Source of the DNA: Protonemura montana
Lineage: Eukaryota > Arthropoda > Insecta > Plecoptera > Nemouridae
Reading direction: 5' to 3'
NCBI GenBank assembly: GCA_947568835.1
Contig: OX387612.1
Span: 5,146,001 to 5,210,000 of the forward strand
Length of the DNA stretch: 64,000 nt
Under the pieces are notes generated by a model, which saw only the letters and a list, made by a program, of their open reading frames with translations, ran no database searches and was not told where the DNA came from. Below, piece after piece: positions 1-64,000 of the stretch (the first letter of the stretch is position 1; each line of letters opens with the position of its first letter). The position numbers were made by a program, and so were the translations under genes.

Positions 1-42
1 CGGTGATCGCACGAGAACCGGTGTTTCCATTACGCCAAACAG
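1..42 (-). mobile_element. 5S SINE head, cut by the window edge
   Basis: The reverse complement matches the 5S-like head (AACACCGG-type block, CTCGTG, GATCACCG). The rest of this minus-oriented copy would lie before position 1. Confidence 0.75.
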
Positions 43-313
43 GTTGATATTCTTGAACGAGTAAAGATTGAAAAATATGGCAGTGGGCGTTTATGATGAT
101 GTTTGCAAACGACAGTGCGTGGGTGGGTTGGAAATGTGATCCTTGGAATCTACATGGCACATTGCTAAATGTGGGTGCGCTGCCCGAGGCACTCGGGATG
201 TGGGCGCTGGCTCTGAATAATTATGTGCCCACACTTGATCCCAATGGTATGGAAAATAATTTTCACGAAACTAGTTACTAAATCAACTAAACATAAAGCC
301 AAATATATTATCG

Positions 314-500
314 AACGGTTTAGTGTTTTGGAAACACCGGTTCTCGTGAGACCAACGAAGATAAACAACACTGCGCTGGGTCAGGTATTGGATGGTCGAC
401 CATCATACACATGACCAGTTCTGTTCGGGAGAGAGGTTGGAGGGATGAAAGTTAGTACAGCAACTTTATTCGCCATGTATTTCAACCTACGAAAATTATG
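314..500 (+). mobile_element. 5S SINE fragment (5' part)
   Basis: The 5S head, GTATTGGATGG, the GACCAGTTCTGTTCGGGAGA block and the following GATGAAAGTTAGTACAGCAA are present. Similarity ends near 500 and the central domain is missing, so this copy is 3'-truncated. Confidence 0.8.
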
Positions 501-1023
501 AATGTGAAGAGGAACAGAAGTAAGACAAAACGAGGAAAAGTATTACAAAGAAAATAGTGAAATTATAATGAAAAGAGTTGAGAAAGAAAACAGATTTTCG
601 TACTTATATCTATTTTTAAATCGGCTTCTTATAATCTTCAATAAATTTGTTTTTAAACCCAGTTAGTGTACGCAAATTCCGAAGAATAAAGTTAAAATAT
701 TCATTGCATACATTAAACACCATCTGCTAGTACAACATTCCAATGCGTTGCCCTTACTTTTCCCAGCGGACCCATCACAATCTTTAAACACACCTTCTGA
801 GAAAAGGCAATTTCCTCGTTACAGCGCAGTGCAGCTGTACCATTTCTTTTCTTGATAAATTGTAAAATGATGGTAAGCTGAATCTTTTTTTTCACACATT
901 TCACCATTCCTTACTCTTCATTGTCAAGACATATCGTGATACGATGTTTATACTATTCTAGTGCACATACTTTGACCGACAGAGGCGCCACCGGTCGTTT
1001 TGGGGTGACATGCGGGCCAACTG
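501..1023. other. Unassigned AT-rich sequence
   Basis: No supported gene or repeat; short open frames only. Confidence 0.5.
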
Positions 1024-1258
1024 TCTCACGGGCTAGACTGTAGCAGTGCTGGGGGCAGTCCTTGTGCTGGTATCTTCTCTCACGGGCTGGACTGTAGTAA
1101 TGCTAAGGGACAGTCCTTGTGCTGGTATCTTCTCTCACGGGCTAAACTGTAGCAATGCTGGGAACAGTCCTTGAGCTGGTATCTTCTCTCACGGGCTAGA
1201 CTGTAGCAATGCAGGGGACAGTCCTTGTGCTGGTATCTTCTCTCATGAGCTAGACTGT
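1024..1258. repeat. 54-bp tandem repeat, about 4.3 units
   Basis: The unit contains CTGGTATCTTCTCTCACGGG and CAGTCCTTGTG. Spacings of 55, 54 and 54 bp were counted between successive CTGGTATCTTC motifs. Confidence 0.9.
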
Positions 1259-2266
1259 ACGTACGTCTTTGAAGTAATTAATAACATGTTGATTTGTTTC
1301 AAAGTTGGTATTCAACTTTTAAAATCCCAGGTCCCATCCGATTGATCTCGAACTAAAAACTGTTCCCTGAGTTTCGTGCACTTTTCCTAGGGAATTTATA
1401 TAGTGCTAAAACAAGCATCAAAAAGTTGCTCTATATTATCATTTTATCGTAGCTTATGTTTAACTTGTTTATTTTTGTTTTTGGAGTAGGTGTGGACGAG
1501 GGAAAGAGTTCTGCCATTTAGAGTTTTGAACTATTTTAGCTTGTAGGTGTGGCTTGGGGATGATATTTAAATATATATATATACAATAAAATTGATAAAA
1601 ATGGCAAAAATGTAAACTTTTGAGGTAAGTTCTCATTGGAATTTTTAAGGGAAGTCAAAAGTTAGAGAAAATTCCCAATGATTAGCGGAAAGGAATCGCC
1701 TGGTAGCTCCAGCCATGGTCAAGATAGCTAGTAAACAAGAAAACCAATTACTCTCACGAATTTCAAGTCAGGAAACCAATTAGCAAGGTCTTAAAAGACT
1801 TAAAAATCACTTCGTAAAACATTTCAATCATCAAACTAAAGCACCATGCGTAGACAAAAATGAATGGGTTACACCCAATCATATTCCGTATATAAGGCTC
1901 AAAACATTCTTTCATCCCTCTTTTCACAAGACAGAATTATTCCCGGTGCTTCTTAGCAGAGAACCCAGTGAAGAGAAACCGCGTATACTTTCCTGTGTTC
2001 CGCTTCCCACTCGTGAAAATTCCAATCCGTTCCCGCGGCTACCTCATCAGTTCCTGGAGCTAAAGCTTAGCTATTCATTTTCAATGGGACTCGAGCAGCA
2101 CGGATTGAATTAAAAATGGCCGATCTCGGATTAAAGCGTTGTTTGCAGCGTCAAGAGCGGGTTAATATGACCAGTTAATTGAGTGGCGCATTGGAATTCA
2201 AAATCTCTGGTATCGATGAATAGATTGCTGTATGAACGATGACTTCGCTCTTTAACATATTCTGGT
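1259..2266. other. Unassigned AT-rich sequence
   Basis: Contains a short (AT)n at 1565-1582. Nothing else supported. Confidence 0.5.
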
Positions 2267-2489
2267 GGCCATGACAACCCTTGTTCCACCCACCCATTAC
2301 TATTACATAGTGATGAACTGTCCGATGCCGGGCACGGGTTACTTGTTTTAGATTGCCATGATAACCCTTGTTTCACCCACCCATTACTATTACATTGTGA
2401 TGAACTGCCCGATGCCGGGCACGGGTTACTTGTTTTAGATTGCCATGACAACTCTTGTTTCACCCACCCATTACTATTGCATTGTGATT
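2267..2489. repeat. 87-bp tandem repeat, first locus (about 2.5 units)
   Basis: The unit includes CACCCACCCATTACTATTAC, a near-palindromic CCCGATGCCGGGCACGGG and TTGTTTTAGATTGCCATGAC. The same unit recurs at 42.7 kb, 40 kb away. The unit is 29 codons long, which creates a spurious open frame. Confidence 0.92.
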
Positions 2490-3933
2490 ATGAATCTTGC
2501 TCGGTCGGCGTTTAAGGGAGGTTTTAGGCCAAAAGTGATTTTCACTGTTTAGCCGACGTTTTGAGAGATATGAATTAGGACTTTCAGATAAATACCCAGC
2601 AAATATTTAAATTTAAATTTAAATTTGGTGATGATTCTGGAAGGCTTTGTCCTGTCACATAAAAGAAATTTTATTGAGCAGCCGTCACTATTTTCTCTCT
2701 GTCCAAATCACCAATTATTATTTGAACCCGGAAGGATGGGGTTTAACTTTTAAACTGTCATTTGGAGATCAAAGTAAAAAGTCCCATTGATATTTTGTTT
2801 GTATTTCCAAGTCACCAAATATTCCGTTTCGAAGCAAACACATTGTTAAAAACTATTTTATTCTTGTTCTTCGTGTGTTGTCATAGTTTCTTGGTTTGCA
2901 ATTATTAAAATATCATTGTTTTGAAGCAAATTACTGCACCGGTTAAAATCACTCGTCGTTGGTGAAATCGGCTAATATTTCAAATTGCCCTAGATTTGTG
3001 TGGCGCTATATTTAAGCTAAAAGAAATGAGTTCATACCGACATGGGCATCGCTAGCTTCCACGGGCTTGACTTTAGAGCAATGCGGTTGAGAAAGTTATT
3101 CCTTATCGTTCAGCTGAAATCGCAGTTTAGAATCAGAGAATCAGAGAAGGTTGAGTTGCAATCAAGCTTTATGGTTGACTTGACGTGGCTGCGTCAAAGC
3201 GCTGATTGTTCGTAATCACGAATCAAATACTCAATCAACAAGACAAGAAATGAGATTTGCTAGCATTATCTTTCACAGGATCGTTACCAAAGATACTATT
3301 ATAACCAAAGTTACAATCTTATGTTACACGGTTTCGTCTTCTGTATTGATTTAGAATTTAACGGAACCAGACACTCGATGATGCCAAACGACACAAATAT
3401 TTTCGTGTAGCTTCAAACAGACTTCAAATGGAAGAGTCAGAAAGAATCGCAAACAAAATGTATAAAAATACTTTGTTTGGAAAAAAGGTCTTGGAATGAG
3501 TATTGCGACAAACGAAGAGGCATATAAGTTACTAATTAGAGCAAACTGGAATACGGATCTTCAATATGGGACATAAAAAGGAAATGGCAAGTAAAACAAA
3601 TTGAAAAGTACAAAGGCTCGCGCGAGAAAAGTTCTGAGAAATATTCAAAGAACGAGACAGGTAAAAAAAAAAGGAAGAGAATATATATTTCTAGAAAAGC
3701 CATCAGAAGTGGTGAAAGAGCTAGGATGGATAAGACTAGAACACATCCGAAAGGATAGACTTTTGACATTTTTTTTTAAGTATTGAAAGGGGAACGGTGA
3801 CCTGATAGTCCTGTGAGGTGCACATAATGCGCCTCGGGCTTCTAGCAACGTGAGTCTGCAAAAAGATCTCTGATGAGTCTCGGAAGGGGCGCCAGTGTTC
3901 TTGCCTCGGTTTGCGAATTGCACCCTAGTTTAA
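2490..3933. other. Unassigned sequence
   Basis: A tandem AAATTT run lies at about 2607-2627. The open frames at 3536-3923 are short, low-complexity and without recognisable domains. Confidence 0.5.
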
Positions 3934-3946
3934 CCACCAGGTGGCG
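3934..3946 (+). promoter_or_regulatory. Perfect match to the CTCF core motif
   Basis: CCACCAGGTGGCG fits the conserved CTCF core. A match of this quality is expected by chance in a few percent of windows this size, so this is only a candidate. Confidence 0.25.
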
Positions 3947-4189
3947 ATACTGAAAGACGATTCCTCGAGGGAATGTGCGGACGTTCGCAGTGGGGTCCTG
4001 TTCCTATTATCCTTTCCATACCACCTCGCCCATGATTATTTTCAATCTTCAGTAAATGTAAAATAGATAAATATTTGAGTAGTTTGAATAGTAGAGACAT
4101 GGGAATTTTCCATGTGTACGAACATCTCCAAATATGGTCACAAGATAAATGCGAGCCAATGATTGATCGACGGATGCACGAGGTGTGGA

Positions 4190-4830
4190 ATCTGAAGAGG
4201 GAGCTTGAGGAACGCGCGAGGAAGACCAACGAAGGAGCAGGAAGACGGCTGGAGGCCGGCGAACGGAGCTAACGTAAGAAACGGTGACGGCCCGGGATAG
4301 CTTGGCCAAGCGGGCGTTAGTGGCCCATCGCCCATCGTCAGTCAGCCCAACAAAGGAACGGTCCGAGAGCCCCGAACCACAAAAGACAAAAGACAAGAAC
4401 CATCGAGCCCGAGAATCGCTAAATATCTCGAACCACGACGCTGCCTGAATTCACGACGCCTTCTCGAATTCGACGCCTGAGCTACGACGCCTGAGCTGCA
4501 AGCCGCCTCTTTTCACGACGCCTTATTCGACTGCGTCTTGAGCTACGAGCCGCCTCGAACGACGCCGCGCCGACGCCTGGCCGACATCGACAGCGATGCA
4601 CCGCTAAATCGACGCTATAGTACTCAAGTAATATTTATATTTTTATTCTGACCAGACAGCTAGCTAGGGAATTAGCGATATTTTGTTATGTAATTTCTGA
4701 GTAAATTGGTTTTGTTTTTATAATTATATTTGACTAGTTAAAGTCTGGTCTCCACATTCTAACCCTCGTAGGACCACATTGAGTGCGTCGGCGGCACTTT
4801 CAAAGCATCGGGGGCTATTCGCGGGAGTTT
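4190..4830. other. GC-rich unassigned island
   Basis: Clearly more GC-rich than its surroundings, with irregular repeats of ACGACGCC and CTGAGCTACGA at 4430-4610. No long open frame, splice pattern or known domain was recognised. Untranslated gene sequence or an old repeat are both possible. Confidence 0.4.
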
Positions 4831-5196
4831 CGGTCACGGTTTCGAAGGGAACTTACGGTCCTTAGTTAGAAGATTTAACAAAACGGGAGCAAATGTGAAA
4901 GAAAAAAAATACTGCTCAAGAACCGTACTGGTGAAAAACTCCATCATCTCCGAAAGGAGACTGTCACTTGACGTTAACGTTGCTCTCTTCCTCGTCTTGT
5001 TGATTAGATCCCAGAACATTTACCCTCGTGTTTTGGGGCATGCTTTTTCTATTTTTCGAGTCAGATCTTGACTCTTCGATATTTCGATATCAGTCCTAAA
5101 ATGTTTGATCTTGGTTCGATACTGGTCGTGCTCTTCTCATTTTGGTGGTTTCTAGTCTTGTTCTTAAAAACAGAAACAGAACAGTCATAAATATAT

Positions 5197-6026
5197 TGTG
5201 TTCAACTGGGCATGTGACTGCCCCAGTGCAACTTTCACGTGTTCGACTGGGCATGTGACTCTGCCCCAGTGCAACTTTCACGTGTTCGACTGGGCATGTG
5301 ACTCTGCCCCAGTGCAACTTTCACGTGTTCGCCTGGGCATGTGACTCTGTCCCAGTGCAACTTTCACGTGTTCGACTGGGCATGTGACTCTGCCCCAGTG
5401 CAACTTTCACGTGTTCGACTGGGCATGTGACTCTGCCCCAATGCAACTTTCACGTGTTCGACTGGGCATGTGACTCTGCCCCAGTGCAACTTTCACGTGT
5501 TCGACTGGACATGTGACTCTGCCCCAGTGAAACTTTCACGTGTTCGACTGGGCATGTGACTCTGTCCCAGTGGAACATTCACGTGTTCAACTGGGCATGT
5601 GACTCTGCACCAATGCAACTTTCACGTGTTCGACTGGGCATGTGACTCTGTCCCAGTGCAACTTTCACGTGTTCGACTGGGCATGTGACTCTGCCCCAGT
5701 GCAACTTTCACGTGTTCGACTGGGCATGTGACTCTGTCCCAGTGCAACTTTCACGTGTTCGACTGGGCATGTGACTCTGCCCCAGTGCAACTTTCACGTG
5801 TTCGACTGGGCATGTGACTCTGTCCCAGTGCAACTTTCACGTGTTCGACTGGGCATGTGACTCTGTCCCAGTGCAACTTTCACGTGTTCGACTGGGCATG
5901 TGACTCTGTCCCAGTGCAACTTTCACGTGTTCGACTGGGCATGTGACTCTGTCCCAGTGCAACTTTCACGTGTTCGACTGGGCATGTGACTCTGCCCCAG
6001 TGCAACTTTCACGTGTTCGACTGGCA
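5197..6026. repeat. 43-bp E-box tandem repeat, locus 1 (about 19 units)
   Basis: The unit has TGTGACTCTGCCCCAGTGCA followed by ACTTTCACGTGTTCGACTGG. Units alternate between CTGCCCC and CTGTCCC forms. CACGTG is present in most units. Confidence 0.95.
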
Positions 6027-6170
6027 GAGTTGCTCGCTCTCGGGTCACTCCCGGTGCACTTTTCTTGCTCAGAATTTCGACGGTGCAATTGGAAAACAAA
6101 TAAATGCATTGCCAGCTCGTGATCACCTCATGATGCCAGCTCATGATAGAAAAACAAATCTATGAGAGAA
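6027..6170. repeat. Conserved right flank of the 43-bp array, locus 1
   Basis: GAGTTGCTCGCTCTCGGGTC, TTTTCTTGCTCAGAATTTCG and GACGGTGCAATTGGAAAACA recur beside the arrays at 15.1 and 56.3 kb, so array and flank move or were copied together. Confidence 0.8.
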
Positions 6171-6262
6171 ATTGCTGCTAGAACTAATTAATACAAGAGT
6201 CGCATACAGGAAGATTCTGAAATAAACGGCGAAAAGTTTCTTCTGAAGGCTGTTGAGCTGAC

Positions 6263-6640
6263 TCAGGTCTATTGGAGTAGGAGCTTACTCAGGTCTATTG
6301 GAGTGGAAGTTTACTCAGGTCTATTGGAGTGGGAGCTTACTCAGGTCTATTGGAGTGGGAGCTTACTCAGGTCTATTGGAGTGGGAGCTTACTCAGGTCT
6401 TTTGGGGTGGGAGCTTACTCTGGTCTATTGGAGTGGGAGCTTACTCAGGTCTATTGGAGTGGGAGCTTACTCAGGTATATTAGAGTGGGAGCTTACTCAG
6501 GTCTATTGGAGTGGGAGCTTACTCAGGTCTATTGGAGTGGGAGCTTACTCAGGTATATTGCAGTGGGAGCTTACTCAGGTCTATTGGAGTGGGTGCTTAC
6601 TCAGGTCTATTGGAGTGGGAGCTTACTCAGGTCTATATCA
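6263..6640 (+). repeat. 26-bp tandem repeat, locus 1 (about 14 units)
   Basis: The unit is GGTCTATTGGAGTGGGAGCT plus TACTCA. Since 26 is not a multiple of 3, one open frame passes through all three phases; all three forward frames stay open, giving apparent 60-143-residue proteins that are artefacts of the repeat. Confidence 0.95.
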
Positions 6641-6880
6641 AGGTTTACTGGATACAACTAATCGGCCAAACCACTTGTCCGATCGCGACGAAACAAAAAC
6701 AAGGCGACTCATCACAATATTGGCAACAGATTGACGCTTTTCAAAATTAAAAATATTATTTAGTCTCATTGTGACACACGTTGTAAATGAGTCTGTTCAT
6801 GATGTTTTTCCAGTGTTTTTCAGAAGAAAATTTGGGTTTTCGTAGCAGCTGTGGATCCCAAATTTCTACAATCTGCTTCA
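6641..6880 (+). repeat. Conserved flank of the 26-bp array, locus 1
   Basis: TTTACTGGATACAACTAATC, CCGATCGCGACGAAACAAAA, TATTGGCAACAGATTGACGC and GCAGCTGTGGATC recur in reverse beside the arrays at 25 and 53.4 kb. Confidence 0.82.
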
Positions 6881-7334
6881 ACTACCAAACCACATAAAAA
6901 AAATACTCGAGCCAACCATTTTGAAAAGCCCCCCTTATTGGATGTGCATAGTTTTTATAAATATACTTTTTAGCGTGTATTTTTTGGATAATGTGCAATA
7001 AAATAAATTTTTTTAGTTGCTGAAACAGTTTTTACTAACTTCAATTAAAAAATGTAATTTTTTTCTCTGGATTCCCAATAAAAAGAAGATGGAGGCGATG
7101 CAACCCCCTTACACCACCGATTTATACGGCAGACAAATTTAAATTAGCCAAGGATTGTGTTGTGTGACTAGAATGTGTTTTTAAGTGTTGTCCTTTTTTA
7201 CTATTTTATTATTTAATTTTAAATTTTTCTCTCCTCTGTTTTCTAGACATAAATTCATGCTCATTTACATACATGTATATATTTTAAGTGTGTTTTCACC
7301 TAAAAAAGAAAATAAATAATATTTAAATTTGAAT
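6881..7334. other. Unassigned AT-rich sequence
   Basis: No supported feature. Confidence 0.5.
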
Positions 7335-7600
7335 TTGACAGGTTGTGACATAGTATAGCGTCACTAGAATCAGAGTGACTGGGAGTATTCACAGCCTCTT
7401 GGTTCTACTCCTTGGAGAACTGTCATTCTCATCAAATACACTAAAATCATTTCAAAAACGATATGTCCAATTAGCTTAATTGGTTAGAGCAACACGCGCA
7501 ACAGACGGAGATCAGGGTTCGAGTCCCCTGTAAGAAAATACTCTGCCCATAGCAAGCATTCGTTGTTAAAATTAGATTTCAAGGCTAAATTCAATTCCTA
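7335..7600 (+). mobile_element. tRNA-derived SINE-like repeat
   Basis: A leader (GTATAGCGTCACTAGAATCA, AGTGACTGGGAGTATTCACA) is followed by a tRNA-like unit with A box TTAGCTTAATTGGTTAGAGC and B box GGTTCGAGTCCC, then a tail with TGCCCATAGCAAGC and AAAATTAGATTTC. The same layout recurs at 25.6, 39.0 and 44.7 kb, so it is a dispersed family, not a single tRNA gene. Confidence 0.8.
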
Positions 7601-8117
7601 CCTGTCTACTTTATGAGAAATCGATCCTCTTTCATGAATCTCAGAAAGCTTCGCTAGGACAAACCTTTTGAAAGACAACAGAGAAAAATCAAAGAACGAT
7701 TCTGAAATGAGATTTTGAACTGCGATCTTCCTTTGAGGAAATGTTTTGTGCTAAAGGCGATGTTGACTCAGTATCACATCGCACTTTAAGTCACCGACAA
7801 TGAGTTGTGCCAGAACGAGTGAAGTGCTTTCTTCCTTCATGGACTCGATCGGGAGCAAGAAGGGGAGAATGATTCTCTCGCTTCAAACAAATCCACTCTA
7901 TAGACGATTGAGATTCCCAAATATATTAAATATTCTGTAGCGATACGCATACCGTTGTATACATACAAATCTAGACGAATCATTTTATAAAAGCACCATA
8001 TCCTCGATATTTGGTTCTTTTTCTTGTAGCTATATTTTTGCAGAATACTTTATTATTATTTTTCTTTTAGTGAAAAGTATGTGACATTTTTAAGAAAAAC
8101 TTTTTGAAATGGGATCT
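7601..8117. other. Unassigned sequence
   Basis: No supported feature between the tRNA-like repeat and the 92-bp array. Confidence 0.5.
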
Positions 8118-8580
8118 AAGTTGGATCTCTAGCTCACAGAAACATCTGAATTTCACTGCATGTGATTGGAAGTCGTCATGGCAACAGTTTTAACAAAATG
8201 TTCAACTATAAGTTGGATCTCTAGCTCACAGAAACATCTGAATTTCACTGCATGTGATAGGAAGTCGTCATGGCAACAGTTTCAACAAAATGTTCAACTA
8301 TAAGTTGGATCTCTAGCTCACAGAAAGATCTGAATTTCACTGTATGTGATTGGAAGTCGTCATGGCAACAGTTTCAACAAAATGTTCAACTATAAGTTGG
8401 ATCTCTAGCTCACAGAAACATCTGAATTTCACTGCATGTGATTGGAAGTCGTCATGGCAACAGTTTCAACAAAATGCTCAACTATAAGTTGGATCTCTAG
8501 CTCACAGAAACATCTGAATTTCACTGCGTGTGATTGGAAGTCGTCATGGCAACAGTTTCAACTAACACTTCAACTATAAG
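8118..8580. repeat. 92-bp tandem repeat (5 units)
   Basis: AAGTTGGATCTCTAGCTCAC recurs every 92 bp. Units are more than 95 percent alike by eye. Other unit motifs are GGAAGTCGTCATGGCAACAG and TTTCAACAAAATGTTCAACT. Confidence 0.94.
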
Positions 8581-9422
8581 TTTTTATGGCAATAGTTTCA
8601 AATATGTTTCAAATATTAAACTTCAACTATGAGGCGATATTTTGGTAAAACCGGGCTTAAGTACCTTGATATCGGTAGGTACCTTCAATGCCAGTTTCAA
8701 AACTAGGAAGCAACGGTTTTACAATTTGTATCGAAACAATTGATTTGTTACTTCCGATCGGATGCAGTGAAATTCAATTGTTTTCAAAAGTTGAACATGT
8801 GAGGTTTTTTTGTGGAAATAGAAATCGCAAATACATTTTTTTTCTTGTAAATAACACCACAAAGCTATCATGAGCCTTGACTTTTATTTTAAGTATTTTG
8901 GGGTAAATATTTTGTTATTTGGCACAACTAGAGAAATGTTCCACAATGCATCAATGGTGGAAAGTTAAAAAAAAAAAAAATACTAAGCTTTGAGCCGGGT
9001 GCTTGTGTAACTTTTTACAACTTTCTGTAGCTGCCAGGCTGAACAACTTTCAGGCGTGAAATTAATTTTGAGGTTATGTTTGAATTTGTGAAGGGATTTT
9101 GCGGCCTGTATTTGGTTTTAATAGCTGGTGGCAGGAATTTCGTTGTACGTGGCTGCTCGATGTGAACTAGCTTAATTAAAGTTACACCAATTACATAACT
9201 CGGTGATGATACGCTCTGTGATTATTGCACGTGTTATTTTAAGTATTTATCCCAAAAGCACAGGTACATCAAAAAGCAATAAGTCCTTGTTCACGCATAT
9301 TATAGTTCAAAATTTGAAACATATAAGCGGCAAGAATTTATTCATTTTGGCTTCGTTGTCGAATGTTTCGCATTGCAGTAAAATTTCCGTTGTTCACCGA
9401 ACAGAAAAAGTGGGGTTAGGTG
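8581..9422. other. Unassigned sequence
   Basis: No supported feature; short open frames lack domains. Confidence 0.5.
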
Positions 9423-10222
9423 CGTAAGTTGGCAACACAGCTTAGATAGTCGAGTCAAGACGGTTGAAATGTTGACACCTGACAAGATGGACATGAATCG
9501 AACAAAGGCCCTCCTGATGGGAAGGGGTGGTGGTAGGTACGTGAGTTGGCAACACAGCTTAGATGGTCGAGTCAAGACGGGTTGAAATGTTGACACCTGA
9601 CAAGATGGACATGAATCAAACAAAGACCCTCCTGATGGGAAGGGCTGGAGGTAGGTGTGTGAGTTGACAACACAGCTTAGATGGTCGAGTCAAGACGGGT
9701 TGAAATGTTGACACCTGACAAGATGGACATGAATCAAACAAAGACCCTCCTGATGGGAAGGGCTGGAGGTAGGTGTGTGAGTTGACAACACAGCTTAGAT
9801 GGTCGAGTTGAGACGGGTTGAAATTTTAACACCTGACAAGATGGACATGAATCGAACAAAGACCCTCCTGATGGGAAGGGGTGGGGGCAGGTACGTGAGT
9901 TGGCAACACAGCTTAGATGGTCGAGTCAAGACGGGTTGAAATGTTGTCACCTGACAAGATGGACATGAATCGAACAAAGACCCTCCCGATGGGAAGGGCT
10001 GGGGGTAGGTGTGTGAGTTGACAACACAGCTTAGATGGTCGAGTAGAGACTGGTTGAAATGTTGACACCTGACAAGATGGACATGAATCGAACAAAGGCC
10101 CTCCTGATGGGAAGGGGTGGGGGTAGGTGTGTGAGTTGACAACACAGCTTAGATGGTCGAGTCGAGACGGGTTGAAATGTTGACACCTTACAAGATGGAC
10201 AAGAATCGAACAAAGACCCTCT
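9423..10222. repeat. 118-bp tandem repeat, locus 1 (about 7 units)
   Basis: GAGTTGACAACACAGCTTAG recurs at 118-bp spacing. Other unit motifs are GGTTGAAATGTTGACACCTG and CCCTCCTGATGGGAAGGG. Minus-strand open frames through it are repeat artefacts. Confidence 0.94.
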
Positions 10223-10414
10223 TAATTAGCTATTGGAAACTTTAAAAACCAATACACCTACGTTTTCGGGAATATCATATACAAATCACAAATAAACGAA
10301 CTAATTATTCGATTAAAAACTTTGCATTATTTTCTAAAATACAAACCTTTGGCTGAAACAATAATGGAAATACTAATAACATACCTTTTCTATCAACCAT
10401 GAATAACTCCCTAA

Positions 10415-10470
10415 TAATAAAACCCGCACATTGCAAGCGTTTGCAATTTAAATCAGAATTCACAACTCAA
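10415..10470 (+). mobile_element. Tail fragment of the tRNA-derived SINE-like repeat
   Basis: CCCGCACATTGCAAGCGTTT followed by GCAATTTAAATCAGA matches the 3' parts of the copies at 25.8 and 44.6 kb. A reverse-oriented tail piece (ACGCTTGCAATGTGCG) also occurs near 61548. Confidence 0.6.
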
Positions 10471-11344
10471 ATTGCGTTTGCGAAGTCCTAGTTAAAGTGT
10501 TATAGTGTTAAAGCGTTTGTGTGTTTGAGTAACATAAACAAAAAAGTTAAAAACTTTTGGAAATCTCCCCTTAAACCAGTTCCTTAAACATTCTTCCTAA
10601 GAATGTTTTGTTTTCTGATGTTCTGACATAAGAGCTGTAGATACGCAGCAAAAATTTTATCGCGATATTTTTATTTTTAAACAAATATTAACATATAGTT
10701 TGATCATTTACAAGCGCTGTTTTTACGATGATGTCCTTCTAATTCAAGCTTACTACGTCTCTTCTAGAAATTTCCTAAAATTCTTTACAACCTTTATATT
10801 TTGTTCATTCATTTCGTTAATCCCATTTCACTCTTCAAGAGCTCTTTATAAAATACCAATCCCTTTATTTCTCAATTTTCTTTTTATTAACTTCTTTTCA
10901 TGTACACTGCTTTGCCCTGTCCGATAGATCCATGCATTCCATTTTCCAAAAAGATTGAATAAAATACGTTAGCTGAGCCATCTTTTTTATATTTCATCAT
11001 CGTCTTGAAAACACCGAGTAATTAAAATAAAATAGTATGAATATTGCCGAAGGGTACAAAGAAACATAACAGCCAGAAAATATGGTCAGTATTTTGCTAA
11101 ATAACCTGGAACATTTGCATAAGTAGCTCACTAAGTTTGGCATCTTTTTTGCGTACACCTATAATTGTTTAGCAATGCGAATGAAAATTATCAACCTCAA
11201 TTATTGATCAAGTTTATTTTTTTAATTAATTTTTTGTAATATTTTTTGTGTTTTAATCGTTTGAGGTTCAGCGGTTTCCACGAAATTTATTAACACTTTT
11301 TTGCATTTTCTACTTATTTATTTTTGTTCTGCACCATTTAAGCT
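10471..11344. other. Unassigned AT-rich sequence
   Basis: The 75-residue open frame at 10700-10927 is Phe/Leu-rich and AT-biased and is taken as chance. Confidence 0.5.
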
Positions 11345-11815
11345 GATTTATGAATCTCCCCACTCCGTTGTTAGGAGGATCTACCGACAGTGCGTCTGAG
11401 TGATTCATGGATCTCCCCACTCCGCTGTTAGGAGGATCTACTGACAGCGCGTCTGAGCGATTCATGGGTCTCCCCACTCCGCTGTTAGGAGGATCTACTG
11501 ACAGCGTGTCTGAGCGATTCATGGGTCTCCCCACTCTGCTGTTAGGAGGATCTACCGACAGCGCATCTGAGCGATTCATGGGTCTCCCCACTCCGCTGTT
11601 AGGAGGATCTACTGACAGCGCGTCTGAGCGATTCATGGGTCTCCCCACTCCGCTGTTAGGAGGATCTACCGACAGCGCGTCTGAGCGATTCTTGGGTCTC
11701 CCCACTCCGCTGTTAGGAGGATCTACTGACAGCGCGTCTGAGCGATTCTTGGGTCTCCCCACTCCGCTGTTAGGAGGATCTACTGACAGTGACAGCGCGT
11801 CCGAGCGACTCGCTG
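11345..11815. repeat. 57-bp tandem repeat (about 8 units)
   Basis: The unit contains CTCCCCACTCCGCTGTTAGG, GGATCTACTGACAGCGCG and TCTGAGCGATTCATGGGT, exactly 57 bp (19 codons), giving open frames on both strands. The array abuts the end of dispersed repeat F, whose GCGTCCGAGCGACTCGCTGG resembles the unit's GCGTCTGAGCGATTC, a likely seed for the array. Confidence 0.94.
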
Positions 11816-12170
11816 GACGTAATTTGGCGCCGCGCACCGACTTACGCGGACTTCGGTTTCATTGACACTATTTGTCTGATCGAGATAAAACTAACATTTT
11901 TTAAATCGTCGAGCTTTAGGGAATATAATAACAAATTATCGCTTTCAAAATTGTATTTACTGATGAGGTTTCAGCGTTAAAACACGGGCAGAGTTTTTTT
12001 TATTCATATTAACACCATTTAAAAACAATAATTTTATTTGGAATTAGTTCAGTATACGATGTCTGAAAACTTTTTACCATCTGAAGATTAGTATTGTAGA
12101 TGTGATAAAAAAACGAGTTACTCAACTCAAAACAGATTTGCTCGAATGTTGATTTTCACTTTCCATATAA
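11816..12170 (+). mobile_element. Dispersed repeat 'F' flank beside the 57-bp array
   Basis: GACTCGCTGGACGTAATTTG, TTCGGTTTCATTGACACTAT and GAGGTTTCAGCGTTAAAACA are the reverse complement of blocks in the copies at 27 and 49 kb. The array lies at the end that is plain in the other two copies. Confidence 0.75.
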
Positions 12171-12910
12171 ACCCCCTTAAGCTTTACAGAACGGTTTATA
12201 TTTTTTATACCGCAAAATCGTCCATTGTTTAGTAAATCTTTTTTTTTTTTTTTTTTTTTGAGTTAAATTCCAAGAAATATTGTGTTTAACTATAATAAGA
12301 GGATTTTTACTGATAGCACCACATGCATTTAATTTTAATAGCGGTGCTTATTTTCATCCGATCTGACAAAACTCGTGCGTTTATAAATGATTTTTTATAT
12401 ACCTACTCATGTCTACTTTATCTAGCAATAGTTTTCCTCGTATTGTACTTTTTTCATTTCTACCCCCAGACTATTAATTGAAAATCAACATCTATTACAT
12501 TTACATCCGTTCGACAGTCATATCTTCTACCTCGAGCGCCTCAGGTATCTTGTCCCCATTTAATTTATATATAAGTGGCAAAAACGCGAGTTTTTTTAAT
12601 CTATTACTCGGTCTGTCAAATTAACAGATTTTCTCTAGCGGGAAATCTGATTTTCTCCTGCAAATATTAAGAATGAATTTGTTAATTTTAAGCAAATTAT
12701 GATTTCTACTGCATTAAACCTCTGTTTCCTGATGTTATTCTACCAACGAATAACAAATAAATAATCCTCGTACCTTAAGGAAGTTAAGGAAGTTGGGACC
12801 GTCAAACTCTGATATTATTTTCTGTAAAATTATAATAATATTAAAAAGATACTAATAATAATTGTATTTGTCCAGATCGATTAAAATACGCTAATATTGA
12901 TGATTGTGTT
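12171..12910. other. Unassigned AT-rich sequence
   Basis: Includes a poly-T tract at 12239-12259. Nothing else supported. Confidence 0.5.
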
Positions 12911-13387
12911 TAGCGAGGCACTGTTTTGACAACGGGCCATGTGGCACTGGTCTAGTGGCGTTAGTAAATTAGCCTAACTAAGCCTAGAAGGGAGGAATGG
13001 AAACTCGGTGCCGACACGTAGCCTACTCCTGTCGTATAGCCCCAAGGAGACAACTGGTTTAACCTTCCGTAGGACGGTACAATGCGAACAGCAGGATTCC
13101 TCCACAAATCTATGCTGTCAAGAAGTTGATAAGCAAAGCGAGTGAAGTTGCTGTACTAACTTTCATCCCTCCAACCTCTCTCCCGAACAGAACTGGTCAT
13201 GTGTATGATGGTCACCCATTCAATACCTGACCCAGCGCAGTGTCGCTTAACTTGCATCCCTCCAACCTCTCTCCCGAACAGAACTGGTCATGTGTATGAT
13301 GGTCACCCATCCAATACCTGACCCAGCGCAGTGTTGCTTAACTTCGGTGATCTCATGAGAACCGGTGTTTCCAACACGCCAAACCGT
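12911..13387 (-). mobile_element. 5S SINE with an internally duplicated 5S segment
   Basis: A near-complete minus-oriented copy. The segment from TTCATCCCTCC-type sequence through the 5S B half (TGACCCAGCGCAGTGT) occurs twice in a row (about 13160-13250 and 13251-13341), joined at the TTAACTT sequence. The same junction is seen in the larger amplification at 62.4 kb. Confidence 0.88.
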
Positions 13388-14474
13388 TTATTTGACACTT
13401 TTTCTAGGTCTGGCCAAATTTATCAAAAGTTCAGTGACTTTTTTGCGGAATTAAGACCATCCTATCGTCGAGTCTGTTTTTTTTGCAGCCAGTGTAAAAT
13501 ACCCCATTGAGCAAATGTCGATTGAAAATTAATTATCGTAATTCCGTCCTGTCAGCAAACTGCACTTACAAACGGACAAATATTTTGGCTGGCGCTTATC
13601 AGCGATTTGAAATTCAGGGATACTAAAGTCGCAAGTTAGAGTGAAACTGTCAAGAAACAGACCAAACTGAGAAAACGTCCCATGGCCCCACCTTTAAAGT
13701 GAGAAAGATAATAATCAAGTATGTTGTAAAATAAAAAATTAAACTCTGTGTACCAAAGAATGATTTTTCAAACATTTATTTACATTGCCTTGTGCGCTCT
13801 TCTGAACTTAGAAAAACAGTGTAATTTTGAGGTTCATTTTTTGAAGAAAAAAAAAATAAAATAAAAAAACTTTGCTGAACTAAGTTAAATTCTTTATCTA
13901 CAACATAGTCGACTTCTAGAATTCTAGCTTCGATGGTACGGCCAGCAAACGTATGCCAAGATTGGTTTGACATTTCTAAGATTCTTTTCCCTTAAATTCT
14001 AATAAAACCTCGGGAGTAAAGCCTCACAGACGTCATCGAACGCGCCTGTTTACTCCTAAAGAAATTGGGGGACGATTCCATCCATGTATTGCTGAATGCT
14101 AACAGACTTCAAACTTTTCAAACTTTCAATTGTCGGTCCATTCTTCTCCATTCATGCGCAATCTAGTGGATAAGTTAAGAAGAGCGAATTCCAATCATCA
14201 AAATCTTGGGATTGGCATTGGTATGTAAAGAAAAACTCAGCAGCTAGGCACTACTAGATTATTGTCACATTCGTCAGTGATATATCGTCACATTCAATGT
14301 GGAGATAATCCAGTGAACGATAGCCACCTTTTTCCGATCCTGGTTTTGCTGGACAATCAATATCCACGGCTTTTTTCGACGCCATGTTTGCAACACCATG
14401 CACGATACGTGCAATGTGGTGATAGTCCGGTGGAATATCGCCACATCTAGCGTGACGATAATCCAGTGACGGGA
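13388..14474. other. Unassigned sequence
   Basis: No supported feature except the degenerate short repeats near 14262-14470, next to the 43-bp array. Confidence 0.45.
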
Positions 14475-15100
14475 CATATGACTCTGCCCCAGTGCAACTT
14501 TCACGTGTTCGACTGGGCATGTGACTCTGCCCCAGTGCAACTTTCACGTGTTCGATTGGGCATGTGACTCTGCCCCAGTGCAACTTTCACGTGTTCGACT
14601 GGGCATGTGACTCTGTCCCAGTGCAACTTTCACGTGTTCGACTGGGCATGTGACTCTGTCCCAGTGCAACTTTCACGTGTTCGACTGGGCATGTGACTCT
14701 GTCCCAGTGCAACTTTCACGTGTTCGACTGGGCATGTGACTCTGTCCCAGTGCAACTTTCACGTGTTCGACTGGGCATGTGTCTCTGCTCCAGTGCAACT
14801 TTCACGTGTTCGACTGGGCATGTGTCTCTGCTCCAGTGCAACTTTCACGTGTTCGACTGGGCATGTGGCACTGTCCCAGTGCAACTTTCACGTGTTCGAC
14901 TGGGCATGTGACTCTGCCCCAGTGCAACTTTCACGTGCTCGACTGGGCATGTAACTCTGCTCCAGTGCAAATTTCACGTGTTCGACTGGGCATGTGACTC
15001 TGCCCCAGTGCAACTTTCACGTGTTCGACTGGGCATGTGACTCTGCCCCAGGGCAACTTTCACGTGTTTGACTGGGCATGTGACTCTGTCCCAGTGCAAC
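14475..15100. repeat. 43-bp E-box tandem repeat, locus 2 (about 15 units)
   Basis: Same unit and orientation as 5197-6026. A short degenerate region (14262-14470) with repeated GTGGxGATA(A/G)TCC(A/G)GTG motifs lies at its left edge. Confidence 0.95.
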
Positions 15101-15320
15101 TTGCTCGCTCTTGCGTCACTTCTGGTGCTCTTTTCTTGCTCCGAGAATTTCGACGGTGCAATTGGGAAACAAATGAATGCACTGACAGCTAGTGATCACG
15201 TGTTCGGTTGGGAGCGCTCTCGCTCGGAGCTGAGGCAAACACGGTATGATTTCCAGCATGATTTCATCGAGAAAGTTTCACCCTGGTGCAGTTCACCATA
15301 TATTTTATGTTTTCCATTTA
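15101..15320. repeat. Conserved right flank of the 43-bp array, locus 2
   Basis: TGCTCGCTCTTGCGTCACTT, GAATTTCGACGGTGCAATTG, GGAGCGCTCTCGCTCGGAGC and TCATCGAGAAAGTTTCACCC match the flank at 56.3 kb over nearly its full length. Confidence 0.8.
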
Positions 15321-15679
15321 AATTTGGAGCAAATTCGAGTGTTTTTTCTTATTAAATTGTCTAGAGACTACTTCAGCAAACTCAAATAATCATCATATGC
15401 ATTTTGATAGTAAGGATAGTTAGGGTATATGACTCTAAATTTAGTCCACAGCGGCATTTCCTTTCTGTAAAAATAATTATTTTTATAAATTTTATTTGCA
15501 AGACCTGATTAAAAGGGTAGATAAAGTTTTTTCTGGAACTCAGTTGCATCGATTTCGAGCAACGGGTCTATGTTCACGAAATTAGTAACAGTTATAATTA
15601 CCTCCGAAAAATGCTAGCTGTCAGAACAGTGTGAGTGAAATTCATTGCCGATGCAATGCAGATCTATTTCAAGTGTTGT

Positions 15680-15912
15680 CCTGATGGTAAGGGGTGGGGG
15701 TAGGTACATGAGTTGACAACACAGCTTAGATGGTCGAGTCGAGACGGGTTGAAATGTTGACACCTGACAAGATGGACATGAATCGAACAAAGACCCTCCT
15801 GATGGGAAGGGGTGGTGGTAGGTACGTGAGTTGACAACACAGCTTAGATGGTCGAGTCGAGACGGGTTGAAATGTTGACACCTGACAAGATGGACATGAA
15901 TCGAACAAAGAT
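15680..15912. repeat. 118-bp tandem repeat, locus 2 (2 units)
   Basis: Same unit and orientation as 9423-10222. The right flanks of both loci share ACC(A/T)ATT-type sequence only weakly (AGCTATTGGAAACTTTAAAA versus ACCTATTAAAAAGTTAAAAA). Confidence 0.92.
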
Positions 15913-16449
15913 CCTTATTATTACCTATTAAAAAGTTAAAAAATGTATGCAACTTTGTTTTTGGGATAGGTACACTGTACCGAAATGCCGCATAATTAGT
16001 CTTCTTGGTTTCAGGAGATACTCTTATAAGCTTGGGTTCCACACTTCCAATTACTTCTTCAGCTTGCTTAGGGGCTTGACGCTATGTTTACGTTTGTCCT
16101 TATCGTGGTTATAGGGACTTGGCGAAGCTGAATAATGCACCAGAGTGAAACTAATTATCAACGCGTGCTTTTAGCTTTGTTTTCCACGGACCAGTTAAAC
16201 TTTGTAGCGGCTTAGGCGCTTGAAACCGAAGAACCAGCGCAAAGCTGAGAATTCTTGACCAAGAAAATTAATTTTGATAACAAACCCGTAAGCAATGACT
16301 TACTAATCTGTTTGAAACATAATAGTATATTAATCTTAAATGGAGAGAGATATTTTGATTGTAAGGGAAGGTATCATAAAGTTTTTTTTTACCTTTTTCT
16401 TTAGTCAAAGATGGATTGTTTGATTAAAAGTTTTACCAGCAGGCGGAAT
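15913..16449. other. Unassigned sequence downstream of opsin exon 3
   Basis: Searched on the minus strand for a TM4 exon (tryptophan-rich, GW..Y.PEG-like); none recognised. Confidence 0.45.
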
Positions 16450-16870
16450 TCTATGCTCTATTCAGGTTATTTAAAAACAGCTGGCTGGATCCTATGCTCT
16501 ATCCAGGTTATTTGAGATAACCAGGCTGGATCCTATGCTCTATCCAGGTTATTTGAGATCAGCTGACTGGATTCTATGCTCTATCCAGGTTATTTGAGAT
16601 CAGCTGGCTGGATCTTATGCTCTATCCAGGTTATTTTAGATCAGCTTGCCGTATCCTAAAATCTATCCAGGTTATTTGAGATCAGCTGGCTGGATCCTAT
16701 GCTCTATCCAGGTTATTTGTGATCAGCTGACTGGATCCTATGCTCTATCTAGGTTATTTGAGATCAGATGGCTAGATCCTATAATCTATCCAGGTTATTT
16801 GAGATCAGCTGACTGGATTCTATGCTCTATCCAGGTTATTTGAGATCAGCTAGCTGGATCCTATGCTCTA
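16450..16870. repeat. 41-bp tandem repeat, locus 1 (about 10 units), next to opsin exon 3
   Basis: The unit is GGCTGGATCCTATGCTCTAT plus CCAGGTTATTTGAGATCAGCT. The array ends 22 bp from the GTAAGC donor of the TM3 exon, inside the downstream intron. Confidence 0.94.
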
Positions 16871-16883
16871 TAGAGCATAGGAT
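16858..16883. repeat. Perfect 26-bp palindrome at the array end
   Basis: ATCCTATGCTCTA is followed directly by its reverse complement TAGAGCATAGGAT. The last array unit has turned back on itself with no spacer, 9 bp short of the splice donor. Confidence 0.9.
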
Positions 16884-16897
16884 TTTCTCTTGCTTAC

Positions 16898-17043
16898 CTT
16901 TTGTGCGCCTAGCTGAGTGACCCTCCAGTTTGCTGACAGCGGCTTGGCAGTGATAACCATGTACCGTTCGATGGCGATCGCCGTCAAGGTCACTATGGAG
17001 TTCATTCCAGAGAGACCGACGCCAAACGCATAAGACTGGCACC
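16898..17043 (-). CDS. Opsin-family GPCR, third coding exon (TM3, ERY motif)
   Basis: This minus-strand exon has a pyrimidine tract and TATTTCAG acceptor (17044-17046) and a GTAAGC donor (16892-16897). It supplies two bases completing Gly103 and 48 codons, Cys104-Lys151. Cys104 is the TM3 disulfide cysteine. Tyr107 is three residues on, the site of the vertebrate rhodopsin counterion; Tyr is usual there in bistable opsins. Glu128-Arg129-Tyr130 is exactly 24 residues after the cysteine, as in rhodopsin. The stretch TLTAIAIERYMVIT resembles melanopsin (TLTAIALDRYLVIT), so a melanopsin- or arthropsin-like Gq opsin is the best guess; ERY instead of DRY is unusual there, and a ciliary opsin is not excluded. 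A light-sensing or other non-visual role is inferred from the family. TM4-TM7 exons were not found in 1-16890. A SINE lies just upstream and a 41-bp array just downstream. Confidence 0.85.
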
Positions 17044-17065
17044 CTGAAATAGAAGGGAAGCGTGA

Positions 17066-17515
17066 AACGCCGAACGGTTTGACGTGTTGGCAACACCGGT
17101 TCTCGTGAGATCACCGAAGTGAAGCAACACTGCGCTGAATCAGGTATTGGATGTGTGACCATAAAACGCATGACCAGTTCTGTTCGGGAGAGAGGTCAGT
17201 GGGATGAAAAATACTATATAGAAACTTCACTCGCCTTGCCTTTCAACCTCTTGACAGCATTTATTTATGGAGGATTCCTGCTTTTCGTTTTGTACTGTTC
17301 TTCGGAAGGGGTTTTAAACCGGTGGTTCTCTTTGTTCTTTTCGACAGGAGTAGGCCATATGCCGGCACCGGACTTCGTTTTATTTCTCCTACGCTTGGGT
17401 GGGTTTATCATCATCCACCCATTCACCGATGACATAAGACTAGTGTTACAGAGTTCGTTGTCAAAACAATGCGTCGTTAAACACCAAGAAACAAAGAGGA
17501 TTTAATCGATCATTA
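17066..17515 (+). mobile_element. 5S SINE inside opsin intron 2, next to the exon 3 acceptor
   Basis: A near-complete copy from GAACGGTTTGACGTG to the GTCGTTAAACACCAAG tail. Its first base lies only about 20 bp from the acceptor of the TM3 exon. The opsin gene runs the other way, so the branch point for that splice would have to lie inside or beside the SINE. Confidence 0.88.
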
Positions 17516-17756
17516 ACCTTGGCCTCCCTGCCTTATCTCTGCTTGTCGATGACTAGAGGCACAAGTTACAAACTAGTTCTGTTCGTTAGCAAAAACAAGT
17601 TTTAGTTCTCTACACCAGAGCTTGTTCGTTAGCGCAGCTCGTCCCAAAAGTTAACAAACTAACTTACACATACTCAGGTTTTTTTTTTAATAATTGCCCG
17701 GTGCCAGCTTAAAAATACAAATGACAAAACTGGACATTGTACCAAATGACTGGCTC

Positions 17757-17893
17757 TACGGACTGGCTTTTCAGTGTACCGTTAAAAATCTAACAGTTCG
17801 TTAATTTTTTATTGACCTTGCAGCCGCCAGTCAGAAGATCCTTTTTTTTTATTAACGGTTAGTTAATCACTTAACGGGCCGCTAAAAAACCGA
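17757..17893. mobile_element. Short MITE-like palindromic element
   Basis: Imperfect inverted ends: GGACTGGCTTTTCAGTG on the left and, reversed, GGTCGGTTTTTTAGCGG on the right, each followed by a CCGTTAA-type block. Similar sequence at 24588-24690 shows it is dispersed. Confidence 0.6.
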
Positions 17894-18849
17894 CCTTAAG
17901 TTGGCAAACAAAGCTACTTAAACCATTACATATTAAGGTAGAGTCATGTGTATGAACGCTAATATTAAACGTCCTTGCATTGAGTTTAAAGGTATTGTCG
18001 AGAGTCCCAGCGCTAATATCAATCGTTCTGCGTTAGAGCAAAAGTTTTGTCACACCATTTTTTAAAACGGCCAACTTTTCGAACGAAACACTCCACCTAG
18101 AACTGCTTGTGAAGCGAATGCCTCGTTTTTTCACTAATAAATCTCTGACAAAGCAGATGGGAAATTTAGAAGAATTGCAATTTTAAAAATGGAAATTTGT
18201 TATGAAGCCAGAATACCCCTGAGGTGTTTGGTTAATACCATGTTCACGGAACGGCAGCCTTAAACAAACATGGAGTAACAGGCAGATATTTAGGAACAAA
18301 ATGAATAATGCTCTTTCCATATTGACTCGAGCTCCCTTGCCTTAGGTAATCACAAACTCTCACCGCAATTACTCTGAGAGAATACCAGGTGGTGATGTAG
18401 ATCTGGTAAGTCGGATGTTGCCGAAATAACAATACATTTGCGTGTGTGTTAGATTTCGGCATAGTCTTATCACCGACTTAGCAATGTCAATTGTCTTAAA
18501 TCTCCTTTGTAGATAGCGATCTTACAGCAGTCTCGCAGTTAAGTAATTGAGTGGGATCTTTGCGATCTCTATGTATCAATGTGGATAATTTAATTCTAAG
18601 GTGGCCATTTTGTCGACAAATTTAAATGAAATGGCTTATTTGTGGTTTTTAGCGAAGCACTGGTTTTAAATCTAGGCTATGGCGACGGATAATGTGATGA
18701 ACGGAACCTAGTTTAGAGGAAAATAGGGGAAATCTGGGACCGCTTCTAAGTCTTCTATGGTCAAAATTAGAAAGCACCAAGAAAACTAACAGCTTGACGT
18801 CTCTTTTCACCGGTACAACGCAAACAGCAGGATTTTACAAAAACTATTA
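17894..18849. other. Unassigned intronic sequence (opsin intron 2)
   Basis: Holds a fragment of repeat N near 17985. Open frames lack domains. Confidence 0.5.
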
Positions 18850-18965
18850 GAGCTGGGTTTTGAATGCTAAGTGAAAAACAACTAAATTTCTCAACGTTTC
18901 GTAACTTGTACCTGTTACTTTATCAAGGATTAAAACCCAGTTCAAATAGATTTTTTTTAAACTAT
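18850..18965. repeat. Dispersed repeat 'R', short copy
   Basis: GGGTTTTGAATGCTAAGTGA and GTAACTTGTACCTGTTACTT are kept. The part after TATCAAGGATTAAAACC is missing. Confidence 0.7.
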
Positions 18966-19009
18966 TGCTAATGTTAGATAAAATATACACGAGTGTAAAA
19001 ACCAGAACA

Positions 19010-19180
19010 ACAGGATTCCTCCACAAATCCATGCTGTCGAGAGGTTGATAAGCAAGGCGAGTGAAGTTGCTGTACTAACTTTCATCCTTCCAACCTCTCT
19101 CCCGAACAGAACTGGTCATGTGTATGATGGTCACCCATCCAATACCTGACTCAGCGCAGTGTTGCTAAACTTCGGTGATA
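19010..19180 (-). mobile_element. 5S SINE fragment
   Basis: A minus-oriented 5' half: AGGATTCCTCCACAAATCC, the TTCATCCTTCCAACC block and the 5S head as far as CTTCGGTGAT. The central domain and tail are missing. Confidence 0.8.
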
Positions 19181-19714
19181 ACACTATACCCGGTATTTTC
19201 ACTAAACAATCTATGAAACAGGTGAGAATGAATATAAAAAATAACTAACCATTCATCTCATTGCAACATTAACCTTTTAGTCCTTCAGGTATTATTTGAC
19301 ACTTTTTTCTTCTGAATGGTTATAGTTCTGAAAGCACTAGAGCTTATCATGAAAGTGCCGAAATTTCACGGATCCCTTGGCTTGTCATCGCCTTATGTCA
19401 CTTTTTGAAATTGTATAGACTCGAAAAAAGGTATGGAAGGTTCGCTCCATCGAGCCAGTTCAGCAACACATTCACTCCTCTCTAATAAAAGGATATTTAT
19501 GTAATCAATAAGAACCGGAATTACCATCCGGTAATAAATTCTCTTTACCAGTGAAGGTATTTAATTAAGAAGAAATAATCTCGGCGATTTTTAATGGTCA
19601 AAATTGGTTAAAAAATTGTTTGAAAAACTCTAAAATTAGCATTGAAATCATTAGACACCTCGGATTTAAGGACACATACCTATTGCCACAAATAGATTGA
19701 CTGATTTTAATAAA
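19181..19714. other. Unassigned intronic sequence
   Basis: No supported feature. Confidence 0.5.
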
Positions 19715-20372
19715 CTGGCTGGATCCTATGCCCTATCCAGGTTATTTGAGATCAGCTGGCTGGATCCTATACTCTATACAGGTTATTTGAGATCAGCTGA
19801 CAGGATCCTATGCTCTATCCAGGTTATTTGAGATCAGCTGGCTGGATCCTATGCTCTATCCAGGTTATTTGAGATCAGCTGGCTGGATCCTATGCTCTAT
19901 CCAGGTTATTTGAGACCAGCTGGCTGGATCCTAAAATCTATCCAAGTTATTTGAGATCAGCTGGCTGGATTCTATGCTCTATCCAGGTTATGTGAGATCA
20001 GCTGGCTGGATCCTATGCTCTATCCAGGTTATTTGAGATCAGCTGGCTGGATCCTTTGTTCTATCCAGGTTATTTGAGATCAGCTGGCTGGATCCTATGC
20101 TCTATCCAGGTTATTTGAGATCAGCTAGCTGGATCCTATGCTCTACCCAGGTTATTTGAGATCAGCCGGCTGGATCCTTTGTTCTATCCAGGTTATTTGA
20201 GATCAGCTGGCTGGATCCTATGCTCTATTTAGGTTATTTGAGATCAGCTGGCTGGATTCTATGCTCTATCCAGGTTATGTGAGATCAGCTGGCTGGATCC
20301 TATGCTCTATCCAGGTTATGTGAGATCAGCTGGCTGGATCCTATGCTCTATCCAGGTTATTTAAGATCAATG
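19715..20372. repeat. 41-bp tandem repeat, locus 2 (about 16 units), opsin intron 2
   Basis: Same unit and orientation as locus 1. A TTTGTTCTATCC variant recurs at about 20055 and 20177, roughly three units apart, suggesting block duplication. Confidence 0.94.
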
Positions 20373-22044
20373 GTTCACCAAAGCGATTATAAATAGATTA
20401 GTTGGGTTTACGCACGCCTTAGATTGACATCTGATGTTGCCCAATTTGCCGGTGCCTTGGCCGTGAGGCGAGCGCCTGATAACAACATTCCAGTGGCTGA
20501 TAGCATCGGGCCTATAAGACGGTAGCCAGTCCAAGCATCTGTCACAGTTTCTAAGATATCTCGCTACATAATGACTCGTGAGTACATTGATAAGGCACAA
20601 TTTGAAGCCAGGTTCAAGGTTGATTTCACCAGCATTGAGTTAAACTTAGTTTAAAATCAGTCTTAAGGTCAAATTTAGTTTTACTGATTTTATTACACTT
20701 CGAAATGTCTTAAAGAAAACTATCACAGAAATACAGAAAAAAAAAATAACTTAATTCACTTGAAATTGTGGTTTTTATTCAAGAATGCTTTGTTCTGTTA
20801 CTTCACAGAAAATTAATTTTTTAGCTTACTATTTTTGTTAAAAACTAGACAAATAAGACACGAGTCTTAAAACGATAAAACTACAGTTTTCCTTGTGCTT
20901 ATTTCCTTATAAAAATTGAACCTAAATCACTGAAAAATCTTAATTTTAAACAGCTTTTCGATTTCAAAGATAATATTGTCAAACAAAACTGTATTGTATT
21001 TCTGTGTCTTCTCTTGTGATTCTCTTATGATTAAAACTCTGTGTTTAAAACTAATTTTTCGTTGAAGTGCGTGTGATGTCAAAATTTACATGATTGATTC
21101 TTGTAAAATGTCATTGATTTAGGGAATATCAAATCTTGAGCTGAACTGAGTGTAGGTATACCAACTGTAGCTTAATGTTGGTAAAATACGCCAACACTGC
21201 GGTTAGCTTAGGTTAGGTTAGTTAAGAGCAATTGGGATTTATATATATATATATTTTTTTTATTTTAGCATTTTTCGACTATAAATCCATCTTAACTAAA
21301 AAAAAAATTCTATTCTTGTCCACACCATCTTAGCTAAGTCGCATATTTTGACACCGTTATTAACTTCTTGAGTACTAAACTGTTGTAGCTGATCCTGAAA
21401 AGTTTCACAAGATTTGTTTAGCAAACTTCAATTTGATCATTTCGTTTACCAACGTTCGAAAAAACAACTTTACAGACACGTTTTGATACAGATTTTCCAA
21501 AGTTTTCTAAACCTGTGCTAAGAAATTCAGCTTGTTACATTGGTAGCAAACATTCTTTGAAGAGACACGGATTTAATTTTTCTTGACTAACATTTTTTGA
21601 AGCTTTAGTGCTTTTTTTTAATTTCGTCCCACCCACAACGCAACTAAAACGTTTGCGCAGTCTTGTAATAAAAGCTAAGGACAATTTAAAAACAGAACAC
21701 ACAGCAAAAGTTGAACGCATTTTGTGGCAAATGGTTTTATTTTCCAAGCTTTGCACGAGCTTTACTGGGACAGTGCGGATTTTAAAACAATACCCTGCTG
21801 TGAAAAAAATAAATCGAAATCAAATCAATCATCAGTGCAAAACGCTTGCAACTACGGTTTACCTTTTTTCTATTCCCGTCTAGATTAAAGCTTATTTCAG
21901 TATGGCATTATTTGTTGGTTTAATGTGGTAATTATATTCCAGTTTCTGAATCGGGTGTTGATTCACACCATAATAGCGCGTAGTGAATCAAATTTGATGG
22001 ATGGAATATTTTCTATTAAATACTTTGAACAATCCGTTACCCAA
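20373..22044. other. Unassigned AT-rich intronic sequence
   Basis: Three TTAGG-like units at about 21202-21215 are too few to be telomeric. The missing first exon of the chitin-binding gene could lie here, but none was recognised. Confidence 0.45.
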
Positions 22045-22445
22045 AACGAACGGTTTGGCGTTTTGGAGACTAAACCGACGTTAAGCAACACTGTGCTGGG
22101 TCAGGTATTGGATGGGTGACCATCCTACACATGACCAGTTCTGTTCGGGAGAGAGGTTGGAGGGATAAAAGTTAGTACAACAACTTCACTCGCCTTGCTT
22201 ATCAACCTCTTGACAGTATGGATTTGTGGAGGAATCATGTTGTTTGCGTTGTACCGTCCTTCGGAAGGGACGTTAAGCCGGTGGTCCCCTTGATGCTCTT
22301 CGACAGGAGTAGGCTACGTGCCGGCACCGGGTTTCCCTTCCTTCTTTATGGGCTAGGTTAGGTTCATCATTTTCCTCAGCATCATCTGCTCATTCACTAA
22401 TGCCGTAAAGCCCGTTGTCAAAACAGTGCCTCGTTAAACCCCGTC
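22045..22445 (+). mobile_element. 5S SINE 0.3 kb upstream of the chitin-binding exon
   Basis: A plus-oriented copy with a shortened 5S head (part of the box A region is lost), a full central domain and the CTCGTTAAACCCCG tail. It lies in the presumed upstream intron of the chitin-binding gene. Confidence 0.86.
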
Positions 22446-22737
22446 GATTAATTATATAATCCCCTCTCTTCTCTTGCTGAATATGAATTATTAAAACCCA
22501 TCCAATCCTTATTTTGAATTTGCTTGAGATGTTTTCAACACTTAATCAATAAGCAGTCAGTTAAGAAAAGAAACAGCTATACTAACATTGTTCTAAGATG
22601 GTTTGCTGGTTGCTTACCAGCAAAAAAAATTTTTTTACAAATAATTACTATCGGGGCTATCGGGGCTATATGGAGAAAAAAAATTGAAGTAGCAAAATAT
22701 CCCCTAAAATGTGTTTTTTTATTTATTTATTTAACAG

Positions 22738-23579
22738 GATTCTTGCCATTAGTTCTTCTCCTTGCCGTCAGCGGCATTGCCGTCGGTCAATCATGCGAAG
22801 GGATCCTCGCCGATACACTGGCGCACCCTAGCGACTGCCGCTTTTACTACAACCTCTACCTGATGAGCTGCCCAAACGGCGAACTATACAACACCCAGAC
22901 CCGTCGCTGCAGCCCCGCAGCAGAAAGCCAATGCGGACAAACCACTAGCAACACCATTCCCACCGAAGAAACGTCCTCAACAGGTTCCTCCTCGACCACA
23001 TCCTCATGGGGATCTACGGGAACCACCGTTTCCACCGCAGCCACAACCACAGGAACAACCATTACCACTACTATGGGCGGTTCTAGCACAACTACCCAGA
23101 GTACCGGATCAACTACGACTGGTGTTACAACCAACGTGCCGACCGAAGGTTCAACAACGCCGAGGCCACCACGCTTCGAATGCCCGGCCGTTGACGATCC
23201 TGCCGTCAAGATCCGATATTCGCACGACTCAGACTGTGAGCTCTACTACCTCTGCGTTTCCGGTTCGGCAACTCTGTATAAATGCACCACTGGCAGCCAT
23301 TTCAGTCCCACGAAGAAAACGTGCCGCTTGGTAGAGGAGGCAGCTTGTGATCGGTGCCCTGTTGCCGAGGTTGCCAGATTGCAACATGAAAGTGTGTGCG
23401 CTTACTACTATAGATGTGAGGAAGGTTTGGCAGTTTTGTTTGCCTGCCCTGAGCCGTTAGAGTTCTCGCGTTCCGAGAGGGTTTGTGTCGAGCCGGAGGA
23501 TTCGTGGTGCACGTTGGAGGATGTTGTTTCGTCGTCGACTTCAGCTTCGTCGACTATTGCAGCTACGTTGAAGTTGTAG
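22738..23579 (+). CDS. Secreted three-domain peritrophin-A (CBM14) chitin-binding protein, terminal exon
   Basis: The exon starts after a T-rich tract and TTAACAG acceptor; the first two bases complete a Gly codon (phase 1). It encodes about 280 residues. A hydrophobic run FLPLVLLLAVSGIAVG is most of a signal peptide, so the upstream exon should supply only Met and a few residues; I could not place it. Domain 1 (22794-22934) has five cysteines and lacks the third of the usual six: YYNL replaces YYxC. A Ser/Thr-rich linker follows (22935-23178) and is a likely O-glycosylation region. Domains 2 (23181-23348) and 3 (23355-23510) each have six cysteines and the C-x-x-YY-x-C core. A short Ser-rich tail ends at TAG. 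CBM14 proteins bind chitin in the peritrophic matrix or cuticle, so this product is probably extracellular. The open frame continues upstream to 22524, but that AT-rich part looks intronic. The exon is nested in an intron of the opposite-strand opsin gene. Confidence 0.88.
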
Positions 23580-23648
23580 TGAACAGAGGAGACACGGAAT
23601 GGCTAATGGAATTTTGATAGAAATTACGTTTGTCTTGTTAATTGTTTA

Positions 23649-23654
23649 AATAAA
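23649..23654 (+). terminator. Polyadenylation signal of the chitin-binding gene
   Basis: AATAAA lies 70 bases after the stop codon of the chitin-binding exon, in AT-rich 3'UTR-like sequence. The cleavage site is not determined. Confidence 0.6.
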
Positions 23655-24009
23655 TAAGTTCAATTTGAAATGATTAGTTGAGTTTTAATGATTTTTCCTT
23701 ATATTTTTCTTTATTTCCCTTTGTTTCAGTATAGTTTAAGCAAATGTCACCAGATATTTAAGTTTACTACTTCCAAGTTCCTTTCTTGGCAATAAACCAA
23801 ACATGATATTAGCAAAACAGCATTCTTAAAACACCAAAATGATAAAATTAGTAGTATTTTAGATACCTTCAATGAAAAGTATCTTCTGTGAGCATCTTAA
23901 AATCAGATTCATAACATAAAGGCATAGGCAAGTATTCTCTAAAGCAGCACGAACCCGTCTCCATGAAGAAAAATTTGCTCCTCTTATGAGAATTTTTTAT
24001 GTTCCACGA

Positions 24010-24330
24010 CGCACTTGTGTTGCTTAACTTGAGTGACGTCATGGGAACCGATGTCACCAACTCGCCAAACCGTTCGGTGGTCACCCATCCAATAACTGAC
24101 CCAGCGCAGTGTTGCTTAACTTCGGTGATCTCACGAGGATCGGTGTTTCTAAAACACCAAACCGTTTGGTCAGTTTTTTATTCTAATTGATTGACTACTC
24201 TGGTTTAACGACGCACTGTTTTGGTTACTGGCTTTGAGGCACTGGTTGAATGGCGTCGTCTTTTCTAGGCTACGTCAGGTTTATCATCATCCTCATAATT
24301 ATCATCCACTCATTCCCTTTGATGTGATAG
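24010..24330 (-). mobile_element. Rearranged 5S SINE
   Basis: Two 5S-head segments lie in tandem (24016-24070 and 24075-24170). They are followed by tail-like sequence (ACGACGCACTGTTTTGG) and by GGCTACGTCAGGTTTATCATC, which is in the opposite orientation. This is a composite of at least two insertions or a rearranged copy. Confidence 0.65.
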
Positions 24331-24587
24331 AAACATGACGGTAAACTAGCATATTCAGGAATAATTAAACCAACATGCAAAATGACATTGTTAAAGCCTG
24401 AAAATAAAGCGATGTAATACCGCGGAATTCGATCATCAAAAGCAATTGTCACTGATATAATTCATTTTCCAAGAACAATTGTTTGAACAAACGTCCAAAT
24501 GAAATTGGAAATTAAGTCTGGACTACGGATTTTTAATAGTAAAATATCTGTTGTAAAAACAGAATGGAAAATACCTTTAGGGTCGGT

Positions 24588-24690
24588 TTTTCAGTGGCCT
24601 GTTACTTTATAAACAGACCGTTAACACACGAAGAAAACCGTCTGATTAGCTGTTGCCAGACAAATAACAAGTCTTAAGACGGTTGTATCG
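24588..24690. mobile_element. MITE-like copy
   Basis: GGGTCGGTTTTTCAGTGGCC and CAGACCGTTAAC resemble the ends of the element at 17757-17893. The far end is unclear. Confidence 0.5.
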
Positions 24691-24854
24691 CCTGCGTATT
24701 CTTTTCCTGGAGGATCCAGACAACAAAACCTACATTTTTATTCTTTAATTGGGGTTGGTAAAGTCTGTTTCATCTACTAAAAAAAAAATATTTTATTGCA
24801 TCTTTTATTGTAAAGTACAGTATCTTTACAACGCGTGTTACTAGAAGATGAAAT

Positions 24855-25326
24855 AATATGGTTTAATTTTGTATCAAATCTGTCAAACTGTTGCCAATGG
24901 TGTGATAAGTTGCATATTTTTTCTTTCGTCGCGATCGGACAAGTGGTTTGGCCGATTAGTTGTATCCAGTAAACCTAGATATAGATCTGAGTAAGCACCC
25001 ACTCCAATAGACCTGAGTAAGCACCCACTCCAATAGACCTGAGTAAGCTCCCACTCCAATAGACCTGAGTAAGCTCCCACTCCAGTAGACCTGAGTAAGC
25101 TCCCACTCCAATAGACCTGAGTAAGCTCCCACTCCAATAGACCTGAGTAAGCTCCCATTCCAATAGACCTGAGTAAGCTCCCACTCCAATAGACCTGAGT
25201 AAGCTCCCACTCCAATAGACCTGAGTAAGCTCCCACTCCAATAGACCTGAGTAAGCTTCCACTCCAATAGACCTGAGTAAGCTCCCACTCCAATAGACCT
25301 GAGTAAGCTCCCACTCCAATAGACCT
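24855..25326 (-). repeat. 26-bp tandem repeat with conserved flank, locus 2 (about 13 units), opsin intron 2
   Basis: Array at about 24988-25326, flank at 24855-24987 (TGTCAAACTGTTGCCAATGG, GTCGCGATCGGACAAGTGG, TGTATCCAGTAAACCTA). The orientation is reversed with respect to locus 1, as a mobile unit would allow. Confidence 0.93.
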
Positions 25327-25599
25327 CGTGATTTGATATCAATTTTTCTATTGAATTTTTGTAAATTCTGAATTACAATACTACAATTTGAAAATGTTGT
25401 AAAAAGATGTCTAAGATTATGAAAATCAGGGTTATTTTTCCTAAACATTTACTCCGCTTACCAAAATAAACCCAAGTACATTTTTACTCAAGTTTAGGAC
25501 AAAGTATATTTAAAAAAAGTAAATACATTTACTAAAAATACACCTGGTATGCTAATAATAAATTCTTATTCTGCAACATACCCGATTTTTGCCATGTTT

Positions 25600-25840
25600 A
25601 CATTTACCGTAGGGCCAAAATATCTCTGAAAAGTTTTAAAGTTATTCTTATCAAATACACAAAAATCCCCTAAAAAATGATGAGTCCAAGTAGCTCAATT
25701 GCTTAGAGCAACACCCACGCCAGGTGGATATCATGGTTCAATTCCCCAATTAAGCATCCATTTTTGAGAGGTTTGTTTTCCTAATATTAAAATACCCACG
25801 CCTGGCAAGCGTTTGAAATTTAAATCTGATTTCGCATATA
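25600..25840 (+). mobile_element. tRNA-derived SINE-like repeat
   Basis: TAGCTCAATTGCTTAGAGCA (A box region), GGTTCAATTCCCC (B box) and the tail TGGCAAGCGTTTGAAATTTA match the copies at 7.3 and 44.7 kb. The leader is diverged. Confidence 0.75.
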
Positions 25841-26310
25841 TTTCCCAACGTTTTGGGAAAACTGTTTGTTTTTGGTCTCCCTGAGAGACTAAAATACCTG
25901 GATTAAACATACGATCCAGCCTGCTGGTAAACAATTGGAAGTCAGGCAATCTATTGTCTAGGTACTTGGGGTTCTATAGAATAAAATAAACAAAAAAGTA
26001 AAATCCTGCAGGTCCTTCCCCATGAATACTTAACAAAATCTGCCTAAGGCAGTTGAAAGTTATTTGTGCAAAGCATGCAAATAAATTATCAAGCAAACAA
26101 CACGGGTAATTTATTTTCTGACTTTTTTTTATTATCTTAGCAAGTGTAAAGTACAGAAATCACTTGTGAGAGAAACACATTGTTTTCGTTCCTTTATATA
26201 ATATTCCAATCAAACCTCTCAACAGAGCTTTGCCAGTAATATTAAATATTATCTCTCAAATTCTGTAACTAATAATTTATATTGTGATGCAAAACTGTCT
26301 ATTCAAACGT

Positions 26311-27290
26311 TTGTTTTGTGTCTGAAAGATTAAATGTATTTCAGAAAGTTTATACGGAACGTGAATCTGTTTGCATGGTTTTATTCCCACGTGTTGCTGA
26401 GTCACTAATAAAATATTTAAACAATTATTCTGCGGGAAATTTGTAAGCAACTCGGAAATACAAACTTTTTGCTGTCGTCTTGGGTTTCCCAAAAAGTAAG
26501 AGTGTTGAGTTATTCATATTTTTGATAACATCTACAATACTAATCTTGAGATAATAACACCGAACGGTTTGCCGTGTTGGAAACACCGATTCTCGTTAGA
26601 TCACCGAAGTTAAGCAACACTGCGCTGAGTCAGGTATTGAATGGGGGACCATTATACACATGACCAGTTCTGTTCGGGAGAGAGGTTGGAGGGATGAAAG
26701 TTAGTACAGCAACTTCACTCGCCTTGCTTATCAACCTCTCGACAGCATGGATTTGTGGAGGAATCCTGCTGTTCGAGTTGTACCGTCCTTCGGAAGGGTC
26801 GTGAAGCCGGTGGTCCCCTTGGTGCGTTTCGACAGGAGTAGGCTACGTGTCGGCACCGGGTTTCCCCTCCTCCCTTCTAGGCTAGGTTAGGTTCATCATC
26901 ATCCTCATCATCATCCACTCATTCACCGACGCCATTAGACCAGTGCCGCATGGCCAGATGTCAAAACAGTGCGTCGTTAAACACCACAAATAATAATAAT
27001 AATTGAGATAATAACAAGTTTACAGACATCTTTCTTTGATTAATTATTGTTTTTAATTGTGTTAAAACGAGTAAAAAACTTCGCTCGTGTTTCAACGCCG
27101 AAACCTCACCAGTAAATAAAATTTTGATAGCGATCATATATATACAATATACAATTTTGACCCGAAGACACGAAGATTTCAGCAATGTTGGTCTCTTCTC
27201 GATCAGATAAATAGTGTCAATGAAACCGAAGTCAGCGTAAGTCGGTGCGCGGCGCCAAATTACGTCCAGCGATTTGCTCTGACTCATTAG
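26311..27290 (-). mobile_element. Dispersed repeat 'F', interrupted by a 5S SINE
   Basis: Shares blocks in order with 49400-49940: ACGGAACGTGAA, CACGTGTTGCTGA, CTAATCTTGAGATAATAAC, TTTCAACGCCGAAACCTCACC, GATCAGATAAATAGTGTCAA and CAAATTACGTCCAGCGA. The 5S SINE at 26559-27002 sits inside it. A third copy, in inverted orientation and bearing a tandem array, is at 11345-12170. Family type unknown; it lies in opsin intron 2. Confidence 0.8.
26559..27002 (+). mobile_element. 5S rRNA-derived SINE, complete copy with target duplication
   Basis: This 444-bp copy is bounded by the 13-bp direct repeat TTGAGATAATAAC (26546-26558 and 27003-27015). The related dispersed repeat at 49.66 kb carries a single copy of that sequence, so it represents the empty site. 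The head (about 26560-26680) matches 5S rRNA over the internal promoter region, with GATCACCGAAGTTAAGCAAC and a GGTGACC-like block (degenerate here). It is followed by a family-specific part, then a GC-rich central domain with CCTTCGGAAGG, AAGCCGGTGGTCCCC and CGACAGGAGTAGGCTACGTG. The 3' part has GTCGTTAAACACCACAAA and an (AAT)n tail. SINEs with 5S heads are transcribed by RNA polymerase III and mobilised by a LINE; the partner is unknown here. Confidence 0.93.
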
Positions 27291-27456
27291 CCTCCCCCCC
27301 AACCCAATCATCCCATCAACCCATCACCCCAAAAGAGAGTGGGTAGACCCATTTCACGGATAAAGCACGATTTAATAGTTTCCTCTTTTTTTTTTTTTCA
27401 GCACAACAATGACAACATGACAACATTTTTCATTAACCATCAATCAAATAACTCAC

Positions 27457-27587
27457 CAAACTGGCCGAAAAGCCAAGACCCGTTGAATGACGAGGCAGCG
27501 ACCATCATGTGCAGTACCGAGGTCATCAGATCTGCCAGCGCCAAGTTCACGATAAACGCGCTGAACGGTCCACGCAGACGGCGAAAC
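27457..27587 (-). CDS. Opsin-family GPCR, second coding exon (TM2)
   Basis: This minus-strand exon lies between a GTCGCAG acceptor and a GTGAGT donor, with a branch-point-like CACTAAC about 25 bases before the acceptor. It supplies one base (completing Arg59), 43 codons (Phe60-Phe102) and one base of Gly103. It begins RFRRLRGP, the usual basic loop of opsins, then TM2 with NLALAD, where Asp78 is the class A sodium-site aspartate. It ends GSWLFGQFG, very close to the WLFGE-x-GC stretch of melanopsins before TM3. The preceding intron (27588-52208) is 24.6 kb. A 68-bp array in the opposite orientation to the one beside exon 1 starts about 43 bp from the acceptor. A plus-strand reading frame over the same bases is only a shadow. 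Confidence 0.82.
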
Positions 27588-27630
27588 CTGCGACCATCGA
27601 GGGTTAAATTCATGGTTAGTGTAATGACCA

Positions 27631-28275
27631 TCGCTTGTCACTTTGACACACTGTGTTAGCTGCTCCTGTCCAACAGCACCAAGAACCGGTCACCGCTTAG
27701 CCTTGTCCCTTTGACACACTGTGTTGGCTGCTCCTGTCCAGCAGCACCAAGAACCGGTCACCGCTTAGCCTTGTCCCTTTGACACACTGTGTTAGCTGCT
27801 CCTGTCCAACAGCACCAAGAACCGGTCACCGCTTAGCCTTGTCCTTTTGACACACTGTGTTGGCTGCTCCTGTCCAACAGCACCAAGGACCGGCCATCGC
27901 TTAGCCTTGTTCCTTTGACACACTGTGTTGGCTGCTCCTGTCCAACAGCACCAAGGACCGGCCATCGCTTAGCCTTGTTCCTTTGACACACTGTGTTGGC
28001 TGCTCCTGTCCAACAGCACCAAGGACCGGCCACCGCTTAGCCTTGTCCCTTTGACACACTGTGTTGGCTGCTCCTGTCCAACTGCACCAAGGACCGGCCA
28101 CCACTTAGCCTTGTCACTTTGACACACTGTGTTGGCTGCTCCTGTCCAACAGCACCAAGGACCGGCCACCGCTTAGCCTTGTCCCTTTGACACACTTTGT
28201 TGGCTGCTCCTGTCCAACATCACCAAGGACCGGCCACCACTTAGCTTTGTCCCTTTGACACACTGTGTTGGCTGC
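27631..28275 (-). repeat. 68-bp tandem repeat, locus 1 (about 9 units), beside opsin exon 2
   Basis: Unit in reverse orientation: GCGGTGGCCGGTCCTTGGTG, CTGTTGGACAGGAGCAGCCA and ACACAGTGTGTCAAAGGGAC. The array starts about 43 bp from the exon 2 acceptor and runs straight into a 5S SINE fragment. Confidence 0.94.
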
Positions 28276-28289
28276 TGCTATGGCACCGA

Positions 28290-28535
28290 CGGAATTTCTG
28301 ACCCTTCCGAAAGACGGTTAAACACGAACAACTGGATTACTCAACAAATCCATGCTAGCGTAAATTGACAACATGAATGAAGTTGCTGTACAAACTTTTA
28401 TCCCTCCAACCTATAATTCATACAGAACTGGTAATGTGTATGATGGTCACCCATGCAGTGTAGCAGTGTAGCTTTTTTTTGGGGGATCTTACTAGAACCG
28501 GTGTTCCCAACATGCCAAACTGTTCGGCCACTAAA
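28290..28535 (-). mobile_element. Diverged 5S SINE fragment
   Basis: Recognisable pieces are CCTTCCGAAAGACGG, AACAAATCCATGCT, TCCCTCCAACCT, GTGTATGATGGTCACCC and AGAACCGGTGTTCCCAACA. It is more diverged than most copies. It follows directly on the 68-bp array. Confidence 0.7.
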
Positions 28536-28649
28536 TTGCAAAAATGCGCTAGACCTGGCTCAGTAAAAACTCAAATATCAACAAACAAGCACATCAGGCG
28601 ACAGCTTGTTTATTAAATAGGACCGTGTTCCCGAAAACATACGATATAA

Positions 28650-28955
28650 AACAACTTCATCTTCAACAGCAACTTTATCAACCTCTCGGCAGCTTGATTT
28701 TGTTGAGACATCTTGTTGTTAACTTAGTGGCGTCGTCCTTTGGAAGGAACGTTAAGCCGGTGGTCCATTTGGTGCTCTCCGACAGGAGTAGGCTACGTGC
28801 CGGCACCGGGTTTCCTCTCCTCCTTTCTAGACTAGGTTAGGTTCATCCTCATCCTCATCCTCATTCACTCACTCACGGACGCCATCAGACCAGTGCCACA
28901 GGGCCCGTTGTCAAAACAGTGCGTCGTTAAAAACCACAAATCAATAAATCGATCT
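28650..28955 (+). mobile_element. 5S SINE fragment (3' part)
   Basis: The 5S head is absent. It starts near ATCAACCTCTCGGCAGC and carries the central domain and the GTCGTTAAAAACCACAAATC tail, so it is 5'-truncated as reverse transcription often leaves. Confidence 0.82.
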
Positions 28956-29764
28956 TATAAAAAGACCTTTACGTGCAGCCAAGTTATTGAAGGACTAAAA
29001 AGAACATAACGACAGGTGTATTATGTCAAGAGTACAGAAGAACCACGTGAAAATCCATTATGGATGTTAATGGCAAATTCTTTGACTTTTCGTGCTGAGC
29101 AATTCAATCATAAGGAAGCATGACTACACAAAGATATCCAGCGCAAATCTGTCAGAGGGGCGGAAACGGAATAAACATAAATATCAAATAAAATGGTTTC
29201 GCTGGCGCTCTTTCCGTACTCCCACGCATAACGAATGCTTTTCAACTCGACGCGCATTTGAATTTGAATTGGATTGAAGTGTAGGCGGGAATTATAAAGT
29301 CTCGCAACCATTATTCAAAGACTGTCACTTTTGAATAGACACTTTTAAGATTTTTGTTTTCTTGTATCGCCTTTCGTGATAGTTTCCAAAATGCTACACA
29401 AAAATGCCGAAGTTCTTTTTAGGTGCAAGAAACAAATAAATGACGTCTTCACGATTGAATCATGGTCATGAAAGATGTAATTAGGCCCTACTACAATAGC
29501 GATTATGTTGAACTGTCTTCGCGCAAGAAATGGTCGCCAAATGATTGCTTCATCGCGTTCTTCAGTCACTGTCGTTTCGAGTGTTAAGAGATTCTTGCAC
29601 TTGGCTCGTATTTGAGTCTAGTTTACAATCATTGCATCTTCATAAATGCTAAATGTACCGATATTTTGTTTTGTAACTCTTAAATTGTAGAGTTTTGTTA
29701 ACAAGGACGGCCACGGTCGTCATCGGGTGGTCACCACCGACACCACATGTTTGATTGATTTGTG

Positions 29765-30195
29765 GTGTTTTACGACGCACTGTTTTGACAACTGCCCAGT
29801 GGCACTGGTCTAAAAGTGTTGGTGAATGTGTGGATGGTGATGAGGATGATGATGAACCTGACCTAGCCTAGAAGGAAGGAGGAAAAATCCGGTGCCGGCA
29901 CGTAGCCTACTCTTGTCGAAAATCACCAAGAGGACCATCGGCTTAACGTCCCTTCCGAAGGACGATACAAAGCGAACAGCAGGATTCCTCCACAAATCCA
30001 TGCTGTCGAGAGATTGATAAGCAAGACGAGTGAAGCTGCTGTAGGTACTAACTTTCATCCCTGCAACCTCTCTCCCGAACAGAACTGGTCATGTGTATGA
30101 TGGTCACCCATCCAATATCTGACCCAGCGCAGTGTTGCCTAACTTCGGTGATCTCACGAGAACCGGTGTTGCCAACACGCCAAAACGTTCGGTAA
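29765..30195 (-). mobile_element. 5S SINE, near-complete
   Basis: A minus-oriented copy running from the tail (GTGGTGTTTTACGACGCACT) through the central domain to the 5S head ending CACGCCAAAACGTTCGGT. Confidence 0.88.
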
Positions 30196-32126
30196 AACCA
30201 CGTTCAACAATAAAGTTCATGCATAATCATTAGTTGTGCATAATTTAGTGTTTATTAAGAGTTTTGCAGCCGTATTGGATCTGTTTAAAAGGTTCGCTGA
30301 CCAACGAAAGCTTGAAGTGGGCAACCACAGCCGAATCCAAAATGGCGGACAAACGAGGCTCAAGGCCGTCTACTTGGCTTGCAAATAAAGACATCACCTG
30401 TTGATTAGGTTTTAGACAAACACAGTTTGGCCGAATGTTTCGGAGTGAAAACATGTCTTTTTGTAATTAGCACTTCAAAGGCAGATTGCTCGGTGCCCCT
30501 AAAGCGACATTTACGGCCACACTTTCCATAATAAACGCTCACACACAACACCAAAAGCCAGACACAAAGACACTTGACATTTAATTCTGGGCGAGAAACG
30601 AGATGTAAAAATGGGATTTTTGTTTTTTAAAGGTTGGTTTTTTATGGACCTCTGTGTGCCAAAATAGAGCTGGTCAAGAAGGTTAAGGCAATTAGAATTA
30701 ATGTGTTAACCAAACGTTGAATCTGCCATTTTACTGCTACGTGTGTGAACGTATTTTTTTTTGGTAATGGATTGATTTTTGCGGAGATATCCTGGCCATG
30801 TGTGGCAAAGTCAAAGAACTGTACAACAAAGAAGTTGTAGACAAAGATTTAATCTATGTTCGATCATGATTATATTTGTGATTTTGTTTCCCTCCTTGCC
30901 AAAATAAAACAACAAAACAAGAGAATATATTTAAAACCGAGTTCATGGAAATTTAAATAGGAGAAAAATTTAACTTTGCCCTTTCCGGTCTTTAGGGGAT
31001 AGGACCTAATAGGATAGGGTAGGGGATAGGTCTTTAGGATATTTGAATAAATAAAAAAATAAAACGATTTAGTAAAAATAAAATTTATTTTTCATCTGAC
31101 TCAAACTTTATAAACTTTATGCAATTTAAACTTTTTAAGTATGATAACGGTGAAAAAATTTGCCAATACTGGCATTTTTATCGAAATGAAAAAAAAAACT
31201 CTAATGACATTCGACATAGGACTGGAAACGGTTAATATTTTGTCTAAAACTCACTTAACTGTTTGTTAGCATTCTAACTTGAACAAATTAAACAGTTTAT
31301 GACTGAAACTTAACTCTGTTTAATGCTCATTATTTAAAACGCTGATTAAATTATTAGGAAAAAATATTCAACAACCATTACCTGCTTTTTCTAAAAGAAA
31401 AATACTAATTTAATTGGTCTATAAAGTCGGAGACAGATTTTGAGTAAGTCAGCCACATTTTCCCTTAAAACAAGTTTATGAAAGATATATCAGAAAATCA
31501 GGTTGTAATTCTGTACGGAATCAACGAATCCACTGAATCTACTCGAATATATATGGAGTGGACCAACTTTTTATTTAGATCTACATCGAGGTTTAATACA
31601 CATCTAGGTCACTTGGACATTTTTATTTCAACTTGTGCACTTTATGTCAAATTCCTACCATTCCGTCTCTGGCTTAATCAGTGAGAAGTATGCCAGACAT
31701 TTCTTTTCATCCCTTTCGTCCCTTTCATCGTAAAGGATTAAGAATATGTACGTCTGCTCTGGTGAACATACCCGGGGTAGCTTTGAAATATTTTATTATA
31801 TTACACAATTACAGGGTCAACTATGCCCAACAAAAAACAAACAAAAAATAAAGTTTAACCATAACAGCCAATCACGGACTGTGTTTCTAAATTTTCAGGG
31901 GTTTTTGCCAGAGTAATAACAAATCAACCCCCATATTTATAGGTAGTTTTCAAAAAAAATCAGCTTAACTATTCGATTTCCTGTTTTTCTAAACCCTTAC
32001 TAGGATTCGTAATTAGTAAAATAATTTTCTTGAGAAGACGAGAGCAGCGGGTAATTTTTGCATTCGAAAAAAAGCTCTTTCATTCTAAAGGTGAGAAGAG
32101 ATATTGAGTTGAAGAGAGCAAAGAAT
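30196..32126. other. Unassigned AT-rich intronic sequence (opsin intron 1)
   Basis: Contains a small local duplication of GGGGATAGG near 30995-31030. Nothing else supported. Confidence 0.5.
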
Positions 32127-32412
32127 GAACCCGGTGCCAGCAATCAGCCTGCTCCTGTCCAATAGCACCAAGGACTGGTCACTGCTTAGCCTTGTCCCTT
32201 TGACACATTGTGTTGGCTGCTCCTGTCCAACAGCACCAAGGACCAGCCACCACTTAGCCTTGTCCCTTTGACACACTGTGTTGGCTGCTCTTGTTCAACA
32301 GCACCAAGGACAGGTCACCGCTTAGTCTTGTCCCTTTGACACGCTGTGTTGGCTGCTTCTGTCCAACAGCACCAAGGACCGGCCACCGCTTAGCCTTGTC
32401 CCTGTGGCACTT
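32127..32412 (-). repeat. 68-bp tandem repeat, locus 2 (about 4 units) with a SINE-like edge
   Basis: At its left edge the sequence GAACCCGGTGCCAGCAATCA followed by GCCTGCTCCTGTCCAATAGC continues the match to the 5S SINE central domain (CCCGGTGCCGGCACGTAGCC) beyond the repeat unit, so this locus appears to keep the ancestral junction. Confidence 0.92.
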
Positions 32413-33177
32413 TTTTTTTTCTATAATATGGAACTTTTTAGAAAATTACTTTTAGCACAGGAAAACAATGGCCTGTATTTATAAAAATGGTTTGTAAATA
32501 AATGAAAAAAAATCACAACACCGTTATGACAGTAATTGGTAATCAAAAATAAAAATCAACGCAAATTAGAGCCAGAAATTTTTACGAATCACTGAAATCT
32601 AAAATAAAATAATAATATTACTCTCCCAATTAAAATATAAAAAGAAAAACGACAGAAAATAAAACAGAAAAAACAGAAAAAACAAAAAATGTGTAATTAA
32701 CAGTCTTCGAGTTTGTAATCGTCGTTCTAAGAGAAGTGGATTTATTTTCCCTTTATTGGCACAAAGATCACAATTTACTTTACTCCAAGCACGACTTTCT
32801 GCTTCTCGCCTCTTAACCCTTTTCCTATTACGTTCGGTAATTGGCGGCTAAGAAAATCCTGCGCAGGTTTTGATTACGTCTTTCCGCTAGTCTTCAAGTT
32901 TGCGTTTGACATTTCCTTTGAAATGCTGAAAAGAAATGAAGCTAATAAATAGAACAGGTTCCTTGAAACTAACTTAAAAATAAAAGACAAACGAGAGTCG
33001 CTGTCGTTGTCGTGAAGAATCCGATTTTGTATTTTCACGCTACACTTGTTTTTTTAATTTCTGCAGACAATTTAAATTACTGGAACTTTATATAACAATT
33101 GTTGGTGCTCTTCATGCTTTTGTAATTGTTGGGCAATGAATGCTGTGCTTATTTTTGTTGATGTTTGGTTAGTGACG
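32413..33177. other. Unassigned AT-rich intronic sequence
   Basis: A-rich tracts at 32640-32690; no supported feature. Confidence 0.5.
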
Positions 33178-33224
33178 TATTCGTCTGGCTACACCGGTGC
33201 GTCCCGGTTGTGCACCGGAAGCAT

Positions 33225-36180
33225 ATCTACGTGTTCGACTGGACATGTGACTCTGTCCCAGTGCAACTTTCACGTGTTCGACTGGGCATGTGACTCTGCC
33301 CCAGTGCAACTTTCATGTGTTCGACTGGGCATGTGACTCTCTCCCAGTGCAACTTTCACGTGTTTGACTGGGCATGTGACTCTGTCCCAGTGTAACTTTC
33401 ACGTGTTTGACTGGGCATGTGACTCTGCCCCAGTGTAACTTTCACGTGTTTGACTGGGCATGTGACTCTGTCCCAGTGTAACTTTCACGTGTTCGACTGG
33501 GCATGTGACTCTGTCCCAGTGCAACTTTCACGTGTTCGACTGGGCATGTAACTCTGCCTCAGTGCAACTTTCACGTGTTCGACTGGGCATGTGACTCTGC
33601 CCCAGTGCAACTTTCACGTGTTCGACTGGGAATGTGACTCTGCCCCAGTGCAACTTTCACGTGTTCGACTGGGCATGTGACTCTGCCCCAGTGCAACTTT
33701 CACGTGTTTGACTGGACTAGGACTCTGCCCCAGTGCAACTTTCACGTGTTCGACTGGGCATGTGACTCTGTCCCAGTGCAACTTTCATGTGTTCGGCTGG
33801 GCATGTGACTCTGTCCCAGTGCAACTTTCACGTGTTCGACTTGGCATGTGACTCTGTCCCAGTGCAACTTTCACGTGTTCGACTGGGCATGTGACTCTGC
33901 CCCAGTGCAACTTTCATGTGTTCGACTGGGCATGTGACTCTGTCCCAGTGCAACTTTCACGTGTTTGACTGGGCATGTGACTCTGTCCCAGTGTAACTTT
34001 CACGTGTTTGACTGGGCATGTGACTCTGCCCCAGTGTAACTTTCACGTGTTTGACTGGGCATGTGACTCTGTCCCAGTGTAACTTTCACGTGTTCGACTG
34101 GGCATGTGACTCTGTCCCAGTGCAACTTTCACGTGTTCGACTGGGCATGTGACTCTGCCTCAGTGCAACTTTCACGTGTTCGACTGGGCATGTGACTCTG
34201 CCCCAGTGCAACTTTCACGTGTTCGACTGGGAATGTGACTCTGCCCCAGTGCAACTTTCACGTGTTCGACTGGGCATGTGACTCTGCCCCAGTGCAACTT
34301 TCACGTGTTTGACTGGACATGTGACTCTGCCCCAGTGCAACTTTCACGTGTTCGACTGGGCATGTGACTCTGTCCCAGTGCAACTTTCATGTGTTCGGCT
34401 GGGCATGTGACTCTGTCCCAGTGCAACTTTCACGTGTTCGACTTGGCATGTGACTCTGTCCCAGTGCAACTTTCACGTGTTTGACTGGGCATGTGACTCT
34501 GCCCCAGTGCAACTTTCACGTGTTCGACTGGGTATGTGACTCTGCCCCAGTGCAACTTTCACGTGTTCGACTGTGCATGTGACTCTGCCCCAGTGCAACT
34601 TTCACGTGTTCGACTGGGCATGTAGCTCTGCCCCAGTGCAACTTTCACGTGTTTGACTGACCATGTCACTCTGCCCCAGTGTAACTTTCACGTCTTCGAC
34701 TGGGCATGTGACTCTGCCCCAGTGCAACTTTCACGTGTTTGACTTGGCATGTGACTCTGTCCCAGTGCAACTTTCACGTGTTCGACTGGGCATGTGACTC
34801 TGTCCCGGTGCAACTTTCATGTGTTCGGCTGGGCATGTGACTCTGTCCCAGTGCAACTTTCACGTGTTCGACTTGGCATGTGACTCTGTCCCAGTGCAAC
34901 TTTCACGTGTTTGACTGGGCATGTGACTCTGCCCCAGTGCAACTTTCACGTGTTCGACTGGGTATGTGACTCTGCCCCAGTGCAACTTTCACGTGTTCGA
35001 CTGTGCATGTGACTCTGCCCCAGTGCAACTTTCACGTGTTCGACTGGGAATGTAGCTCTGCCCCAGTGCAACTTTCACGTGTTTGACTGACCATGTCACT
35101 CTGCCCCAGTGTAACTTTCACGTGTTTGACTGGGCATGTGACTCTGCCCCAGTGCAACTTTCACGTGTTTGACTGGGCATGTGACTCTGCCCCGGTGCAA
35201 CTTTCACGTGTTTGACTGGGCATGTGACTCTGTCCCAGTGCAACTTTCACGTGTTCGACTGGGCATGTCACTCTGTCCCAGTGCAACTTTCACGTGTTTG
35301 ATTGGGCATGTCACTCTGCCCCAGTGCAACTTTCACGTGTTCGACTGTGCATGTGACTCTGCCCCAGTGCAACTTTCACGTGTTCGACTGGGAATGTAGC
35401 TCTGCCCCAGTGCAACTTTCACGTGTTTGACTGACCATGTCACTCTGCCCCAGTGTAACTTTCACGTGTTTGACTGGGCATGTGACTCTGCCCCAGTGCA
35501 ACTTTCACGTGTTTGACTGGGCATGTGACTCTGCCCCGGTGCAACTTTCACGTGTTTGACTGGGCATGTGACTCTGTCCCAGTGCAACTTTCACGTGTTC
35601 GACTGGGCATGTCACTCTGTCCCAGTGCAACTTTCACGTGTTTGATTGGGCATGTCACTCTGCCCCAGTGCAACTTTCACGTGATCGACTGGGCATGTGA
35701 CTCTGCTCCAGTGCAACTTTCACACCTTCAACTGGGCATGTGACTCTGCCCCAGTGCAACTTTCACGTGTTCGACTGGGCATGTGACTCTGCCCCAGTGC
35801 AACTTTCACGTGTTCGACTGGGCATGTGACTCTGTCCCAGTGCAACTTTCACGTGATCGACTGGGCATGTTACTCTGTCCCAGTGTAACTTTCACGTGTT
35901 CGACTGGGCATGTGACTCTGTCCCAGTGCAACTTTCACGTATTTGACTGGACATGTGACTCTGTCCCAGTGCAACTTTCACGTGTTCAACTGGACATGTG
36001 ACTCTGTCCCAGTGCAACTTTCACGTGTTCGACTGGGCATGTGACTCTGCCCCAGTGCAACTTTCACGTGTTCGACTGGGCATGTGACTCTGTCCCAGTG
36101 CACTTTTCACGTGTTCGACTGGGCATGTGACTCTGCCCCAGTGCAACTTTCATGTGTTCGACTGGGCATGTGACTCTGTC
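33225..36180. repeat. 43-bp E-box tandem repeat, locus 3 (about 69 units) with higher-order structure
   Basis: The largest array in the window. Variant units recur at multiples of 43 bp: GTTCGGCTGG at 33791, 34393 (602 = 14 units) and 34823 (430 = 10 units); CGACTGGGAATGTAGC at 35041 and 35385 (344 = 8 units). This is block duplication by unequal exchange. The left edge (33178-33224) has GTATTCGTCTGGCTACACCG, similar to the edge at 55328. Confidence 0.96.
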
Positions 36181-36290
36181 GTGGAGCGCTCTCGCTCGGA
36201 GCTGGTGCAAACCCGGTGGAGAGCATGACGTCATCGAGAAAGTTTCAAACCAGCTCTGGTGCAGGCCTGTCGAAAATATGTTTTATCACC
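36181..36290. repeat. Conserved right flank of the 43-bp array, locus 3 (shortened)
   Basis: GGAGCGCTCTCGCTCGGAGC, GCATGACGTCATCGAGAAAG and TTTCAAACCAGC match the distal part of the flanks at 15.2 and 56.4 kb. The proximal TTGCTCGCTC part is missing. Confidence 0.8.
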
Positions 36291-37094
36291 AGAATTAACA
36301 CGACCACTTTCAGAGGAAATTAAAGCTTACTCACAGTTAGAGTAAGCGGATACGAGTAACGGAAGTCTCGCGGTGGAAGGCATGACATTAGCAGACGTTA
36401 TAGACATAAAACGGATCGAAATTGTCCTTCGCACTTCTCACTTCTACTCATTTCGTTTTGAAATGAAAAATTGTTTCGTCCATTAAGAAGCCGTATGATT
36501 TTGTCGTGGTGGCAATTCTGATTGGTTGACTGACATTAAACGTCGCAAGTGCACAAAGAATTTAAATGAAATTAATTACTATTTCTTGTACTTGTGACTC
36601 GGCCATTACTTCTTTTGTCTGTTATCGTCGATCTTATTTAAAGCTAATGAGTGGATTCGTTTCCAAGTTGCGCTAAAATGATGGTATTGCGAGACTTTAC
36701 GAAACTTGAACCATCAAATAAAAATGAAATATAAATTAAACCATTTTAAATCTAAAGACCATCGTAAGTTTGTTACTTCAAGTCAAAAACAAAAAAGACT
36801 TATTCTGAAAGTCGAGACGTTTTAAAGCATCGTTACTATGTAATGGTGTTTGGTCCATAGTTTAACGAGTCATATTGTAAGGATAACCGAAATTGTGTTT
36901 TTTCAGTGAATTGTGTATTTGCAACGATTGCAGTAATGACTTGTCAGAAGGTTCTATTTGTGTGTATTTGGAACTTTTCACAGAATTCTATTTTAGCTCT
37001 TTTTAAAGTCTTGTTTATTGCATGAAGTCAGTAGACCATTAATAATTAAATCATAATTATTTAATGAGAAGTAAATCATTGTTAAATTTACCTC
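36291..37094. other. Unassigned intronic sequence
   Basis: No supported feature. Confidence 0.5.
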
Positions 37095-37378
37095 AAATGC
37101 ACGAAGCAGCTCTCAAATATAACTTGGCTCCTCCACCAAGTGCCCCTGAACGCAGCCCGCAAAGCAAACTTGGCTCCTCCACTAATTGCCCCTGACCGCA
37201 GCCCGCAGAGCAAACGTGGCTCCTCCACCAAATGCCCCTGACCGCAGCCCGCAAAGCAAACTTGGCTCCTCCACTAATTGCCCCTGAACGCAGCCCGCAG
37301 AACAAACTTGGCTCCTCCACCACGTGCCCCTGAACGCAACCCGCAGAGTAAACTTGGCTCCTCCACCAAGTACCTCTG
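37095..37378. repeat. 46-bp tandem repeat (about 6 units)
   Basis: The unit contains CAAACTTGGCTCCTCCACCA and TGCCCCTGAACGCAGCCCGC, with 46-bp spacing between CCCGCA motifs. Confidence 0.92.
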
Positions 37379-37884
37379 TATGCTGCAATTAGTAGATGCA
37401 TTAAATACAGAAGGAAAAATAAAAATTTTCTGTCACCCCGACATATTTTCAAAGCTCCAAGACTGTTGTTTTTATGTATAGAATCGACTTAATATAAGAG
37501 CGTGTGGCGTTTCTGCTGACGCTACCTAACCTGTCACCTGACGGGCATGTCTATCAGCTGAGACGGGTGCGACCCTCTGGAGCCACGAGGACAGATAGTC
37601 GGTCGACTTTGGTCCAGTTTAACGGAAACCAGAACATATAGAGCGATTAAATCTTATTAATTTTGGTTCAACACTATCTCAACAGAGCGTTATTTATTGA
37701 TAGAACCTCACAAACAAAAATTGGTGTAGCTGTATCTTGTTGACACGGCCGAGTTTTAAGCGTGACTACGTTCAACTACCGCGTAGGCACGTAGGTCAAC
37801 TACCGTACTGACCATACTTCAGTTGCAAGAAACCATAAAACCATAAAAGATCTTCATCTGAGACGATTCAACAAGTCAACAATA

Positions 37885-38485
37885 CGTGTGCTCGTTTAAC
37901 GCCACTGTGTATTGGAAATGTTTCTCACGTGTAGCACATGCCGGGGGTCGGCGCCGTTGTTTGAGTGACGGGTTCGCTTTGCCCAGGACTGGAACCCTGG
38001 ACGGAGTCATCAATGCTTGTGCTTGTGCAACGCCACTGTGTATTGGAAATGTTTCTCACATTTAGTTCACATGCCGGGGGTCGGCGCCGTTGTACCAGGA
38101 CTGGAACCCTGGACGGAGTCATCAATGCTTGTGCTTGTTCAACGCCACTGTGTATTGAAAATGTTTCTCACATGTAGTTCACATGCCGGGGGTCGGCGCC
38201 GTTGTACCAGGACTGGAACCCTGGACGGAGTCATCAATGCTTGTGCTTGTTCAACGCCACTGTGTATTGAAAATGTTTCTCACATGTAGTTCACATGCCG
38301 GGGGTCGGCGCCGTTGTACCAGGACTGGAACCCTGGACGGAGTCATCAATGCTTGTGCTTGTGCAACGCCACTGTGTATTGGAAATGTTTCTCACGTGTA
38401 GTTCACATGCCGGGGGTCGGCGCCGTTGTTTGAGTGACGGGTTCGCTTGTACCAGGACTGAAACCCTGGACGGAGTCCTCGAAAA
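37885..38485. repeat. 112-bp tandem repeat (about 5 units)
   Basis: ATGCCGGGGGTCGGCGCCGT recurs at 38071, 38183, 38295 and 38407 (112 bp apart), with a first unit at 37938. Only the first and last units carry an extra TTTGAGTGACGGGTTCGCTT, so inner units were amplified from a form without it. Confidence 0.93.
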
Positions 38486-38995
38486 ATTGTCTGTTTTACA
38501 TCTCTCTTTATTTGGGTTGTGTTTTCATATCTAATTTACATGCTGAATGACTTTACAGATTGGGATGGAAGTGTCATCTTGCGATATATATATTTTTTAT
38601 TTTGCATTAGTCTAATGTCGAGTGCTAAAAACGTCGCCTCCTCTAACGCCTCCAATATTTAGTTTAGCGAAAATGAAAAAAACTTACTCTAGAGAATTAT
38701 CTGAACTATTGAATGATAATAAGTTGCACTCTGTCCTTTGCTTCCTGTAGGCTGTAGGGGTTGTTACACGTTTGCCATTTTGGAGAGCAAATTGGTATAT
38801 GCCTCCCTATATACAGCGCTATAAGACGTAGACACGTCAAAACAACTGTCCTATGAAATGCTAACAAAAACGATACGATACAATAACTGAAAATATATTT
38901 AACGCGCACGTGCAAAGAATCGCTAAAGTAACCCAATTTTCTCGTAAACCTATTAGTATAATTAACTTCTTATTAGGAACACGACTACCATCTCA

Positions 38996-39130
38996 AAAAC
39001 TGAACAAACGGGGAACACGAACCCCGATCTCCACCTATCGCGGGTGTTACTTTTACCAATTAAGCTTATTGGACATGGAATTTTTATAAAGTATAATGAC
39101 AGTTTTCTGCCCATTGCAAACATTTATGAT
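38996..39130 (-). mobile_element. tRNA-derived SINE-like repeat, minus strand
   Basis: In reverse it carries GTCCAATAAGCTTAATTGG, a bipartite tRNA-like core and GGGTTCGTGTTCCCCG, followed by a TGCCCATTGCAAACATTT-type tail. Confidence 0.7.
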
Positions 39131-39496
39131 TTTTATTTATTAATTATGGCGTTTACCAACGCATTTTTTTGACAACTGGCCATGTGGCACTGATCCAATG
39201 GCGTCGATTAATAAATGGATGATGATGAATCTAACCTAGCTTAGAAGGGAGGTGAGAAAACCCGGTGCCGGTGTAACAGAATATTCGTACTGCCATAATA
39301 TTATTACCCCCAGTAATCTCAGTTCATAATATGATTACTGGCCAGTAAACAAGAATTGTAATGAGATTACTGGCTGAGAAAACCTAGCGTTTGAGAACAT
39401 ATTATTTGTACTGTACCAGTAAAACAAAAACAGTGAAATAATATTACTCCCAAAACAAAAGCATCACCTGCAGGGTACAGGGTGTCTTAAAGCAAA

Positions 39497-39868
39497 TGCA
39501 GGGGAGTAATCTGATAATAGCCTGAAGGTATAATGCTATTACTCCCCAACATAATGAAATGTGAACTTACCTGTGCATTTTGATGCAATCGAACTAGATG
39601 CACTACAGGGTGTGTACAAAACAATGCAGGGGAGTAATCTGATAATAGCCTGAAGGTATAATGCTATTACTCCCCAACATAATGAAATGTGAACTTACCT
39701 GTGCATTTTGATGCAATCGAACTAGATGCACTACAGGGTGTGTACAAAGCAAATGCAGGGGAGTAATCTGATAATAGCCTGAAGGTATAATGCTATTACT
39801 CCCCAACATTATGAAATGTGAATTAACCTGTGCATTTTGATGCAATCGAACTAGATGCACTACAGAGA
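39497..39868 (-). repeat. Left block of the 122-126-bp repeat inside the TIR element (3 units)
   Basis: Units contain GCAGGGGAGTAATCTGATAA, TATAATGCTATTACTCCCC and CTAGATGCACTACAGGGTG. The right block at 40160-40920 is the reverse complement, so the element can fold into a long hairpin. Confidence 0.85.
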
Positions 39869-40159
39869 ATCCAATTTGTACGAGTGACTTAAATGTATTT
39901 CAATTTTGTAAAGATATTGTGAATTCATATACACCTCGAAGCTCATTTCCAGAAGCAGGCGGCGTGGATAGTCAGTCAAAGGGATTTGCTGAGACGCAGG
40001 GTAGAGTGACCGGCTAGAGCTAGGCTAGGCTAGAGTGACCGGCGTCGGCGCCTTTCATTCCACAACAGACGTATCGAAATTTCAGGGAACCTATGCAATT
40101 TTATTGTTTATGTTCGTAACACTACACAAGGCAGACAATGCAAGCTTGTTCGAATCAGT

Positions 40160-40920
40160 ACTATTATTCAGGCTATTATCAGATTACTCCCCTGCATTGT
40201 TTTGTACACACCCTGTAGTGCATCTAGTTCGATTGCATCAAAATGCACAGGTTAATTCACATTTCATAATGTTGGGGAGTAATAGCATTATACCTTCAGG
40301 CTATTATCAGATTACTCCCCTGCATTGTTTTGTACACACCCTGTAGTGCATCTAGTTCGATTGCATCAAAATGCACAGGTTAATTCACATTTCATAATGT
40401 TGGGGAGTAATAGCATTATACCTTCAGGCTATTATCAGATTACTCCCCTGCATTGATTTGTACACACCCTGTAGTGCATCTAGTTCGATTGCATCAAAAT
40501 GCACAGGTTAATTCACATTTCATAATGTTGGGGAGTAATAGCATTATACCTTCAGGCTATTATCAGATTACTCCCCTGCATTGTTTTGTACACACCCTGT
40601 AGTGCATCTAGTTCGATTGCATCAAAATGCACAGGTTAATTCACATTTCATAATGTTGGGGAGTAATAGCATTATACCTTCAGGCTATTATCAGATTACT
40701 CCCCTGCATTTGCTTTGTACACACCCTGTAGTGCATCTAGTTCGATTGCATCAAAATGCACAGGTAAGTTCACATTTCATTATGTTGGGGAGTAATAGCA
40801 TTATACCTTCAGGCTATTATCAGATTACTCCCCTGCATTGTTTTGTACACACCCTGTAGTGCATCTAGTTCGATTGCATCAAAATGCACAGGTAAGTTCA
40901 CATTTCATTATGTTGGCAAG
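40160..40920 (+). repeat. Right block of the 122-126-bp repeat inside the TIR element (about 6 units)
   Basis: Inverted relative to the block at 39497-39868. Individual units differ mainly at GTTAATTCAC versus GTAAGTTCAC, and the versions are shared between the two blocks, which suggests exchange between them. Confidence 0.85.
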
Positions 40921-41590
40921 GGGTGTTGTTGCATTTCTATCGAAAGGTATGGGGCGTAGTCCCATAGTCCCCACAGCAAGTAGCCTGGCTAATTTTTAAG
41001 CTAAACAGTACGCTAATCCCTGCAATGTGTTTGGTCACCCTGTGATTTGATTGATGTGATTTATTTGTGCATAGTCAGTAATACTATTATAGTGATGTTT
41101 TGAAATTTTGTATTACTGTATATGTAATAATATGTATTATTTTTACTGGGCCAGTAATCTCAAATCGTCTTTAGTTTACTGGTACAGTAATCTCAAAACG
41201 TTTCTAGTTTACTGGTACAGTAATCGTAGATCATATTGAGTTTACTGGCCAGTAAAACTAGCATATGCTGTGTTTACTGGGGGGTAATGTTAGTGGACAG
41301 TATAAATATTATGCGACACCGGCACGTAGCCTACTCCTGTAAAATAGCACCAAAGGGACCCCCGGCTTAACGTCCCTTCCGAAGGACGGTACAACGCGAA
41401 CATCAGGATTCCTCCACAAATCAATGCTGTCGAGAGGTTGGTAAGCAAGGCAAGTGAAGTTGCTGTACTAACTTTCATCCCTCTAACCTCTCTCCCGAAC
41501 AGAACTGGTCATGTGTATGATGGTCACCCATCCTTTCTTCGCTGATCTCATGAGAACCGGCTTTTCTGCCACGCCAAACCGTTCGGTGCG

Positions 41591-42127
41591 TTATTTTTAT
41601 AATAATAACCTATTAGTTATTTTGACTGGATTTCATTTAAGTGCCCCAACCAGTGATTTTTATACTGTCTGACAGGTAATTTCGTTCACAATTCCGCGCC
41701 TACCATGTCCGATACCTATTAAAGGCAACCTTTTATAGAAGATTCCGAAGAAGAAAAAAAAACTCTTAGCTCACTCTTTTATCAAAACTATTCATACCAT
41801 CCATGCGTGAAAAAGGGCACCTATTTGACACGCATGTGTGTGAGTTTTCTGTTACACTTCAGTAGATAACGCCACCTGTATTGCCCGTACGTTCAACATC
41901 GTAGTCCGCACCTGTTCCCCTACACGATTCGTTGCCGGCTTTCGAAAGCCTAGCCTTATTCATGAATCAACCTTTCAGCACTGAATGAAGCAATTTAGTT
42001 TTATTTTGAACAGTAGAGAACAGAGTCTCGTGGATGAAAAACCTGTGCATTGAGGATTGGGTTCAATGTTTAGTCTGTAAATTGTAAAAGTTTTTAAAAA
42101 AAGTTTTTTAGTTAGATCCAGTTAGGT
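41591..42127. other. Unassigned intronic sequence
   Basis: No supported feature. Confidence 0.5.
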
Positions 42128-42202
42128 CTGGTTTCAACAAAATGTTTAGCTATAAATTGGATCTCTAGCTCACAGAAACATCTGAATTTCACTGCATGTG
42201 AA
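42128..42202 (+). repeat. Single diverged unit of the 92-bp repeat
   Basis: TTTCAACAAAATGTTTAGCT, then AAATTGGATCTCTAGCTCAC and TTTCACTGCATGTGA match the array at 8.1-8.6 kb, 34 kb away. Confidence 0.8.
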
Positions 42203-42254
42203 CAAATTGGAGAAATTTGGAGGAAATTTGAAACTGGCTTGCGCTCAATTAATC

Positions 42255-42475
42255 GTCATTAATTTTAATAAACGTGTATCGATATTTTGAGTCGTAATTA
42301 CTTAATTGCAAAGGTTTTTTTTTTCAAAGTAAGGTCGCAAGCGCCATCGGGTGACTACTACCGTTACCACATGTTTCCGGATAGTTTGCTCAGCAGATAG
42401 TTTAACTTTAACGCTGGCCCTCGGACTATACCTTTAAACTCAATGTGCAATAGAACTTTGAGAAATATTCAGACT
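42255..42475. repeat. Dispersed repeat 'N', copy 1
   Basis: GTGTATCGATATTTTGAGTC, GTCGCAAGCGCCATCGGGTG, CCGTTACCACATGTTTCCGG and ACCTTTAAACTCAATG match 63140-63290. A partial inverted match (TTGAGTTTAAAGGTAT) lies at 17985-18000, and a diverged piece at 29700-29750. Confidence 0.72.
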
Positions 42476-42692
42476 TAGATTAAAGTAACCATAGGAAAGT
42501 GATTTTGCTTGAGGCAAGAACGAAATTGCAAAGCCAAATTGTTGGAATTTGCAAATTAAAAACTAACATGAAATGAAAATAAAAATGGCTAAAGAAAATG
42601 TGAAATTTTAAAGTTAAAAGGCAATTTGTGTAAGAAATTGTCTAACTTCTGAGAACAAATATGCACATAAAAACTTTGAGGTTACAGTCCCT

Positions 42693-43397
42693 ACTCACGG
42701 GTTACTTGTTTTAGATTGCCATGACACCCACCCATTACTATTACACTGTGATAAACTGCCCGATGCCAGGCACGGGTTACTTGTTTTAGATTGCCATGAC
42801 AACCTTGTTTCACCCACCCATTACTATTACATTGTGATGAACTGCCCGGTGCCGGGCACGGGTTACTTGTTTTAGATTGCCATGACAACCAATTGTTTCA
42901 CCCACCCATTACTATTACATTGTGATGAACTGCCCGATGCCGGGCACGGGTTACTTGTTTTAGATTGCCATGACAACCAATTGTTTCACCCACCCATTAC
43001 TATTACATTGTGATGAACTGCCCGATGCCGGGCACGGGTTACTTGTTTTAGATTGCCATGAGAACCCTTTTTTCACCCACCCATTACTATTACATTGTGA
43101 TGAACTGCCCGATGCCGGGCACGGGTTACTTGTTTTAGATTGCCATGACAACCCTTGTTTCACCCACCCATTACTATTACATTGTGATGAACTGTCCGAT
43201 GCCGGGCACGGGTTACTTGTTTTAGATTGCCATGACAACCCTTGTTTCACCCACCCATTACTATTACATTGTGATGAACTGCCCGATGCCGGGCACGGGT
43301 TACTTGTTTTAGATTGCCATGACAACTCTTGTTTCACCCACCCATTACTATTACATTGTGATGAACTGCGCGATGCCGGGCACGGGTTATTTGTTTT
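42693..43397. repeat. 87-bp tandem repeat, second locus (about 8 units)
   Basis: Same orientation and near-identical sequence to 2267-2489. The first unit is shortened. Open frames through the array on both strands follow from the unit length (3 x 29) and are not evidence of a gene. Confidence 0.93.
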
Positions 43398-43602
43398 TTT
43401 GTTTTACCCTTTTCAAGAAACAAAACGCTAAACATATCACTTCACCAAAAAAAAAATAAGATATCTCAGTGTTTGCTGACTCATCTGCACAATGTCCACC
43501 GAACGAAAATACAAATTACCAAGAACGAGCTCAATTCGTTCATTGCCATTTCTTCCCAATGCCTAACGCCATAAAGCGCATCGGCAAATTTGCATTTAAA
43601 CG

Positions 43603-43758
43603 ATGCACGAGCGCCTAGCTGAACGAAGCCCGCATTCGAAATGTCATCTGTACCAATTTAGTGCACCTCGCGACGGAATGCACTATTTCCAGTGCGATGC
43701 AATCATTGATTTTCCAAGGGCCCTTTCGTTCGCCAATGCGGGCGCATGTTTGAGAGCG
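43603..43758 (+). CDS. Weak candidate exon of a secreted cysteine-containing protein
   Basis: A GC-richer stretch has an open frame running into CAG|GTTGGT, a possible donor at 43764-43769. It encodes SPHSKCHLYQFS, MHYFQC and DFPRALSFANAGACL. Spacing of the three cysteines loosely resembles a CBM14 domain missing its third cysteine, while the YF...DF..AL...G..L pattern loosely resembles the start of a C-type lectin domain. An in-frame stop precedes the ATG and there is no signal peptide, so if real it is probably an internal exon with an acceptor near the ATG. I cannot assign it. It may be chance. Confidence 0.22.
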
Positions 43759-43929
43759 TTCCAGGTTGGTATTATTGACGTTTTCATGCATTTTTTTTTA
43801 AATATATGTGTTGAATGCATGGGATTGTGAAACCCTCTGGTTTGCCTTAGTTGAAATGAGTTGGCCAAAAAGTATATGAGATAGAAATTCATGTATGAAT
43901 ATGCAATATCTTTAGGAAACTTTTGACTG

Positions 43930-44355
43930 AACGGTTTGGCGTGTTGGAAACACCGGTTCTCATTAGATCACCGAAGTTAAGCAACACTGCGCTGAGTCAG
44001 GTTTTGGATGAGAGACCATCATACATATGACCAGTTATGTTCGGGAGAGAGGTTGGAGGGATGAAAGTTAGTAAAGCAACTTCACTCGCCTTGCTTATCA
44101 ACCTCTCGACAGCATGGATTTGTGAAGGAATCCTGTTGTTCGCGTTGTACCGTCCTTCGGAAGGGACGTTAAGCCGGTGGTCCCCTTGATCTTTGACAGG
44201 AGTAGGCTACGTGCTGGCATCGGGTTTCACCTCCTTGCTTCTAGGCTAGGTTAGGTTTATCATCATCCTCATAATCGTCCGCTCATTCACCGACGCCATT
44301 AGACTAGAGCCACATAGCCAGTTGTGAAAACAGTGCGTCGTTAAAACACAACAAT
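43930..44355 (+). mobile_element. 5S SINE, near-complete
   Basis: Runs from GAACGGTTTGGCGTGTTGG to the GTCGTTAAAACACAACAATA tail. GGAAACTT occurs just before (43916-43923) and just after (about 44369), a possible target duplication with short extra bases at the 5' end. Confidence 0.88.
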
Positions 44356-44619
44356 AAATCGAATCGGGAAACTTCAAAATTACTCACATAGTAAGTTTCT
44401 TGTAAAATCTACTGAATTTATTCTTTCTTCAACTGTTTCACTATACTTTTTGTTCTCTGTGATGGCAAGTTTTTGACCTTTTTTACAGGAAATGGTGTCA
44501 ATGGCTGTGAATGGTGTAAACCTCTTATTATTCTATTCTCTGAACAAAATCCGTGATTACCCGCGATAAGTGTAGAGAATAATTGGTCCCGTTTGGGCAT
44601 CAGTTTTTTCAGTAGCAGT

Positions 44620-45015
44620 GTTTCTAATAATAGGATATCCCGCGCATTGCAAGCGTTTCCAATTTAAAATTAGATATCACATATTTAAACGCATCCAACG
44701 TCAAATTGGAGTTACTAGAGATGGACAGGCTGTGACGTGGTATAGCGTCACTAGAATCAGAGTGACTGTGAGTATTCACAGCCTCTTGGTTCTGCTTCTT
44801 AGAGATCCGCCATTCTCATCAAAAACTCGAAAAACCTCCCGAAAATGATGTGTCCACGTAAGTATGGGTTGGAGCAACACCCGCGATGGGTGGTGATCGA
44901 GGTTCCATTCCCCGAATGGGCATCAATTTTTGAAGGTTTAGAAGTGTTCCTAAAAAATTTATTTCCTGTGCATTGCAAGGGTTTGCAATTTAAAATTAGA
45001 TTTCACAGCTGTTAC
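44620..45015 (+). mobile_element. tRNA-derived SINE-like repeat with an extra tail fragment
   Basis: A separate tail fragment (CGCGCATTGCAAGCGTTTCC) lies at 44638-44690. A full unit follows, with leader GGTATAGCGTCACTAGAATC, tRNA-like core around 44850-44925 and tail CATTGCAAGGGTTTGCAATT. Confidence 0.75.
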
Positions 45016-45123
45016 ACTACTTTTTTATTCAAACAGAAACTTAAGGCTGTAATTGCTATAAAAAACTTAAAACTTTCTTGGACAGTCATTTTCGTTGCCA
45101 AATTTGAAAAAAAAACTCAAGCA

Positions 45124-46692
45124 AAGGAGGTTTAATAGTAGATTCAACGTTTGGTAGCCATGGAGATGCTGAGATCGCCTGACAGAGCTTCTCAATTCTG
45201 CTATCTTATGTTACCACGGGTATATTATGGCCTAGCATAGGAGGTTCAATGGTAGATTCAAAGTTTGGTAGCCATGGAGATGCTGAGATCGCCTGACAGA
45301 GCTTCTCAATTCTGCTATCTTATGTTACCACTGGTATATCATGGCCTAGCATAGGAGGTTCAATGGTAGATTCAACGTTTGATAGCCATGGAGATGTTGA
45401 GATTGCCTGACAGAGCTTCTCAATTCTGCTATCTTATGTTATCACGGGTATATCATGGCCTAGCATAGGAGGTTCAATGGTAGATTCAACGTTTGGTAGC
45501 CATGGAGATGCTGAGATCGCCTGACAGAGCTTCTCAATTCTGCTATCTTATGTTACCACGGGTATATCATGGCCTAGCATAGGAGGTTCAATGGTAGATT
45601 CAACGTTTGATAGCCATGGAGATGCTGAGATCGCCTGATAGAGCTTCTCAATTCTGCTATCTTATGTTACCACGGGTATATCATGGCCTAGCATAGGAGG
45701 TTCAATGGTAGATTCAAAGTTTGGTAGCCATGGAGATGCTGAGATCGCCTGACAGAGCTTCTCAATTCTGCTATCTTATGTTACCACTGGTATATCATGG
45801 CCTAGCATAGGAGGTTCAATGGTAGATTCAACGTTTGATAGCCATGGAGATGTTGAGATCGCCTGACAGAGCTTCTCAATTCTGCTATCTTATGTTACCA
45901 CGGGTATAACATGGTCTAGCATAGGAGGTTCAATGGTAGATTCAACGTTTGGTAGCCATGGAGATGCTGAGATCGCCTGACAGAGCTTCTCAATTCTGCT
46001 ATCTTATGTTACCACGGGTATATCATGGCCTAGCATAGGAGGTTCAATGGTAGATTCAATGTTTGATAGCCATGGAGATGCTGTGATCGCCTGACAGAGC
46101 TTATCAATTCTGCTATCTTATGTTACCACGGGTATATCATGGCCTAGCATAGGAGGTTCAATGGTAGATTCAACGTTTGGTAGCCATGGAGATGTTGAGA
46201 TTGCCTGACAGAGCTTCTCAATTCTGCTATCTTATGTTACCACGGGTATATCATGGCCTAGTATAGGAGGTTCAATGGTAGATTCAACGTTTGATAGCCA
46301 TGGAGATGCTGAGATCGCCTGACAGAGCTTCTCAGCTCTGCTACTTTTGTTACTACAGGTATATCATGGCCTAGCATAGGAGGTTCAATGGTAGATTCAA
46401 CGTTTGATAGCCATGGAGATGCTGAGATCGCCTGAGAGAGCTCCTCAATTCTGCTATCTTATGTTACCACGGGTATATCATGGCCTAGCATAGGAGGTTC
46501 AATGGTAGATTCAACGTTTGATAGCCATGGAGATGTTGAGATTGCCTGACAGAGCTTCTCAATTCTGCTATCTTATGTTACCACGGGTATATCATGGCCT
46601 AGTATAGGAGGTTCAATGGTAGATTCAACGTTTGATAGCCATGGAGATGCTGAGATCGCCTGACAGAGCTTCTCAGCTCTGCTACTTTCATT
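45124..46692. repeat. 114-bp tandem repeat (about 13.7 units)
   Basis: GGAGGTTCAATGGTAGATTC recurs every 114 bp. Other unit motifs are GGTAGCCATGGAGATGCTGA and TTATGTTACCACGGGTATAT. The variant AAAGTTTGGTAGCC recurs 456 bp (four units) apart, indicating higher-order blocks. Confidence 0.95.
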
Positions 46693-47454
46693 AATAAATC
46701 ACCTCGCTTTAGCACGCATCGCTCGGTGTACTTTTTTAATTAATTTTTTATACGATTTCCTGAGTCTTTTGACGCAGAAAGAAAGACTGGCAATAATAAA
46801 AGATTTGTGGTATTATAAAAAGTTACGGATAATTCAACGTCAAACCAAATGACATGAAAGTTCTCAAATAAAAAATATTAATTAAAATTCAAGTTTGTGT
46901 GAAAGCGGCGAACAAACTTGAAATTGTTTTACGGTAAAACATTAGAATTGTTACAAATTAACTTTCCTATTTATTGGATTTCTGAAGACGCATCTCCTTT
47001 TTCTAGCGTGAGCCTTACCTTGCCACAGCCTGGTGGAATCTGACGTCACTAACTACATGTTGCCAACTTTAGAACGTAAAATAAAGCTAATCTTCACCGG
47101 GGAGTTTGAAAATTAACCATAAAAATTATGAAGGAACAATTACATTTCGCATTTTAATTCTTTGTGAATTAATCAGTTTATTTACGGGAAACTTGACCTA
47201 TTGAAAAACAAGAGCTTTAATGCTAAACTCAAAGTCCTAGTGACTTCTGCTCATAACCTACCGTACACTAGCAGATTCTAGCAATGGCTGCCACAAAGCA
47301 GTTTGCAAGTTTGGATGCTTGTCAAAACCTGATATAAGATAAAATAAACTCAAAATATATACATTTGATCTTTGCTTGATTAATATTGATTGTTTTTCAT
47401 TCAATATTTATTTTTACTGAAATTATTACATTTTTTTTCTGCTTTAAAATCGGA
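46693..47454. other. Unassigned AT-rich intronic sequence
   Basis: No supported feature between the 114-bp and 84-bp arrays. Confidence 0.5.
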
Positions 47455-48695
47455 TAGTTAACAGTAGCATCATGGTGTCATGCTTTCTAGGTTGGTACAA
47501 GCACCCCAGAAAGTGGAAAACTCATATTAATCCTAGTGTTGTTAACAGTAGCATCATGGTGTCATGCTTTCTAGGTTGGTACAAGCACCCCAGAAAGTGG
47601 CAAACTCAAATTAATCCTAGTGTAGTTAACAGTAGCATCATGGTGTCATGCTTTCTAGGTTGGTACAAGCAGCCCAGAAAGTGGCAAACTCAAATTAATC
47701 CTAGTTAACAGTAGCATCATGGTGTCATGTTTTCTAGGTTGGTACAAGCACCCCAGAAAGTGGCAAACTCATATTAATCCTAGTGTAGTTAACAGTAGAA
47801 TCATGGTGTCATGTTTTCTAGGTTGGTACAAGCACCCCAGAAAGTGGCAAACTCAAATTAATCCTAGTGTAGTTAACAGTAGCATCATGGTGTCATGTTT
47901 TCTAGGTTGGTACAAGCACCCCAGAAAGTGGCAAACTCAAATTAATCCTAGTGTTGTTAACAGTAGCATCATGGTGTCATGTTTTCTAGGTTGGTACAAG
48001 CAGCCCAGAAAGTGGCAAACTCAAATTAATCCTAGTGTAGTTAACAGTAGCATCATGGTGTAATGTTTTCTAGGTTGGTACAAGCAGCCCAGAAAGTGGC
48101 AAACTCATATTAATCTTAGTGTAGTTAACAGTAGCATCATGGTGTAATGTTTTCTAGGTTGGTACAAGCAGCCCAGAAAGTGGCAAACTCATATTAATCC
48201 TAGTGTAGTTAACAGTAGCATCATGGTGTAATGTTTTCTAGGTTGGTACAAGCAGCCCAGAAAGTGGCAAACTCATATTAATCCTAGTGTAGTTAACAGT
48301 AGCATCATGGTGTCATGCTTTCTAGGTTGGTACAAGCACCCCAGAAAGTGGCAAACTCAAATTAATCCTAGTGTAACAGTAGCATCATGGTGTCATGTTT
48401 TCTAGGTTGGTACAAGCACCCCAGAAAGTGGCAAACTCATATTAATCCTAGTGTAGTTAACAGTAGAATCATGGTGTCATGTTTTCTAGGTTGGTACAAG
48501 CACCCCAGAAAGTGGCAAACTCAAATTAATCCTAGTGTAACAGTAGCATCATGGTGTCATGTTTTCTAGGTTGGTACAAGCACCCCAGAAAGTGGCAAAC
48601 TCAAATTAATCCTAGTGTAACAGTAGCATCATGGTGTCATGCTTTCTAGGTTGGTACAAGCACCCCAGAAAGTGGCAAACTCAAATTAATCCTAA
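47455..48695. repeat. 84-bp tandem repeat (about 15 units)
   Basis: The unit includes ATCATGGTGTCATGCTTTCT, AGGTTGGTACAAGCACCCCA and GTGGCAAACTCAAATTAATC. It is 28 codons long, so long open frames arise by chance. Some units lack the TGTAGT hexamer between copies. Confidence 0.95.
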
Positions 48696-48887
48696 TCTAC
48701 CATATGTACCACATTATTTAAAACATGTACATGATTATGCTTTGCTGAAATATGTTCATCTTAACACCCATGGGCTGAATACGCGAAGCAAAGTCTAAGT
48801 TAACCCATGAGTTAAATTAGGATCAGTCAATCACAGAAAGCTTTTTCAATCACAGAAGGGCTTACGGTTAAACCCCGATAAGAATAA

Positions 48888-48932
48888 TAATATATATAAT
48901 AATAATAAGATATATATATATATATATATTTT
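48888..48932. repeat. AT-rich microsatellite
   Basis: Runs of AATAATAAT and (TA)n. Similar short (AT)n tracts occur near 1565, 21240, 38585 and 50348. Confidence 0.85.
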
Positions 48933-49399
48933 ATTCTGGGAACAATAACTTCAAAAAGAGTAAGGTTTGTTATAGAATACGTCATGGATAACATAAAGTG
49001 AGAGAAGCAAGAGACAGTAGGATAGCATAAAGTAATTATACATTATTAATTCCGTATATAAATTCAAAGATAATTCAGAGTCTGTTTTCTACATGTGAAT
49101 GACAATCATGGAATGAATATGGGCAAAGCTTACAGAGAAATATTTTAAGTTCAGTCTTGAAGCGGTTTGTTCCTTGAAGTGCTTTGAAGTGGATAGTGGG
49201 AGGTCATTAAAGAGTAATTATCCTGGATAGAGCGGGCTTTTGCTATAGATATGTATTTTACAGTTGGGCCGAGCTCGGTGCGTTTTGTTCCGTGTGTTGA
49301 TGCGTTCGGTGCATTGTCTTCGGCATACTTTCATAAAAGTGGTTAAAAAATGAATATTTGAGCATAAAAGTCGATTTTAGAAATATACTGATAAGTTTA

Positions 49400-49940
49400 T
49401 TCACTCTGTAGTGCATTTTAGAATATGTTTTAAGAGGTTTAAACGGAACGTGAAAATCAACATCAGAGCAAATCTGTTTGCATGGCTATTCTCACGTGTT
49501 GCTGATTCACTAATAAAATATTCAAAACAATTATTCTGTGAGAAATGTGTGAGAAACTCAGAAAAAACTAAATTTTGTTGCCGCCTTCGGTTTCTCAAGG
49601 AGTAGTAATAGAGTTGAGTAATTCGCAATATTTTATTACATCAACAATACTAATCTTGAGATAATAACAAGTTTTCAGACATCTTACTTATCTAATTCAA
49701 AGTAAAAAATGTACTTTTAATGTAGTTAAAAGTAGTAAAAAACTCCGCCCGTGTTTCAACGCTAAAACCTCACCAGTAAATCGAATTTTGGTAGCGATAA
49801 TTTCTAATATTAAACTTTCAAGCACGAGGACTTCATAAATGTTAGTCTCATCTCGATCAGACAAATAGCTTCAATGAAACCGAAGTCTCGGTGCGCGGCA
49901 CCAAATTACGTCCAGCGAGTCGCTCGGACTCGATGTCGGT
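49400..49940 (-). mobile_element. Dispersed repeat 'F', without SINE or array
   Basis: The same blocks as 26311-27290 but with TTGAGATAATAAC present once, giving the pre-insertion state for that SINE. It ends at CAAATTACGTCCAGCGAGTC. No 57-bp array is attached. Confidence 0.8.
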
Positions 49941-50348
49941 AGCTACTCATTACCCCTTCAAAAAAGCGGATTAGGGATACCTATGAAACGGCTTAAAAAA
50001 ACTTGAACACAATAATAACTTTAACAACTGTCGTCTCTTATCTTGGGCCGTGCCCCGTGTGCCAATGTTCATCAGCACACCACTGCCTGTGAGTCAAATA
50101 TCAATATATGTAATTCGCAGTGCGGAAATATAATTTCCGCAGGAAATTGGCTAAATATTGTTCTTTCAAGAACCTTTATTGGGTTTATCGATAGAGATGA
50201 TAGTATTTCATTTCAATATGAAATGATATTTCATAAATATATGCGGTGTAATGGTGTGGAAACCAATCACACCAAATCGCAACCGAATCGAACGCTCACA
50301 CACAATTTGATTTCTACCATATCGTGGCATATAGGTATAATAAAAAAG

Positions 50349-50379
<31 letters not shown>

Positions 50380-50569
50380 CATTTTACTCACTAACAAACT
50401 TCAACGACCCACGCTATCGCTTGAAGCAACGAATTCAAGGTTTTTTCTTCAAGGTAGATTTGTTCGAACGACATCCAAGTCCAGACCTCATATTCTAGCT
50501 CATCTAAAATGCATGCTTATAACATTGTTGGACCTCAAATTCAGTTATTTTGATGAGTGTCAACACAGA

Positions 50570-52155
50570 GTGTCAGAAGGACAAGGGTAAGCGGTGGCCG
50601 GTCCTTGGTGCTGTTGGACAGGAGCAGCCAACACAGTGTGTCAAAGGGACAATGCTAAGCGGTGGCCGGTTCTTGGTGCTGTTGAACAGGAGCAGCCAAC
50701 ACAGTGTGTCAGAGTGACAAGGCTAAGCAGTGGCCGGTCCTTGGTGCTGTTGGACAGGAGCAGCCAACACAGTGTGTCAAAGGGACAAGGCTAAGCGGTG
50801 GCTGGTCCTTGGTGCTGCTGGACAGGAGCAGCCAACACAGTGTGTCAAAGTGACAAGGCTAAGCGGTGGCCGGTCCTTGGTGCTGTTGAACAGGAGCAGC
50901 CAACACAGTGTGTCAAAGAGACAAGGCTAAGCGGTGGCCGGTCCTTGGTGCTGTTGAACAGGAGCAGCCAACACAGTGTGTCAGAGTGACAAGGCTAAGC
51001 GGTGGCCGGTCCTTGGTGCTGTTGGACAGGAGCAGCCAACACAGTGGGTCAAAGTGACAAGGCTAAGCGGTGGCCGGTCCTTGGTGCTGTTGAACAGGAG
51101 CAGCCAACACAGTGTGTCAAAGAGACAAGGCTAAGCGGTGGCCGGTCCTTGGTGCTGTTGAACAGGAGCAGCCAACACAGTGTGTCAGAGTGACAAGGCT
51201 AAGCGGTGGCCGGTCCTTGGTGCTGCTGGACAGGAGCAGCCAACAAAGTGTGCCAAAGTGACAAGACTAAGCGGTGGCCGGCCTTTGTGTTGTTTTACAG
51301 GAGCAGCCAACACAGTGTGTCAAAGTGACAAGGCTAAGCGGTGGCCGGTCCTTGGTGCTGTTGGACAGGAGCAGCCAACACAGTGGGTCAAAGTGACAAG
51401 GCTAAGCGGTGGCCGGTCCTTGGTGCTGTTGAACAGGAGCAGCCAACACAGTGTGTCAAAGGGACAAGGCTAAGCGGTGGCCGGTCCTTGGTGCTGTTGG
51501 ACAGGAGCAGCCAACACAGTGTGCCAAAGTGACAAGACTAAGCGGTGGCCGGCCTTTGTGCTGTTGAACAGGAGCAGCCAACACAGTGTGTCAAAGTGAC
51601 AAGGCTAAGTGGTGGCCGGTCGTTGGTGCTGTTGGACAGGAGCAGCCAACACAGTGTGCCAAAGAGACATGGCTAAGCGGTGGCCGGTCCTTGGTGCTGT
51701 TGGACAGGAGCAGCCAACACAGTGTGCCAAAGAGACATGGCTAAGCGGTGGCCGGTTGTTGGTGCTGTTGGACAGGAGCAGCCAACACAGTGTGGCAAAG
51801 AGACAAGGCTAAGCGGTGGCCGGTCCTTGGTGCTGTTGGACAGAAGCAGCCAACACAGTGTGTTAAAGAGACAAGGCTAAGCGGTGGCCAGTCCTTGGTG
51901 CTGTTGGACAGGAGCAGCCAACACAGCGTGTCAAAGGGACAAGGCTAAGCGGTGGCCGGTCCTTGGTGCTGTTGGACAGGAGCAGCCAACACAGTGTGTC
52001 AAAGAGACAAGGCTAAGCGGTGGCTGGTCCTTGGTTCTGTTGAACAGGAGCAGTCAACACAGTGTGTTAAAGTGACAAGGCTAAGCGGTGGCCGGTCTTT
52101 GGTACTGTTGGACAGGAGCAGCCAACACAGTGTGTTAAAGGGACAAAGCCAGCCC
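50570..52155 (+). repeat. 68-bp tandem repeat, locus 3 (about 23 units), beside opsin exon 1
   Basis: Plus-oriented, opposite to loci 1 and 2. It ends about 55 bp from the exon 1 donor, inside intron 1. Variants such as CCTTTGTGTTGTT and GGGTCAAAGTGAC recur several units apart, indicating block duplications. Confidence 0.95.
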
Positions 52156-52208
52156 TTGTGCTAAATATGTAACATGGCAGTTTGCTTATTTCTCATGCAG
52201 GCACTCAC

Positions 52209-52384
52209 CTGGTGAAAACGAAGAGAACGAGAGAGTTTCCGACAACGCCGGCGACGCCGAGCGCGGTGAGGACTACGCCGAGAGTCACGTGCGCCGCGGT
52301 GGGGGAGGGTGGGAATCCCAACCAGTGGGGGTGAGTATCCCGAGGGGGCGAAGTCGTCGACAGCGATGTGCTCGGCTCGGTCAT
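52209..52384 (-). CDS. Opsin-family GPCR, first coding exon (N-terminus and TM1)
   Basis: The minus-strand reading frame from ATG at 52384 encodes 58 residues plus two bases and ends at a GTGAGT donor (52208 downward). Residues 18-26 read HPHWLGFPP, resembling the HW-x-FPP motif just before TM1 of rhabdomeric opsins. Residues about 33-57 form a hydrophobic TM1 with the class A GN pair at 49-50. The exon is GC-rich against AT-rich surroundings. The two leftover bases AG join the first base of the 27.5-kb exon to make Arg59 (phase 2). Upstream of the ATG, the minus strand has a pyrimidine-rich run ending in TTCTAG at about 52400, so a 5'UTR intron is possible and the true first exon may lie further up. 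A 68-bp tandem array begins about 58 bp inside the intron. The opsin family is well supported by the three exons together; on its own this exon says only 'class A GPCR TM1'. Confidence 0.8.
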
Positions 52385-53269
52385 CGCTTGTGGGCGCCCT
52401 CTAGAATTGTGGAAAGGAGAATCGATTATGCTTTGAGCGACATTGGGGTTTAAGGGATTTATACTAGGCTTGTGAAGGTTTGTATAATGAGTATGTTAAG
52501 TTTAAATGATGAGAGAGGTACTGGATTTAGTTGAATTCCACAGCTAGAAAAGAATAAATTGGTTTTCTTAAAGACATGGACACGCTTAAGATGTACATTT
52601 TTAAATGTCGGATCTATCATGTTCTAGGAAAAGTGTTACCCATATTATTGGTATTATTTAATTTGCGCAGCTCATTTTCATTATTACCGTTTATTACATA
52701 ACTATATTTATACTCATCTCGATTGTTCCTTTATTTTTCGTATGACTGCAATTTGCAATAGTGCGTGTAATTTTTATTAGATCACGCATTGTTAAAGCGT
52801 CTGGAATGTAAAACAATTGGTACATAGAATATCAATTAAATCAAAATATGTAAAATCACTCTACATTCAGAGCGAATCGTCTGTTAGTTTAATAATGCAG
52901 AAATACCGAAAAATAACTGCACCTCGGCCCGTTATTTATGATGCAGAATTTCATTTCAATAATAACGGCAACCGTTAGCATAGCATTCGCTGACCCAATT
53001 TGTCAATCCAAATTTCAGGTTCATTTTGTTAGATTGACCATCTTGTTTTTCTAGGTGAATCCAGGGAACACAGACATTTTTTTATACTGTAATTGGAGTT
53101 GGTAAAAACTGTTCCAGCAACTAAAAAAATCTCATTTACAGCACATTTTCCGGAAAATTAATTTTTAAATAATAACTAATAAGGGATGTTTTTCAATTTG
53201 ATAAGCTATAGTATTTTTTTATATAAGTAGTTTGATAGTGTTACCAGATTAAATAAAATTGTGATCCAC
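52385..53269. other. Region upstream of opsin exon 1
   Basis: Either 5'UTR intron or promoter. AT-rich; I see no convincing TATA box or initiator placement. Confidence 0.4.
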
Positions 53270-54272
53270 AGCTGCGACAAAATCTCAGTTTTTTATTTTT
53301 CTGAACAACATCGGAAAAACGCTTTGAACAGACTCTTTTACAACGCGAGTAAAGACAAAATATTTTTTCTGTATTGAAAAGCGTCAATCTGTTGCCAATA
53401 GTGTGATGGGTCGCCTAGTTTTTGTTTCGTCGCGATCGGACAAGTGGTTTGGCCGATTAGCTGTATCCAGTAAACTTAGATATAGACATGAGTAAGCTAC
53501 CACTCCAATAGACCTGAGTCAGCTCCCACTCCAATAGACCTGAGTAAGCTCCCACTCCAATAGACCTGAGTAAGCTCGCACTCCAATAGACCTGAGTAAG
53601 CTCCCACTCCAATAGACCTGAGTAAGCTCCCACTCCAATAGACCTGAGTCAGCTCCCACTCCAATAGACCTGAGTAAGCACCCACTCCAATAGACCTGAG
53701 TAAGCACCCACTCCAATATACCTGAGTAAGCTCCCACTCCAATATACCTGAGTAAGCTCCCACTCCAATAGACCTGAGTAAGCTCCCACTCCAATAGACT
53801 TGAGTAAGCTCCCACTCCAATAGACCTGAGTCAGCTCCCACTCCAATAGACCTGAGAAAGCTCCCACTCCAATAGACCTGAGTCAGCTCCCACTCCAATA
53901 GACCTGAGTAAGCTCCCACTCCAATTGACCTGAGTCAGCTCCAACTCCAATAGAACTGAGTAAGCTCCCACCACAATAGACCTGAGTAAGCTCCCACTCC
54001 AATAGACCTGAGTAAACACCCACTCCAATAGACCTGAGTCAGCTCCCACTCCAATAGACCTGAGTAAGCTCCCACTCCAATAGACCTGAGTCAGCTCCAA
54101 CTCCATTAGACCTGAGTCAGCTCCAACTCCAATAGACCTGAGTAAGTTCCCACTCCAATAGACCTGAGTAAGCTCCCACTCCAATAGACCTGAGTAAGTT
54201 CCCACTCCAATAGACCTGAGTAAGTTCCCACTCCAATAGACCTGAGCATGCTCCCACTCCAATAGACCTGAT
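53270..54272 (-). repeat. 26-bp tandem repeat with conserved flank, locus 3 (about 30 units)
   Basis: Flank at 53270-53484, with CACAGCTGCGACAAAATCTC, GCGTCAATCTGTTGCCAATA and TGTATCCAGTAAACTTAGAT. Array at 53485-54272. The flank matches locus 1 over about 220 bp in reverse. Confidence 0.94.
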
Positions 54273-54739
54273 GGGAATCAAAACTTTTTTGTCGCTCTTT
54301 CAGCATACGTTTTTGAAAGGATAAAAGTGTTTATAACAATAAAAAGTTAATACACTTTTCTTCTGTATGAAAAATGTACAATCTGAAATGTTGTAGAAAC
54401 CATTACTCTAATGAACAAGGGTAGTAAAGCTATCATACTGCCCGTAATTTATGTGACAGTTAAAATGGATGTTAAAATCGACAAAATGATACTCGAATTG
54501 ATATTTGCTGTAGTTACAAATTGAATTCCGCCTTGATGTGTGTTGCAAAGCGATTTTCCTCGATCGGCTTTTGTAGACAACGCAATTCGTCCTTGTTGAC
54601 GGGTTGCGTGCTGTAGGATTCACATTCCGTCAATACATTTTCTATGCAAAACAAGGAAATTTCTGACTTTTTTAAGTTTTACAGAGTAAACAGTTGACGC
54701 TAGTTTTATACAAGGAAGCTCTTTTGTGGTAGGATTGGT

Positions 54740-55110
54740 TATCGTGAAATTATTGGAGTTAAGCAGTACTGTGCGGTACTGGGTTAGGTCAGGTATTGAA
54801 TGGGTGACAATCATACATTTAACCAGTTCTGTTTGAGATTTAGGTTAGGGGGATGAAAGTTAGTACAAATTAGTTTGCCTTGCTTATTAACCTCACGACG
54901 ACATGGATTTGTGGACGAATCCTGTAACGTCTTTCGGTAGGAAGGTCACCAATTTGTGAATTTCGACAGTGTCGGCAACGGATTTCTCTTTTCTCCATTC
55001 TATACTATGACGATTTCATCCTCATCACCGCATACTTATCAACTGACACCATAAAACCAACGTCTCTGTGCCCTTTATCAAAACAGTACATCGTTAAGCA
55101 TCACTTATCA
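54740..55110 (+). mobile_element. Old, diverged 5S SINE
   Basis: The order of blocks is kept: TTAAGCAGTACTGTGC, TATTGAATGGGTGACAATC, ACCAGTTCTGTT, ATGGATTTGTGGACGAATCC and CATCGTTAAGCATCAC. Many substitutions and gaps, especially in the central domain, make this one of the oldest copies here. Confidence 0.75.
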
Positions 55111-55327
55111 ATAGTATCTTAAGAAGGACTTTATATTCTATTTTGCCTATTGACTTTTAACCTATTTTGAACAAACCTAGGGTTGTACAATAACATACAA
55201 CCTAAAATTAAATTTAAGTTCTAACCTACATCGGGGAAGATTGATTTTCTGGCCAACTTGTTTGTTTTTATTGTCTACCCATCTAAGAATGCCGAGATAG
55301 GGAACCAATTTCTTATAACTTTCTTAT

Positions 55328-56275
55328 ACCGTATTCGACTGGCTGCACTGGGGACAATTTGCGTGTTCGACTAGGCATGTGACTCTGTTCCAGTGCAACT
55401 TTCACGTGTTCGACTGGGCATGTGACTCTGTTCCAGTGCAACTTTCACGTGTTCGACTAGGCATGTGACTCTGCCCCAGTGCAACTTTCACGTGTTCGAC
55501 TGGGCATGTGACTCTACCCCAGTGCAAATTTCACGTGTTCAACTGGGCATGTGATTCTGTCCCAGTGCAACTTTCACGTGTTCGACTGGGCATGTGACTC
55601 TGCCCCAGTGCAACTTTCACGTGTTTGACTGGGCATGTGACTCTGTCCCAGTGCAACTTTCACGTGTTAGACTGGGCATGTGACTCTGCCCCAGTGCAAC
55701 TTTCACGTGTTCTACTGGGCATGTGACTCTGCCCCAGTGCAACTTTCACGTGTTCGACTGGGCATGTAACTCTGTCCCAGTACAACTTTCACGTGTTCGA
55801 CTGGGCATGTGACTCTGTCCCAGTGCAACTTTCATGTGTTCGACTGGGCATGTGACTCTGTCCCAGTGCAACTTCCACGTGTTTGACTGGGCATGTGACT
55901 CTGCCCCGGTGCAACTTTCATGTGTTCGACTGGGCATGTAACTCTGTCCCAGTACAACTTTCATGTGTTCGACTGGGCATGTGACTCTGTCCCAGTGCAA
56001 CTTTCATGTGTTCGACTGGGCATGTGACTCTGTCCCAGTGCAACTTTCACGTGTTTGACTGAGCATGTGACTCTGCCCCAGTGCAACTTTCACGTGTTCG
56101 ACCGGGCATGTGACTCTGCCCCAGTGCAACTTTCACGTGTTCGACTGGGCATGTGACTCTGTCCCAGTGCAACTTTCACGTGTTTGACTGAGCATGTGAC
56201 TCTGCCCCAGTGCAACTTTCACGTGTTCGACCGGGCATGTGACTCTGCCCCAGTGCAACTTTCACGTGTTCGACT
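55328..56275. repeat. 43-bp E-box tandem repeat, locus 4 (about 22 units)
   Basis: Same orientation as the other three loci. It starts with GTATTCGACTGGCTGCACTG, the left-edge sequence shared with locus 3. Confidence 0.95.
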
Positions 56276-56480
56276 GGCAGAGTTGCTCGCTCTTGCGTCA
56301 CTTCTGGTGCTTTTTTCTTGCTCAGAGAATTTCGATGGTGCAATTGGAAAACAAATGAATGCACTGACAGCTAGCGATCTCGTGTTCAGGTGGGAGCGCT
56401 CTCGCTCGGAGCTGGTGCAAGCCCGGTGGAGAGCATGACGTCATCGAGCAAGTTTCAAACCCACCCTGGGTTTGCGTCAA
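56276..56480. repeat. Conserved right flank of the 43-bp array, locus 4
   Basis: Contains the complete set of flank blocks: GTTGCTCGCTCTTGCGTCAC, GAATTTCGATGGTGCAATTG, GGAGCGCTCTCGCTCGGAGC and GCATGACGTCATCGAGCAAG. The end is near ACCCACCCTGGG. Confidence 0.82.
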
Positions 56481-57029
56481 ACACCTTTAGAAATCGGTTT
56501 TTGCTCTTTGAAAAAAGTTATCGCAGATTGTCAGCCAGCATATGTTGACCAAGGCGTACAAGCGGAAGAGGTTGGGGGGTGTTTGGAAACAAAACAGTTT
56601 CAAAACAGTTTTTTCAAGACTTTCCGTTGTTGTTTAGTATAGAAATTTCTGAAATTTTAAATACAGCAAAAAGTGTATTGCCAAACAAATAAAAAAAGTC
56701 CTACCGTCAAATCATTGCTTAAAAAATATTACTTTCACTTGTTTAAGAAAGCCCTTTTACAAAAGTATTTTGTAAATCAGCTTGAAACTTAAATTTCCTT
56801 TGTATGTTTTTATATTGGTTAAAGTTAAACTGAAGTTTTTGAATTCTCACCCAAACGTGGAGAAAATATATTTGTTTTATTCTTCAATATCAAAAAACAT
56901 TTCGATCCCTTTGCACCAAAATCTTTCCTCTCTATTACTGCAACTGATCTAATTCTGGTCAGTATTTAAGTGGATGATTTGAGGATGATGATGCCTGACA
57001 ATAAGAGCTCGCTAGAGTTTTTTACTTTG

Positions 57030-57405
57030 CGCAGAGTCAGGTATTGGATGGGTGACCATCATACACATGACCAGTTCTGTTCGGGAGAGAGGTTGGAGGG
57101 ATGAAAGTTAGTACAGCAACTTTATTCGCCTTGCTTATCAACCTCTCGACAGCATGGATTTGTGGAGGAATCCTGTTGTTCGCGTTGTACCGTCCTTCGG
57201 AAGGGGCGTTCAGCCGGTGGTTCCCTTAGTGCTCTTTGACAGGAATAAGCTACGTGCCGACACCAGGTTTGCTCTCCTCCATTCTAAGCTAAGTTAGGTT
57301 TATGATCATCTTCATCATCATCCACTCATTCACCAACGCCATTAGACCAGTGCCGCATGGACAGGTTGTCAAAACATTGCGTCGTTAAACACAACAATTA
57401 TTTGC
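57030..57405 (+). mobile_element. 5S SINE, 5'-truncated
   Basis: Starts inside the 5S B half (GCGCAGAGTCAGGTATTGG) and continues through the central domain to GTCGTTAAACACAACAATT. Confidence 0.87.
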
Positions 57406-57889
57406 TAACTTAAGTCTTGATATTACCTCGTCTGGTTATGACATCCCTTATATAAATTCCAGCCGCACTCCTGCAAGATTTTGTCACGATCCTTCAACAT
57501 ATTGCATGTCACAAAGTTATAATTAGTCCCTGTATCTTGAAATATCGGTACTTGCAAAGACATGAAATGTAAACATTGAGCTCAAAGATGTAGAGGGCCG
57601 GCGTTAATGTTTAACCTTCTGCTGAGCAAACGAGCCGGCAACACGTGGTACTGGTTAGTGCCACTCGATGACGCTTTTAGCTGTCTTTTTTTAACAAGCC
57701 TCTACAATTGAAGAATTTCGACTTGAAATATCGATACTTGTGTATCAATCGTAAACCAGATTCAAATATGAATGATCTGCGAGAAATAACGAAATTAATT
57801 TTCTTAAGACTTAAAATGATGGTGACTCCATTTGGTAGCTTCATCCATTATTATGGTTTTTAAACTCATGTCTACTTTATCTGACCTTA

Positions 57890-58140
57890 GCACTAGTTTT
57901 GAAAAAAACCATTTGAACCGGGTTTTGAATGCTAAGTGAAGAACAATTAAATTTCCCAGCGTTTCGTAACTTGTACCTGTTACTTTATCAAGAGTTAAAG
58001 CAGTCCTGACAATTTTCCGATAACAAAAGAACCGCAAAAATTTTCAAAAATTACCTAGTTCAAGCTTCCTAAATGCATCTAACTAATGTAATCAAGGTCA
58101 ATAATTAAAAAGCTAACATATTTTGTAAATCGAAAATATG
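57890..58140. repeat. Dispersed repeat 'R', copy 1
   Basis: GGGTTTTGAATGCTAAGTGA, GTAACTTGTACCTGTTACTT, GCAGTCCTGACAATTTTCCG and CTAGTTCAAGCTTCCTAAAT match 58865-59100 and, in part, 18850-18965. Family unknown. Confidence 0.78.
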
Positions 58141-58864
58141 ATTCCAAACAAGTAACCATTATTAGATATGCATCTTCCATTGTTGTCTCGGTAAAGTATT
58201 CATCTGGCGGGAATTTTTTTCGAAGACAACTTAATATTTGTGCCATTGAATGGACGCACTGTGTTGAAATTGGGCAAAAGAGATTCTTGGCGCGTGAAAC
58301 TTCATTGAAGTTTCGCCGAAGTTTACAAGATCTTACGCTTTTGGAGGACTTGTTTGCGAATTTCTTAGAGGGTTTTGTAGGGAAAAGTAACCCCTAGTGC
58401 GTAATTGAACAGAAGTGATTGAAGTGATAAATTGTGGAATGTATTTGCTCGCTGGTAAATATCAATAGTGGTATCAGCTATATAATCTCACGGATGAATG
58501 ACCCAAATTGATGATGGTGAAATGAAAATGATGAACTATAGGCCATTGCCCAAAGAGCTTTTCGTAAAAAAATCGGTTTTAATATTATCCGTGGAAGAAT
58601 TTTTAGATCCAGATTGTGTCCGATCAAAGTTTTGATTGATTTTATTTGAGATTATAAGACGTGGGTTTAGTCGATCGAGAAAAATGAAAAGATTGAAAAA
58701 TATTCTTGGCATTTGCTGAGACGTAGGTACTAGGGTCAAACGAGGATTTTATAATTTAGAAACCGAAGCCAAATATTAACGAAGAAAATTTCCTCCTGTA
58801 AAAAAAACTGTTATGAAAGTGGATTTAACATTTACGCAAAACGATTTTTCATGACAAAAACTAT

Positions 58865-59100
58865 TTGAAAATGGGTTTTGATTGCTTAGTGAAGAAAAAC
58901 TAAATTTCCCGGCGTTTTGTAACTTGTACCTATTACTTTATCAAGGGTAAGAGCAGTCCTGACAATTTTCCGATAACAAAAGACCCAAACAAAATTATAA
59001 CAATTACCTAGTTCAAGCTTCCTAAATGCATCTAAATAAAATAATCAATGTCAATAACTCAGAAACTAATGTATTTTGTATTTTCGAAATATGACCCCGA
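58865..59100. repeat. Dispersed repeat 'R', copy 2
   Basis: About 80-85 percent like copy 1 by eye over 230 bp, in the same orientation and about 970 bp away. It ends shortly before the foldback element. Confidence 0.78.
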
Positions 59101-59155
59101 ACAAATTGACGTTTTTTTTACTAACTGACAAATTATTTGTGTTAAATTTGTTATT

Positions 59156-61095
59156 GGGTCATTCCACATCAAACCGAGAAACTTGGAAAAAATGTTTGAC
59201 CATCACATCTCAGATTATTTTGAAAATATCAAAGTTTGTAACCCAAGTCACCAAATGCTCAAAAGTATTTTTTTGAAAATTTAAGACCGACTAGTGTGGG
59301 AGATATGACCTTCCAACGTTTGGCTCTTTTAGCGGTCCACGCGTGGACAATTTTTTATTGCAGCCGATATCTAAAAAGACTTTTCAAGTTATAGACTTGC
59401 AGTTATCAATGGTACAAAAAAAACATTAAAACTTAGTCGAAAACATTTCTGAAATTTTGAAAAAAACAAGGTTTTTGCTCAATACCGATAGTTTAGAAGT
59501 TCATAACTATAATAAATCTTCTAAAAACTAGCTGTTACTTTTAGTAAAAGTTATTCTTGTATGTATCTTGGCTGGTTCAAACTTTTATGTTTGGCACTCA
59601 TTAAGTTTTTGAGAAAAAAATCCACTATTCACTAATGCGTTAAGATGCACAGCCCGGTCGCGCTGCTTTCTGCTGCACGGGAAAAGGTAAGTGAAATGTT
59701 AAGGTTTATTGTGTGAATAAAACGCTTGCAGAAATGTTCGTTGCAAAGAATGCTTTTCGGTAATTTCTTGTACTTGTCATATTCTAAGACCCTCTTCTGC
59801 TATTCAAGTTTCTGTTATTTCCCCAAGCGATGACTCGATGGCTGATTGGAATGATTGCTTTATGTCATTCAGAATGGGGTAACTGGAATATGATTGTCGA
59901 TAAGTTTCATCACGTGTTTAGTAATAAATCCATAAACACGGATAACCTATCGTAGCTTTGTTGGGTGATCTGGGTCTACGTTACAAGAGGTATGCAGTTC
60001 AGCCCCCTTCGCCACTAAATTGTGTGACCCGGAGGTTCTGTCAAAGCAGTAAAAATGTCCGAACCAGTTTGATAAATTGCAAAAATGTGCTTTGCAGCTG
60101 GCGGCTGCGGCGGTGGTTCTGAACTACACGTGATCTAGACTCAGATGAGTTGACCAATCCTGAGATATTGGTCAAGTACAAATTTATAGCATATTTGGCG
60201 TATAATTATTTATAGGACAGCAGTTTTTCTCTAAGAGAAAAGGTCTAAGAGCGATGATTAAAAGTAAATATACAAATAAAAATATATCTTCTATGTTTTT
60301 GCTTCGGATTTCACGCCCAGAGTAGGTAATTAAATGTTCATCTAGCCTTTGTCCCCTTTGTGTAAATTCGAATAACATTATCTCTTTCGTGGTCGAGCGG
60401 TGGGGCCGTCCGATCGACGTGGTAAAGAGTCCACGATCATGTGTCTCTCAGATCTCCCAGTTTCAGGAAAGGTGAGTCGCAGGTTCAAAGCCCGGTCGCG
60501 CAGCTTCCAGCTTCCAGTTACAGCTAGTTATTAGAACATGTATTATAGTTATGAACTTCTAAACTCTCGGTATTGAGCAAAAACCTTGCTTTTTTTACGC
60601 TTGGATGAACGGTGGATTTTTTCTCGTGAACCTGTTGAGTGCCAACAATTGAATTTTGCAGCCGTCAATAAAGCAGTCTATAAGTAACGTTATGAAATAT
60701 TTAAATATTGATTGAAAACATTGATTTTTGTGAGAGTTGTTTCAAAAAACATGGATGTAGAAAGTGTATCCAACAATCTGTTATGGTTTTTCCAAAATTT
60801 CCAAACTGTTTTCGGCTAAGTTTTTAATGTTTTTTCTACCACTGATAACTGCAAGTCTATAACTTGAATAGTGTTTTTAGAAATCAGCTGCAATACAAAA
60901 TTGTGCACGCATGGACCGCTAAAAGAGCCAAACTTTGGAAGGTCATATTTCCCACACGAGTCGGCTTTAAATTTTCAAAAAAATCCGTTGGGACATTTGG
61001 TGACTTGGGTAACAAACTCTGATAATTTTAAAAGAATCTGAGATGTAAAGGCAACATTTTTTCCAAGTGTGCCGGTTTACTGTGAAATGACCATA
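59156..61095. mobile_element. Foldback element with arms of about 550 bp
   Basis: The left arm (59156 to about 59690) begins GGGTCATTCCACATCAAACC. The right arm (about 60480-61095) is its diverged inverse, ending GTGAAATGACCATA. TTGTTATT flanks both sides (59148-59155, 61096-61103), a candidate 8-bp target duplication. Shared inner blocks include TCTTTTAGCGGTCCA/TGGACCGCTAAAAGAGCC and GTTTAGAAGTTCATAACTAT. The spacer carries no recognisable transposase. Confidence 0.75.
60383..60505 (+). repeat. tRNA-like segment in the foldback spacer
   Basis: GTGGTCGAGCGG resembles an A box and GGTTCAAAGCCCGG a B box, about 85 bases apart, as in a class II (Leu/Ser) tRNA. I could not fold a convincing full cloverleaf. 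A tRNA-derived SINE fragment is possible. Confidence 0.35.
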
Positions 61096-62174
61096 TTGTT
61101 ATTTTAAATGTGTTAAATTTGCGTTTTTTGTTGACATTTCAGCCAAAACAATGATTATTGAGATCTTTAATAACTATTATGAAATATACACTAAATGTGA
61201 GCTTTCCATCTAGAACGTTATTACCAATCAAAGTCGGTCGTGGTACCTACTAATCATTAACCTGCCACATCTCAAGCACCCCGTGGTCAAGCCGGGAGCT
61301 TGCAGTAGCTCGAAAACAAACATTTGTTTTGGAATTGGTTACGCATGGTCCTTTATTGGTCAAGGGTTGGAATTGGTTTTGGACAAAGTTCGATTGAGGC
61401 TAGTCAACAACCGTCACAAGCATGTCTTTCACCGTCAGCAAAAAGAGAACCCCTTTCAAGCAGTAAGGACAAGTTCAAAAAGAGTGTCACTTTGGAACCG
61501 TATTTCTAGGTATTAGTTAAAACTGTAAATTCTGATTAAAATTGTAAACGCTTGCAATGTGCGAGGTATTTCATTTAAATGCACATTTATTATTACTAGG
61601 CTTTTATTTTTGTGAGGTCAGTAAAGTTCTTTATAGTAAAATGTGTCGATACTATTTAACACGATATCAGGTGAAACGTCATTTGGCCCACATTTCCGGT
61701 TTTATCCCATTCACACGGCTAGTGAAAAGACTCGTTTAATTTTCAATCACGTATTCCACTCTGTGATTTCCTTAAATTATTGCAGCTGAGGGCTTTGAAC
61801 AACAGACTGGACTCAACTTTCGAGCACGTTTCGAACAGCTCTGTGGGGTTTTCAACAACTCCTGGTTCAATTTATTGCACAATGCTGGTTCATTAAGGCT
61901 TTGCGATGGAAGTAAACATTTTCTAACTACATGACTTTGCCACATATCGCCAGTAGACAGCTAAGTTTGAACGCCTGTTGGTTTTTCTAATACCTACGTC
62001 GCAAAAACTCAGGTGCATTAGTTTTGTAAGTTTGTAGCAAAGAACAAGAAGGGTATTTGTTCGTTTTTTTTACAATTATAACCGTCTCGACTTCACCATT
62101 TAAGCTATGTTCCCATCTCACCCCTCCCCGTTAGGTAAATGCCATAAATATACCTGCAATGATATTAAAAAACA
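61096..62174. other. Unassigned sequence
   Basis: Holds only a reverse-oriented tail scrap of the tRNA-like repeat near 61548. Open frames at 61283-61516 lack recognisable domains. Confidence 0.45.
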
Positions 62175-62850
62175 GCCCAATCTAGCCTAGAAAAGAGAAG
62201 GACAAACCCTGTGCTGGCATGTAGCCTACTCCTGTCGAAGAGCACCAAGGGGATCACTGGCTTAACGTCCCTTCCGAAGGACGGTACAACGCTAACAACA
62301 GGATTCCTTCACAAATCCATGCTTTCGAGAGATTGATTAGTAAGGCGAGTGAAGTTGCTGTACTAACTTTTATCCTTCCAAGCTCTCTCCCGAACAAAAC
62401 TGGTCATGTGTATGATGGTCACCCATCCAATACCTGACTCAGCGCAGTGTTGCTTAACTTTCATCCCTCCAACCTCTCTCCCGAACAGAACTGGTCATGT
62501 GTATGATGGTCACACATCCAATACCTGACTCAGCGCAGTGTTGCTTAACTTTCATCCCTCCAGCCTCTCTCCCGAACAGAACTGGTCGTGTGTATGATGG
62601 TCACACATCCAATACCTGACTCAGCGCAGTGTTGCTTAACTTTCATCCCTCCAACCTCTCTCCCGAACAGAACTGGTCATGTGTATGATGGTCACACATC
62701 CAATACCTGACTCAGCGCAGTGTTGCTTAACTTTCATCCTTCCAACCTCTCTCCCGAACAGAACTGGTCATGTGTATGATGGTCACCCATCTAACACCTG
62801 ACCAAGCAAAGTTTTCCAGAGAAACTATTTTTTCAACACGCCAAGCCGCT
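62175..62850 (-). mobile_element. 5S SINE with fivefold tandem amplification of its 5S segment
   Basis: Tail-side, central-domain and 5' parts lie at 62175-62370. The 91-bp segment from TTTCATCCCTCC to GTGTTGCTTAAC then occurs five times in a row (about 62369-62830). The last copy changes to diverged head sequence. Units differ by only a few bases, so the expansion is recent compared with the SINE. Confidence 0.9.
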
Positions 62851-63139
62851 CGGTTTCTTTTTCCATTGTACAACAAGTTTCGATTTTAATTTTACTGATT
62901 GTTAAACATGATTTTTTTTCTAGTTATAGCATTGTAGTTTTAATTTCTACATTTTTTAAAGCTTGTCCTGCCATTTGAATTTTACAGCCATACATCTCCC
63001 CTTTTAGACTCCTATAAAAGGACCTTAGCGCTAAGTCTTATAAGGTGAACGAACTATCATGGTGCTAAAGTTTAAATGTCTTCTCAAAAATTAACCGTGA
63101 TTGACTCTTAATTTATCTTCACCTAACCTCAACAATTTA

Positions 63140-63290
63140 TAAACATGTATCGATATTTTGAGTTGTTGTTATTTAATTGCAGAGGTTTGTTAAAAAAATA
63201 CGACCGCAAGCGCCATCGGGTCGCACCTACCGTTACCACGTGTTTCCGGCCTCGTTTGCTCTCCGATTTTACCTATAAACTCAATGGAAC
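63140..63290. repeat. Dispersed repeat 'N', copy 2
   Basis: Shares the ATGTATCGATATTTTGAGTT, CGCAAGCGCCATCGGGT, CCGTTACCACGTGTTTCCGG and CTATAAACTCAATGG blocks with copy 1. Confidence 0.72.
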
Positions 63291-64000
63291 ACCATTCTCT
63301 ACACGCTTTACAAAGTTCAAGTTGCCTCTAATCTACATTCGAACTCAGATAGACTGACACAAACGTGACCTGAGAAAGTTTAATAACTTCCACTATCGCT
63401 CGTGTTCTACTATATTTCTAGTCTAGTTCACTCCATTTTCTGCATTTAAAATGCACTTGAAATTGCATAAAGTATGCAAATTGTAGACGAGTAATTACAT
63501 AACGGCGTAATTTTAATTAAGTATGCAATATAATTTGTCAGAATGTCTTCATGTATTAAACTCTGTGAGGAAACTACAGAAGTTGGTTTTGCATTGTCAC
63601 ACCTTGAGAAGGTGATATTGTCATTAAATGTAAGCTAAATGTAGTCGTTATTGCACCAGCAGAAGCCTAACTTTGGTTTAAATTCAGTTAAGACAAAAGG
63701 TTTAATATGATTATGACATTTTTGCAAACGTCAGGCTATTAAATGTCGGTAAAATACGTAAAAATATAAAAATAAACAGAACATTTTAAAATACTTAATA
63801 GGGAAATCTCCTTAAGATTATTTTTTAATTATTATCATTGTGTTTAAATACACATTTAAAATGAAATCTGATGTATTTTTTCTTTTTATAATCCGATCAT
63901 AACTTTTCTATTTATATTTGTTTTAAGAATGGCTAAAATATGAATTCTCGTGGCGGGATGAAAACGGGCCGTGATTAACTACAGGTAGTTCTGACGTCAT
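63291..64000. other. Unassigned AT-rich sequence
   Basis: No supported feature. Confidence 0.5.

Follow-up and report, generated by a model that had tools for sequence, protein, structure and literature searches.

The 68-bp satellite found in the window (the whole stretch of 64,000 nucleotides from Protonemura montana analyzed here) is very probably a SINE-derived satellite, which would have arisen from a long tandem of a 5S SINE by loss of an internal segment and expansion of what was left. We refer to the common 5S SINE of the window as SINE-A and to its sister form as SINE-B, and we name the segments of SINE-B C (the core), T (about 109 bp), and E (the 3′ end). Judged by alignment, the satellite unit reads as E plus C minus T and not simply as the central domain of the SINE, and SINE-B, not the common SINE of the window, appears as its closest relative. 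The original prediction had derived the unit from the central domain of the common SINE. Descent from the 5S-SINE lineage is upheld by shuffle tests, but an origin from the central domain only is not, as the unit joins C to the 3′ end E, and SINE-B is nearer to the unit than the SINE that had been named.

Results

Three 68-bp arrays lie in the window: array 1 at 27634..28276 (minus strand, with the SINE orientation also on minus; 9.5 units; TRF, alignment, and unit statistics), array 2 at 32149..32410 (minus; 3.9 units; TRF), and array 3 at 50561..52146 (plus; 23.4 units; TRF). The satellite had been described as present at three loci, which is correct inside the window but not genome-wide, where the exact core 23-mer has 6594 copies and the controls have none. 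The dispersed loci are many, with C|T and T|E junctions on at least nine contigs among the matches listed.

SINE-A copies with a 5S head were found at 29700..30193 (minus; head at 30073-30193, Rfam 5S 55.1 bits, and alignment), at 26559..26991 (plus; sequence match and Rfam 5S), and at 43922..44363 and 17070..17494 (both plus; sequence match and Rfam 5S), and copies with an incomplete head at 57028..57397 and 22074..22400 (both plus; sequence match). The SINE-A heads are 5S-like, with six Rfam RF00001 matches above the gathering threshold in the window. A diverged SINE head with linker adjoins array 1 at 28302..28527 (minus; sequence match); it is 73.4% identical to a window SINE copy (E 6e-36) and 76% identical to positions 1-236 of the SINE consensus, and Rfam gave no 5S match in it up to E 1.

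The match between the core of the unit and the SINE that was quoted in the original prediction is borne out by alignment. The 42-bp core aligns to about 241-279 of the SINE consensus with a score of 40, and the whole 68-bp unit reaches a score of 44 over about 53 bp (AAGGGAC...GAGCAG) rather than the 28 bp originally given; in neither comparison did any of 1000 dinucleotide shuffles do as well. The remainder of the unit, CAACACAGTGTGTC, is not significant alone against the window SINE (185 of 1000 shuffles equally good) and is explicable only via the collinear C-T-E form. That form is collinear with SINE positions 231-412 at a score of 154 (maximum 27 among 500 mononucleotide shuffles), and T-E alone scores 112 (maximum 29 among 500 such shuffles). 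A non-exhaustive search for an unrelated older element carrying the full unit showed none, and the fuller unit-bearing structures were SINE-like.

Long (C-T-E) and short (C-E) repeats occur together at L034, at L032, and at L072, where a super-period of 239 bp is seen. A change in length by whole units can be read from the duplicated loci L053 and L054. Two blocks comprising flank and array, 805 and 1380 bp long, align between them at 99.13%, and their arrays count 5 and 3 units, respectively, which makes them differ by exactly 136 bp. In the model that we favor, the 3′ end of one SINE-B copy would have been fused, head to tail, with the core of the following copy to give a C-T-E tandem of about 177 bp; T would then have been lost from one repeat, and the resulting short unit (E+C, 68 bp) may have expanded between flanking long repeats, with array length shifting by whole units. 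A T-E-[C-E]n-C-T structure is now present at many places. The order of these events is inferred, as is the descent of the E|C and C|E joints from one source. Some results described in this section weigh against the model: an unexpanded SINE-B with a 5S head did not turn up, Rfam gave no 5S match in the L032 head or in the head beside array 1, many array edges show neither T nor a SINE head, the T deletion has no flanking direct repeat at its distance, target-site duplications are not in excess, and unit identity is barely higher within arrays than between them.

The edges of the arrays bear on this model and on a simpler one, in which the central domain of the window's common SINE was duplicated in tandem as one contiguous piece and the founding junction was kept at 32.1 kb, as originally proposed for 32127-32170. 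At 32106..32148 (minus; sequence match), array 2 runs through a C|T edge, GGCTGATTGCTGGCACCGGGTTCAT..., into segment T, which is then truncated; this edge is weak in one comparison (10 mismatches in 34). The SINE match at 32128-32172 does extend beyond the unit (77.8%, E 1.9e-4), and together with the core homology it speaks for the simpler model. However, the C|T junction was found at 86 places in the genome (at most 3 mismatches in 46; reversed-pattern controls, 0), so that the edge at 32.1 kb is one instance of a boundary that recurs among arrays and no evidence for the survival of a founding junction. E is moreover a separate segment from the 3′ end, long and short repeats do stand side by side, and the pattern joining SINE CTTCGGAAGGGAC to the unit has a single match, with 3 mismatches. 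The run of window SINE CTTCGGAAGGGAC directly into the unit was rejected on that single match, and we regard a duplication of the central domain as highly improbable.

The T|E junction, for its part, occurs at 117 places (reversed-pattern controls, 0). Pairing all 86 C|T places with the 100 listed T|E places (of 117) gave ten T|E...C|T pairs within 4 kb that had the right order and strand, none with the wrong order, and three on opposite strands. After strand correction by our own arithmetic, the spacing modulo 68 was in one phase in eight of the ten pairs, and was off by 1 in one and by 7 in another. In 12 arrays that were not picked for their edges, T was present at the 3′ edge in four, the 5′ edge bore T or a SINE head in about three, and the rest had neither at the edge examined. 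Some arrays have, at one or both ends, a longer terminal unit that continues into the SINE. Array 1 has a tentative end of T (GGTGCCATAGCAGCAG) leading into E at 28272..28287 (minus), assigned from the sequence and a BLAST boundary at GTGCCATAGCAG, which is short and uncertain.

It might be supposed that the direction was the reverse, and that a satellite-bearing mobile element gave its domain to the SINEs. A search with the head-plus-core of L032, in which 40 of the 81 candidates were scored, gave a full-length match only at L032 itself and thereby no SINE-B that was unexpanded and had a 5S head; the lack of such a progenitor, and of SINE flank at many arrays, would suit this direction. The L032 head is 72-84% identical to SINE-A heads over 35-64 bp (best E 1.8e-9), and an Rfam 5S search of it gave no match. 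Against the reverse direction, C, T, and E lie in the same order in one collinear stretch of SINE-A, the short unit without T reads as the derived state, and the known edges lead into SINE segments. We accordingly give very little credence to a transfer from satellite to SINE.

Each array might also have been born locally from its own SINE copy, and such births are evidently not rare, given the separate satellites from other parts of the SINE lineage (see below). Against this, a single ungapped 68-bp consensus fits the units of 26 loci, although the fit was also the selection rule (a unit was included if it matched at 50 of 68 positions) and arrays with different joints would escape it. Furthermore, no direct repeat of at least 3 bp was found at the T-deletion distance of 109 that would make the deletion recur; a CGTTAA pair 174 apart exists in SINE-A, away from the joint of the long unit itself. 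As a gauge of concerted evolution of the units, mean unit identity in this partly selected set of 26 loci was 0.934 within and 0.927 between loci, and identity was higher within than between at 21 of them. Independent births of all the arrays seem to us quite unlikely, and a common origin from the C-T-E tandem is preferred.

The copies may have been dispersed by retrotransposition, as circular DNA, or by duplication. Target-site duplications showed no excess over shuffled pairings in 33 elements (two of them mutual duplicates), with 37 of 300 shuffles as good, a weak test in that BLAST ends were taken as element boundaries. We also considered that the arrays might be introner-like elements which create introns, T giving the 3′ splice site, because the array at L011 looks just like an intron and the end of T resembles a 3′ splice site. 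At L011, a predicted intron in a gene for DNA topoisomerase is taken up by the array and flanked by matches to PF01131 positions 293-338 (below the curated cut-off) and 340-410; the predicted acceptor, CTTCCTGCCAG, is T sequence, and several further arrays adjoin splice-like sites as judged by eye. However, the ends inside T differ among loci (judged by eye among 40 of the 86 C|T loci), the donor-like start is not shared, with an exact match at L010 only, and target-site duplications are not in excess. The introner reading, which we consider very unlikely, was dropped as a general explanation on these three grounds.

Further satellites stem from the same SINE lineage, with periods of 91, 46, and 26 bp, the first from the head and the other two from T. 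In the window, 91-bp tandem expansions of the 5S head lie at 13157..13344, within a SINE-A copy (12906-13388), and at 62364..62802, adjoining a SINE-A body (62182-62460), both on the minus strand and identified by TRF and alignment. We compared 17 unit consensuses with the SINE, drawn from 37 TRF rows whose remaining entries are short or duplicate the same units; a 128-bp unit consensus was compared as 120 letters. For the 68-bp unit and for each of the two 91-bp units, 0 of 200 shuffles did as well, which relates these units to the SINE, and for the other 14 window consensuses 9 to 170 of 200 shuffles were equally good; in one satellite-versus-SINE comparison the score was 106 and the maximum among 200 shuffles was 30. 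Each of the periods 91, 46, and 26 coincides with the distance between the copies of a 6-bp direct repeat already present in the SINE, and the 68-bp unit is without a matching direct repeat of this kind.

Discussion

We tentatively suggest that the 5S-SINE lineage might act as a satellite factory, in which the head gives rise to the 91-bp satellite, the core and 3′ end to the 68-bp satellite, and T to the 46- and 26-bp satellites, the periods of 91, 46, and 26 bp matching the spacings of direct repeats in the SINE. If this is true, the period of a satellite would be partly predictable beforehand from the sequence of the SINE. The agreement of these three periods with 6-bp direct repeats makes the seeding testable, as tandem births would be expected to begin where a SINE contains short direct repeats.

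A single genome seldom contains every intermediate on the way from a dispersed retroelement to a satellite. The present genome offers, next to one another, the long tandem, the product of the deletion, the expanded array, and a length difference of whole units, and the passage from mobile element to satellite is traceable step by step. A search of the open-access literature with general terms found nothing on the present satellite. Conserved SINE domains bear names such as Nin and Meta.

The process leading from a SINE to a satellite is already known, and the present satellite is an instance of it with a two-segment unit. The SINE-derived satellites (sSats) of squamate reptiles, for which a subtelomeric preference is described, are similar in that their units come from portions of SINEs, longer terminal units lead into the SINE, and many loci are occupied (PMC10702118). 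However, they stem from Squam SINE families and not from a 5S SINE, and the abstract, Discussion, and snake section of that paper note no two-segment unit, whereas the present 68-bp unit consists of two separated SINE segments (PMC10702118). In further contrast to the sSats as described there, both array ends can here bear in-phase long repeats, and one lineage has given four periods (PMC10702118). PcH-sat of Patella caerulea is likewise an invertebrate satellite derived partly from a SINE, Nin-SINE, which has a conserved central domain, but its unit is 179 bp, of which 118 bp match Nin-SINE, and it is pericentromeric (PMC11121367). The hagfish EEEb3 resembles the present case as a tandem repeat containing 5S and SINE sequence, and differs in being a mosaic of 379-438 bp of 5S rDNA, SINE2 homology, and GTA repeats in eliminated germline DNA (PMC9734144). 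The mouse B1 VNTR, salamander Hy/Pol III, Xenopus satellite 1, and human Alu minisatellites are likewise tandem repeats of SINE parts; they belong to other SINE families, and the review's account of them gives no two-segment unit anatomy (PMC9659126). Finally, the SVA/LAVA VNTR composite retrotransposons share with the present case an internal tandem array within a retrotransposon, but are hominoid elements (PMC4432496).

Origin of the 68-bp unit

The window carries three 68-bp arrays, at 27634-28276 (9.5 units), 32149-32410 (3.9 units) and 50561-52146 (23.4 units), along with nine or more copies, complete or partial, of SINE-A, its common 5S SINE; the Rfam 5S gathering score was reached at six places. 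A SINE-A consensus was assembled from 12 window segments, and the unit aligned to it over about 53 bp, from AAGGGAC to GAGCAG, with a score of 44 that none of 1000 dinucleotide shuffles matched, and the 42-bp core alone scored 40, again with none of 1000 dinucleotide shuffles as good. The core match to the SINE claimed in the original prediction is thus borne out and is longer than was claimed. Across the genome (258 Mb), exact matches to the core 23-mer number 6594, against 0 for the controls. The remaining CAACACAGTGTGTC was not significant on its own against the SINE-A consensus (185 of 1000 shuffles were equal or better), and this rest of the unit required another source.

We examined 12 arrays, from eight genome loci (L013 has two arrays) and the window (three arrays). 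The 3′ edge continues into GGCACCGGGTT in four of them (L009, L011, L015 and 32.1 kb in the window), and a longer continuation past this edge was seen at additional loci. A long repeat composed of the core (C), a segment of about 109 bp (T) and the 3′ end (E) of SINE-B, a sister form of SINE-A, occurs together with the short repeat C-E at three loci: L034 has one long repeat followed by three short ones, the last of which re-enters T; L032 runs from a SINE-like head through a long repeat and short repeats to a truncated tail; and L072 mixes the two with a super-period of 239 bp. The long form (177 bp), derived from an alignment of 19 segments with its ends completed by hand, aligned along its full length to SINE-A (about 231-412) with a score of 154 (maximum of 500 mononucleotide shuffles, 27), and T-E alone scored 112 (shuffle maximum, 29). 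In the C-T-E alignment, CAACACAGTGTGTC of the unit pairs with CAAAACAGTGCGTC close to the SINE-A 3′ end. The 68-bp unit is E joined to C, with the 109-bp T absent.

Array boundaries and dispersal

A 46-mer search (≤3 mismatches) located the C|T junction at 86 places in the genome, and a 26-mer search (≤2 mismatches) located T|E at 117, the reversed-pattern control giving 0 for each. For pairing, the full set of C|T places (86) was set against the 100 T|E places that were listed out of 117; among these, ten T|E...C|T pairs no more than 4 kb apart had the correct order and strand, none had the wrong order and three were on opposite strands. After strand correction, eight of the ten spacings share a phase modulo 68, and the others are off by 1 and by 7. 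The paired-junction arrays sit as whole units flanked by SINE tails. The edge at 32.1 kb, originally read as if the founding junction survived there, is instead a C|T boundary of this recurrent kind, and a weakly preserved one. A diverged SINE head (73-76%) directly adjoins array 1 at 28.3 kb, and an Rfam search of this head gave no 5S match.

The 86 C|T junctions are unevenly distributed by contig (C12, 23; C15, 22; C13 and C14, 16 each; C2, 7; C5 and C11, 1 each), with none on the 33-Mb contig C1. At L016 (2841-2872), an inverted fragment of T lies immediately ahead of a 68-bp array.

Several results stand against the derivation. T was absent from the 3′ edge in 8 of the 12 arrays examined, and T and the SINE head were both absent from the 5′ edge in about 9 of the 12. 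The search turned up no unexpanded SINE-B carrying a 5S head: with 40 of 81 candidates scored, only L032 itself gave a full-length match to its head-plus-core sequence. Rfam made no 5S call on the L032 head, which matched SINE-A heads by BLAST at 72-84% over 35-64 bp. Target-site duplications showed no excess among 33 elements. Because of the missing unexpanded SINE-B, the many plain edges and the lack of a target-site-duplication excess, we only infer in what order the events took place and how the arrays dispersed.

Array length and unit divergence

L053 and L054 are inverted duplicates separated by 39 kb, with 99.13% identity over two aligned blocks of 805 and 1380 bp (flank and array); their arrays, of five and three units, differ in length by exactly 136 bp. 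In a partly selected set of 26 loci and 347 units, each matching at ≥50 of 68 positions, mean unit identity was 0.934 within loci and 0.927 between loci, and the within-locus value was the higher at 21 of the 26. Units of this set average 92-99% identity to the unit consensus and T copies 83-96% to the T query (best 40 of 324 candidates), a comparison that, being drawn from different selections, is only suggestive.

Other satellites of the SINE lineage

Among 17 window tandem-unit consensuses, a clear relation to the SINE was found for the 68-bp unit and two 91-bp units. In the latter, the 5S head has been tandemly expanded within a SINE copy or next to one (13157-13344 and 62364-62802), and the junction of the 91-bp repeat is present at 25,579 places genome-wide (≤2 mismatches). 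The end of T is the source of a 26-bp repeat with 1608 occurrences (≤1 mismatch), which adjoins a 68-bp array at T|E at L075, and a 46-bp repeat from T was found at 17 places across four loci. At L024 (168-847), a 52-bp tandem repeat of 13 copies, tRNA-like by eye, lies close to a 46-bp SINE-tail array.

The window also holds 43-bp arrays (5198-6024, 14468-15102, 33229-36178 and 55362-56277), three of the four sharing by eye a right-hand flank (gctcgctct...), as if borne by a mobile element, and 26-bp arrays (6255-6636, 24981-25326 and 53482-54271) with a common flank by eye (cgatcggacaagtggtttggccgatta...). Neither the 43-bp arrays (12 of 200 shuffles equally good) nor these 26-bp arrays (9 of 200) showed a clear relation to the SINE.

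In the unexpanded consensuses, 6-bp direct repeats are spaced exactly one period apart: AAGTTA at 91, CAGGCT at 46 and GACAGC at 26. In this post hoc test, run with the periods already known, a direct repeat of that length occurred at 5 of 101 distances in the 91-bp case (10 of 101 using the whole SINE), 6 of 101 in the 46-bp case and 6 of 101 in the 26-bp case (3 of 98 in T-E alone). No direct repeat of such length was found at the 109-bp T deletion, so the direct-repeat rule leaves the 68-bp unit unexplained.

Association with introns

At L011 (about 2320-2656), a DNA topoisomerase gene has a predicted intron that is filled by the 68-bp array. Matches to PF01131 lie on either side: one covers profile positions 293-338 and, at 30.9 bits, falls short of the cut-off of 35.1 bits, and the other covers 340-410 (39.6 bits). 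The putative acceptor of this intron is sequence of T. Several further arrays adjoin splice-like sites, judged by eye. The element was not classed as an introner, because its ends vary and insertion duplications were not seen.

Comparison with known SINE-derived satellites

In squamates, satellites derived from parts of SINEs and carrying longer terminal units have been described (PMC10702118), and a limpet satellite originates from a Nin-SINE (PMC11121367). The 68-bp satellite belongs to this known kind. It differs from the squamate and limpet satellites in that its source is a 5S SINE, its unit is made of two segments, some of its arrays have in-phase long repeats at both ends, and several satellites have come out of one SINE lineage.
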